From Prevotella sp. (GTDB taxonomy: Bacteria > Bacteroidota > Bacteroidia > Bacteroidales > Bacteroidaceae), in the NCBI GenBank assembly GCA_017554145.1, contig JAFZIZ010000013.1, positions 207,685-251,611 of the forward strand: 43,927 bases of DNA. The letters run 5' to 3'. Below, one piece after another: positions 1 to 43,927 of the stretch. A model generated the notes under the pieces. The model was not told the origin of the DNA. It did no database searches and was given only the letters and a program-made list of their open reading frames with translations. Position numbers and translations under genes: made by a program. Each line of letters opens with the position of its first letter. Position 1 is the stretch's first letter.

Positions 1-3000
1 CTGGCAGTCCGCTGGCTGCAGAGATCTTTAATACAGCAGACGGACCATTGATGCACGTAGAATATCAGAAGAATCTGTATTCCGATGCCTTCGTCACTGA
101 ACTGATACACTGTTATGCCAACGTGCTTCGTTCCATGATGACAGTAGAGCGTATGACGGAGATCAACCTGCTTGATAAAGAGCAGATTGCCCAACTCGAT
201 GCTTTCAACGACACTGTCCGTCCCTACGACACGACACAAACACTGGTGAGCCTCTTCCGTAAGGCGGCTGCCCAGTATCCTGACCATCTGGCCGTCATTC
301 ACGGAGATACACAACTCACCTATCGTGAGGTGGATGAACAAACTGACCGTCTGGCTGTCTTGCTTCAAGAGAAGGGACTTGGCAGGGGTGATGTGGTAAG
401 TATTCTGATACCTCGTGGAGAATGGATGGTCATTGGTCCATTGGCCGTTCTGAAAGCCGGCTGCAGCTACCAGCCTCTTGACAGCAGTTATCCCGAAGAG
501 CGCTTAAACTTCATGATGAAGGACGCTCAGGCACGATTGCTTATCACTTCCGAAGAACTTCGTCCGAAGGTGAATGAATATGAGGGAGATGTATGGTATA
601 TTGACACTGCCATTCCATCAGACATCAAACATCATCCATCAGACATCATCCCTCAACCCTCTGATCTCTTCACACTTCTCTATACCAGTGGTTCAACAGG
701 AGTACCTAAGGGTGTACGGTTGACACACGCCAATCTGACTTGTTATATCGATTGGCACGTACATTACTATGGTTTCCGTCCAGAAGACTGCATTGGTGTC
801 TATCCCAGTTTCGGGTTTGATGCCTGCATGTCCGACCTATATTCAGCCTTATCCGTTGGAGCAAATGTATGTATTATCCCCGATTATATCCGACTCGACC
901 TACCTGCCATGAACCAATATCTGGAGGAGCACCATGTGACCCATATCAGTATGACCACTCAGGTAGGACGCCAGTTTGCATCCGATGTCGAGAACCACTC
1001 GTTACGCTACCTCTCCATGGGCGGTGAGAAGCTTATTGCCTTCCCAGTACCCAAGAACTACAAGACTGTCAATATTTATGGTCCTACTGAGAGCACCGTA
1101 CTTGTAACAGCTTATGAGGTGGTACCCGATGAGATCAACATCCCCATCGGTAAGATTGTAGATAATGTAAAAGGTTACATCGTTAGTATTGATGGTCATC
1201 GGTTACCTGTAGGTGCTGTCGGTGAGCTATGGGTTGCTGGCCCACACGTATCTGACGGCTATCTGAATCGTCCTGACAAGACGGCGGAAGTGTTTATCAC
1301 GAATCCCTTCCGTGAGAAGGATGCTGGATACGAAAGGATCTATCGGACGGGCGACTTGGTACGTTACAAACAGGATGGTAATATCGAATTCATCGGTCGT
1401 CGTGACGGACAGGTGAAGATTCGTGGCTTCCGTGTCGAACTGAGTGAGGTGGAAAGAATCATCCGTGAGTTCCCAGGTATCAAGGATGCCACTGTAGCAG
1501 CCTATGATCATCCGAGTGGCGGCAAGTTCCTGACAGCCTATGTAGTGAGCGATGAGCAGATAGATACTGCTGCCCTTGCTGACTTCATTCTCAGTCAGAA
1601 GCCACCCTATATGGTACCTGACGTCACCATGCAGATAGAACGTATTCCTTTGAATCAGAACCAGAAGGTAGATAAACGTGCACTGCCGAAACCTGAAGTG
1701 AATGTTGCAGCAGAAGATGACAGCAACCGTCCGTTGAATGTACTGGAACAGGAATTGCAGAACATCACTGCCAAGGTGATAGGCATCGATAGTTTCAGTG
1801 TGACGACACCTCTCGTGCACCTCGGGCTCACCTCTATCCTCAGTATCAAACTGGCAACCCTACTCTACAAACGTTTCGGTATAGAAGTCCAGTCGAAGAT
1901 GCTACTCAGTGGTGCCACTATTGAAACACTGGAGAATCAGATTTTACAGAAATGGATGCAGGGAGAGACCACACAGGATGACTCACCTCTCACCCCTCAC
2001 CCCTCAAAGGCTACGGGTAGGCGCGACAGCGGGAATCCTCTCACCTCCTCCCCGCTCTCCTTCCCCCAGACGGGTGTTTACTACGAATGCATGAAGAATC
2101 CTGCCAGTGTTGTCTATAACATTCCCACGATGCTACGTTTCGAGAAAGATACAGACATCCATCAACTCGAAACAGCCGTAAAAGCCATTGTGGAGGCACA
2201 TCCTACGTTACATACACACTTCGAGATGACGGAAAATGACGTCATGCAAGTACGTAATGAGGATACAGAGACTCTTGTCGAGCAGTTCACCATGACAGAA
2301 GAAGAACTCACTGCCTACAAGCGTGAGTTCGTACGTCCCTTCCATTTAGCGACGGGCCCACTCTGTCGTTTCGCTATCGTCAGCACCCCTGAGGCTGTTT
2401 GTCTGCTGACAGACTTCCATCACCTTGTCTTCGATGGTTCTTCGATGGATCTCTTCATCCAACAGTTGAGTATGGTGCTGGAGGGTGCTACCATCGAGAA
2501 AGAACGCTATACCTACTTCGACTTTGTCGCTGACGAGAAACGCTTTGAGACCTCCGATGATTTCGAGGCCAACCGTCAGTATTATGCCACGATGCTTGCC
2601 GATTTCGAGAGTGCCAGTGAACTGACTGCCGATCTGAAGGGGAAGGAAGATGAGGGGCAGATGCAGACCGTTGCTTCACCCCTTGATATGGATGCTGTCA
2701 GCCACTATGCCCAACAGCAGGAAGTCACCCCTGCGGCAGTGATGTTGGCTGCTATCTTCTACACGGTAGCACGTTATACTGCCGATCATCGTGTTTACCT
2801 GTCGACAATCAGTAATGGCCGTAGTGATATACGTATCGCCGAGAGTTTCGGTATGTTTGTCAATACGCTGCCCTTGGGTATCTCCATCGCTGACCAGACC
2901 GTCAACACCTTTGTGCATCAGAGCGCAGAGGTCTTCAGTGGTGTCATCGAACATGAGAAATACCCCTTTGCCCGCGTCGCCACTGATTATGGCTATGCAC

Positions 3001-6000
3001 CGCAAATCGTCTATGAATATCAGTTGGGCGTCATCGGAAAGATGAACGTGCCAGGTCTCAAAGGCTTGGAGGGACTACTGCAGAATTCTGTCAAATTCAA
3101 GCTCTCCATCCATATTGAGATGAGGCAGGGACAGCCATGTGTCGTCCTATATTACAACGATGCCCTTTATAGCCGTGAGTTGATGGACGGTATGGCTCGC
3201 AGCATTGTCATTGCCACTGAACAGATGATCAGACAAGGCGAACAGCCTGTCAAGACGATAGAACTGATTGACGACGAGCGTGCCAAGCAACTGGAACAGT
3301 TCCATACCGTTGCGCTGGCTGAGCCACGCTTCCATTATTTCCATGAAGGAATAGAGCGTTTCGCGAAAGAGCGTCCTGACCATCAGGCACTGATTGCTTG
3401 TGATGCAGCGTTCACGTATTCAGAGTTGAACACCTGTGCCAATCGGATAGCCAACGGTCTGTTAGCTCATGGTGTGGCACCACGCAGTCGTGTGGCTCTG
3501 CTCTTACCCCGTACCTCACGCGTCATCCTCTCTATGTTTGGTGTGATGAAAGCCGGATGTGCCTATATCCCCTGTGACCCTGAATATCCCACAGAGCGCA
3601 TCCAACATATCCTCACAGACAGTCATGCTACTTATATCATTACAACGGCCGACCGCCTGAAGGACTTCGACAACGCCATTGATGTGGAAGAATTGCTCAC
3701 CTCTCACCTCTCACCACTCACCCCTCACCATGATATCACCCCTCAAGACCTGGCTTACCTCATCTACACCAGTGGTTCTACAGGTAAACCGAAGGGTGTG
3801 ATGCTGCGCCACGAGAGTATCGCCAACTACCTGACAGATCATCCTGCCAATAGTCATATCCACGCGCTGGCTACAGAGGCTCATACGCTACTCTCTGTCA
3901 CCACGGTATCCTTTGATATGTCGCTGAAGGAGATTGGTGCAGCCCTCTTCAATGGTCTGACACTGGTATTGGCCAGCGAGGAACAGACGACCAATCCGAT
4001 GCTTCTGGCAGATCTCTTCAAGCAGACCCATGCCGATGCCTTCAATGCCACACCGTCGCGTATGCTCCAGTATATGGAACTGCCTGCCTTCCAGGAGGCC
4101 ATCGCAGACTGTAAGGTGCTGATGTGTGGTGGTGAGAAATATGCCGACGGTCTGCTCGACAAGTTGCGGAAGGCAGCACCTAAGGCTCATATCTTCAACA
4201 CCTATGGACCTACGGAGATTACGGTCTCGTCGAATGCGAAAGAGCTCACTCATACCGATCGTATCAGTATCGGGCGCCCGTTGCTCAACGTCACGGAGTT
4301 CATCGTCGATAAGGATGGTAACGAACTGCCACAGGGTGTGGTTGGCGAACTGTATATCGGAGGACTGGGTGTCGCCTCTGGCTATAACGATCTGCCTGAG
4401 ATGACTGCAGAGCGCTTCGTTGACTACAAGGGTATCCGCATCTACAAGTCGGGCGACTATGCCCGTTGGACACCAGAAGGTGACGTTGTCACTCTGGGAC
4501 GTACCGACAACCAGATCAAGTTACGTGGTCTGCGCATCGAACTGGGCGAGGTAGAGGCGGCCATAGCTGCCGTAGAAGGCATCAAGAATGTCGTTGTCAA
4601 GATTGGCAAGATAAAGGGTACGGAACATCTCTGCGCCTACTTCACTGCCGACCATGAGGTGGATATCCCAGAGCTGAAACAGGAGTTGGGAAAGACCCTC
4701 ACCAAGTATATGGTACCTACCGCCTACCTGCAGTTGGAAAAGATGCCACTCACACCGAATGGCAAGACGGATATCAAGTCACTGCCAGAGCCCGAACTGG
4801 CCGCTGGTGGTGCTTATGAGGAACCTGCCAACGAGACCGAGCAAACCATTGCCGATATCTTTGCGAAGATTCTCGGTATAGATCGTGTCAGCGCCACCGA
4901 CAGCTTCTTTGAACTCGGCGGCACATCACTTGTCGTTACTCGCGTCATCATTGAGACCGACAAGGTAGGACTAAAGGTGGCCTATGGTGATGTCTTCGCC
5001 CATCCGACACCTCGTAAACTGGCCGACTTCATTCTGGGTATCAACGGGGATGACAAGAAAGCCGACGAGCTGTCAAACTTCGATTATACGGCCATTGACA
5101 ATATGTTGCAGCGTAACACACTTGCTAACTTCCGTACAGGAGAACGCCAGCCGTTGGGTAATGTACTGTTGACAGGTGCTACAGGCTATCTGGGCATCCA
5201 TATCCTGCACGAGCTCATCGATAGCGATGCTCAGAAGATCTATTGTCTGGTACGTGGTAAGACGCAGGAAGCAGCAGAGAGTCGTCTGCGCTCCCTACTC
5301 TATTATTACTTTGCCAATGCCTATAAAGATTTGTTCAACAAGCGCATCTATGTCGTTCTTGGCGATGTGACGGAAGACCTCTGCTCTGTGGTCGGCAATT
5401 CCATCGCCGACATCACCACGGTCTTCAACTGCGCTGCTATCGTCAAGCATTTCAGTGAAGGAACGGAGATTGAGGATGTGAACATCGGTGGTGCCAAACG
5501 CTGTGTGGAGTTCTGCCTCCAGACGGGCGCCCGTCTGATTCAAGTATCCACTGCCTCCACACGAGGTCTGTGGACTGGCGAGATCAAAGACGAGATCTTC
5601 AGTGAGCAACGCCTCTATATGGGACAGTTCCTTGGCAATAAATACATCTATTCGAAATTCATGGCCGAACGCCTCGTCCTCGATGCGGCTGCCCTTCATG
5701 GCCTGAGTGCGAAGATCATGCGTGTAGGCAACCTCTCTGCACGCAGCACCGATGGTGAGTTCCAGGCGAATTTCTCTACCAACACATTCATGGGGCGCAT
5801 CAAGGTTTACAATATGTTAGGCTGTTGTCCCCACGAGATGCGCGATAGTCAGGTGGAGTTCTCGCCCATCAACGAGGTGGCCCATGCCATCGTGCTGTTG
5901 GCTACCACACCGAAGGAGTGTTGCGTGTTCCATCCGTACAACAACCATAGCGTACTTCTCGGGGATGTACTGAGTGAGTTGAAATGTGTAGGTGATGGTG

Positions 6001-6260
6001 TTCAGTTCGTCGAACTGGGCGAGTTCTCTGCAGCTCTCAAACAGGCGGAGGAAGACCCGCAGAAGGCCAAGGAGCTCTCCAGCATGCTCGCCTACCAGAA
6101 TATGTCTGGTGGTCAGAAGTCTTCCGACGTAGCCCGTAAGAACGTCTATACCATGCAGGTGCTCTACCGCCTCGGTTTCCACTGGTCGCCCACTTCATGG
6201 GATTATATCGACCAGTTCCTCAGTGCCATCAGTGGTTTTGGATATTTTGAGAAAGAATAA
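1..6260 (+). CDS. Nonribosomal peptide synthetase, C(partial)-A-T-C-A-T-reductase, left-truncated
   Basis: The reading frame is open to the left edge, so the start lies outside the window; the first ~60 residues are the tail of a condensation domain. Order seen: adenylation A1 (A3 motif YTSGSTGVPKG at 681-713, A5 NIYGPTE near 1071, A8 near 1395-1440); carrier T1 (LGLTSI, phosphopantetheine Ser at 1833); condensation C2 (HHLVFDG at 2418-2438, intact HHxxxDG); A2 (A3 near 3759, A5 near 4197); T2 (LGGTSL, Ser at 4926); terminal thioester reductase (TGATGYLG at 5172-5195, YxxxK at 5643-5657). All core catalytic motifs are present, so it should add at least two residues and release the product reductively as an aldehyde or alcohol. 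The downstream PaaK-like gene follows after 25 bp in the same operon. Repeat insertions lie in A1, the T1-C2 linker, A2 and the reductase. The product is unknown. Confidence 0.95.
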   Translation, partial: GSPLAAEIFNTADGPLMHVEYQKNLYSDAFVTELIHCYANVLRSMMTVERMTEINLLDKEQIAQLDAFNDTVRPYDTTQTLVSLFRKAAAQYPDHLAVIHGDTQLTYREVDEQTDRLAVLLQEKGLGRGDVVSILIPRGEWMVIGPLAVLKAGCSYQPLDSSYPEERLNFMMKDAQARLLITSEELRPKVNEYEGDVWYIDTAIPSDIKHHPSDIIPQPSDLFTLLYTSGSTGVPKGVRLTHANLTCYIDWHVHYYGFRPEDCIGVYPSFGFDACMSDLYSALSVGANVCIIPDYIRLDLPAMNQYLEEHHVTHISMTTQVGRQFASDVENHSLRYLSMGGEKLIAFPVPKNYKTVNIYGPTESTVLVTAYEVVPDEINIPIGKIVDNVKGYIVSIDGHRLPVGAVGELWVAGPHVSDGYLNRPDKTAEVFITNPFREKDAGYERIYRTGDLVRYKQDGNIEFIGRRDGQVKIRGFRVELSEVERIIREFPGIKDATVAAYDHPSGGKFLTAYVVSDEQIDTAALADFILSQKPPYMVPDVTMQIERIPLNQNQKVDKRALPKPEVNVAAEDDSNRPLNVLEQELQNITAKVIGIDSFSVTTPLVHLGLTSILSIKLATLLYKRFGIEVQSKMLLSGATIETLENQILQKWMQGETTQDDSPLTPHPSKATGRRDSGNPLTSSPLSFPQTGVYYECMKNPASVVYNIPTMLRFEKDTDIHQLETAVKAIVEAHPTLHTHFEMTENDVMQVRNEDTETLVEQFTMTEEELTAYKREFVRPFHLATGPLCRFAIVSTPEAVCLLTDFHHLVFDGSSMDLFIQQLSMVLEGATIEKERYTYFDFVADEKRFETSDDFEANRQYYATMLADFESASELTADLKGKEDEGQMQTVASPLDMDAVSHYAQQQEVTPAAVMLAAIFYTVARYTADHRVYLSTISNGRSDIRIAESFGMFVNTLPLGISIADQTVNTFVHQSAEVFSGVIEHEKYPFARVATDYGYAPQIVYEYQLGVIGKMNVPGLKGLEGLLQNSVKFKLSIHIEMRQGQPCVVLYYNDALYSRELMDGMARSIVIATEQMIRQGEQPVKTIELIDDERAKQLEQFHTVALAEPRFHYFHEGIERFAKERPDHQALIACDAAFTYSELNTCANRIANGLLAHGVAPRSRVALLLPRTSRVILSMFGVMKAGCAYIPCDPEYPTERIQHILTDSHATYIITTADRLKDFDNAIDVEELLTSHLSPLTPHHDITPQDLAYLIYTSGSTGKPKGVMLRHESIANYLTDHPANSHIHALATEAHTLLSVTTVSFDMSLKEIGAALFNGLTLVLASEEQTTNPMLLADLFKQTHADAFNATPSRMLQYMELPAFQEAIADCKVLMCGGEKYADGLLDKLRKAAPKAHIFNTYGPTEITVSSNAKELTHTDRISIGRPLLNVTEFIVDKDGNELPQGVVGELYIGGLGVASGYNDLPEMTAERFVDYKGIRIYKSGDYARWTPEGDVVTLGRTDNQIKLRGLRIELGEVEAAIAAVEGIKNVVVKIGKIKGTEHLCAYFTADHEVDIPELKQELGKTLTKYMVPTAYLQLEKMPLTPNGKTDIKSLPEPELAAGGAYEEPANETEQTIADIFAKILGIDRVSATDSFFELGGTSLVVTRVIIETDKVGLKVAYGDVFAHPTPRKLADFILGINGDDKKADELSNFDYTAIDNMLQRNTLANFRTGERQPLGNVLLTGATGYLGIHILHELIDSDAQKIYCLVRGKTQEAAESRLRSLLYYYFANAYKDLFNKRIYVVLGDVTEDLCSVVGNSIADITTVFNCAAIVKHFSEGTEIEDVNIGGAKRCVEFCLQTGARLIQVSTASTRGLWTGEIKDEIFSEQRLYMGQFLGNKYIYSKFMAERLVLDAAALHGLSAKIMRVGNLSARSTDGEFQANFSTNTFMGRIKVYNMLGCCPHEMRDSQVEFSPINEVAHAIVLLATTPKECCVFHPYNNHSVLLGDVLSELKCVGDGVQFVELGEFSAALKQAEEDPQKAKELSSMLAYQNMSGGQKSSDVARKNVYTMQVLYRLGFHWSPTSWDYIDQFLSAISGFGYFEKE
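615..663 (+). repeat. 7-bp tandem array inside NRPS A1 domain
   Basis: Seven contiguous heptamers (CCATCAG, ACATCAA, ACATCAT, CCATCAG, ACATCAT, CCCTCAA, CCCTCTG) lie in frame shortly before the A3 motif. The translation repeats every seven residues (PSDIKHH, PSDIIPQ, PSDLFTL). Confidence 0.85.
1981..2009 (+). repeat. 7-bp (CTCACC-type) array in T1-C2 linker
   Basis: Units ACTCACC, TCTCACC, CCTCACC, CCTCAAA run in frame through the linker between the carrier and condensation domains. After a GC-rich spacer of about 26 bp, a more degenerate C/T-rich continuation runs from about 2036 to 2059. Confidence 0.8.
3695..3729 (+). repeat. 7-bp (CTCACC-type) array inside NRPS A2 domain
   Basis: Five contiguous units (GCTCACC, TCTCACC, TCTCACC, ACTCACC, CCTCACC) are followed by a partly degenerate tail to about 3747. 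The array sits just before the A3 motif, the same domain position as the array at 615-663 in A1. Confidence 0.85.
5391..5411 (+). repeat. 21-bp palindromic element, copy 1 (reductase domain)
   Basis: Arms GTCGGCAAT and ATCGCCGAC around a 3-nt loop, with one mismatch in the stem. It reads VGNSIAD in frame. Confidence 0.7.
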
Positions 6261-6285
6261 AAAAGGAAAGGTAAAAAAGTAAAAG

Positions 6286-7635
6286 ATGAAGACGATAGAC
6301 ATGCAAGAAGCTGTACGGTTGGTGGCAGAGGGAACGACCCTCTCACCTTCCGAGCGCCTTGAGTTACAGCAACAAAGACTGCGCGAACTGGTCGGCTATG
6401 TTCGTGAACACTCCCCCTATTTCGCCAAGCTCTATGCCGACCTGCCAGACAACTTCACATTGGCAGACCTTCCATATACAGAGAAGCCCACGCTCCTTGA
6501 GCACTTTAACGACTGGGTGACCAATCGCGAAGTGACACTGGACGGTGTACTGAAATACGTCAGTCGTCCCATCAGCGATCATAGTCGTCTTTTGGCTAAG
6601 TACTCGGCCCTGTGTACCAGTGGCTCCACAGGCAATCCCTTGCCGATGGTCCGTGATGAATACCATAACAATATCCATGGGGCGATGATGATGCTACGAC
6701 TTAACAAAGGTGTCGATCGGGAGATTCTCAATATCTCACGCCACAAGGTAGCCTCTGTCATCCACACTGCTCCCACAGCCTCTTCCTATAATGCTTTCCT
6801 GCGCACACAGGCACAGTTCCCACAGGCAGCAGACAATATGTTGGCGCTGAGCGTGATGGAGAATATCGATGATATCGTGAAGAAGCTGAACGACTTCCAA
6901 CCCGAGATGCTGTCAGGCTATGCCTCCTCAATACTCCTGTTGGCGCTGGAAAAGGAAAAGGGACATCTGAACATCCCCGTCAAGCTGATTACCAATTCAG
7001 CAGAGTTGCTCTCCGAAGAAGTCTATGAGCGTATCCACAAGGCCTTCGGCTGTCCTGTCCTCAACAACTATTGTATGACGGAAGGTGGCGAGATAGCGAT
7101 GACCAACGGCTGTCCACATCTGCATCTGAACGAAGACTGGGTCATCGTAGAACCTGTCGATGCCCAGAAGCGTCCTATGCCTGTAGGCAGCGAGGCGTTC
7201 AGCGAAGGTATCTTCATCACTGACCTCAGCAACTACATTCAACCCATCATCCGTTACTATGTGACTGATCGTGTGCGCATCCTTCCGTCTGACTGTCAGC
7301 AGTCACCGTTACCTATCCTTCAGATTGATGGTCGCGTGTTCGAGACCTTCACCCTCTGCGGCAAGAGTTTCACCATGCTCTCCATCCATGCCAAGGCGGA
7401 GATATGGCCTGGTCTGCTCAAATTCCAAGTAGTACAGACAGGACCTGACACGATGGAGCTGCGTGGCGTCTGTGCTGCCGATGCCAATCCCGACAGCGTG
7501 CTTAGCTCACTGGCTGAAAAGCTACAGACCTACTTCCGTCAGAACGGCTGCGAGGGAGCCATCTTCACCTACAGCACTGAACCACTCCTCTATAACGCCC
7601 GAGGCGGAAAGATTCCCCGTTATATATACAAATAA
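6286..7635 (+). CDS. PaaK/CapK-like adenylate-forming enzyme
   Basis: 449 residues, the usual length for phenylacetate-CoA ligase (PaaK)/CapK-type enzymes. The P-loop-like motif CTSGSTGNPLP is seen near 6612, and a family-typical NNYCMTEGGE segment near 7062. The C-terminus resembles the small mobile subdomain of the family (ARGGKIPRYI). Such enzymes activate a carboxylate as the acyl-adenylate and pass it to CoA or another thiol. The gene sits between two NRPS genes (25 bp after the first, 10 bp before the second), so it probably activates an acyl or aryl starter or tailoring substrate for the pathway. It has no fused carrier domain, so transfer must be to CoA or in trans. The substrate cannot be read from the sequence. 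Confidence 0.85.
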   Translation: MKTIDMQEAVRLVAEGTTLSPSERLELQQQRLRELVGYVREHSPYFAKLYADLPDNFTLADLPYTEKPTLLEHFNDWVTNREVTLDGVLKYVSRPISDHSRLLAKYSALCTSGSTGNPLPMVRDEYHNNIHGAMMMLRLNKGVDREILNISRHKVASVIHTAPTASSYNAFLRTQAQFPQAADNMLALSVMENIDDIVKKLNDFQPEMLSGYASSILLLALEKEKGHLNIPVKLITNSAELLSEEVYERIHKAFGCPVLNNYCMTEGGEIAMTNGCPHLHLNEDWVIVEPVDAQKRPMPVGSEAFSEGIFITDLSNYIQPIIRYYVTDRVRILPSDCQQSPLPILQIDGRVFETFTLCGKSFTMLSIHAKAEIWPGLLKFQVVQTGPDTMELRGVCAADANPDSVLSSLAEKLQTYFRQNGCEGAIFTYSTEPLLYNARGGKIPRYIYK

Positions 7636-7645
7636 AGAGAACAAT

Positions 7646-10600
7646 ATGAAGACCTATCCTTTGCTCCAATCACAACTCGGTGTTTTTTACGACTGCCTGA
7701 AGTTTCCGAAAGTCATGCAGTACAACTGTCCGAGTATCACACAGCTGACAGACGGTGTTGACTTGGATCGTGCAGAAAAAGCTCTACAGACCATCTTTAC
7801 CGAAAGGCAAGAGTTGAAAATCCGTTTTTTGATCGATGAGAATGGGGAACCCCGCCAGTTTGTCGACGAGACGAAAAAACTGACTATCATACGCCGAGAG
7901 ATGACGGAAGACGATTTCCAGCATTATGCACATCACGACTTCTGCCGTCCCTTCGACATCATGGGTGAAGAGCCACTGATACGTGTGGAATTGATCACCA
8001 CTCACGAATCTCCACTCACCACTCACCACTCACCTCTCACTTACATGCTATTGGACATCCACCATCTAGTGACTGACGGCACGAGCTATTTAGTGCTGTT
8101 CTCACAACGCGACCTACCACTGGCCTACGAGGGCAAACCATTACCCGTTTGGGAGTATGGTATGTTGGAGGCTGCAGAGGATGAGGCTGCATGCTTGGGC
8201 AACGAGGAATACAAGCGCGCCAAAGCTGTGATAACGGAAAAATATGCCGGTGTGGAACTGGCATCACTGTCGTCACACCCAGAGAACCCCGTGGGCGAGA
8301 TGGGACAGGAGTCAGCCTATATCAACCGTGCGATGGTCGACGGATGGTGTCAGGAAAACGGTTTTGCGCCCTACCAACTCTTCCAAGCAGCATTCAGTTA
8401 TGTGCTCGCAAGAATCGTTCGTGAGGAGAAGGTGGCATATACCACCGCTTATCACGGACGTCGCGACCCGCGTGTCAAACAAGCCTACGGTATGTTCGTA
8501 CGCACCATCCCGTTTATGATGGAAATCAAGAAGGAGCAGACCGTTCGCGACTACATCGCCAGTGTCCATCAGGAGATGAAGGACACGTTATCTCAGTTGG
8601 CATATCCCTTCTCACATATCTGTCGCGACCTGGGTTTACAACCTGGTATCTCGTTTAATTTTTCAGCACTGCCAGGTTGGGAAGAAGCCTTCCATTTCGG
8701 CAACGAGCACTGTCCGTTGGTACAGCAGGATCGTGGTGATGTTTTCTACGATATGCTGGTTCATATCTTCCTAGCCGACGACAATTACGACATCCGTATG
8801 GAGTCGAGCCTGACAATGAATACCCGCAAACAGATGCGTACGATGGCAGATGCCATCAAAGCCACGATGGAGCAGATGATGGCACAACCGGATGCAGCCA
8901 TCAATAGCATCAGCATCGTCAGCGACGAGGAGGCTGAGCGTATCATTAAGATCGGTACGGGTAAGGAGATTGACGTCGATATCAGCAAGACCTTTGCCAA
9001 TCTCTTCACCGAACAGGCTCATCGCACCCCTGATGCACCTGCTGTGGTGGATAAGGACAGCCAACTGACCTACGATGAGATGGATCGCTATTCGAATGCA
9101 TTGGCACGTCGGTTGATAGACTTTGGTGTACAACCCGATGACTTCGTGTGTGTCATGCTCGACCGCAAGAAGGAGTTTCCGCTCTCTGTTCTCGCCATCC
9201 ATAAGGCAGGTGCTGCCTATACCCCACTCGACTTCGAATATCCCAACGAACGACTGAGTTACATGCTGGAAAACTCGGAGTCGAAAGTGTTGATTACCAC
9301 CCATGATGTGCTGGAGGCCAAGATAAAAGAGGGCGATTTCAGTACCGCTGCTGCTAAGACATTCTTCATCGATGATTTCATGAATAATGTGGTCGGCGAT
9401 TCTATCGCCGACACCTTCGACGCCATCGATTTATCTTCTCCCGACGGTCTTGCCTACATGATCTACACCTCTGGTTCTACGGGTAAGCCCAAGGGAGCTA
9501 TGCTCCATCAGGCAGGTCTGCGTAACTTCATCGCAGTAGTCATCGATATGGAGCAATTGACAGCCAATGACCGCATCAGCGGACACCGTTCATTCTCGTT
9601 CGATGCGCATATCGAGGATATGTACCCTGTACTTACACTGGGCGGCTCATTCCATATCATGCCCACGGAGATTCGCAAGGACCTGAGTGCCATCCGTCAG
9701 TTCCTCTTCGATCACCAAATTACGGGTGGTGGATACTCGACGGCGATGACCTGTCTGTTGCTTAACACCTTCGACGACCTGCCCATCCGCTTTACCACAG
9801 GTGGTGGTGAGAAGATGGACGGCGTCTATAGCGACCACATCGAGATTATCAATGTCTACGGTCCTACTGAGTGTACTGATGACACCTCTTATTATAGCAT
9901 CGCCCCAGGTCTGCGGGCAGAAAATATCCCTATCGGACAGAGCGTCGCAAACAACTGGAACTTTATCGTCGACACCGCTGGACACCTCGTACCACAAGGC
10001 ATAGCAGGAGAACTCTGTTTTGCTGGTATACAAGTAGGACGCGGCTACTGGCGATTGCCAGAACGCACTGCCACATCGTTTGTCGATTGTCCGTTCGTCA
10101 AACAAGACCGTTGGGGACGACCAGTACGTATGTACCACACGGGCGACCTCTGTCGCTGGAGTGATGACGGTCAGATAGAATATCTCGGTCGCATCGACAC
10201 ACAAGTCAAACTGCGTGGCTTCCGCATCGAACTGGGTGAGATTGAAAGTAAAGCCTTGAATATCGACGGTATCCGTCAGGCTGCTGCCGAGGTGCGTAAG
10301 GTGCAGGGCAACGAACATCTGGTGCTTTACTATACTGTGGTCGATGGCAAAACCATCGACAGCGATAACATCGCCACCACCCTCAAAGCCTCTTCGCTGG
10401 CTGAATACATGGTACCTGATGCTTATATGCGTCTCGACACCATGCCTATGACACCCAACGGCAAAATCAATCGCAAGGTGCTACCTATCCCAGAACTGAA
10501 GCGCGCCACCGAATATATCGCACCTGAAGGTGAGACGGAGATACTCTTCGCCCGCATCTTCTCCGAGGTACTCGGCATTGAACAGGTCGGTGCTCTTGAC

Positions 10601-11992
10601 GATTTCTTCGAGATTGGCGGCACCAGCCTCAATGCTATCAAGGTGATTGTCGAAGCGAGCAAACAAGGCGTACAGATTGTGTTCAACGACCTGTTTAATC
10701 AAAAGACCCCACGAGCCCTTGCTGCCTTCGTAAACAGTAGCGAGGCAGAAACCACAACAGGTCCCGTAGTCGGCGATTCTGTTGCCGACACTCCCGTCGA
10801 TACTCCTGAGGATACCCACTACGCTCCGCTTAATGCTCTTCTTAGCAGTAATAATCTTGACGCTTTCCGCAACGGTGAACGCCAACCCATTGGCGACGTA
10901 TTGCTGACAGGAGCCACGGGCTATCTGGGTGTCCATATCCTCAACGAGTTGCTCTCTAACTATGATGGACATATCCTCTGTCCCATCCGTGCCAAGGGCG
11001 ATGAAGAGGCTTTAAGCCGTTTGAAGACCATGTATTTCTATTATTTCGGAAAGACCGAAGCCTTTAAGCACTTTGACAAGCGTGTCACCGTCTTCGTGGC
11101 TGAAGTGACGCAGCCCGACGCCCTTGAACATCTCAGTGAAAAGTTGACCGTTGTCAATTGTGTGGCGAATGTGAAACATTTCTCTGCCGGCAACGACATC
11201 GAGATGGTGAATATCGAATCTGTACGCCATCTGATTACCTTCTGTCTGCGCACAGGTTCGCGCCTCATCCATATCTCTACCAACAGTATTGCAGGACTGA
11301 GTGTAGATGGTGTACCAGGTCCTGATGTAAAACTCACGGAACAGACGCTCTGGCTGGGTCAGAATATCGATGAGAACAAGTACGTCTATTCGAAATACAA
11401 GGCGGAGGAACTGGTACTCGACGCTATCGAGAAACAAGGGCTGAATGCAAAGATCATGCGTGTGGGCAACCTCTCTGCCCGCCAGAAGGATGGTGAGTTC
11501 CAGATAAACTTCAACACGAACAATTTCTTGGCGCTGCTGCGTGCCTACGTCGTCATCGGTATGGTACCCTACAACGAACTCAGCCACGTTTTCGAGTTCT
11601 CACCCATCGACGAGGTAGCCCATGCCATCATGCTGCTCGCCACCACACCGAAGGAGTGTACTGTATTCCATCCCAATAATGTCCACCGTCAGTATCTGGC
11701 AGATATCCTCAACGGTTTTGCTGCCGCTGGCATCACGTTGCGTCGTGTCGAGCTGGAGGAGTTCCAACAAGCCCTCGACCGGATGATGGAGAATCCCGAA
11801 CTGGTTACGCTGCTACGCCCGCTGATGGCCTACAACCTCAGCAGCACGCACGTCATGCGCTGGATAGAGTCCGACAACGAGTACACCACTCAGGTGCTCT
11901 ACCGCCTCGGTTTCCAGTGGTCCTCCACTGCCGCCGACTACGTCCATCGTTTTGTCGACACCATCGTCGGCTTCGATTACTTCACTACCTAA
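7646..11992 (+). CDS. Nonribosomal peptide synthetase, C-A-T-reductase
   Basis: 1448 residues from the ATG at 7646, which lies 10 bp after the upstream stop; the frame continues further upstream but only across the end of the previous gene. Domains: condensation (HHLVTDG at 8060-8080); adenylation (A3 IYTSGSTGKPKG at 9461-9496, A5 NVYGPTE at 9851); carrier (IGGTSL, Ser at 10625); terminal thioester reductase (TGATGYLG at 10907-10930, YxxxK at 11381-11395). The N-terminal C domain implies that an acyl or peptidyl donor comes from another protein, or that the domain acylates. This is the second reductase-terminated synthetase in one operon, so two reduced products or a convergent assembly are possible. 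A heptanucleotide array lies just upstream of the HHxxxDG codons, and 21-bp palindromes lie in the A domain and in the T-R linker. Confidence 0.95.
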   Translation: MKTYPLLQSQLGVFYDCLKFPKVMQYNCPSITQLTDGVDLDRAEKALQTIFTERQELKIRFLIDENGEPRQFVDETKKLTIIRREMTEDDFQHYAHHDFCRPFDIMGEEPLIRVELITTHESPLTTHHSPLTYMLLDIHHLVTDGTSYLVLFSQRDLPLAYEGKPLPVWEYGMLEAAEDEAACLGNEEYKRAKAVITEKYAGVELASLSSHPENPVGEMGQESAYINRAMVDGWCQENGFAPYQLFQAAFSYVLARIVREEKVAYTTAYHGRRDPRVKQAYGMFVRTIPFMMEIKKEQTVRDYIASVHQEMKDTLSQLAYPFSHICRDLGLQPGISFNFSALPGWEEAFHFGNEHCPLVQQDRGDVFYDMLVHIFLADDNYDIRMESSLTMNTRKQMRTMADAIKATMEQMMAQPDAAINSISIVSDEEAERIIKIGTGKEIDVDISKTFANLFTEQAHRTPDAPAVVDKDSQLTYDEMDRYSNALARRLIDFGVQPDDFVCVMLDRKKEFPLSVLAIHKAGAAYTPLDFEYPNERLSYMLENSESKVLITTHDVLEAKIKEGDFSTAAAKTFFIDDFMNNVVGDSIADTFDAIDLSSPDGLAYMIYTSGSTGKPKGAMLHQAGLRNFIAVVIDMEQLTANDRISGHRSFSFDAHIEDMYPVLTLGGSFHIMPTEIRKDLSAIRQFLFDHQITGGGYSTAMTCLLLNTFDDLPIRFTTGGGEKMDGVYSDHIEIINVYGPTECTDDTSYYSIAPGLRAENIPIGQSVANNWNFIVDTAGHLVPQGIAGELCFAGIQVGRGYWRLPERTATSFVDCPFVKQDRWGRPVRMYHTGDLCRWSDDGQIEYLGRIDTQVKLRGFRIELGEIESKALNIDGIRQAAAEVRKVQGNEHLVLYYTVVDGKTIDSDNIATTLKASSLAEYMVPDAYMRLDTMPMTPNGKINRKVLPIPELKRATEYIAPEGETEILFARIFSEVLGIEQVGALDDFFEIGGTSLNAIKVIVEASKQGVQIVFNDLFNQKTPRALAAFVNSSEAETTTGPVVGDSVADTPVDTPEDTHYAPLNALLSSNNLDAFRNGERQPIGDVLLTGATGYLGVHILNELLSNYDGHILCPIRAKGDEEALSRLKTMYFYYFGKTEAFKHFDKRVTVFVAEVTQPDALEHLSEKLTVVNCVANVKHFSAGNDIEMVNIESVRHLITFCLRTGSRLIHISTNSIAGLSVDGVPGPDVKLTEQTLWLGQNIDENKYVYSKYKAEELVLDAIEKQGLNAKIMRVGNLSARQKDGEFQINFNTNNFLALLRAYVVIGMVPYNELSHVFEFSPIDEVAHAIMLLATTPKECTVFHPNNVHRQYLADILNGFAAAGITLRRVELEEFQQALDRMMENPELVTLLRPLMAYNLSSTHVMRWIESDNEYTTQVLYRLGFQWSSTAADYVHRFVDTIVGFDYFTT
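7993..8041 (+). repeat. 7-bp (CTCACC-type) array inside NRPS C domain
   Basis: Seven contiguous heptamers (GATCACC, ACTCACG, AATCTCC, then ACTCACC three times, TCTCACT). Translation repeats SPLTTHH. It ends 18 bp before the HHxxxDG codons. The homologous segment in the C domain of the upstream synthetase is about nine residues shorter and lacks the repeat. Confidence 0.9.
9392..9412 (+). repeat. 21-bp palindromic element, copy 2 (A domain)
   Basis: Perfect 9-bp inverted repeat, GTCGGCGAT and ATCGCCGAC, around the loop TCT. It reads VGDSIAD in frame, upstream of the A3 motif. Confidence 0.8.
10769..10789 (+). repeat. 21-bp palindromic element, copy 3 (T-R linker)
   Basis: Arms GTCGGCGAT and GTTGCCGAC around TCT. 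As RNA, the 9-bp stem is retained through two G-U pairs. It reads VGDSVAD in frame and is followed by a short DTPx repeat in the linker. Confidence 0.75.
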
Positions 11993-12011
11993 AGGTTCCA
12001 ATATAAAAAAG

Positions 12012-12037
12012 AAGTCCCTGTAGGTTTACAGGGACTT
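12012..12037. terminator. Bidirectional hairpin terminator
   Basis: Perfect 11-bp stem (AAGTCCCTGTA / TACAGGGACTT) with a GGTT loop. It lies between the convergent NRPS operon and the metallopeptidase gene. A-rich and T-rich flanks allow termination from both sides. Confidence 0.9.
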
Positions 12038-12059
12038 TATCATATTGTTTCCTTAGAGT

Positions 12060-12932
12060 TTAGAGTTCAGCGTCTGAGCACTGGAAGGTGTTACCTTTCG
12101 AGATATCACCTGTCTCAAGACCGAGTTTGAACCACTTCATGCGCTGCTTGGAAGTACCGTGGTTGAACGACTCAGGAACGGCATAGCCACGAGCCTTCTT
12201 CTGGAGATAGTCGTCACCAATCACCTGTGCACACTGGATAGCTTCTTCGATATCACCATCCTCCAAAGAACCGAAGCGTTTGTTGTCATGATGTGCCCAA
12301 ACACCTGCATAGAAATCGGCCAGCAACTCCAAACGGACACTGAGCTTGTTGGCTTCCGTCTGACTGACCTGTGACATCTGTTGGTGAACCTTCTGAAGCG
12401 TTCCTGTGAGATACTCGACATGGTGTCCTACCTCGTGGGCGATGACGTAGGCATAGGCGAAGTCACCATCGGCACCCAGTGATTTCTTCATCGTGGTGAA
12501 GAAAGAGAGATCGATATACAGTTTCTGGTCGCCAGAGCAGTAGAACGGACCCATCTGGGCAGAGCCCTGTCCACAAGCCGTCTGCACACCACCTGTGTAG
12601 AGCACCATCTTAGGAACCTGATACTGGGCACCATTCTGCTTGAAAATCTCCGTCCATACATCTTCTGTACCAGCGAGAATCTGCGTAGAGAACTTTGCCA
12701 GCTCCTGTTCTTCCTCCGTGAACTCACGCTGACCTTCCGTCACCTCTGTATTGCCTCCGAAGGAATTCTGCTGTACCTCCTGCATGACAGCACTCAGTGG
12801 GTCACCACCAGAGAGCCATGCCATCAGTGCTACTATGATAATACCACCGATACCAAGACCGGCCTTTGCACCGCCACTCATACCACGACGGTCTTCTACA
12901 TTCGAGCTTTCGCGTCTTCCATCTAGTCTCAT
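12060..12932 (-). CDS. Neutral zinc metallopeptidase (YpfJ-like family)
   Basis: 290 residues. There is a short charged N-terminus, then one membrane segment (about residues 26-41, glycine- and isoleucine-rich), then the metallopeptidase domain. The zinc motif HEVGHH (HExxH) is seen in the middle of the protein, and a downstream ELLADFYAG segment fits the third ligand region. A conserved-looking CGQGSAQMGPFYC stretch matches the neutral zinc metallopeptidase (Zn_peptidase_2) family. The topology suggests a membrane-anchored enzyme with its catalytic domain outside the cytoplasm. The substrate is unknown. It lies between the NRPS operon and the phosphopantetheinyl transferase but on the opposite strand from the NRPS genes, so a link to the pathway is only positional. 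A TAccTTTG promoter lies about 40 bp upstream. Confidence 0.88.
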   Translation of the reverse strand: MRLDGRRESSNVEDRRGMSGGAKAGLGIGGIIIVALMAWLSGGDPLSAVMQEVQQNSFGGNTEVTEGQREFTEEEQELAKFSTQILAGTEDVWTEIFKQNGAQYQVPKMVLYTGGVQTACGQGSAQMGPFYCSGDQKLYIDLSFFTTMKKSLGADGDFAYAYVIAHEVGHHVEYLTGTLQKVHQQMSQVSQTEANKLSVRLELLADFYAGVWAHHDNKRFGSLEDGDIEEAIQCAQVIGDDYLQKKARGYAVPESFNHGTSKQRMKWFKLGLETGDISKGNTFQCSDAEL

Positions 12933-12972
12933 AATTCTATCATTTATTTGTTTTAGATTCCTATTTTCGCGT

Positions 12973-12980
12973 CAAAGGTA
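12973..12980 (-). promoter_or_regulatory. Bacteroidota -7 promoter element
   Basis: TACCTTTG on the minus strand, 40 bp upstream of the metallopeptidase start; no clear -33 TTG at ideal spacing. Confidence 0.5.
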
Positions 12981-12987
12981 ATCATTT

Positions 12988-13545
12988 TTATTCAAACACC
13001 ACCGAATAGACGTATTTTTTTTCTTTGTTGACCACAGTTTCTATCTGTTCGGTACCTTTCAAAACCGTTTTGATGTCATTACGGATACCTTCGCCAGAAA
13101 GTTTGAGTACTGCCTCTTTCATCGTCCAGAAACAGATGAAGGTCTCGCCAGGGTCAGACGATTGTTCTATCTGCTTGATTTCGGCTTCATTCATCGTATA
13201 ACGGACAAGAGACTCCTTATACTCACGGATGCTCTCGACATCACATCCCACAGGACGATCACTGACGACACAAAGGACAGCCTCACGACAATGGCTGAAA
13301 TTGAAGTGGATATCTGGATGGCCGAGGATGTAGGGCTTACCGTGTTCACCATAGCCGAAGACGGGTTTCTCCGTGATGCCATACTCCTTACGCAGTGCCT
13401 CACACAACAACAGATAGGCTACCGCACAGGTCTTACGTCCCAGTGCGTGTTTGAACTTCAACGCCTGTTCCCTTCGCTGGTCAGACAACAACGGCAATGC
13501 CGCCTCGAAGTCGAAATGGGTGATATCGTCATTCAGGTAATGCAT
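12988..13545 (-). CDS. Sfp-type 4'-phosphopantetheinyl transferase
   Basis: 185 residues from the ATG at 13545. The frame extends further upstream, but that part is antisense-like shadow of the rmuC tail with no family similarity. Magnesium and CoA motifs of the Sfp/ACPS superfamily are visible: PVGCDVESI (Asp102, Glu104) and FWTMKEAVLKLSGEG (Trp140, Lys143, Glu144). HFNFSHC matches the FSHS-like motif. The enzyme transfers the phosphopantetheine arm of CoA to the serine of carrier proteins, so it is the natural activator of the three carrier domains in the NRPS genes 1-12 kb upstream. It may also serve the fatty-acid carrier protein. Its start overlaps the end of rmuC by 17 bp, so it is probably co-transcribed with rmuC. 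Confidence 0.92.
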   Translation of the reverse strand: MHYLNDDITHFDFEAALPLLSDQRREQALKFKHALGRKTCAVAYLLLCEALRKEYGITEKPVFGYGEHGKPYILGHPDIHFNFSHCREAVLCVVSDRPVGCDVESIREYKESLVRYTMNEAEIKQIEQSSDPGETFICFWTMKEAVLKLSGEGIRNDIKTVLKGTEQIETVVNKEKKYVYSVVFE

Positions 13546-14761
13546 CAGGTCTCTCCTCTGCCTTGGGAATACGACGGTTGGGATTCTCCTTGCCACCGAG
13601 GTCGATGAGTTCCCTACCCTTCTGTACCACACTCTGACGACCGGTAAACAACTTGTTACCAGCCGCCTCATACGACCGTTGTGTCTGTTCGAGTTGTTCT
13701 CCAATCTTCTGGTAACGCTGGATGAAATCACCCAGACGGTCGAGCAGTTGCTCGGCAATGCCAAACACCTTCTCTTGGTTCTCTGCCTGCTGGTTCTGTA
13801 CCCATGCAATATGAATCATGTGGAGGATACCCAACAGGTTCTGCTCACCCGTTACGAACACTTTCCGTTCGAAGGCCTCACGCCATAAGGTGGGGTCGTT
13901 GGCAAGTGCCAGTTGCAGTGAGCTCTCGAAGGGTACGAACATGATCACGAAGTCAATCGCTTCACGAGGTGCCTTGATATATTTGGAATAGTCCTTACGA
14001 GCCAGTTCCGTCACATGGGCACGAATGGACTTGATATGTTCCTGTAAGGCACGTTCCTTCTCTTCTGGGTCTTCCGCATTGACATAACGCTGATAAGCCA
14101 CCAGCGATACCTTTGAGTCGATGACAGCATCCTGTCCCTGCGGATAATGCAGGATGACATCAGGCTGCATCTCCTTCCCTGTTTCATCGTTCTTCAGGGG
14201 GCGACCCTGTTCGTCGCGCAGACGAGCCTGTACCTCGTAATGGATGCCCTCTGTCAGTCCCTGAGAAGCCAACAGGTCGCCCAAGATGATCTCACCCATA
14301 TTGCCGCTCACCTTATTATCACGACGCAACACGTTGGCAAGACTCTCTGCCTTCTCACTCATCTCACGACCAGTCTCCATCATCAGGCGCAACTGCTCCT
14401 TCAGCGATGCCGTCTGTTCCGTATGGTCCTTGGTATTATCGTTGATGGCCTTGCGCATCTCACTGATAGCCTCCTTCAACGGTTGTGTAATACCCGACAT
14501 CGTCTCAGTATTCGACTCCTTCAGTTTCGAGGCACTGCGCTCCAACACCTGTTGCGCCATTGTCATAAACTGGGCGTCACGCTTCTGTTGCTCCTCCTGT
14601 TGCTCATCCTGTGCCGTCTCCAACTGTTGTTTCATGTACTTCAGTTCCACGTCCTTCTGGGCATTCGAGATACGTAGGACATCCATCCGACGGTCCATCA
14701 ACACATAGAGCACTGCCGCTCCAACAAATAAACCTATAACAATATATAATACGATCATCAT
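13529..14761 (-). CDS. rmuC: RmuC family DNA recombination protein
   Basis: 410 residues. An N-terminal membrane helix (about residues 3-22) is followed by a long Gln/Glu-rich coiled coil (about 30-140) and the RmuC domain with GNMGEIILGDLLASQGL and the nuclease-like stretch DVILHYPQGQDAVIDSKVSL. RmuC limits inversions and recombination at repeats in E. coli; the domain belongs to the PD-(D/E)xK-like group. Two adjacent Met codons are possible starts. A TATCTTTG element ends only 5 bases before the first ATG, so the transcript may have almost no leader. The gene overlaps the phosphopantetheinyl transferase by 17 bp at its 3' end. Confidence 0.93.
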   Translation of the reverse strand: MMIVLYIVIGLFVGAAVLYVLMDRRMDVLRISNAQKDVELKYMKQQLETAQDEQQEEQQKRDAQFMTMAQQVLERSASKLKESNTETMSGITQPLKEAISEMRKAINDNTKDHTEQTASLKEQLRLMMETGREMSEKAESLANVLRRDNKVSGNMGEIILGDLLASQGLTEGIHYEVQARLRDEQGRPLKNDETGKEMQPDVILHYPQGQDAVIDSKVSLVAYQRYVNAEDPEEKERALQEHIKSIRAHVTELARKDYSKYIKAPREAIDFVIMFVPFESSLQLALANDPTLWREAFERKVFVTGEQNLLGILHMIHIAWVQNQQAENQEKVFGIAEQLLDRLGDFIQRYQKIGEQLEQTQRSYEAAGNKLFTGRQSVVQKGRELIDLGGKENPNRRIPKAEERPDALPE

Positions 14762-14766
14762 GACTG

Positions 14767-14774
14767 CAAAGATA
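14767..14774 (-). promoter_or_regulatory. -7 promoter element of rmuC
   Basis: TATCTTTG on the minus strand, followed by CAGTC and then ATG. The predicted transcription start falls at or within a few bases of the start codon. Confidence 0.65.
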
Positions 14775-14800
14775 ATAAATTATTCATAAAACATCATTCA

Positions 14801-16240
14801 TTATTCCTCATTATCTGCATTTTCCATCTGAGTTTTCGGCCAATTGACGAGATAGAGCTGTTCTGTGGCTCGTGTGAATGCTGTATAGAGCCAATGGATA
14901 TAGTCAGGGGTAAGCATATCGTCAGTCATATATCCTTGGTCGATATACACATGGGCCCATTGGCCGCCCTGTGCCTTATGACAGGTGGCTGCATAGGCGA
15001 ACTTCACCTGCAGGGCATTATAGTATTTGTCTTGTTTCAGTTTCTTCAGACGGTCGGCCTTGAAGGGGATATCGGCATAGTCTTCCAATACCGCCTGATA
15101 CAGTTTCTCCTGTTGTTCACGAGTGAGGGCAGGAGCCTCGGAGGTCAGGGTGTCGAGCATCGTCATCGCCGTCAACTCATAGTCGTCATAGTCTGGAAAG
15201 GTCATCGTGACCTCCGCAAAACGGAAACCATATTGTTCATGGATGTTACGCACCCGACGCACCACTGCCCTGTCACCGTTGGCAATGAATTCGAAGGGCA
15301 GTTGGCTATTGGCGGTAATCCAATAATAATTGTTCTTCACAATCATCAACTGGTCACCCGTACACAGTTCGTCCTCACGTCCCAACACCTGATTGCGGAT
15401 GCCCTGATTATAGATATTCGCTCGTTTATTACTGCGTGTCACCACAATCGTCTCGTCGAGTCCCACCTTCGAATAACTGGTGGCTAACGACTCAATCAAT
15501 TCATCCCCTGGCATCCTGCGGATATCTGAAAAACCCTGAAAGCGAATTTGAGGAAGTGCTAACCACTCACCACTCACCTCTAACCCCTCACCTCTGATCT
15601 TTGTCGCATTCCATAGGATTCCCGACTCCTGGCTCTGTCGCAATACCTCATTGAGGTCACACTCATGCACATGGAGGTCGTAGGAACGTAACACCTCCGT
15701 CATGAGCGCAGGACTCTCCTCTTCACCCACAGGAGGCAGCTGGGCACGGTCACCAATCAGCATCAGACGACAGTTCTTGTAGTTATAGACAAAACGGATG
15801 AGGTCGTCGAGCAACATTCCTCCTGCAAACGGTGTGTCGATGCTCCCCTGATTGGCAATCATCGAGGCCTCATCGACGATAAACAACGTGTCCTGTGCTG
15901 CATTATAGTTCAATTCGAAAGCACCCTCCAATGATTTCTGACGATAGATGCGGCGATGGATGGTATAAGCGGGATGGTTGGCGTAAAGCGAAAAGACCTT
16001 CGCTGCACGACCTGTTGGTGCCAGCAGCACGATCTTCTGCTCCAGCGACACCATCGCCTTGACAATGGCAGCTGCCAATGTGGTCTTACCTGTTCCTGCT
16101 GAACCACGCATCACCATCACCGCCTGTTCATGACGGTCGGTCATAAAATGAGCAAACACCCCCAAGGCATGTTCCTGTTCCTCTGTTGGCTCATAGGGAA
16201 AGGCACTACGAATGCGATATTTCAGTTCATCAGTAATCAT
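14801..16240 (-). CDS. RecD-like ATP-dependent DNA helicase (superfamily 1)
   Basis: 479 residues. Walker A GSAGTGKTT (about 46-54), Walker B-type FIVDEASMI, motif III-like LIGDRAQLPPVG, and the C-terminal UvrD-like motif TCHKAQGGQWAHV match the compact RecD/AAA_30 helicases common in Bacteroidota. It is shorter than RecD2 because the long N-terminal extension is absent. The probable role is DNA unwinding in repair or recombination, in the cytoplasm. A heptanucleotide array at 15558-15599 is translated in frame between the Walker B and C-terminal regions, giving EVSGEW-like residues. Its promoter faces away from the 16300 promoter across a second repeat array. It lies 39 bp before rmuC, on the same strand. 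Confidence 0.92.
   Translation of the reverse strand: MITDELKYRIRSAFPYEPTEEQEHALGVFAHFMTDRHEQAVMVMRGSAGTGKTTLAAAIVKAMVSLEQKIVLLAPTGRAAKVFSLYANHPAYTIHRRIYRQKSLEGAFELNYNAAQDTLFIVDEASMIANQGSIDTPFAGGMLLDDLIRFVYNYKNCRLMLIGDRAQLPPVGEEESPALMTEVLRSYDLHVHECDLNEVLRQSQESGILWNATKIRGEGLEVSGEWLALPQIRFQGFSDIRRMPGDELIESLATSYSKVGLDETIVVTRSNKRANIYNQGIRNQVLGREDELCTGDQLMIVKNNYYWITANSQLPFEFIANGDRAVVRRVRNIHEQYGFRFAEVTMTFPDYDDYELTAMTMLDTLTSEAPALTREQQEKLYQAVLEDYADIPFKADRLKKLKQDKYYNALQVKFAYAATCHKAQGGQWAHVYIDQGYMTDDMLTPDYIHWLYTAFTRATEQLYLVNWPKTQMENADNEE
15558..15599 (+). repeat. 7-bp (CTCACC-type) array inside RecD-like gene, opposite orientation
   Basis: Six units on the plus strand (GCTAACC, ACTCACC, ACTCACC, TCTAACC, CCTCACC, TCTGATC). 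The host gene is on the minus strand, so its coding strand carries GGTGAG units. This is the reverse of the NRPS and rsmD arrays. Confidence 0.85.
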
Positions 16241-16248
16241 ATTTCATG

Positions 16249-16256
16249 CAAAGTTA
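16249..16256 (-). promoter_or_regulatory. -7 promoter element of RecD-like gene
   Basis: TAACTTTG on the minus strand, followed by CATGAAAT and the ATG at 16240. The -33 region falls in or next to the 7-bp array. Confidence 0.65.
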
Positions 16257-16263
16257 CAAAAAA

Positions 16264-16292
16264 CTATTAACTATTAACCATTAACTATTAAC
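16264..16292 (+). repeat. 7-bp (CTATTAA) array between divergent promoters
   Basis: Units CTATTAA, CTATTAA, CCATTAA, CTATTAA plus one extra base occupy the space between the two divergent -7 elements at 16249-16256 and 16300-16307. Confidence 0.85.
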
Positions 16293-16299
16293 TTTTTCG

Positions 16300-16307
16300 T
16301 ATCTTTG
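16300..16307 (+). promoter_or_regulatory. -7 promoter element of the miniprotein-DUF3822-rsmD operon
   Basis: TATCTTTG followed by CACCTGAA and the ATG at 16316, so the leader is at most a few bases. Confidence 0.65.
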
Positions 16308-16315
16308 CACCTGAA

Positions 16316-16414
16316 ATGAAGACAAGCAACCGTATCACCAACGTAATCCTGGCTATCGTGGCAGTGGTGCTCGCCCTGCTCTGTGTGCTGAGTATTACTC
16401 ATCATAACGTTTGA
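16316..16414 (+). CDS. 32-residue single-pass membrane miniprotein
   Basis: ATG at 16316, TGA at 16412-16414. The protein has a basic N-terminus (MKTSNR), one continuous hydrophobic helix of about 18-20 residues (VILAIVAVVLALLCVL) and a short polar tail. A good -7 promoter lies 8 bp upstream. The DUF3822 gene starts only 3 bp after the stop, so this is the first gene of a DUF3822-rsmD operon. The function is not recognised. It could be a real small membrane protein or a short leader whose translation controls the next gene. Promoter position, tight spacing and strong hydrophobic character favour a translated gene. Confidence 0.6.
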   Translation: MKTSNRITNVILAIVAVVLALLCVLSITHHNV

Positions 16415-16417
16415 GAC

Positions 16418-17227
16418 ATGGAGGAAAATACCCCTATCAACAGCCGACGACTCATTATCCGTCTGAGTCAGAACAACCTGTCGTTTGCAACGATAGGCAA
16501 TGACGACAGTAGTCCCATCACCTATAATCCCTACTTTCTGAAAGGTGGTGTATCAATGGCTGCCAATCTGCGTGAGGCTTTCCGTTCACTACCTTTGTTG
16601 CAGCAATCCTATACCCATGTGTTAGTGATGGTAGACAGTCCCACACTGATGGTTCCTACAGAACTGTTTCGTGAGGAAGAGCAACGTACCATCTTCCTGC
16701 ATACCTTCACTGGCCACGAACAGGACGAGATCATGAATACCGTACTGCCTGACCTGAACTGCGTGGTGGTGTTCGCCATCAATCACGATCTGAAGCTCGT
16801 CATCAGCGACCATTTCCAGCATCCCCACTATATTGCTGCCGTTGCTCCTGTATGGCGTAACCTGCATCAACGTAGTTATATGGGTGTAAGAGCTAAGCTC
16901 TATGGCTATTTTCACGACCGTCGTCTGGATATCTTCAGTTACGGACAGAATCGTTTTAAGTTCTGTAACACCTTCGATGCACGTGATGCCCATGACTCCC
17001 TCTACTACCTGCTTTACGTCTGGAAACAGTTAGGTCTGCAGGCAGAGCACGACGAGGTACATATCGTGGGCGATATCCCAGACCAGAACTGGCTCATGGA
17101 AGAGTTACAGAAATACATCAAACGCGTCTATACCATTAATCCTGCAGGAGACTTCAACCGTTCTGCCGTCACTCAGATTGATGGAATGCCCTATGACCTG
17201 ATGACACTTTTCGTAAAGGGACGATGA
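16418..17227 (+). CDS. DUF3822 family protein
   Basis: 269 residues. The composition and the N-terminal pattern (RRLIIRLSQNNLSFATIG), the YNPYFLKGGVSMAANLREAF segment and the C-terminal VHIVGDIPDQNWLMEELQKYI match the DUF3822 family of Bacteroidota. The fold of that family is thought to be ASKHA-like, but no experimental role is known to me. There is no signal peptide or membrane segment, so it is probably cytoplasmic. The stop overlaps the rsmD start as ATGA, so the two are translationally coupled. This DUF3822-rsmD pairing suggests a link to ribosome maturation or to the methylase, by inference only. Confidence 0.85.
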   Translation: MEENTPINSRRLIIRLSQNNLSFATIGNDDSSPITYNPYFLKGGVSMAANLREAFRSLPLLQQSYTHVLVMVDSPTLMVPTELFREEEQRTIFLHTFTGHEQDEIMNTVLPDLNCVVVFAINHDLKLVISDHFQHPHYIAAVAPVWRNLHQRSYMGVRAKLYGYFHDRRLDIFSYGQNRFKFCNTFDARDAHDSLYYLLYVWKQLGLQAEHDEVHIVGDIPDQNWLMEELQKYIKRVYTINPAGDFNRSAVTQIDGMPYDLMTLFVKGR

Positions 17228-17790
17228 GGATTATCACAGGCAAATACAAAGGAAGGCATTTCGAGATTCCTCGTTCCTTCAAGGCTCGTCCGACAACGGA
17301 TTTTGCGAAGGAGAATATCTTCAATGTGCTCAATGGTTATATCGATTTCGAAGGCGCCACTTCCCTCGACCTGTTCTCTGGTACTGGCAGCATCACATTG
17401 GAACTGCTCTCACGGGGTTGTAGTCAGGTAGTGAGTGTAGAACTCGATCGTGACCACCACCATTTCATCCAAGAGTGCCTGAAGAAACTCACCACTCACC
17501 AATCACCACTCACCAACGTCATCCCCATTCGTGGCGATGTGTTCCGATTTCTGAAGACCTGCAAACAGCAATATGACTTAATCTTTGCCGACCCACCATA
17601 CGCCCTGAAAGAACTGCCTACCATTCCAAATATCATCATGGAGAAAGGTTTACTCAAGGAAGATGGTATCTTCGTCTTTGAACACGGCAAAGACTATGAT
17701 TTCTCACAACACCCCCACTTTGTGGAGCATCGCAGTTATGGCAGTGTAAACTTCTCGCTCTTTAGAGCAACGGCGAAAGCAAGCGAGTAA
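17224..17790 (+). CDS. rsmD: 16S rRNA (guanine(966)-N2)-methyltransferase RsmD
   Basis: 188 residues. N-terminal RIITGKYKGRHFEIP and the RPTTDFAKENIFNVL segment are typical of RsmD. The SAM-binding motif I is DLFSGTGSITLELLSRG, and the catalytic motif IV is FADPPYAL (DPPY). It methylates N2 of G966 in 16S rRNA during 30S assembly. The start overlaps DUF3822 by four bases. A 28-bp heptanucleotide array at 17487-17514 is translated as THQSPLT in a loop between motif I and motif IV. The last 29 bases overlap the 3' end of the convergent cls gene, and no terminator hairpin is visible between them. Confidence 0.95.
   Translation: MRIITGKYKGRHFEIPRSFKARPTTDFAKENIFNVLNGYIDFEGATSLDLFSGTGSITLELLSRGCSQVVSVELDRDHHHFIQECLKKLTTHQSPLTNVIPIRGDVFRFLKTCKQQYDLIFADPPYALKELPTIPNIIMEKGLLKEDGIFVFEHGKDYDFSQHPHFVEHRSYGSVNFSLFRATAKASE
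17487..17514 (+). repeat. 7-bp (CTCACC-type) array inside rsmD
   Basis: Four contiguous units (ACTCACC, ACTCACC, AATCACC, ACTCACC) in frame. Confidence 0.9.
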
Positions 17791-19189
17791 GACTTTCCCA
17801 CAACCGTTTCATGAACTTCGGATGAATCCTATGAGGCAGATCGCCCAAGAGGACAGATTGTTCCTGATCCTTCAGGAAGATATTCTTCATGCGCAAGGCC
17901 GTTCCCTCATCATAGATAAAAGCATTCGCCTCGAAATTATTCTCGAAGGAACGGAAATCGACATTCGTAGATCCACAGGTAGTCAACGAGTCGTCACTCA
18001 CCATCACCTTGGAATGTAGGAACCCTGCCTCATAGAGATATACCTGTACACCTGCCTCATACACCTCACGCAGATAGGAACGCGAAGCCCACTCCGTGAA
18101 ACGGGCATCAGAACGACGCGGACAGAGGATGCGCACATCCACCCCAGCCATCGCAGCCGTCTTCAAGGCAAAGAGTACTGGCTCGTTGGGCAGGAAATAA
18201 GGCGTCTCAATAAAGACATAACGACGGGCTGCCAAGATGACACGTACAAAGCCCTGCATAATCTCAGGATAGGGATTCGTGGGAGCACTGGTAACCACCT
18301 GCGCCAAACAATTGTTTGGTGAGTGGTGAGTGGTGAGTGGATAATAGATACGGTTGGTGATAAGGGTACGGTCCACAAAGTACCAGTCGACCAAAAAAGC
18401 ACGCTGGAGGGCATAGACAGCACCTCCGGAGATACGTATCATCGTATCGCGCCAAGGTTGTTCTCCTGTTCCCTTCACATAGCGCAGGGCGATATTCATA
18501 CCTCCTGTATAGCCCACGATACCGTCGATGATAATCAGTTTGCGGTGGTTACGATAGTTCACCTTGCTCGTAAATGAAGGGAAGCGTACTGGCAGGAAGG
18601 CCGATACCTCAATACCCTCCTCACGCATCCTTTCAAAGAAACGATGACTCACTTTCCAGCAACCCACATCATCATAGATAACACGTATCAGTACACCCTG
18701 TCGCGCCTTGTCTATCAAGGCATCCGTCACCAGTCGTCCCAAGGCATCGTCCTCGATGATATACATATCAATATGGATATGGTGCTTCGCCTGGGCAATA
18801 TCTTTCAGCAACTCAGGGAAGAATACATAACCATCTGTCATGATGTCTATCTGGTTGTCCTTGAAAGGCAGAGAGAACGATTGATTGACAAAGAGATCGA
18901 CCAACTGTTTCTGACGTTCTGGCACACGTAGGTTCTGCTGTTCCACGAATCCCAGCATTGAGCGCTTCGTCAATTGGTCGAGGGAGCGTTGACTGACGAG
19001 TCGCTCTTTCCGATGGTTCACGCCAAAGAAGAGATAGAACACCAGTCCGATGACAGGTATGAAAAGGATGACCAGCGCCCACGCCATCGTCTTGGCGGGT
19101 TGTCGGTTATCCATCACTACGTGGATCACTGCCATCGCAATGACAATCCACATAAGGGTGACACCTGTGATATATAGTAGCGACTGCAT
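17762..19189 (-). CDS. cls: Cardiolipin synthase (phospholipase D family)
   Basis: 475 residues. Two N-terminal membrane helices (about 3-24 and 34-56) precede two phospholipase D active-site motifs: NYRNHRKLIIIDG (HxK) in the first half and FLHSKVMVSDDSLTTCGSTN in the second. The enzyme condenses phosphatidylglycerol to cardiolipin at the inner membrane. Length and motif spacing fit bacterial Cls. Between the two halves is an inserted segment, PLTTHHSP, encoded by a CTCACC array; it is flanked by a 16-bp perfect palindrome. The gene follows dnaG after 9 bp, and its tail overlaps the convergent rsmD by 29 bp. Confidence 0.94.
   Translation of the reverse strand: MQSLLYITGVTLMWIVIAMAVIHVVMDNRQPAKTMAWALVILFIPVIGLVFYLFFGVNHRKERLVSQRSLDQLTKRSMLGFVEQQNLRVPERQKQLVDLFVNQSFSLPFKDNQIDIMTDGYVFFPELLKDIAQAKHHIHIDMYIIEDDALGRLVTDALIDKARQGVLIRVIYDDVGCWKVSHRFFERMREEGIEVSAFLPVRFPSFTSKVNYRNHRKLIIIDGIVGYTGGMNIALRYVKGTGEQPWRDTMIRISGGAVYALQRAFLVDWYFVDRTLITNRIYYPLTTHHSPNNCLAQVVTSAPTNPYPEIMQGFVRVILAARRYVFIETPYFLPNEPVLFALKTAAMAGVDVRILCPRRSDARFTEWASRSYLREVYEAGVQVYLYEAGFLHSKVMVSDDSLTTCGSTNVDFRSFENNFEANAFIYDEGTALRMKNIFLKDQEQSVLLGDLPHRIHPKFMKRLWESLTRLLSPLL
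18304..18319. repeat. 16-bp perfect palindrome in cls, abutting a 7-bp array
   Basis: CCAAACAATTGTTTGG is its own reverse complement. It shares its last two bases with the repeat array. Confidence 0.6.
18318..18340 (-). repeat. 7-bp (CTCACC-type) array inside cls
   Basis: Three GGTGAGT units plus GG on the plus strand, that is, ACTCACC on the coding strand, read as PLTTHHSP. Confidence 0.85.
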
Positions 19190-19198
19190 CTTTTGTTG

Positions 19199-21118
19199 TT
19201 AACGGCCTAACTGTCTTCCTAACTGCTGAAACAGCTTGTTGGCATCCATAAATTCTGTCATGAGTTCCTTCATGCGCTCCTTGTCAGGATTCGTCTTCAA
19301 CTCTCGGTTGATTTCCTTCAGACGCTCACTCACGATGATATAGCGGAAGTCAAGTATCAGATGCTCCACACGCTGACGCAGACCTGTCTCCGTATGTTTC
19401 ATCTCGAAACCACGTCCCAACTGGTAATTATCCACCGCCAGACGGGTGGCGAGTTGACTGAGCTCCACATCAGGATGCTGCGTGAAATATGTTTCTGACT
19501 TGAAGTCCTTGTCATTCGAGTGCTCCACTGCCTCTTGCAAGATACGGTTATAGAGGTCGTCACCAAACGACAGGTTGTCCGAGGCGAACTCATAATCCAC
19601 ATACTGGGCGACATTCATATTGATGAAATCTCCATCCTGCGTCTCCAAGCCCTCGAGTATCACCTCGTCACCATGACGGATAATCTGCTGGATGAGCAGT
19701 CGTTCTACCTCTGCTGTCTGCTCTTGGGGAGTATGCAGCCCGATAGGATCTGGCGTGGCAGCAGTTTCTTGTTGCCGTTCTTCGCGCTCTGCCTCCTTGC
19801 GTTGTTCCTCCCTATCGCCGGCAATATACTTATTCGTCTGGGAAATCAGGGTACGCTCATCTACTTCCAGTCTTCGGGCACAATCCGTGATATACGCTGA
19901 ACGGACGATGGAGTCAGGGATGACACTGATGGAGCGGACGATAGAGTTGATGGCTTCGGCACGCTTGATGGGGTCTTTCACTCCTTTCAGTAACAGATCA
20001 GTCTTAAACTGGATAAAGTCGGTCTGATGCTCGTCAATATACGCCTTGAACTGCTGAGCGGTATGCTTACGGGCAAAAGAATCAGGGTCTTCTCCGTCAG
20101 GCCACAGCATCACCTTCACGTTCATACCCTCCTGCAACAGCATATCCGTACCACGGATGGCAGCATGGATACCAGCCTCATCACCGTCATAGAGCAAGAT
20201 AATGTTCTGGGTAAAACGGCGCAACAGGCGTATCTGGTAGACAGAGAGGGCGGTACCAGAGTTCGCCACCACATTCTCCAAGCCACATTGGTGCATCGCG
20301 ATGACATCGGTATAACCCTCTACCATATAGACGCAGTCCTCTTTCACGATGGCCTTTTTCGCATGATAGATGCCATAGAGTTCGCGCTCCTTATGATAGA
20401 TCTCCGAATCGGGTGAGTTCACGTATTTCTGTTGCACGCCCTTCGTGGCTGCGTCAAGTTTGCGACCTCCGAATGCCACCACCTTACCACTCACATTCAA
20501 CCATGGGAAGATGGCACGCCCAGCAAATCTATCATAAATACCTCGCTCATTCTCGATACACAAGCCTGTCTTAATCAGGAACTCATCCTTATAACCCTTC
20601 CTATGGGCTTCACTCGCCAGTGCTTCGCGCTTGTTCAGGGAGAAACCCAACTGGAATTTCTTGATGATATCATCACGGATGCCACGACTGCGGAAATACT
20701 GTTTTCCAATCGCCTGTCCGTCGACATCGTTATTCAGGATATCTTGGAAATACTGACATGCCCATTCGTTGACGATGAACATCGACTCACGGTCGTTCTG
20801 TTCTTTCTTTTCTTCCTCCGTCAACTCACGCTCCTGAATCTCGATATTGTATTTCTTTGCCAACCAGCGCAGCGCTTCCGGATAGGTGATCTGCTCGTGC
20901 TTCATCAGGAAGTTAACGGCATTACCACCCTCGCCACAAGTGAAGCAATGACAAATCTGCTTCGCTGGCGATACCATAAATGATGGGTTCTTGTCATCAT
21001 GGAAAGGACATAGTCCCTTGTAGTTAACCCCCGCTTTGCGCAGGTTAACGAATTCGCCTACCACATCCACGATGTTCACGGCATCCATAATCTTATCGAC
21101 TGTCGCCCTGTCAATCAT
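19199..21118 (-). CDS. dnaG: DNA primase
   Basis: 639 residues. N-terminal zinc ribbon with Cys37, His40, Cys58 and Cys61 (CPFHDDKNPSF and CHCFTCGEGG). The RNA polymerase core and TOPRIM follow, with MVEGYTDVIAMHQ and LLYDGDEAGI, then a C-terminal helicase-interaction region. It synthesises RNA primers at replication forks. A TATCTTTG element ends four bases before the ATG, so the mRNA may be leaderless. cls follows after 9 bp and is probably co-transcribed. It is divergent from glyS across about 110 bp. Confidence 0.97.
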   Translation of the reverse strand: MIDRATVDKIMDAVNIVDVVGEFVNLRKAGVNYKGLCPFHDDKNPSFMVSPAKQICHCFTCGEGGNAVNFLMKHEQITYPEALRWLAKKYNIEIQERELTEEEKKEQNDRESMFIVNEWACQYFQDILNNDVDGQAIGKQYFRSRGIRDDIIKKFQLGFSLNKREALASEAHRKGYKDEFLIKTGLCIENERGIYDRFAGRAIFPWLNVSGKVVAFGGRKLDAATKGVQQKYVNSPDSEIYHKERELYGIYHAKKAIVKEDCVYMVEGYTDVIAMHQCGLENVVANSGTALSVYQIRLLRRFTQNIILLYDGDEAGIHAAIRGTDMLLQEGMNVKVMLWPDGEDPDSFARKHTAQQFKAYIDEHQTDFIQFKTDLLLKGVKDPIKRAEAINSIVRSISVIPDSIVRSAYITDCARRLEVDERTLISQTNKYIAGDREEQRKEAEREERQQETAATPDPIGLHTPQEQTAEVERLLIQQIIRHGDEVILEGLETQDGDFINMNVAQYVDYEFASDNLSFGDDLYNRILQEAVEHSNDKDFKSETYFTQHPDVELSQLATRLAVDNYQLGRGFEMKHTETGLRQRVEHLILDFRYIIVSERLKEINRELKTNPDKERMKELMTEFMDANKLFQQLGRQLGR

Positions 21119-21122
21119 ACTG

Positions 21123-21130
21123 CAAAGATA
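21123..21130 (-). promoter_or_regulatory. -7 promoter element of dnaG
   Basis: TATCTTTG on the minus strand, then CAGT and the ATG at 21118. The start codon is at the expected transcription start. Confidence 0.65.
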
Positions 21131-21193
21131 TGATTAAATATACTTTCATATTAAATAATGTTGCAAAATTACCGATTTTCCACGAATTAATCG

Positions 21194-21201
21194 TAACTTT
21201 G
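21194..21201 (+). promoter_or_regulatory. -7 promoter element of glyS
   Basis: TAACTTTG, 30 bp upstream of the glyS ATG, in an AT-rich intergenic region; this one leaves a normal-length leader. Confidence 0.6.
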
Positions 21202-21231
21202 CAGCCATAATTTCGAATTTATTTAAAATTT

Positions 21232-22773
21232 ATGGCACAAGAAGATGTATTTAAGAAAATCGTGAGCCATTGCAAAGAATACGGTTTTGTATTTCCCAGC
21301 AGTGACATCTACGATGGATTAGGTGCCGTTTACGACTATGGTCAGAACGGTGTTGAGTTGAAGAATAATATCAAGGAATACTGGTGGAAGTCGATGGTAC
21401 TGTTACACGAGAATATCGTGGGTATCGACTCTGCCATCTTTATGCACCCCACTATATGGAAAGCCTCTGGTCACGTGGATGCTTTCAACGATCCCCTCAT
21501 CGACAATCGCGATTCCAAGAAGCGCTATCGTGCCGATGTGCTCATCGAGGACCAGATAGCTAAGTACGACGAGAAAATCCAGAAGGATGTGGAGAAGGCT
21601 CGCAAGCGTTTCGGTGATAGCTTCGACGAGGCAAAATACATGGAGACCAGCGAGCGCGTAAAGGAAGCAAAGGAGAAGCGTGATGCCCTCCATGCCCGTT
21701 ATGCTGCTGCGATGCAGGGACCTGACCTCGAAGAACTGAAGCAGATTATCCTCGACGAGGAGATTGTATGTCCGATTAGTGGTACCCGCAACTGGACGGA
21801 TGTTCGTCAGTTCAACCTGATGTTCTCTACTGAGATGGGAGCCTCTGCCGATGGTTCCATGAAGGTGTACCTTCGTCCTGAGACGGCTCAGGGTATCTTC
21901 GTGAACTACCTGAACGTACAGAAGACTGGTCGTATGAAGATTCCTTTTGGTATCGCTCAGATTGGTAAGGCCTTCCGTAACGAGATTGTGGCCCGTCAGT
22001 TCATTTTCCGCATGCGTGAGTTCGAACAGATGGAGATGCAGTTCTTCGTAGCCCCAGGCACCGAACTGGAGTGGTTCCCCAAATGGAAGCAGACCCGTAT
22101 GGCATGGCATCAGGCACTGGGCTTTGGTGCTGAGAACTATCGTTTCCACGATCACGACAAGCTGGCTCACTATGCCAACGCTGCTACCGATATCGAGTTC
22201 AAGATGCCGTTTGGTTTCAAGGAGGTAGAGGGTATCCACTCTCGTACCAACTTCGACCTCTCTCAGCATGAGAAATACTCTGGTAAGTCGATTAAGTACT
22301 TCGACCCACAGACCAATGAGAGCTATACCCCGTTTGTCATCGAGACCTCGATTGGTGTCGATCGTATGTTCCTCTCTATCATGTGTCACTCGTTCTGCGA
22401 GGAGAAACTTGAGAATGGCGAAACCCGTGTGGTATTGAAGTTGCCTGCAGCTCTGGCACCTGTGAAACTCGCTGTGATGCCTCTGGTGAAGAAAGACGGA
22501 CTGCCCGAGAAGGCTCGTGAGATTATCAATGACCTGAAGTTCCACTTCAACTGCCAGTATGATGAGAAGGATTCTATCGGAAAGCGCTATCGCCGTCAGG
22601 ATGCCATCGGTACTCCCTATTGTGTCACTGTCGACCACGACTCTCTGAATGATGGCAAGGTCACTCTCCGTTTCCGCGACACTATGGAGCAGGAACGTGT
22701 GAACATCTCAGACCTTGCTGCTATCATCGAGGACAAGGTAAGTATTGCAAGTCTGCTTAAGAAATTACAATAA
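21232..22773 (+). CDS. glyS: Glycyl-tRNA synthetase (single-chain, alpha2 type)
   Basis: 513 residues, class II synthetase of the eukaryote/archaea-like homodimeric type, which is the usual form in Bacteroidota. Visible: class II motif 2 region (FRNEIVARQFIFRMREFEQMEMQFF split across 21979-22053), motif 3 GVDRMFLSIM, and a C-terminal anticodon-binding domain starting near LAPVKLAVMPL. It charges tRNA-Gly in the cytoplasm. Its stop overlaps the FKBP start (TAATG), so the two are coupled. Confidence 0.97.
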   Translation: MAQEDVFKKIVSHCKEYGFVFPSSDIYDGLGAVYDYGQNGVELKNNIKEYWWKSMVLLHENIVGIDSAIFMHPTIWKASGHVDAFNDPLIDNRDSKKRYRADVLIEDQIAKYDEKIQKDVEKARKRFGDSFDEAKYMETSERVKEAKEKRDALHARYAAAMQGPDLEELKQIILDEEIVCPISGTRNWTDVRQFNLMFSTEMGASADGSMKVYLRPETAQGIFVNYLNVQKTGRMKIPFGIAQIGKAFRNEIVARQFIFRMREFEQMEMQFFVAPGTELEWFPKWKQTRMAWHQALGFGAENYRFHDHDKLAHYANAATDIEFKMPFGFKEVEGIHSRTNFDLSQHEKYSGKSIKYFDPQTNESYTPFVIETSIGVDRMFLSIMCHSFCEEKLENGETRVVLKLPAALAPVKLAVMPLVKKDGLPEKAREIINDLKFHFNCQYDEKDSIGKRYRRQDAIGTPYCVTVDHDSLNDGKVTLRFRDTMEQERVNISDLAAIIEDKVSIASLLKKLQ

Positions 22774-23360
22774 TGAATATCAAGCATTACATACTCGCAA
22801 GTCTCACACTGTTCTCTTTGGCTTCTTGCAGTGAGAAAGACGATACCCCGGAGGAATACCCCGACTGGAAGAACCAGAACGAGAATTTTTTCGAACAGGC
22901 GTATCTTTCTAACGGGTACGATTTCAAAATCCCCAAATACTCGCTGGTGGGAGAGAGTTCTTCTAATCATACCGACTATGTACTGGTGAAGGTTTTCGAG
23001 GAAGGTGAAGGCGGTGAGACGCCCTATCTAAGTGACTCCATAGCGGTTCACTATGTGGGTTACCTGATGCCTTCCACTACCTATTCGGAAGGTTACCAAT
23101 TCGATAAGAGCTATCTGGACCCCTTCGATTGGGCGACTGCCGTTCCCTCTATAATGGCAGTCAATGATACGAGGATTGGTTTTGCCACTGCCTTGATGAA
23201 GATGCATCGTGGCGACCACTGGCTAATCATCATCCCTTACCAATTGGGCTACGGTGCTTATGATGCAGGCTCCAGCGGACAGATTCCAGCCTACAGCACC
23301 CTAATGTTCGAGGTTCGACTGGAAGATTTTTGGACGAAAAAGAAAGGTGACCGCGATTAA
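22773..23360 (+). CDS. FKBP-type peptidyl-prolyl isomerase, lipoprotein
   Basis: 195 residues. Lipoprotein signal peptide with lipobox SLASC (Cys19) followed by acidic residues, so it is probably anchored in the cell envelope. The FKBP core is recognisable from DSIAVHYVGYLMP through GDHWLIIIPYQLGYGA to PAYSTLMFEVRLEDF. It would assist prolyl isomerisation or folding of exported proteins. It overlaps the glyS stop by one base. Its own stop codon lies in the loop of a hairpin terminator. Confidence 0.9.
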   Translation: MNIKHYILASLTLFSLASCSEKDDTPEEYPDWKNQNENFFEQAYLSNGYDFKIPKYSLVGESSSNHTDYVLVKVFEEGEGGETPYLSDSIAVHYVGYLMPSTTYSEGYQFDKSYLDPFDWATAVPSIMAVNDTRIGFATALMKMHRGDHWLIIIPYQLGYGAYDAGSSGQIPAYSTLMFEVRLEDFWTKKKGDRD

Positions 23361-23376
23361 CGCAGGTCACTTTTTT
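23343..23376 (+). terminator. Hairpin terminator at the end of the FKBP gene
   Basis: Stem AAAGGTGACC / GGTCACTTTT with one G-U pair, 12-nt loop containing the TAA stop at 23358-23360, and a six-T tract. Confidence 0.8.
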
Positions 23377-23398
23377 GCAATATAAACAGTTTAACGAT

Positions 23399-24235
23399 AT
23401 GCAGAAGTACGCGGATTACATCAAGCAGATAGAGATTGACTCCCTCTGGAGCGGCAGGAAACACATCGTGTGGAACCTCGACCCGAAAGTCAATGTGCTC
23501 AGCGGTATCAACGGCGTGGGCAAGTCTACTATTCTTAATAAGGTGGTAAAGAGCGTCAATCACAATGGCGACATCATCAACCATCTGCTCAAGGGGGTGC
23601 GTATCACGCCAGAGCCGGAGTGTGCCACCCATGTACGCTTCGACATCATCCGCTCGTTGGACTCCAACCTCCAGCAGTCGCTGGCCGAGGGCGAGGGATT
23701 CCTTCGTCAGGCACTCTCTGCCTTGGCAGGAGTGGGTGGCGGTTCACTGTTGGATATCCAGCTGTATAACCTCCAGCGTAAGTACCTCGACTATCAGGTG
23801 AATATCGGCAACCGCATCATCGCCGAGTTACAACAGGGTAATACCGATGCAGCACAACACTTGTCGGAGTCGAAGAAACGCTTTCAGGATATCGTCGACG
23901 ACCTCTTTGAAGAGACGGGTAAGAAGATTGTCCGTACGGAGAATGAGATTCGTTTCACGCAGATTGGTGAGACACTCCTTCCCTATCAGCTCTCCAGTGG
24001 AGAGAAACAGATGCTCGCCATCCTGTTGACCGTCCTCGTAGAAGACCGGCAGCCCTACGTGCTCTTCATGGACGAGCCCGAGGTCAGTCTCCATATTGAG
24101 TGGCAGAAGCGCCTCATCGACCTGATAGAGGAACTGAACCCCAACGTACAGATCATCCTCACCACCCACTCTCCTGCTGTCATCATGAGCGGCTGGATGG
24201 ATAAGGTGACAGAAGTGAGCGACATCACGATATAA
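23399..24235 (+). CDS. AAA/ABC-type ATPase of an ATPase-DUF4435 pair
   Basis: 278 residues from the ATG at 23399; an upstream TTG in the same frame lies in the terminator T-tract and is unlikely. Walker A GINGVGKST (36-44), ABC-type signature LSSGEKQ (about 198), Walker B VLFMDEPE (about 220) and the H-loop TTHSP (about 255) make it a complete but compact AAA_15/AAA_21-like ATPase. The stop overlaps the next start by one base, so it is made together with the DUF4435 protein. ATPase plus DUF4435 TOPRIM protein is the architecture of PARIS (AriA-AriB) defence. Assignment to that system is inference; the ATPase appears shorter than described AriA proteins. No promoter of its own is obvious. Confidence 0.8.
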   Translation: MQKYADYIKQIEIDSLWSGRKHIVWNLDPKVNVLSGINGVGKSTILNKVVKSVNHNGDIINHLLKGVRITPEPECATHVRFDIIRSLDSNLQQSLAEGEGFLRQALSALAGVGGGSLLDIQLYNLQRKYLDYQVNIGNRIIAELQQGNTDAAQHLSESKKRFQDIVDDLFEETGKKIVRTENEIRFTQIGETLLPYQLSSGEKQMLAILLTVLVEDRQPYVLFMDEPEVSLHIEWQKRLIDLIEELNPNVQIILTTHSPAVIMSGWMDKVTEVSDITI

Positions 24236-25227
24236 TGCCCAGCAGACTGAAGGATCATCTTAACAGCCGTTATTTCGAGGCCGCCAACCAGTTGACCTCC
24301 AAGAAGGCAAGACGTAGGATAATAGCCTATGTCGAGAGTTATGATGATATCTACTTCTGGCGCACCGTATTGAATCGTTTCGAGAACGACAAACGCTATT
24401 TCGAAGTGATGCTGCCCTCCCATCAGAAACTGGAACGTGGCAAGAAATCCGTACTCATGAACTTCATCAAGGGACGTGTTGGACAGGATATGATTGCCTG
24501 TGTCGATGCCGACTACGACTACCTGATACAAGGTGTCACCCCACAGTCGAAGAGCGTGTTGGAAAACCCCTTCGTGTTCCACACCTACGCCTACGCCATC
24601 GAGAACCTCCAGTGCTATGCACCCTCCCTTCATGAAGTTTGTGTCGCTGTCACCCTTAACGACCGTCGTATCTTCGATTTCGAAGACTACCTCACACAGT
24701 ATAGCGAAGCCATCTTCCCCCTCTTCGTCTGGTCAGTCTGGGCCTATCGCACAGGTAATCACAACCAGTTCTCCCTCTCCGACCTTGCACGAGTCATCGA
24801 CCCAGGAGGCTTCAATGTCTTCGACCCCCAGCCGTCTATCGAGCGCCTGCGCCAGAAAGTCGGTCATAAGGTCAAGCAACTACAGATGGAATTCCCAGAC
24901 AACAAAGAGCAGTATCTGCAGGTGAAGACCTCCATCAAAGAGTTGGGAGTCACCCCGCAGACCACCTATCTCTATGTGCAGGGCCATTCCCTCTTCGACA
25001 ATGTCATTGTCCCCATCCTGAGTAAAGTCTGCAACCGCCTCCGTCTGGAGCGTCAGGACGAGATCTCACGCACGGCTCGCCATTACACCCAGCGTCGCAA
25101 CGAAATGTCATGCTACGAGCATTCCATACAAGACATCCGTCAGATGCTCAAGAAAAACAACGGCTACACCCTGTCAGCCCCCTTCCTCCATGTTCAGGAA
25201 GACATCGAGCACTTCCTGAATCCTTGA
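24235..25227 (+). CDS. DUF4435 TOPRIM-like protein (PARIS AriB-like candidate)
   Basis: 330 residues. A TOPRIM-type core is visible: IIAYVESYDDIYFW with Glu34, then MIACVDADYDYL with Asp91 and Asp93 (DxD), then the family-typical HTYAYAIENLQCY (Glu123, Asn124). These match DUF4435. In PARIS systems the DUF4435 subunit is a nuclease released by its ATPase partner when a phage trigger is sensed. Here the gene is coupled to the ATPase by a TAATG overlap. A long, basic, helical C-terminus (about 210-330) is of unknown role. A housekeeping OLD-like repair role is the main alternative. It converges on manA with only 16 bp between the stops. Confidence 0.75.
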   Translation: MPSRLKDHLNSRYFEAANQLTSKKARRRIIAYVESYDDIYFWRTVLNRFENDKRYFEVMLPSHQKLERGKKSVLMNFIKGRVGQDMIACVDADYDYLIQGVTPQSKSVLENPFVFHTYAYAIENLQCYAPSLHEVCVAVTLNDRRIFDFEDYLTQYSEAIFPLFVWSVWAYRTGNHNQFSLSDLARVIDPGGFNVFDPQPSIERLRQKVGHKVKQLQMEFPDNKEQYLQVKTSIKELGVTPQTTYLYVQGHSLFDNVIVPILSKVCNRLRLERQDEISRTARHYTQRRNEMSCYEHSIQDIRQMLKKNNGYTLSAPFLHVQEDIEHFLNP

Positions 25228-25243
25228 TTTTCAGATAATTTTG

Positions 25244-26155
25244 TTAAATTACGTAGGTCTCGAGGAACTTGAGGGTTCCTTCTACGCGTACCTCCTTAGT
25301 AGTGGCGGGGAGAAGGAGGGTATCACCAGCACGGAAGAGGAGGTCCTCACCATCGGCGGAGAGGGTGCCTTCACCCTTAATGGCGATGAGGATGACGAAG
25401 GAGTCGAGATCGCTATAGTCGATGGTCATAGGCTCGGTAAGGTCGTAAACTGCTGTATTGAAATAAGGACACTGCACCAACAGCTGACTCTCGTCCTGGC
25501 GTGGCGTATAATGCGTACGGTAGTCGTCAAGGACAGTATAATCGATGCTCTCCGAGGCCTCTTGGGTATGTAGCTGACGCTCCTTGCCGTCTTTATCTTT
25601 GCGCTTGTAGTCGTAGATACGATAGGTGATATCGGAGGTCTGCTGGATCTCTGCGAGGAAGGTGCCTGAACAGATGGAATGGATGCGTCCTGCAGGAATG
25701 AAGAAGCAGTCACCTTCCTTGACGCTATACTGGGCAAGGGCATCGCAGATAGTCCCCTCCTCCACCATCTGCTTGTATTGCTCGGGGGTGATGTGCATCT
25801 TCAGACCACTATAGAGCTTGGCTTCTGGTGCACTCTCCATGACATACCACATCTCTGTCTTACCCATACCCTTGCCATGACGACGGGCTATCTCATTGGT
25901 GGGATGTACCTGAATAGACAGGTCTTTCTTGGCATCGATGAACTTGACGAGCAAAGGGAACTCATCGCCGAAGCGCTGGTAGTTGGCTTTGCCCACAAGG
26001 CGGTCTTTCTGTTCGCGTACCAGGTCGTTGATAGTGGCAGCGATAGAATTGCCACACACGGGCGTCTCATTGCCTGCTACGCCAGATATCATCCAGCTCT
26101 CAATCCCCCAGATGGGCGTTTTCTTCAATGGGGTGAATTTGTAGAAATTTCTCAT
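25244..26155 (-). CDS. manA: Mannose-6-phosphate isomerase, class I type
   Basis: 303 residues. Zinc-site segments of the cupin-type isomerase are visible: LSIQVHPTNE (Gln and His), MGKTEMWYV (Glu) and FIPAGRIHSI (His). It interconverts fructose-6-phosphate and mannose-6-phosphate for mannose use and GDP-mannose synthesis. The length fits the short bacterial class. It is the last gene of a minus-strand run after trkH, 59 bp downstream, with no -7 promoter visible in the gap. The gap carries an 8-bp tandem repeat instead. Confidence 0.93.
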   Translation of the reverse strand: MRNFYKFTPLKKTPIWGIESWMISGVAGNETPVCGNSIAATINDLVREQKDRLVGKANYQRFGDEFPLLVKFIDAKKDLSIQVHPTNEIARRHGKGMGKTEMWYVMESAPEAKLYSGLKMHITPEQYKQMVEEGTICDALAQYSVKEGDCFFIPAGRIHSICSGTFLAEIQQTSDITYRIYDYKRKDKDGKERQLHTQEASESIDYTVLDDYRTHYTPRQDESQLLVQCPYFNTAVYDLTEPMTIDYSDLDSFVILIAIKGEGTLSADGEDLLFRAGDTLLLPATTKEVRVEGTLKFLETYVI

Positions 26156-26174
26156 TTTCTATAGTTATTTTATT

Positions 26175-26210
26175 GTAGTTATGGAATTAATTTTGGAGTT
26201 ATGGAGTTAT
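26175..26210. repeat. 8-bp (GGAGTTAT) repeat between trkH and manA
   Basis: Two perfect adjacent GGAGTTAT units and a third related copy (GTAGTTAT) 20 bp away. Confidence 0.6.
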
Positions 26211-26214
26211 GCTG

Positions 26215-27675
26215 TCAGTTGTCTCGCCAGAATCCACGAGTGAAGAGTACCAAGACACTCATAATCTCCAGACGACCAACGAGCATCAGGAAGGTACACG
26301 TCCACTTGATATAGTCGGGCAACTGGCTCCACGACATCTCAGGACCTATCTGAGAGCCTAGGGAAGGACCTACGTTGCTGATGCAACTCAGGGCGATGGT
26401 GATGGCGTTGGCATTGTCGATACCTGCCGCTATCATGATGGCGGTTGACAGGAGTACCATCAGCGTGAAGATAGCGAAGAACGCCAACAGTGAGTTGATT
26501 TTCGGTTGCGTTACAGGCTGTCCGTTGATCTTCACAGGAAGGACAGCATTGGGATGGAGCAACTTATGGAACTCATTGCGCAAGACCTTGACGATCATCA
26601 CACCACGCACGCATTTGAAACCTCCCGTCGTAGAACCAGAGCAGGCTCCGAGGAACATCAAAAAGCCAAGGATAACCCATGAGATGCTAGGCCACATAGA
26701 GACATCGTCGTTGAAGAGACCCGTTGTTGTGAGGAAAGACACTACATGGAACAAGGCCGAACGGAACGCACGCTCCAAGCCATAACCGTTATAGCTCATC
26801 AACAGCCACGATATCCATGCCGTAGCAGCTGCAATGACAAAGAGATAGAGTTTGAATTCCGAGCTCTTGAAGAGATTAGCCACCTTGAAACGGAAAATGG
26901 CAAAATAGAGCATCGTGAAATTGATACCTGCCAAGAACTGGAAAAGGATGGCGAGATATTCTATCGTGGGTGTCTGGAAGAATGCCGACGAGTCGTTATG
27001 AGGGGCAAAACCTCCTGTTGCCGTCGTCGTCATCGCATAGTTGATACTATCGAACCAGCCCATGCCAGCAAAATAGAACGACAGGATACAGGCAATGGTC
27101 ATCGCAGAATAGATAGACCATATCCACTTGGCTGTGGTAGACAGACGAGGATGCATCTTCGAACGGATAGGTCCTGTAGCCTCAGCGGAGAACACCTTCA
27201 CACTGCCATTGCCTACCATCGAGGGAAGAATGGCAATGGTGAAGAACACAATTCCCAAAGCACCAATCCACTGCGTCTGTGTGCGCCAGAAGAGAATACC
27301 ATGCGGCATCCACTCCACATCGTCGATAACGGTAGCACCTGTGGTGGTGAATCCAGACATCGTCTCAAAGAACGCATCTGTGACATTGGTGATATAGCCG
27401 CCTATTAGGAACGGCAACATTCCGAAAACACTGAAGATGGTCCATGTGAGGGTGACCAGCAAATAGGAGTCGCGACGACTCAGATTGTTCGTGGCATTAC
27501 GTCCCAAGAACTTAAAGATGAAGCCGCAGCAATAGGTGATGAGGGTTGACAGCATGAACGCCATCATATCGTCCTCCAGATAATACAGTGATATACCCAG
27601 ACAACAGGTCAGCAATACTCCCAGCAACAAGAGCAGCGAACCTATAATCTTGTATATCAGAGGGTAGTTTACCAT
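26215..27675 (-). CDS. trkH: Potassium uptake protein TrkH (membrane subunit)
   Basis: 486 residues, about ten membrane segments. Selectivity-filter-like loops of the TrkH/KtrB superfamily are seen, for example SGFTTTGATV, TTTATGGF and LTTTGLF, plus ACSGSTTGGFKC. It forms the K+ conducting subunit in the inner membrane. Its start overlaps the trkA stop by 7 bp, so membrane and regulatory subunits are translationally coupled. Confidence 0.96.
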   Translation of the reverse strand: MVNYPLIYKIIGSLLLLLGVLLTCCLGISLYYLEDDMMAFMLSTLITYCCGFIFKFLGRNATNNLSRRDSYLLVTLTWTIFSVFGMLPFLIGGYITNVTDAFFETMSGFTTTGATVIDDVEWMPHGILFWRTQTQWIGALGIVFFTIAILPSMVGNGSVKVFSAEATGPIRSKMHPRLSTTAKWIWSIYSAMTIACILSFYFAGMGWFDSINYAMTTTATGGFAPHNDSSAFFQTPTIEYLAILFQFLAGINFTMLYFAIFRFKVANLFKSSEFKLYLFVIAAATAWISWLLMSYNGYGLERAFRSALFHVVSFLTTTGLFNDDVSMWPSISWVILGFLMFLGACSGSTTGGFKCVRGVMIVKVLRNEFHKLLHPNAVLPVKINGQPVTQPKINSLLAFFAIFTLMVLLSTAIMIAAGIDNANAITIALSCISNVGPSLGSQIGPEMSWSQLPDYIKWTCTFLMLVGRLEIMSVLVLFTRGFWRDN

Positions 27676-29027
27676 AATGTGTTAGCCTTGAAAAACTTCT
27701 CCAGCTTCTTCAGGTTCTTCTCATGGGAGAACACCATCACTGAGTCGCCTGCTTGGATCTGAGTGCCACCATTGACAAGGATGCCTTCGTTGTTGCGAAC
27801 CAGTCCACCAATGGTAGTTCCGAATGGCAATCCTAAGTCCTTCACTGGTTTCTTGGTGACCTTCGAACCTTCTGCTGCGATAAACTCAGCTACATCGGAG
27901 TCGACCATCATCAGGGAGCGTACATTGCTGACATCAGCATCGAGCATCATCTGGTAGATATGGCTGGCTGCCACTGTCTTCTTATTGATAATCGTACCGA
28001 TATCCAGACTCTCCGCCATATCGACATAGTCGAGGTTCTCTACCATCGCCACCGTCTTCCTGACACCCAGTCGCTTGGCTGTCAGACACGCCAGAATATT
28101 CGTCTCTGCATTCCCTGTCAGAGCGACAAAGGCCTGCGTCGTCTCGATACCCTCCTCCTGCAACAAGCCGAGGTCACGACCGTCGCCATGAATCACCATC
28201 GTATCAGTATCGCTCAACAGTTCATTCAATTGTTCACAGCGACGCTCACTCTTCTCGATAATCTTCAGGTTCATATACTCTGGGATGGTAAGACCAACAC
28301 GTACGGCTGTCTTGCCACCTCCCATGACGATGACATTCTTCACGTCGGCATAATGTTCCTTGCCGGAAAGTTTACGCACATAGGGGATATACTCGCTGGT
28401 GGTCATGAAATAAGCAAGGTCATTGACCTTCAACTCATCCATACCACTGGGAATCAGCGTCTCACCAGCACGTTTGATAGCCACGATATGATAAGGGTCG
28501 TCAGGACCACAGAGGTTCTTCAAAGGCTGGTTCAGTATCTCACACGTCTCACGCAGCTTCACACCCAGCATCACCAGTGCACCGTCATGCACATCCCAAC
28601 GCTGGCGCACCCACGACATTTTCAGACCATTGGTGATATCATGTGCAGCCAATACCTCCGGATAAATGAGGGAGTTGATACCAATCTCCTCGAAGAACGG
28701 TTTCAGATGAGGTGCCAGATACTCGTAGTTGTCGATACGCGCCACTGTTTTTCTGGTTCCCAACGCATGAGCAATGCTACATGCGTTCATGTTCTTACTC
28801 TCATCGGGGGTAACACCCACAAACAAGTCGGCAGAGTCAGTACCTGCATCTTTCAATATTTTGATGCTGGTAGGCGATCCCTGAATGGTCATGATGTCGT
28901 ACTTGCTGTCAAGACCAGCCAGACGAGTGGGGTCCGGATCAATCAACACGCAGTCCTGATGATCGCGCGAGAGTAGTTTCGACAGGTGAGTTCCTACGGC
29001 GCCTGCACCGGCTATCACTATCTTCAT
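27669..29027 (-). CDS. trkA: Trk system K+ regulatory subunit TrkA
   Basis: 452 residues from the ATG at 29027 ([12 protein letters not shown]); six extra in-frame residues further upstream overlap dxs and are unlikely. Two tandem RCK units are visible: the first begins with [13 protein letters not shown] (GxGxxG NAD site), the second with [14 protein letters not shown], each followed by a TrkA-C-like domain. It is the cytoplasmic nucleotide-binding gate of TrkH. The start overlaps the dxs stop as ATGA, and the stop overlaps trkH by 7 bp, giving a dxs-trkA-trkH transcript. Confidence 0.96.
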
Positions 29028-30943
29028 ATACTTGGCTGTTGGCAAATAGCTTTAATGATACTATCTTTATCGAGTCCAACGATATGCTGCAACTCGTCTA
29101 CTGTTCCATGCTCCACAAACTCCGTGTCGGGCATTCCGAGACGAGTGATACGAGGGCTGTAACCATGGTCGCTCATCCATTCGAGGACTGCAGAACCCAG
29201 TCCGCCACTCTTCACACCATTTTCCACGGTGATGATATGCTTGAACTTCTTGGCGACCTCCTCAAGGATATCTTCATCAATCGGTTTGAGGAAACGCATG
29301 TCGTAATGGGCTACGCTTGGCACTTGGCTCTTGGCATTTGTCTCTTGGCTAATAGCTAACTGCAAATCGCTAATAGCCTGTGTAACATTATTACCTATCG
29401 GACCAATGGAGAGGACGGCGACATCGTCACCGTCGTGTAACTTACGACCGGTTCCCACCTTGATTTCCTCCAAAGGACAACGCCAGTCGAGCAACACACC
29501 ACCACCTCGCGGATAACGAATGACAAACGGACCTTTGTCAGGCAGTTGGGCCGTGTACATCAGACGACGCAACTCATGCTCGTCCATCGGAGAGGCTATC
29601 GTCAAATTGGGAATGGGACGAAGAGCCGCTAAGTCGAAGGCTCCATGATGCGTAGGACCGTCCTCTCCGACGATACCCGCACGATCGAAACAGAACACCA
29701 CATGGAGGTTGAGCATAGCGACATCATGGATGATATTGTCGAAGGCTCGCTGGGAGAAGGCACTATAGATATTACAGAAGGGTATCAGTCCGTCTTTCGC
29801 CATACCACCGGAGAAGGTGACGGCATGACCTTCGGCAATACCCACATCGAAAGTGCGGTCGGGCATCTCCTTCATCATGATATTCATCGAACAACCTGAC
29901 GGCATCGCAGGTGTCACACCCACAATCTTGGGATTTTGCTTTGCCAGTTCCAAGAGCGTATGTCCGAAGACATCCTGATATTTCTGAGGTTTGTTGGGGT
30001 CTTTATCCACCAGTCGCTCACCCGTCTCCGGGTCGAACTTACCAGGTGCATGCCACGTAGTGACATCTTTCTCTGCAGGGGCATAACCATGACCTTTCTG
30101 CGTGTGGAGGTGTAACAGCTTAGGACCTTTCATGTCCTTCAGCTGATAGAGGATGCGCACCAATTCCTTGATGTTATGTCCATCGAAGGGACCGAAGTAT
30201 CTCACGTTCATACCGTCGAAGATATTCTGCTGATGGGCAATGGCACTCTTGATAGCATTCGACAGACGCTGGATACCTTTCTTCCGATCGTCAGGCATCA
30301 GACCTTTGTTGTGTAGCCAGCGTGTCGTCCTGAACTTGATGGCATTATAGGTCTTGTTGGTGTTCAGTCCCAGCAGATATTGCTTCATACCACCTACAGA
30401 ACGGTCGATAGACATATTATTGTCGTTCAGGATGATCAGCAGGTCGTTGGGCGAGGAAGAGACATTATTCAGTCCTTCGAAGGCAAGACCACCACTCAGT
30501 GCACCGTCACCAATCACAGCCACCACATGACGGTCGTTCTTTCCCTCCAACTGAGCAGCTACCGCCATACCCAACGCCGCAGAGACGGAGTTGCTGGCAT
30601 GACCGCAGGCAAAAGTGTCGTATTCACTCTCCAAGGGAGAGGGGAAGGGACGGATGCCTCCTAACTTACGATTGGTACAGAACTGTTCACGACGCCCCGT
30701 CAGAATCTTATGGCCGTAAGCCTGATGGCCTACGTCCCATACGATACGGTCCTCCGGAGTGTTATAGACATAGTGCAGAGCCACTGTGAGTTCCACGACA
30801 CCCAAACTGGACGCAAGGTGTCCTGGATTCACGGAGAGTTCTTTCACGATATCGTCGCGAAGCTCCTGACATAGTTCTGGAAGTTGGTCGACCGGCAACT
30901 TACGTAAGTCGTCGGGATATTTGATGTTATTGAGTAATTCCAC
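29024..30943 (-). CDS. dxs: 1-deoxy-D-xylulose-5-phosphate synthase
   Basis: 639 residues. Thiamine diphosphate site [19 protein letters not shown] with NDNNMSI, and the transketolase pyrimidine-binding [15 protein letters not shown], are intact. It makes DXP from pyruvate and glyceraldehyde-3-phosphate, the first step of the MEP isoprenoid pathway. In the C-terminal domain, just before [11 protein letters not shown], there is a segment encoded by nine 7-bp units (29315-29377) that reads as [21 protein letters not shown]. It is coupled to trkA by ATGA. A promoter lies at 30967-30974. Confidence 0.96.
29315..29377. repeat. 7-bp array (CTTGGC then TAATAGC types) inside dxs
   Basis: Nine contiguous heptamers on the plus strand: GCTTGGC, ACTTGGC, TCTTGGC, ATTTGTC, TCTTGGC, TAATAGC, TAACTGC, AAATCGC, TAATAGC. 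63 bp, exactly 21 codons. Confidence 0.9.
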
Positions 30944-30966
30944 CTTGTTTCATACGTATTTGGGGA

Positions 30967-30974
30967 CAAAGGTA
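30967..30974 (-). promoter_or_regulatory. -7 promoter element of dxs
   Basis: TACCTTTG on the minus strand with a TTG about 23 bp upstream, fitting the -33/-7 Bacteroidota promoter, and a leader of about 23-25 bp. Confidence 0.6.
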
Positions 30975-31023
30975 CGAAAAATTCAATTAAGATAGAACAA
31001 AAAACAAAATAAAAATATAATTT

Positions 31024-34000
31024 TTATCTTGTCAGGCTGAATTTCAATGACAATCCAAAATCGTGGGTGGTGGTTGGATAACTGCTGGAAGAGAGTAACG
31101 GCGTGTTGGTCTGACGGTCGTAATAGGCACTCAATGTCAGCAGGCGAGACAGGGTGTAATCAGCCATAAAGGATATCTTCAATGCCGTATTACCACTGCT
31201 GGCTGCACTGGTTTGAGAGGCAATATCACGAGTGATAGCCGCCTGCTTGCGCAACGAGAAGTCGAGACGCATATTCAAGTCGTGATTGACACCTGTCTTG
31301 GATTTGGTTGTGGTCTGTTCCTTGGAGTCTTGAGCCTTCGCCTTACTACCGCGTTGTGCTTTCTTGATCTTTCTGTTTCCACTGGCACCAAAGATATTGA
31401 AGTCGCTGATTTTATACGCCAGACCTACTACCCAGTCGTTAGAACGGCTCTCATTGATTTGAATACTGGTCATTGAGAGGTTGAGTACACGTGTGCTGCG
31501 ATACTCCATCTTCGCCGTCAGGTTGTTGAAGAAAGTGACATCCACGCCCAACAATGGAGAGAATGACTCGTTGATACTCACTGTAGGAACACTAAAGCCC
31601 AATTGGGAAGTGATACCAGCCTTAGCGGTATAGCTACCCACAGCATAGACACTCTTATACGCATGGTTGATGGTGACACTCTTGAAATGGTCGCGGAACC
31701 AAGGGATTTTCGTCAAACCCGTATAACGGATGGTCCAGTTGGGCAACAGGCGGGTCAGTGCAGGGAAGAAACTGAGTCCACCACCACTGCCCGTATAAGA
31801 CGACAGGAAGGCGGGAATCATCACGCTGGCACTATAGGGATCTACCTCTTGACCACATTGTTCCTCTGCCTGCTTTTGGAAAGCCTCCAACGAATTACAA
31901 AACTTCTCGAAGGAAGCAGAATGGAAGCCATTATCTGCATCGCCAATACCCTCAAAGGCCGACTTCAAAGAGATCGTCGTCATCGTAAACGTTCCACTCT
32001 GGGTGGTTGGCATTCCCTCGTACATATACTGGATGGAACGCGCCTTCGTCTCCGTACGACTGGCATTCAGGTCTATCTTCAAGTCACGAACAGGTTCCAA
32101 CGTGGCTTTCAATTGCAGATCGGTCGTCTGATTGGTAGTTGCAGGCGTAGCCACACTATCGTTCATCAACAGCCACCCTCTGTCTTGAGCTTTCTGGAGG
32201 TAACTGTCGTCCATCAGTCCGAAAGCGAAGTCCAAACCAGGAGCCATCACACTACCTCCACGTTGTCCGAAGGCATCACCGATATTCGGCAGGAAACCAG
32301 GTACTGACATTGCATAGTTGTTACGATAGGAGATACCCACCGAACGTAGCATCATCAGGAAGCGGGCAGCCGTCTGAGTGGGCTTGTACCACCACTGATT
32401 GTCGGCAGGACGTTTAGGTGTGACGCTCAGCATCAACTGGATGGTATCACGATTATTGATACGAATTCTATTTTCATCAAGCACCTTGTATTTCAAGGCG
32501 TATTTCCTACCATCCTTCGTACGAGCAACGACATTGATTTTCTTCGATTTCTTTCCATGATTCACAATGATAGCAGAGTCAGTAGCCAGCGTTACCTCTT
32601 TCTGCCAGGCATTCTGGTTTTTTGGCAGTTTCTTCTCTTCTTTTGTCTCGCCCTTTTCACCATCCTTCGTATCATTTTTAGCATCATTCTTAGCATTGGA
32701 TTGTTTTCTATTATTCGTATTCCTACGAGTTCTCTGCGGTGTATTGCTGCTTTTCTTAAACTGATCGTTGGCTTTCTTCAGGAAAGGAATGTGGTTATAC
32801 AACGTCTCCATATTGAAATTGCCATTGATATTCAGTTGACGGTTATTGGCAATGGTATTACCTAAGTTCGTTCCATCATCCAGATCCGTACCACGTACCC
32901 AGTCATAAGTGGCTGTATAGGAAGCATCACTGGTAATCCAGTCGAAGATAGGCAATCTGTTGAGTGGCAACTGTAAGGAGGCGGTAAACGACTGACGATA
33001 GTCGAGCGGTGTACCGAAGTGACGGATACTCTGCCAGACAGAATCCTTCCATGCCTCATAACGCTCAGGATAGAGGTCTTTGTTGATCGGCGTATAGGGT
33101 TCCTCTATCTGTGCATGGGTAGCCGATTGGAAGTTCATGTGCAGGTTCTTAGTGAGGTCCCAACGAATGGAGAACTCACGATTCCATAGGAACTGCTCGT
33201 TGAAGGTCAGCGGCAGTTTCTGTCCCTGCAGGTCTTCCATATCACGTTCTTGTAACTCATAGTAGTTACGTAATATCTCCGTATTGAATGAGACATTCTG
33301 CGGCAACCAGTTCAAGCCAAACTGTTTGGGATACTGCAACCACTTCGACTTACCTTTTACGCTCTTGAAAGGCTCCCACGCCTTATAGACGGGCGTGTAA
33401 TTATAACTCAATGAGCCATGCCACTGGTCTTCCTTCTCATAGACGGTAGTCTCTCCTGATGTATAGCGATGCGAATGACTATAGGAGAACGAGAAGTTGG
33501 CGGGGTCGTAAGGCATTGGATGGCGTTTGGTCTTGATACCCACACGGACATTCGACAATGAGAAATTGGTATTTGTCGTCTTCGTGACGGCAATACTCTC
33601 GATGGAGTCACGCTCATGCTTGTCGGCAGCAGCATCCAAGGCATCCTTCAACTCCATATCAGTATCCATCGGATTATACCGCGGACGCTTCTCCTCTTTC
33701 GAGACAGAATAGTAGAGAGGCGCACTCACCTTCGCTTTGTCGGGGAAGAACTTACCCAACTCGATATTCGCTGTGACAGAATACGACTTATAGTCGTCGG
33801 TAGAACGCTGCAGCACACCCTCTTCGAGTCCACCAAAACCGTTCGTCACGATTTTACCCGTCATATTCACCGTACCTACATCCGACAATTGCATATTCAG
33901 ATTTCCACTGGCAGCCCAGCCGCCTTTATTGTTGAATTCCATCAATCGGAGCTCGTTGACCCATACCTCTCCGGACTTCTGTTCCTTAGAGACATTACGT

Positions 34001-37000
34001 ACACCGATCATCATCGTCTTCACCTCTCCTAACGAAGGATTACCCATGATGCTGACTGTATTCTCTGGGCGATTGGGATCGGCCTCGGAGAAGAGTTGGT
34101 TATAGGAGGTACCGCCAGAGGCACGAGACTTGTTACGGTTCTTCTTCAGAGAGGTAAACAGCGAGAGGTCGATGTCCAGCATGTTATTCTCAGGCCAGAC
34201 AGCACGGCAGTCCTCCACGTTGTATTTGTTATAGTCACTACGATCAGGTGTCAGACTGAGCGGTATCTCGTATTCGTAATAGTTGTTCTTATAGTCGCTA
34301 CCCACACGGATGAAGACCGCCAAGTCACCGTTTTTCAGGTTCGTCACGTCATTCATCAAGTGATTAGCATGTACGAACATCTGCAAATGCTTATAGCGAC
34401 GGAGGTCGAGGACGGTATTCTTATAGACACCCTTCGACTCACCAGGTGCGAGGTTCTTCACTACCATATCCATCGACTGCTCGTTCTCCTCCACCAACTG
34501 AGGCTGTGAGGGGTCTGTGGCTCTGGTAATACCAGGAGGCAACACGTAGTTGACTGGTTGTTTGTCGTTATTCTCCTCAATATTCACAGCACTCACCTCT
34601 AATGTACCACTCTGTGATGCACCTGTCAGTGGCTGCTGGTAAACACGCCACTCACCACGTACCAGATCAAGTGAACCGAAACGTAATACAATGGGATGTT
34701 TGAACTGAGTGAGGAACATACGCATAAAACGGACACTTGTGAAATCACTGATACTTCCCACACAGTTCTCATACTGATCCAGAGGGATGCGGAACTGGTA
34801 CCATTTCACCGTCTCACGATTACCGTTACGCAACGAGACATTCGCCTCACGGATATCCGTTATAAAGTTTTGTCCTATCTGCATGTCCTCAGGGCGGATG
34901 CTCACCTTATACTGGAAATAACGTTCGTATTCGTTGAGGGTGAAGTCCTGGTTGATATCCTCCACATCAGGGAAGGTCTTGTAACTCGTATCAAATCCTT
35001 CCGTCTGCATCTCACTATCGGGAGAGTTACCCTGTGGCATATTGATACGCTTGTAGCGATCCAAGATAGAAGCCTGACGGGCATCCAAGTCGGAACCACG
35101 GAAATAGTGATAGTTATCGTTGGCAGGGTCGTTGTTCCATGCAGCCCGTAAGCTGTCGTTCACATTGATGCCGTTGAGGAAGTTAACATAGGCAGGCTGA
35201 GAACGCTCTTCTGCATCTGTCAGACCGTTCAGTCCCACATCCTGTTTGATACGTGAACCTGCTGTTGTCGCGAAGGCATAAGTCTGTGTAGGACTGAAGG
35301 GAACCTTACCCCAGGCAGTATAGGCAAACGAGCCCATATTGTCAACAGGCATCGTACTCTCAGCGAATTTCTTTCCGTCACGTAGCACATCCTCACTGAC
35401 CTCACCGAGGTTGATATACAGATCACCGCCATAGTCGGAGGCTACACCCTGCTGCGTGGTATAGATAAACGGATCCAACAACCAAAACTCAATATACTCT
35501 ATATTGGCGGCCTCGAAGTCGTTGGTGTCGAGTTTTCGCATCATACCACCCCATCGGTTCTGTGGATTATGGAGTTTTCCGTCGAAACTGATATCCGTCG
35601 TCAGGTTGTAAGGACCACGTTCCTCAGGATAGTATGCCAGATTGAGAATCGGCAGTGTAGAAGTGGCTCCGCTATAAGTACTCTGTTGACGGTTGGGATA
35701 GAGTTCGCTCACATAGACGGCTCTAACATAGTGGTTCGACAACTGTTCGAGGTCGCTCTTGATATGACTCGGAGTCAGGGAGGAAGAACGATAGGTGAAC
35801 AACGGGTCGATATTATACCAAGCCAGCAGGGCACGATTGAAACCACTGGTCACAGAGTCCTTGTCAGCATACTCTGGGAACATCTTCGGTTCTGTGGGCA
35901 CACTGGAAATAGACCACGCTCTGGGTTCGCTGACATCGATCCCATTCTTCGCATTCTCAAAATCATCGATATACGAGGCGTTATCCTGCGTACCTCCAGC
36001 TTGTCCCGCTATCAGATGGGCGAATTCTCCCGTAAATGAAATCTGCGAGGGTTGTGTACAGTGCAGGAAGGGCAGTTTATCGAGCATATTGGTGAGCCAC
36101 TGACTCTCGTGTTTCCAATTGATATTCAAACCCCATATCATGTTGCGTAGCGGTTCAGCACCCATCGTCACTTTCGATGTCAGCGTCTGTTCTGTCAGAT
36201 ATTGCAGCGTACCACCTATCTGAAGGTCTTTCGAAAAATCGTATTCAAAGTTTACACCCAGCATCGTCTTTCGCTGCATACCATAATCAATATTACTTTC
36301 CAACGACACGCTGACATTCGTCCCTGCATCGATGATGCTCTGGTTGAGGATAGTGACTTCACCAGCGGAATAGTCAACGCTATAATCTGTACCTTCATTC
36401 AGGACAACTCCACCTGCCGTCACGACGACAGAACCCTGTGGCACGTTATACGCACCCAGAGAGATGACATTGGCTGCCGTACCCTTGAATTGTCCTGTCA
36501 ACAGGTATTTGTTTTTGTCAGTCATCTGCTTGGCTGCCGTACGAGTGGTATCATACAGTTCCGAGAAGACATATTTATTAATCATGTCTTCTGGAACCTT
36601 ATTCTTTGCCAAGAAATCTCTTAAAGTCTTACCAAAAGGTTCTGCAGAGGGGAAGAATACACGACCCTCGCTGACGGTATAGCCTTGAACATAGTCGAAA
36701 TAGCCGTTCGAATGTACCTTGTTATTATTGTCCAAACGGTCACATCCCAGTCCTTTCAACAGAGTGATATCCCTGACACCGTTCTCTGGGATATAGGTAA
36801 GATAGACACCTGCAGTATCACTCTGGAACTTGATGTCGAGTTTGAATTTCGTCTTCTCGATGTTCGAGGCGAGATAGTAAACGTTCTTCATCATCAACGG
36901 CCAGTTCTTCTGCTGAGGGTTGTTGCTGGTATTCTTCAATGTCTTGACGAACAATGCCTCCTCGGCTTTCGTATGATCACTGGCAAATTCTCCCACCTGA

Positions 37001-38460
37001 TAAGTCTGTCCATTATGGGTAAACTCGTAGGCGACAGCCAATACCTGATCGGTCTGTAAGGCGGTCTTCAGGGAGATATAACCCAACGCTTTGTTGACAG
37101 TATATTCAGAACTGTTCAACAGTCGGGCGGCAGCCAGTTTCTCATAGTCCACACCACCACTGAAGTCCGTAATAGCATCCAACACGCTGGATGTCTGGTC
37201 AATATCACGAGCGGCAACATAGGTGGTTGTCATCTCGGTGTATTCAGTATTAGCACCATTCTTTGGGATATCGGAGACTGTTCCATTAGCACTCCAACGG
37301 GCAGAAGTACTCTCGCCGAGATCAGTGAATCCCACGATATTACGTGTGTTCGATGTTGTTCCTGTCTTGTTGGTCACCCACACCTCCACACGTGTAATCT
37401 GAATACCCGTCATGAGATTAGGCAGTTGCTGCATGGCAGCATCATAACGCTCGCGGAAATAGTTGGCAAGGAAGAAGTGGCGGTTTTCCTCATAATCGGC
37501 AATATTGATCTCGAAAGGCGTCAGTTGCACCCCACCCTTTGACGATACACTCGTCGTAGTGGATTTCTTCTGCGAGAAGACCGTCTGCAGTTTCAGTTTT
37601 CCAAACTGCATATCCGTACGGACACCAAAGAGACTGGAGGCTCCTTTGACAAGGGAGTTGTTAGAGGGGAAAGTCACATTACCTGCTTCTATCAGTTTGA
37701 TGATCTCGTCTTCTTTACCCTCATAGCGCAATTTGATATTCTTGGTATCGAAGTCGAAAGTCGCATCCGTGTTGTAGTTCAGGTTCATATTCACCTTATC
37801 ACCCACCTTACCCGTCACGTTGAGGTTGATCTTCTCGTCAAAATCAATGGCTTTCGTGTTTCTGTTACGTTCAGGCAATGAAGGGTTGTCAATACTCTTG
37901 AAATTAGCACCAAGTTTCAACTCTGCCGTTCCCTGTGTCTTGATACGTACACCACCGGGACCGAAGATTTTCTCCGCAGGTCCTAAGTCGAAGTGCATAT
38001 CGGCAAAGTCGAACTTGTCCTTACCTTGGGCAGCATAGTTGGCGACATTCTTCATACGGAAATACTTCTGGAACTCACGTTGACGACTCCATTCCTGATA
38101 CTCCTCTGGCTTCATTAGGATGGGAGCATTCAGATAGGTACTGCCAATCTTCGAACCAATCAGGTAGACACCCGTCGAGTCGTCGTATTCCGCCTGTTGC
38201 TTGATATTATCAGGCATCCGGAGGTCGATTGCAGAAGAATCGAGGTCGCTCACCAGTATCGGACTGGTCTTCTTGATCTTCCAACGGGGATGCAACAGCG
38301 AGTCAGGAATCGTCTCATCCTCTGTCACCAGTATCGGTTGTGCCTTGACAGAGTCATTCTCATCAGGACGCGAAGGGAAGGGGAACATCGCAGGTAGCAT
38401 GTGTGCCAATGCAACCATGCTGATGAGTAATAATGCGATGTATAGTCCGATTCTCTTCAA
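31024..38460 (-). CDS. sprA: SprA/Sov-type T9SS outer-membrane translocon
   Basis: 2478 residues, the normal size range of SprA (Sov in Porphyromonas). An N-terminal hydrophobic signal (about residues 4-20) and repeated SprA-type segments such as FDFADMHFDLGPAEKIFGPGG (near residue 160), APGLDFAFGL, and a C-terminal beta-strand-rich tail ending LGLSLKFSLTR-like support this. SprA forms the giant outer-membrane barrel through which type IX cargo crosses. The start used is TTG at 38460 because an in-frame stop lies five codons upstream and no ATG occurs before Met15. That TTG lies in an 8-bp repeat. A Lys/Asn/Glu-rich low-complexity stretch is encoded at about 32640-32760. It follows ruvA after 20 bp. 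Confidence 0.93.
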   Translation of the reverse strand: MKRIGLYIALLLISMVALAHMLPAMFPFPSRPDENDSVKAQPILVTEDETIPDSLLHPRWKIKKTSPILVSDLDSSAIDLRMPDNIKQQAEYDDSTGVYLIGSKIGSTYLNAPILMKPEEYQEWSRQREFQKYFRMKNVANYAAQGKDKFDFADMHFDLGPAEKIFGPGGVRIKTQGTAELKLGANFKSIDNPSLPERNRNTKAIDFDEKINLNVTGKVGDKVNMNLNYNTDATFDFDTKNIKLRYEGKEDEIIKLIEAGNVTFPSNNSLVKGASSLFGVRTDMQFGKLKLQTVFSQKKSTTTSVSSKGGVQLTPFEINIADYEENRHFFLANYFRERYDAAMQQLPNLMTGIQITRVEVWVTNKTGTTSNTRNIVGFTDLGESTSARWSANGTVSDIPKNGANTEYTEMTTTYVAARDIDQTSSVLDAITDFSGGVDYEKLAAARLLNSSEYTVNKALGYISLKTALQTDQVLAVAYEFTHNGQTYQVGEFASDHTKAEEALFVKTLKNTSNNPQQKNWPLMMKNVYYLASNIEKTKFKLDIKFQSDTAGVYLTYIPENGVRDITLLKGLGCDRLDNNNKVHSNGYFDYVQGYTVSEGRVFFPSAEPFGKTLRDFLAKNKVPEDMINKYVFSELYDTTRTAAKQMTDKNKYLLTGQFKGTAANVISLGAYNVPQGSVVVTAGGVVLNEGTDYSVDYSAGEVTILNQSIIDAGTNVSVSLESNIDYGMQRKTMLGVNFEYDFSKDLQIGGTLQYLTEQTLTSKVTMGAEPLRNMIWGLNINWKHESQWLTNMLDKLPFLHCTQPSQISFTGEFAHLIAGQAGGTQDNASYIDDFENAKNGIDVSEPRAWSISSVPTEPKMFPEYADKDSVTSGFNRALLAWYNIDPLFTYRSSSLTPSHIKSDLEQLSNHYVRAVYVSELYPNRQQSTYSGATSTLPILNLAYYPEERGPYNLTTDISFDGKLHNPQNRWGGMMRKLDTNDFEAANIEYIEFWLLDPFIYTTQQGVASDYGGDLYINLGEVSEDVLRDGKKFAESTMPVDNMGSFAYTAWGKVPFSPTQTYAFATTAGSRIKQDVGLNGLTDAEERSQPAYVNFLNGINVNDSLRAAWNNDPANDNYHYFRGSDLDARQASILDRYKRINMPQGNSPDSEMQTEGFDTSYKTFPDVEDINQDFTLNEYERYFQYKVSIRPEDMQIGQNFITDIREANVSLRNGNRETVKWYQFRIPLDQYENCVGSISDFTSVRFMRMFLTQFKHPIVLRFGSLDLVRGEWRVYQQPLTGASQSGTLEVSAVNIEENNDKQPVNYVLPPGITRATDPSQPQLVEENEQSMDMVVKNLAPGESKGVYKNTVLDLRRYKHLQMFVHANHLMNDVTNLKNGDLAVFIRVGSDYKNNYYEYEIPLSLTPDRSDYNKYNVEDCRAVWPENNMLDIDLSLFTSLKKNRNKSRASGGTSYNQLFSEADPNRPENTVSIMGNPSLGEVKTMMIGVRNVSKEQKSGEVWVNELRLMEFNNKGGWAASGNLNMQLSDVGTVNMTGKIVTNGFGGLEEGVLQRSTDDYKSYSVTANIELGKFFPDKAKVSAPLYYSVSKEEKRPRYNPMDTDMELKDALDAAADKHERDSIESIAVTKTTNTNFSLSNVRVGIKTKRHPMPYDPANFSFSYSHSHRYTSGETTVYEKEDQWHGSLSYNYTPVYKAWEPFKSVKGKSKWLQYPKQFGLNWLPQNVSFNTEILRNYYELQERDMEDLQGQKLPLTFNEQFLWNREFSIRWDLTKNLHMNFQSATHAQIEEPYTPINKDLYPERYEAWKDSVWQSIRHFGTPLDYRQSFTASLQLPLNRLPIFDWITSDASYTATYDWVRGTDLDDGTNLGNTIANNRQLNINGNFNMETLYNHIPFLKKANDQFKKSSNTPQRTRRNTNNRKQSNAKNDAKNDTKDGEKGETKEEKKLPKNQNAWQKEVTLATDSAIIVNHGKKSKKINVVARTKDGRKYALKYKVLDENRIRINNRDTIQLMLSVTPKRPADNQWWYKPTQTAARFLMMLRSVGISYRNNYAMSVPGFLPNIGDAFGQRGGSVMAPGLDFAFGLMDDSYLQKAQDRGWLLMNDSVATPATTNQTTDLQLKATLEPVRDLKIDLNASRTETKARSIQYMYEGMPTTQSGTFTMTTISLKSAFEGIGDADNGFHSASFEKFCNSLEAFQKQAEEQCGQEVDPYSASVMIPAFLSSYTGSGGGLSFFPALTRLLPNWTIRYTGLTKIPWFRDHFKSVTINHAYKSVYAVGSYTAKAGITSQLGFSVPTVSINESFSPLLGVDVTFFNNLTAKMEYRSTRVLNLSMTSIQINESRSNDWVVGLAYKISDFNIFGASGNRKIKKAQRGSKAKAQDSKEQTTTKSKTGVNHDLNMRLDFSLRKQAAITRDIASQTSAASSGNTALKISFMADYTLSRLLTLSAYYDRQTNTPLLSSSSYPTTTHDFGLSLKFSLTR

Positions 38461-38476
38461 TTCTTCAATCTTTCAA
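38453..38476 (-). repeat. 8-bp (TTGAAGAA) repeat spanning the sprA start
   Basis: Minus-strand units TTGAAAGA, TTGAAGAA, TTGAAGAG. The third supplies the TTG start codon of sprA. The array fills most of the gap after ruvA. Confidence 0.75.
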
Positions 38477-38480
38477 TTCC

Positions 38481-39083
38481 TCACTTAATCTGTTTCAATG
38501 CCAGTTTCACCACCTGTTCTACAGGCAGGTCGGGCTGTTCCTGAAGAATTTGCAAAACAACTTTCTGTGTAGGAGCAGGTGAGAAGCCCAACATCGTGAG
38601 GGCTGATACTGCCTCGTCCTTCACGGCATTGTTGATGGGAGCTGCCATCGTACCACCGGCTGGTATCTCTTCTGCGATACCCAACGCCACAATCTTGTCA
38701 CGCAGATCCACGATGATGCGCTGGGCAGTCATCTTTCCAATACCCTTGATACCCTTCACCACTCGCTCATTACCTGTCGAGATAGCGGCACATAGTTCTG
38801 ATACACTCATCGACGAGAGCATCATCCGAGCTGTATTAGGACCCACGCCACTCACGGAAATCAACAGTTCGAACATTTCTCTTTCTTTCTTGTTCACAAA
38901 ACCGAACAAGACGTAAGCGTCTTCCCTAATCGCCTCATACACATAGAGTTTTACCTCTTTCTTGCCCTGAATGGCACTGTACGTGTTTAGCGAGATATTC
39001 AGACCATAACCCACTCCTGCCGCTTCAACCGTCGCTAAAGCAGGGGTAAGTTCTGTCAACTCGCCCTTTACATATTCTATCAT
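38481..39083 (-). CDS. ruvA: Holliday junction branch migration protein RuvA
   Basis: 200 residues from the ATG at 39083 (MIEYVKGEL); a TTG three codons upstream is less likely. N-terminal OB domain, then two helix-hairpin-helix motifs ([16 protein letters not shown] and [16 protein letters not shown]) and the C-terminal RuvB-contacting domain ending [10 protein letters not shown]. It binds Holliday junctions and directs RuvB. It is followed by sprA after 20 bp and is probably in the same transcript. Confidence 0.96.
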
Positions 39084-39231
39084 ATTGCGCAAAATGTATT
39101 AATACAATCATATAAACGCTGTCTGCTTACAATTTATTGTATTTTAGCCCCGAATAGATACGGATTGTTACAAATGGTCACTTTTTAAGAAATTTATCTT
39201 CCTTTTCGTTAGGTATTTCGTCTAAAAAGTG

Positions 39232-39239
39232 TAATTTTG
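39232..39239 (+). promoter_or_regulatory. -7 promoter element of ddh
   Basis: TAATTTTG, 42 bp upstream of the ddh ATG, in the 198-bp divergent gap with ruvA; no other feature was recognised in that gap. Confidence 0.5.
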
Positions 39240-39281
39240 CAACCGATTTTGGAAATAAGAACAACTAAAATATAGAAGAAA

Positions 39282-40181
39282 ATGAAAAAGATTCGCGCTG
39301 CCGTCGTCGGTTACGGCAACATTGGTAAGTTTACCATCGAGGCTCTCGAGGCCTCAGCCGATTTCGAAATTGCAGGAATTGTACGCCGTAACGGAGCAGA
39401 AAACAAGCCCGCAGAACTCGCTCCCTATGAGGTAGTGAAGGATATCAAGGAACTGAAGGATGTCGATGTAGCCATCCTCGCCACTCCTACCCGTTCTTGC
39501 GAGGAGTTTGCCAAGCAGATACTTCCTTTAGGCATCAATACCGTCGATTCATTCGATATCCACACCAATATCCGTGGCTATCGTGAGCGCCTGATGGAAA
39601 TCAACAAACAGACAGGTACTGTCAGCGTGATTGCTGCCGGATGGGACCCAGGTTCTGACTCTATCGTCCGCACCCTCATGCAGAGCTTGGCACCGAAAGG
39701 ACTCTCCTATACCAACTTCGGACCTGGTATGTCGATGGGACACAGCGTCTGCGTACGCTCTAAGGCAGGTGTGAAGAACGCCCTTTCCATGACCATTCCT
39801 TTGGGTGAGGGCATCCATCGCCGTATGGTCTATGTAGAGTTAGAAGACGGTTATACGCTGGAGCAGGTAACGAAGGACATCAAGGCCGATCCCTATTTCG
39901 CCAATGATGAGACACACGTCTTCGCTGTCGAGTCAGTCGATGCTGTCAAGGATATGGGTCATGGTGTGCATCTCGTTCGCAAGGGCGTCAGCGGAAAGAC
40001 ACAGAACCAGCGTCTGGAATTCAATATGAGCATCAACAACCCCGCTCTCACTGCTCAGGTACTGGTTAATGTTGCCCGTGCTTCTATGCGTCAACAGCCC
40101 GGTTGCTATACGATGGTTGAGATTCCCGTCATCGACATGCTGCCAGGTGAGCGTGCTGACCTCATCGAACACCTCGTATAG
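39282..40181 (+). CDS. ddh: meso-diaminopimelate D-dehydrogenase
   Basis: 299 residues. NADP-binding VVGYGNIGKF at the N-terminus, VAILATPTRSCEEFA, and the substrate domain with GWDPGSDSIVRTL and NFGPGMSMGHS match meso-DAP dehydrogenase. It interconverts tetrahydrodipicolinate and meso-DAP in one step for lysine and peptidoglycan synthesis. It is a single-gene transcript, with its own promoter and a strong hairpin terminator. Its TAG stop is the first codon of a 7-bp repeat array. Confidence 0.96.
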   Translation: MKKIRAAVVGYGNIGKFTIEALEASADFEIAGIVRRNGAENKPAELAPYEVVKDIKELKDVDVAILATPTRSCEEFAKQILPLGINTVDSFDIHTNIRGYRERLMEINKQTGTVSVIAAGWDPGSDSIVRTLMQSLAPKGLSYTNFGPGMSMGHSVCVRSKAGVKNALSMTIPLGEGIHRRMVYVELEDGYTLEQVTKDIKADPYFANDETHVFAVESVDAVKDMGHGVHLVRKGVSGKTQNQRLEFNMSINNPALTAQVLVNVARASMRQQPGCYTMVEIPVIDMLPGERADLIEHLV

Positions 40182-40213
40182 TTAAAAGATAATAGTTAAG
40201 AGATAATAGTTAG
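40179..40213 (+). repeat. 7-bp (TAGTTAA/GATAATA) array after ddh
   Basis: Five units, TAGTTAA, AAGATAA, TAGTTAA, GAGATAA, TAGTTAG, run from the stop codon directly into the terminator stem. TAGTTAA is the complement of the TTAACTA found in the array at 16264. Confidence 0.85.
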
Positions 40214-40246
40214 AGTCCCTACTAGCGCAATGCCAGTAGGGACTCT
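40212..40246. terminator. Hairpin terminator after ddh
   Basis: Perfect 12-bp stem AGAGTCCCTACT / AGTAGGGACTCT with an 11-nt loop, between the convergent ddh and antiporter genes. From here to 40334 nothing else is convincing. Confidence 0.85.
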
Positions 40247-40334
40247 TCCTTCTGGGCTTAGGTTCTTTGGATTGCAATTCGGCAAAAGCGTATGGAAGAG
40301 ATTTCTTGGGTCGTTTCATTCTTTCGATTTAACT

Positions 40335-42056
40335 TCATTGAATCACGTCGCGCTGAGCAAGGTTCTCTGTGAATGTTTTGCTTATCTGCTCGCTACGTTT
40401 ACGGAGGCGTGGCGAGAAGGCAATGCTGAAGATGATGGCGAGACCGATGAAGATGCCAGGCATATATCCCCAATGAATAGTACGACCTATGATATGACTG
40501 ACAAAAGCGGCAGCGATGCCAAGGCGTAACAGTTGGAAGGCCAGAAGTTTGACACGAGCAGCACGACTACTATTCCAAAGTGCTATCACGTTGTCACTAC
40601 GGCTACCGTATCGCATCAACGTCCATAAGAAGGGGGCGCACATGATGATGGTGAGCAAGGCGGTGACGATGTCCGCCCACGGCTGAGACAGTATGCCCGC
40701 AATGAATGGCTCACCAAAATAGAGCATCAGTGCGATGATGGCCATACAGAGCACACTATGGATGATAATGATGATACCTACATGCTTAAGATAGGCACGC
40801 CAACGGCTGTATTGTTCTTCTGTCTCTGTCTCATCCTCATCAGAGGCATTTCTCTCTAAATGAGTCTTCCAACGCTTTGGCAATGCATGTTCCACAAGAC
40901 CGTAAGCAGGTTCGGCAAGTCGAATCATATAGGGCGTGGTGAACGTAGTGAAGACGGATACTGCCACGACGATGGGATAAAGAAAATCGCTGGTAACGCC
41001 GAGCGACGTACCGAGGGTGGCGAGGATAAATGCAAACTCGCCAATCTGCGTCAGAGAGAAAGAGCATTGCATGGCGGTTTTCAGCGGTTGTCCAGCCAAT
41101 AGGAATCCACCCGTACTCAGAATGGTCTGACCCAGCATGATGGCAATGACGATGCAGAGAATAGGTACAATGTACTCAGCGATAAGCGCCACATCAACCA
41201 TCATTCCTACTGATACGAAGAAGATGGCACCGAAAAGGTCTTTGACGGGACTGACTAAGTGCTCTATCTGCTCTCTTTCAACAGTCTCGGCTAGGATGCT
41301 ACCCATGATGAAAGCACCAAATGCAGCGGAAAAACCCACAGCAGATGCGATCACTACCATGCCAAAACAAAGGGCAAGTGCCGTGATGAGCAGTGTCTCG
41401 TTGCTCATCAACGACTTCACCTTACGCAGGAATAGTGGTATGAGATAAATGCCCACCACAAACCAGAGGACGAGGAAGAACGCCAACTTCAAAATGGACA
41501 TCAGCATCTGTGTTCCCTCGAACTCCTTACTGACAGCCAGTGTCGAAAGCATCACCATGAGCACGATGGCCAGAATGTCTTCAATAATGAGCACACTGAG
41601 CACGAGGCTTGCAAAGCGTTTCTGTCGCAATCCCATATCATCAAAAGCCTTGAAGATAATGGTAGTCGATGACATAGCCAGCATACCGCCTAAGTAGATG
41701 CAGTCCATCTGGCTCCATCCGAAGAGCTGACCCGTGGACATGCCGACGAGTATCATACCTGCGATGATTGCACAGGCAGCGATGATGGGTGCGGCACCCA
41801 TGCGCAGGATTTTGCGGAACGAGAACTCCAGCCCCAGCGAGAAGAGTAGAAAGATAACGCCAATCTCACTCCAAAGGTGAATGCCATGCAAATCGGTGAC
41901 ACTGGGCATATACGACATATTGGGTGAGGCAAGGAAGCCAGCTACGATATAACCTAACACTACAGGTTGTTTCAGCCGCTTGAAGAGCAGCGTCATGGCA
42001 CCTGCACAAATCAGTATAAGTGCAAGGTCGGCTATTAAGGGTTCAAGTTCATTCAT
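40335..42056 (-). CDS. CPA2-family cation:proton antiporter
   Basis: 573 residues. About twelve N-terminal membrane helices form a Na+/H+ exchanger domain of the KefB/CPA2 type (LGYIVAGFLASPN, FLLFSLGLEFSF, SSTTIIFKAFDDMGL, AAFGAFIMGS). A charged linker rich in Asp/Glu follows (about 405-420). An additional C-terminal module of about four membrane helices replaces the TrkA-N domain found in many KefB proteins. It probably exchanges K+ or Na+ for protons at the inner membrane. It lies 8 bp downstream of the TolC-like gene and is probably in the same operon. Confidence 0.92.
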   Translation of the reverse strand: MNELEPLIADLALILICAGAMTLLFKRLKQPVVLGYIVAGFLASPNMSYMPSVTDLHGIHLWSEIGVIFLLFSLGLEFSFRKILRMGAAPIIAACAIIAGMILVGMSTGQLFGWSQMDCIYLGGMLAMSSTTIIFKAFDDMGLRQKRFASLVLSVLIIEDILAIVLMVMLSTLAVSKEFEGTQMLMSILKLAFFLVLWFVVGIYLIPLFLRKVKSLMSNETLLITALALCFGMVVIASAVGFSAAFGAFIMGSILAETVEREQIEHLVSPVKDLFGAIFFVSVGMMVDVALIAEYIVPILCIVIAIMLGQTILSTGGFLLAGQPLKTAMQCSFSLTQIGEFAFILATLGTSLGVTSDFLYPIVVAVSVFTTFTTPYMIRLAEPAYGLVEHALPKRWKTHLERNASDEDETETEEQYSRWRAYLKHVGIIIIIHSVLCMAIIALMLYFGEPFIAGILSQPWADIVTALLTIIMCAPFLWTLMRYGSRSDNVIALWNSSRAARVKLLAFQLLRLGIAAAFVSHIIGRTIHWGYMPGIFIGLAIIFSIAFSPRLRKRSEQISKTFTENLAQRDVIQ

Positions 42057-42064
42057 GATAATAC

Positions 42065-43480
42065 TTATTTCGTGCCGCCTCCAAGAGCAATGTAAAGGGC
42101 GATGACAGCTTGAGCACCTTTATACATATTCGAAGCCTCACTAAGTTGTGCGTTGAGCAAACTCTCCTGAGCGGTGAGCACTTCGAGATAGTTCGCCTTG
42201 CCGTTGTCCATCAGTTCATGGGTACCCGTATAGGCATCGAAGAGCACCTCTACCTGACGGCGGTAGTAGGCATACTTCTCACGTGCAGCTTGACAGTCTG
42301 CCATTGCCTCGTTCACTTGGTTGCCAGCATCGATAACGGTCTGTACGTATTTCTTCTGTAGGTCTTCCTGAGTCAGTTGATTGATTTTCAGGTTCGCCTT
42401 CAACTTGCCACGGGCGAAGATCGGTTGCGTAAGTGAGCCAACGGCGCTGAGGAGCAGTTTACCTGGATTGACCACCATGCTACCTGCAGAGTTGGTCCAT
42501 CCTGCTGTTCCCGTCAGTGTGATACCTGGGAAGAAAGCAGCACGGGCTGCCTGTGTGTTATAGAACGCCTCTTCCATGGCGTGGTTTGCCATACGGATGT
42601 CGGGACGCAGTTCAAGCATTGTGGCTGGCACACCGATTTTCAGGAACTGTGGGTCGAACATACGCTGACCGACCATGTTCTCAGGTTTCTTTTCCAATGC
42701 CGAGGATCCCCACTTGCTGCGCTCAATATGCTGCGGCGAGGTTGCCAACAGACGACTGATGGCATTCTCAGTAGCACGTATGTTACGACGCGTATCGACA
42801 ATCTGTGTCTTTACGTTCAGGTAGGATGACTCCATCTGGTTGACGGCAGTCGAATACGACTTACCGTTCTCCCATAGCGTCTTCTGTGTCTCTAACGAGG
42901 CATTCCACAGACTGTCGGTCTGGGTCAGGATTTCCAGTTGGCGGTCGAGCAACTGCAACATATAGTACTGTTGGGCAGTGGTTGAAATGAGGTTGGCACG
43001 TATGGCTTCCTCACGCACTTGAGCCTGTAAGACAACAGCCTTCGCAGCCCGTTTCTTGTTGGTGATAGAGCCGAACACATCGACATCCATAGATAGTTGC
43101 AACGGCAGGTTATAGGTCTTCGACCACGGGTTATTGTCGAATTTGGCGAGTGTACCCTGCGGTGAGAAGTAGAGCGATGGCAGGTAGGCCAGACGAGCAG
43201 CCGTCAGTGATGCCTCACTCTTCTCTACAACGATACGGGCAGAGTTCAGGTCGGTGTTATTTGCCAGCACCTGTTCGATGAGTTGTTGAAGCAACGGGTC
43301 GGTGAAGAACTCGCGCCATGACATTTCGGCAAGGGAAGCACCACCTGCATTAGCATCTTGTATCGTACCAAAAGCATCGGCAGGCGTTTCCGTCTTCTGC
43401 TCATACTTATCGTAAATACCACAGCCTGTGAGCATAAAGCTCACGGCTGCAGCAGCAATGATACTTGAAAGTCTTTTCAT
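42065..43480 (-). CDS. TolC/NodT-type outer-membrane efflux lipoprotein
   Basis: 471 residues from the ATG at 43480; the frame runs further upstream but only across the preceding small gene. Lipoprotein signal MKRLSSIIAAAAVSFMLTGC (Cys20). Two repeats of long coiled-coil helices with typical efflux-protein segments (WREFFTDPLLQQLIEQVLANN, GVPATMLELRPDIRMANHAM, YLEVLTAQESLLNAQ) match the NodT/OprM family. It should trimerise as an outer-membrane channel for an RND or similar pump. No pump or adaptor gene is in the window. It lies 7 bp after the small peptide gene. Confidence 0.93.
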   Translation of the reverse strand: MKRLSSIIAAAAVSFMLTGCGIYDKYEQKTETPADAFGTIQDANAGGASLAEMSWREFFTDPLLQQLIEQVLANNTDLNSARIVVEKSEASLTAARLAYLPSLYFSPQGTLAKFDNNPWSKTYNLPLQLSMDVDVFGSITNKKRAAKAVVLQAQVREEAIRANLISTTAQQYYMLQLLDRQLEILTQTDSLWNASLETQKTLWENGKSYSTAVNQMESSYLNVKTQIVDTRRNIRATENAISRLLATSPQHIERSKWGSSALEKKPENMVGQRMFDPQFLKIGVPATMLELRPDIRMANHAMEEAFYNTQAARAAFFPGITLTGTAGWTNSAGSMVVNPGKLLLSAVGSLTQPIFARGKLKANLKINQLTQEDLQKKYVQTVIDAGNQVNEAMADCQAAREKYAYYRRQVEVLFDAYTGTHELMDNGKANYLEVLTAQESLLNAQLSEASNMYKGAQAVIALYIALGGGTK

Positions 43481-43487
43481 CTTATAT

Positions 43488-43640
43488 TTATTCATTGAAC
43501 AATATGTCATCAATGTCACGAGAGAGCAACTCATTGAAATCCTCCACATCACCGTCTTTCTTTTCCAGTGAGCCTGCCAATAAAGGCTGATATGGGAGGA
43601 CGATCTCTTCTATTTCCGGTTTCAGATATAATTTTCTCAT
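43488..43640 (-). CDS. 50-residue KPxI...LLAGS peptide of unknown function
   Basis: ATG at 43640, stop at 43488-43490. The N-terminus carries MRKLYLKPEIEEIVL followed by PLLAGS, then an acidic tail (pI low: many Asp/Glu). Short proteins with a K-x-KPxIxxIxL start and an LLAGS-like segment recur in Bacteroidales near secreted proteins, from my general knowledge; their role is not established. It is preceded at 8 nt by a perfect GAGGAGG, rare in this phylum. It follows the partial secreted-protein gene by 19 bp and precedes the TolC-like gene by 7 bp, so all are probably co-transcribed. A processed or exported peptide is possible but unproven. Confidence 0.65.
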   Translation of the reverse strand: MRKLYLKPEIEEIVLPYQPLLAGSLEKKDGDVEDFNELLSRDIDDILFNE

Positions 43641-43648
43641 TGTATAAT

Positions 43649-43655
43649 CCTCCTC
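43649..43655 (-). promoter_or_regulatory. Strong Shine-Dalgarno (GAGGAGG)
   Basis: GAGGAGG on the minus strand, 8 nt before the ATG of the 50-residue peptide. Other starts in the window lack such a site. Confidence 0.8.
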
Positions 43656-43659
43656 TACT

Positions 43660-43927
43660 TTATTTTATAATCACCTTCTTACCATTCACGATGTAGATAC
43701 CCTTCGTCGGCTTCTCGACCTTACGACCGCTGAGGTCGAAGAAAGACTTCAATTTTTCCATTTTTCCATTCTTCAATTCTATATTGGTCGTTTCATCATC
43801 GAAACCAAGGAAATTACTTAAAGCAGATGTATCTCCAGGCAGATAGACACGTCCAGAACCTAACAGGCCTCCTGTCCAGCGATAGAAACCAACTCCCTCT
43901 TCTTTATTGGCAAGAACATAAACATTA
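43660..43927 (-). CDS. Secreted protein C-terminus with T9SS-like tail, truncated by window edge
   Basis: About 88 C-terminal residues are visible; the start lies to the right of the window. The segment GVGFYRWTGG...GRVYLPGDTSA resembles the end of large Prevotella surface proteins. The final FDLSGRKVEKPTKGIYIVNG with a KKVIIK end is like a type IX sorting tail or the related Prevotella C-terminal signal. If so, the cargo would cross SprA, which is encoded 5 kb away. A Lys/Met-rich linker just before this tail (ELKNGKMEKLKS) is encoded by an 8-bp repeat. The catalytic or binding part of the protein is not visible, so its function is unknown. Confidence 0.75.
   Translation of the reverse strand, partial: NVYVLANKEEGVGFYRWTGGLLGSGRVYLPGDTSALSNFLGFDDETTNIELKNGKMEKLKSFFDLSGRKVEKPTKGIYIVNGKKVIIK
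43753..43776. repeat. 8-bp (TTTTTCCA) repeat in frame before the C-terminal sorting-like tail
   Basis: Plus-strand units TTTTTCCA, TTTTTCCA, TTCTTCAA, translated on the minus strand as part of the linker before the tail. Confidence 0.7.

Follow-up and report, generated by a model that had tools for sequence, protein, structure and literature searches.

How do short tandem arrays that keep a period of exactly 7 bp while their sequence changes come to lie inside unrelated genes and between them? The question is raised by a 43,927-nucleotide stretch of DNA (the window) from a rumen Prevotella species. The initial annotation of this window, made from its letters, had described a dispersed family of degenerate heptamer arrays and had offered slippage from a seeded unit and templated insertion as possible sources. 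Here, the arrays are located in the window and in 844 kb of the same genome, are compared at orthologous sites in other Prevotella genomes and are used to weigh these and other explanations.

Heptamer arrays in the window and its genome

TRF reported 26 rows for the window, ten of them at period 7 (616-648, 1982-2006, 3696-3729, 7995-8040, 12053-12067, 15562-15592, 16262-16293, 17487-17515, 18317-18340 and 29316-29349), and the array at 40178-40212 was reported at period 14. The ten array positions that had been listed hold to within four bases; the weak tandem at 12053-12067 was missing from that list. The arrays and their immediate settings are as follows.

48..6260: ORF of the first NRPS gene, with AMP-binding, Condensation and NAD_binding_4 domains
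616..656, plus strand: degenerate CATCAGA/CATCATC heptamer array within the first NRPS gene (TRF, period 7 at 616-648 and period 14 at 623-656)
1982..2006, plus strand: NCTCACC array, 3.6 copies, within the first NRPS gene (TRF)
3696..3729, plus strand: NCTCACC array, 4.9 copies, within the first NRPS gene (TRF, lag scoring)
7995..8040, plus strand: ACTCACC-class array, 6.6 copies, in the second NRPS gene (ORF 7463-11992; TRF, lag scoring)
12053..12067: weak TTAGAGT tandem, 2.1 copies, overlapping the stop codon of a Zn_peptidase gene (12060-12932, minus strand; TRF)
15562..15595, minus strand: ACTCACC-class array in an AAA_30/UvrD_C_2 helicase gene (14801-16240, minus strand; TRF, lag scoring)
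16249..16307: pair of facing -7 boxes (CAAAGTTA ... TATCTTTG) at a spacing of 43 bp, one on each side of the array at 16262-16293
16262..16293, plus strand: AACTATT array in the helicase/DUF3822 promoter spacer (TRF, lag scoring)
17487..17515, plus strand: ACTCACC array in a variable loop of rsmD (17224-17790; TRF)
18317..18340, minus strand: ACTCACC array in a variable loop of a cardiolipin synthase-like gene (cls; 17762-19189, minus strand; TRF)
29316..29349, minus strand: AGCCAAG-class array within the DXP synthase gene (29024-30943, minus strand), in its C-terminal portion (TRF)
40178..40212, plus strand: TAGTTAA-class array containing the stop codon of a DAPDH_C-domain gene (39282-40181; TRF, period 14)

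The -7 boxes were called by the consensus TAnnTTTG, which we take to be that of Bacteroidetes promoters. As had been annotated, ACTCACC-class units are common to the NRPS, helicase, rsmD and cls arrays and occur on either strand relative to the gene; in the helicase gene the sense strand is the G-rich strand. The TTAACTA unit is indeed shared by the arrays at 16262 and 40178, but the latter is not intergenic: it begins at the stop codon of ORF 39282-40181 and is thus a gene-end array. A region at C18:12091 resembles that around 1982..2006: its array is built of another unit, ACCACTC, and the flank that comes next is almost the same.

Strict lag scoring is harsher than TRF and returned fewer segments in the window (five at lag 7, three at lag 14, one at lag 8 and none at the other lags from 2 to 30), so that some of the arrays are degenerate. 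Over the 844 kb, which include the window, lag 7 gave 60 segments, against 7 at lag 8, 1 at lag 10, 19 at lag 14, 6 at lag 16, 10 at lag 21, 7 at lag 22, 1 at lag 23, 2 at lag 28 and 3 at lag 30; every other lag from 2 to 30 (including 5, 6, 9, 11, 12 and 13) gave none. Third-order Markov sequences modelled on a 444-kb part averaged no segments at any lag (three replicates). Judged against other lags, non-coding arrays and Markov sequences, period 7 therefore stands far above its controls, and dispersed tandem units of exactly 7 bp exceed other unit lengths genome-wide, in agreement with the earlier view that a codon-level origin is unlikely.

The 844 kb contain 93 arrays with 47 distinct units; the two unit classes that had been named are indeed shared between loci, but two was far too low a count. 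Most arrays are 23-40 bp long (3-5 heptamers), and the size spectrum peaks at 31-33 bp without a fall-off from two copies. With ORFs taken as at least 90 codons, 47 arrays are internal to ORFs, 21 are intergenic, 19 lie across stop codons and six are at or near starts; 12 of the 93 are intergenic beside a -7 box, in promoter spacers. Of 46 internal coding arrays, 37 have a C-rich sense strand, but 28 of the 34 arrays extending over an ORF boundary have a G-rich one. G is absent from one strand in 168 of 212 arrays (56 expected), a count that retains same-contig overlaps (the L090/G035 and L137/G007 stretches). Many arrays are located in loops of housekeeping proteins.

Unit sharing and turnover at orthologous sites

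The same units recur at unrelated loci. Within the window's genome 142 of 4278 array pairs have identical units, compared with 14.6 for composition-shuffled units (maximum 25 in 100). Units are also largely genome-specific: identical-unit pairs number 24/192 within genomes and 362/14343 between them, where shuffled genome labels give a within-genome mean of 5.1 (maximum 14 in 1000). In this test L090 and L137, on the same contigs as the G035 and G007 stretches, were dropped, and other loci possibly from one genome were counted as different genomes. The sequence TAAAGGTTAAAG has 48 copies in the window's genome and none in 63 of 100 genomes, the next highest count being 23. Variant units common to different loci number 55, compared with 6.5 after re-mutation, a null built with uniform bases that may understate chance sharing. 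Their order between loci is barely above that of unit-order shuffles (55 versus a mean of 42.5, maximum 53), so that copying of long blocks is not generally shown; the clearest case is one stretch of 38 bp, identical at two loci that lie 510 bp from each other, and elsewhere it is mainly units and their variants that loci have in common. Within arrays, variant units are copied (278 same-column same-base pairs versus 52), which indicates that slippage or unequal exchange contributes, and mean mismatches between units rise from 0.75 at separation 1 to 1.29 at separation 4 (0.85 and 1.15 when the order is shuffled). Spread to nearby sites on the chromosome is weak, with 11 identical units within 10 kb versus 5.35 (9/500 permutations) and four within 3 kb versus 1.91 (55/500). 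A mirror control for ACTCACC was unusable because a reversed tandem is the same tandem.

At orthologous sites the arrays are not conserved. The helicase/DUF3822 promoter spacer carries a lag-7 array, with ten consensus units in all, in 27 of 53 genomes and is array-free in 26, both -7 boxes being present in 52 of the 53 (loci without both gene starts, and L094, L095, L097 and L100, with spacers >1500 bp, were set aside). Its length is 43 bp in 15 of the 27 array-bearing genomes, and this constancy may reflect selection for helical spacing. Its units include AACTATT in the window, AAAATTG in L081 and AAACTCT in L083; AAACTCT and AAGAATT are each seen there in both strand senses, and at another promoter the array of L094 is in the opposite sense to that of L095. 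The rsmD loop has a lag-7 array in 9 of 76 cases and the cls loop, there with differing units, in 12 of 81. Five cls loops of 29 residues (L084, L085, L089, L090 and L091) combine equal length with new units, and the remaining cls arrays vary in length. In species pairs 91-93% alike (L148/L145, L088/L083 and L110/L120), an entire array is present in one and absent from the other, and where flanks are at least 80% identical the units between them are often entirely unlike.

A small set of fifteen empty counterpart sites, defined as shorter by at least 12 bp and with a lag-7 score under 7, were compared with their arrays in relatives 7-24% divergent, a difference readable as gain or loss. No local seed unit beyond chance was found at these 15 sites: the best unit match averages 5.27/7, versus 5.18 for shuffled units, with an exact unit at one site and six or more of seven bases matched at five. 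Where both relatives carry an array, 64 rows (some pairs being listed twice) reduce to 43 distinct comparisons. Lengths agree to within 3 bp in 26 of these, and a difference of one or two units (7 or 14 bp) does not occur. A difference of 21 bp was seen in one pair (L110/L121) and a difference of 42 bp in another (L114/L121); in three others, differing by 84 or 147 bp, the extra DNA lies outside the array. Between strains D31d and Ga6B6 (135 kb aligned at 95.4%) there are five arrays, three scored in both, with length differences of 9, 3 and 0, numbers too small to give rates; the array at 49233 has equal length and clustered substitutions.

Possible origin and spread of the arrays

Comparison of these sites suggests that whole blocks of about 30 bases are inserted or swapped between places, not grown repeat by repeat. 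We tentatively favour a reading, which we hold at somewhat less than an even chance, in which units are duplicated within arrays, and in which it is as cassettes that the arrays spread and replace one another, probably through ectopic short-patch copying. A heptamer block would arise and its variant units would be duplicated by slippage or unequal exchange within it. Single-stranded copies of the block, expected to be poorly structured because one strand is almost without G, would pair with short matching sequences elsewhere while DNA is replicated or repaired and be copied in as a patch, so that a new array is inserted or an old one replaced in either orientation. Selection would remove most such events. 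What survives would be found at three kinds of place: loops of proteins, read with the stop-poor strand as sense; ends of genes, to which the array contributes the stop codon; and the stretch between two facing -7 boxes, with helical spacing kept. From the arrays, their site classes, the seedless empty sites, the differing orthologous units and the genome-specific units, all of them observed, we infer the copying step and its substrate. Templated insertion, as had been suggested, or insertion of blocks fits better than seeded slippage, as an inferred process.

An excess of heptameric repeats in many bacteria has been explained by polymerase slippage (excerpts of PMC4679880 and PMC4692102), and an ordinary slippage process with a preferred 7-nt step, followed by mutation, survival at permissive sites and apparent sharing through composition or mutation bias, would account for the duplicated variants within arrays, the greater likeness of neighbouring units and the single 21-bp and 42-bp differences. 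In most of the genomes studied, heptanucleotides are reported there to be commoner than any other class (Mrazek 2007, via PMC4679880; PMC4692102). The orthologous sites make slippage testable here, and neither a local seed nor single-unit steps were borne out in the comparisons made: 14 of the 15 empty sites lack an exact seed, none of the 43 comparisons shows a length difference of 7 or 14 bp and sizes peak at 31-33 bp rather than declining from two copies. Unit sharing far beyond composition shuffles, genome-specific units and one site with both strand senses also argue against it; seeded slippage is not favoured as the principal process, and we regard this explanation as unlikely. Were the arrays old sites at which ectopic gene conversion replaces units at constant length, the 43-bp spacers with new units (15/27), the five 29-residue cls loops and the clustered substitutions at 49233 would follow, but whole-array presence or absence between species 91-93% alike, the common array-free spacers (26/53) and the unequal lengths of other cls arrays would not, and conversion among pre-existing arrays only is distinctly unlikely. 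A function as protein-binding or RNA-structure sites, maintained by selection and needing the 7-bp spacing, would suit the AATTATC arrays, which lie directly upstream of a -7 box in five of five cases read by eye, the 12/93 intergenic arrays beside such boxes and the paired inverted arrays of L149, which could fold as hairpins. Unit sequence and strand sense nevertheless vary at orthologous sites, about half of the genomes lack an array at the helicase/DUF3822 spacer and many arrays lie in housekeeping-protein loops, which makes a functional element quite improbable.

Domain searches for RVT_1, IMS and Y1_Tnp established none of the three as array machinery. Y1 (HUH, IS200-like or REP-type) single-strand transposases are known for acting on hairpins. 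Single-strand action would suit G-poor cassettes, and Y1_Tnp occurs in 19 of the 21 genomes that have at least four copies of three array patterns versus 45 of 79 others (p=0.004), in 13/14 versus 30/50 of the 64 genomes outside the density sampling (p=0.025) and in 15/21 genomes with a sampled array versus 3/11 without (p=0.027); the window's genome has two weak matches, one over the cut-off. This association is post hoc and threshold-dependent (p 0.004-0.15), with p values uncorrected and phylogeny ignored, and array-rich genomes are larger. Y1_Tnp is missing from array-dense G027 and G019 and array-rich G008 and G124, and the arrays are direct repeats, not hairpins; movement by a Y1 enzyme is improbable, and Y1 is a weak lead. 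Density was sampled roughly, on 14-60 kb per genome; G008 has no array in its 20 kb sampled, yet carries 16 exact TTTAATGTTTAATG copies. A reverse transcriptase or other template-carrying enzyme writing heptamers in the manner of telomerase would suit the strand asymmetry (168/212 without G on one strand), reminiscent of telomeric repeats, the fairly uniform array size and one RVT_1 match in array-dense G006. Among the 40 genomes searched, however, RVT_1 was not found in the window's genome (G000, 83.5% complete) or in the dense G007, G022, G027, G031, G025 and G019; it is rarer where arrays were found (5/21 versus 7/11, p=0.053, 32 genomes), and tens of different units per genome ill suit one template, so that such an enzyme is hardly probable at all. 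A unit of six templated bases plus one free base was rejected (same-column different-base variants 80 versus 92 expected, in the 184 of 308 arrays with 2-12 variant cells). IMS, present in 37 of 40 genomes and missing from G000, G021 and G033, was rejected as a driver, since a near-universal domain missing from G000 explains nothing.

If cassettes do move in trans, they would be very small mobile DNA, steadily supplying in-frame insertions together with new C-termini and promoter spacers. Taken further, they would form a class of mobile DNA in Prevotella defined by rhythm and not by sequence: heptamer cassettes of about 30 bp, inserted or exchanged as blocks in either orientation, apparently without reverse transcriptase, that would continually remodel protein loops, C-termini and promoter spacers and whose repertoire of units would drift from one species to the next. 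This wider proposal is possible but doubtful. Array-rich and array-poor genomes within one genus permit a gene-association search, with the Y1 transposase as a weak starting point.

Relation to known heptamer repeats

STRR heptanucleotide repeats are known in the cyanobacteria Calothrix and Nostoc and are mainly intergenic. They remain the closest analogue, as had been proposed: like them, the Prevotella arrays are degenerate tandem heptamers, dispersed, with several families per genome. Unlike STRR repeats, about half of the Prevotella arrays (47/93) are internal to ORFs. Orthologous Prevotella sites carry different units, a feature not known for STRR repeats.

Excerpts of PMC4692102 mention Calothrix heptanucleotides and describe GGGNATC repeats of Xanthomonas and Nostoc (Rehm 2015), heptamers mostly of four units and mostly intergenic. 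These resemble the Prevotella arrays in having a consensus with variable positions and a length and sequence that vary between close species, but their G-tract units can form quadruplexes, whereas Prevotella has dozens of units and 47/93 arrays inside ORFs. TAACTGA repeats, reported in excerpts of PMC4679880 from Beggiatoaceae, some cyanobacteria and five Bacteroidetes (MacGregor 2015), are likewise heptamer direct repeats, Bacteroidetes included; unlike the Prevotella arrays, they have one unit, related heptamers are rare as repeats and they lie mostly just before start codons. Both sources, as excerpted, credit to Mrazek 2007 the heptameric long simple sequence repeats and a 7-nt step set by polymerase geometry. 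Period 7 exceeds neighbouring unit lengths in Prevotella too, but the seeds and changes of 7 bp either way expected from slippage were not seen here, save for one 21-bp and one 42-bp difference. A search of the open-licence literature gave no match for heptanucleotide repeats with Prevotella, for 7-bp tandem repeats with Bacteroides or for short-patch double illegitimate recombination, and the array turnover at orthologous sites seems new.

In contrast to REP/REPIN elements, the units are not palindromic but direct repeats nearly G-free on one strand, L149 being the exception. The arrays differ from RT-templated repeats (telomerase, DGR, retron-like) in the absence of RVT_1 from G000 at its 83.5% completeness, and from slippage-driven contingency loci in showing no whole-unit steps of 7 or 14 (0/43) and no local unit copy beyond chance. 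The small dispersed repeats of cyanobacteria, reportedly treated by Elhai in 2008, are said to have fixed sequences. They are very small mobile blocks, as the Prevotella arrays would be, but in Prevotella the period is kept while the sequence changes.

Extent and unit vocabulary of the heptamer arrays

TRF analysis of the window reported ten rows of period 7 and an array of period 14, and recovered all ten positions at which the initial annotation had placed tandem heptamers, to within 4 bases. The window is part of contig 14 of a 2.8-Mb draft genome (G000); the closest to it among the 80 named loci that were kept is from the uncultured Prevotellaceae bacterium RUG14585, with a Cls protein 91% identical. 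The 7-bp arrays are real and genome-wide. In 844 kb of G000, 60 segments repeat at lag 7, with 7 at lag 8, 1 at lag 10, 19 at lag 14, 6 at lag 16, 10 at lag 21, 7 at lag 22, 1 at lag 23, 2 at lag 28, 3 at lag 30 and none at the remaining lags within 2–30. Markov control sequences of a 444-kb part of G000 contained no segments. The named loci (1.47 Mb) contain 112 lag-7 segments, present in 52 of the 80, and 16 segments at each of lags 8 and 9. Since L093, L130 and L131, from records without a metagenome-assembly mark, also display the lag-7 signal, the arrays are not only an assembly artefact.

The heptameric excess itself is not new, and STRR are further known heptameric repeats. The excess was described by Mrazek (2007), as summarised in PMC4679880 and PMC4692102, and known kinds are the GGGNATC heptamers of Xanthomonas and Nostoc (PMC4692102) and the TAACTGA heptamers of Beggiatoaceae (PMC4679880). 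In the main text of PMC4060949, from which the word 'Prevotella' is absent, longer-unit repeats are reported to be normally or weakly over-represented.

There are 47 distinct units among 93 arrays in the 844 kb of G000 and 75 among 212 arrays in 3.42 Mb, a few overlapping stretches being counted twice. On one strand the unit contains no G in 168 of these 212 arrays and one in 44, against an expectation from random neighbouring heptamers of 56, 103, 49 and 4 arrays with zero, one, two and three G. Unrelated loci of G000 share identical units in 142 of 4278 pairs, compared with 14.6 on composition shuffling (maximum 25 in 100 shuffles). Array units are genome-specific. Identical-unit pairs amount to 24/192 within genomes versus 362/14343 between genomes, and label shuffles gave a mean of 5.1 within-genome pairs (maximum 14 in 1000). 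The sequence TAAAGGTTAAAG is present in 48 copies in G000 (reversed control, 0) and absent from 63 of 100 same-genus genomes, a set that includes G000. ACTCACCACTCACC, with 27 copies in G000 and 25 in G089, is missing from 88 of the 100. TTTAATGTTTAATG occurs twice in G000 and 24 times in G081; with one mismatch allowed, it is found 109 times in Xylanibacter ruminicola strain D31d versus 45 in strain Ga6B6.

Array sites in promoters and genes

The 93 arrays obtained at a looser threshold in the 844 kb were assigned to mechanical ORFs of at least 90 codons: 47 are internal, four lie near an ORF start, two span a start and 19 span a stop codon, and the intergenic remainder comprises 12 beside a −7 box and nine others. 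Internal arrays in G000 range from 23 to 70 bp (25–39 bp in 38 of 46), and their sense strand is C-rich in 37/46; a cruder ORF map gave 22/31 for G000 and 48/71 for the named loci. Arrays overlapping ORF boundaries have a G-rich sense strand in 28/34 (G000, 6/7; named loci, 22/27). These preferences arise because stop codons lie mostly on the G-rich strand of the unit (163 of 212 arrays, with 73 on the opposite strand). As a heptamer tandem reads through all three frames, orientation-blind insertion followed by selection would yield both strand patterns.

In the helicase/DUF3822 spacer, 27 of 53 sequences, the window counted, have a lag-7 score of at least 12; the same cut selects four at lag 9, two at lag 8 and none at lags 5, 6, 10 and 11. 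Ten consensus classes can be distinguished among these arrays, some separated from each other by one step, with AAACTCT and AAGAATT seen in both strand senses. Facing −7 boxes 43 bp apart are present in 15/27 array-bearing versus 5/25 array-free spacers. An example from the window is

16249–16307, facing −7 boxes

Across the 844 kb, spacings of such boxes (CAAAnnTA ... TAnnTTTG) cluster near 22, 32, 43, 53, 63 and 84 bp. It is as if divergent promoters had to hold helical phase. The peak in array size at 31–33 bp (1.91 Mb) comes partly from selection on promoter spacing, since the distances between facing boxes show a periodicity of about 10.5 bp (resultant length 0.55, n = 81, 844 kb).

Lag-7 arrays, with differing units, occupy the cls loop in 12 of 81 sequences and the rsmD loop in nine of 76, and none was found in either set at seven other lags. 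The rsmD loop accepts small repeats of more than one kind. In L104, L105, L153, L159, L141, L097 and L152 it holds in-frame palindromic inserts, e.g. GGGGACAGTCCCC pairs, and not heptamers.

Turnover of arrays between relatives

Relatives at least 78% identical provided 119 site comparisons with both flanks, of which 55 have a non-array by score on the other side (some being near-arrays) and 64 have arrays on both. Counting each pair and site once reduces the latter to 43, which share species and are not independent. Their lengths differ by 0 bp in 13, 1 bp in nine, 2 bp in three and 3 bp in one; differences of 21 and 42 bp occur once each, three differ by 84 or 147 bp with the extra DNA outside the array, and the remaining twelve differ by 4 to 83 bp. 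No difference of 7 or 14 bp was found among the 43. At one promoter, in the relatives L110, L120, L111, L124, L103 and L095, the arrays differ between flanks at least 80% alike.

Arrays could arise by slippage from a local seed unit or be inserted and swapped as blocks of ∼30 bp. A clearly empty counterpart was found for 15 array sites, where the best unit match averages 5.27 of 7 positions versus 5.18 for shuffled units and exact in one of the 15, the pairs diverging by 7–24% with just four above 90% identity. Because gain by slippage needs a seed and loss by slippage leaves one, both are disfavoured. Pure block insertion is opposed in turn by the copying of variant units within arrays (278 same-column same-base pairs versus 52) and by a shared variant order between loci marginally greater than in unit-order shuffles. 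Copying by short-patch ectopic annealing of single strands would be the favoured step, with illegitimate short-patch recombination as its analogue. The literature searched yielded no text on the latter, nor on unit replacement at orthologous sites without a seed or single-unit steps.

An identical 38-bp imperfect AAAGGTT array plus tail occurs twice on contig C3 of G000, at 182287 and 182797, 510 bp apart with different flanks. Locus L149 carries paired inverted heptamer arrays of ∼85–100 bp (5244–5327, 6093–6191, 10585–10682 and 10914–11007) that resemble each other in their core (GATACTCCTG-like ... GGTAATC-like) and keep the reading frame of the dnaG- and helicase-like genes in which they lie. 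The relatives L151 and L153 lack these inverted arrays or have other unit types, the arms in places still being complementary by eye.

Distribution among genomes and candidate machinery

Of 31 same-genus genomes, each sampled over 14–60 kb, G006, G007, G022, G027 and G031 have dense arrays. The samples of G002, G005, G008, G012, G016, G017, G024, G026, G030, G032 and G034 contained none. Small samples matter here, as G008, with no array in its sample, yet has 16 exact TTTAATGTTTAATG copies in its genome. Other families of the same order gave three lag-7 segments in 13 stretches (190 kb). Nine-bp tandem segments outnumber 7-bp ones in G004 (nine versus two; L214–L215) and G023 (six versus one; L230), and 8-bp segments are present in G015 and G034.

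RVT_1 was not found in G000 and tends to occur in array-poor genomes; IMS was found in almost all genomes searched, but not in G000. Y1_Tnp, present in 64 of 100 same-genus genomes, occurs in 19/21 genomes with at least four copies of three array patterns versus 45/79 others (p = 0.004), and in 13/14 versus 30/50 of the 64 genomes outside the density sampling (p = 0.025), with p from 0.03 to 0.15 at other thresholds, array-rich genomes being larger and the statistics ignoring phylogeny. This weak association is a lead rather than a result. Two NRPS genes in the window (48–11992), ending in an NAD_binding_4 reductase domain, are accompanied by a phosphopantetheinyl transferase (ACPS) gene at 12988–13809.
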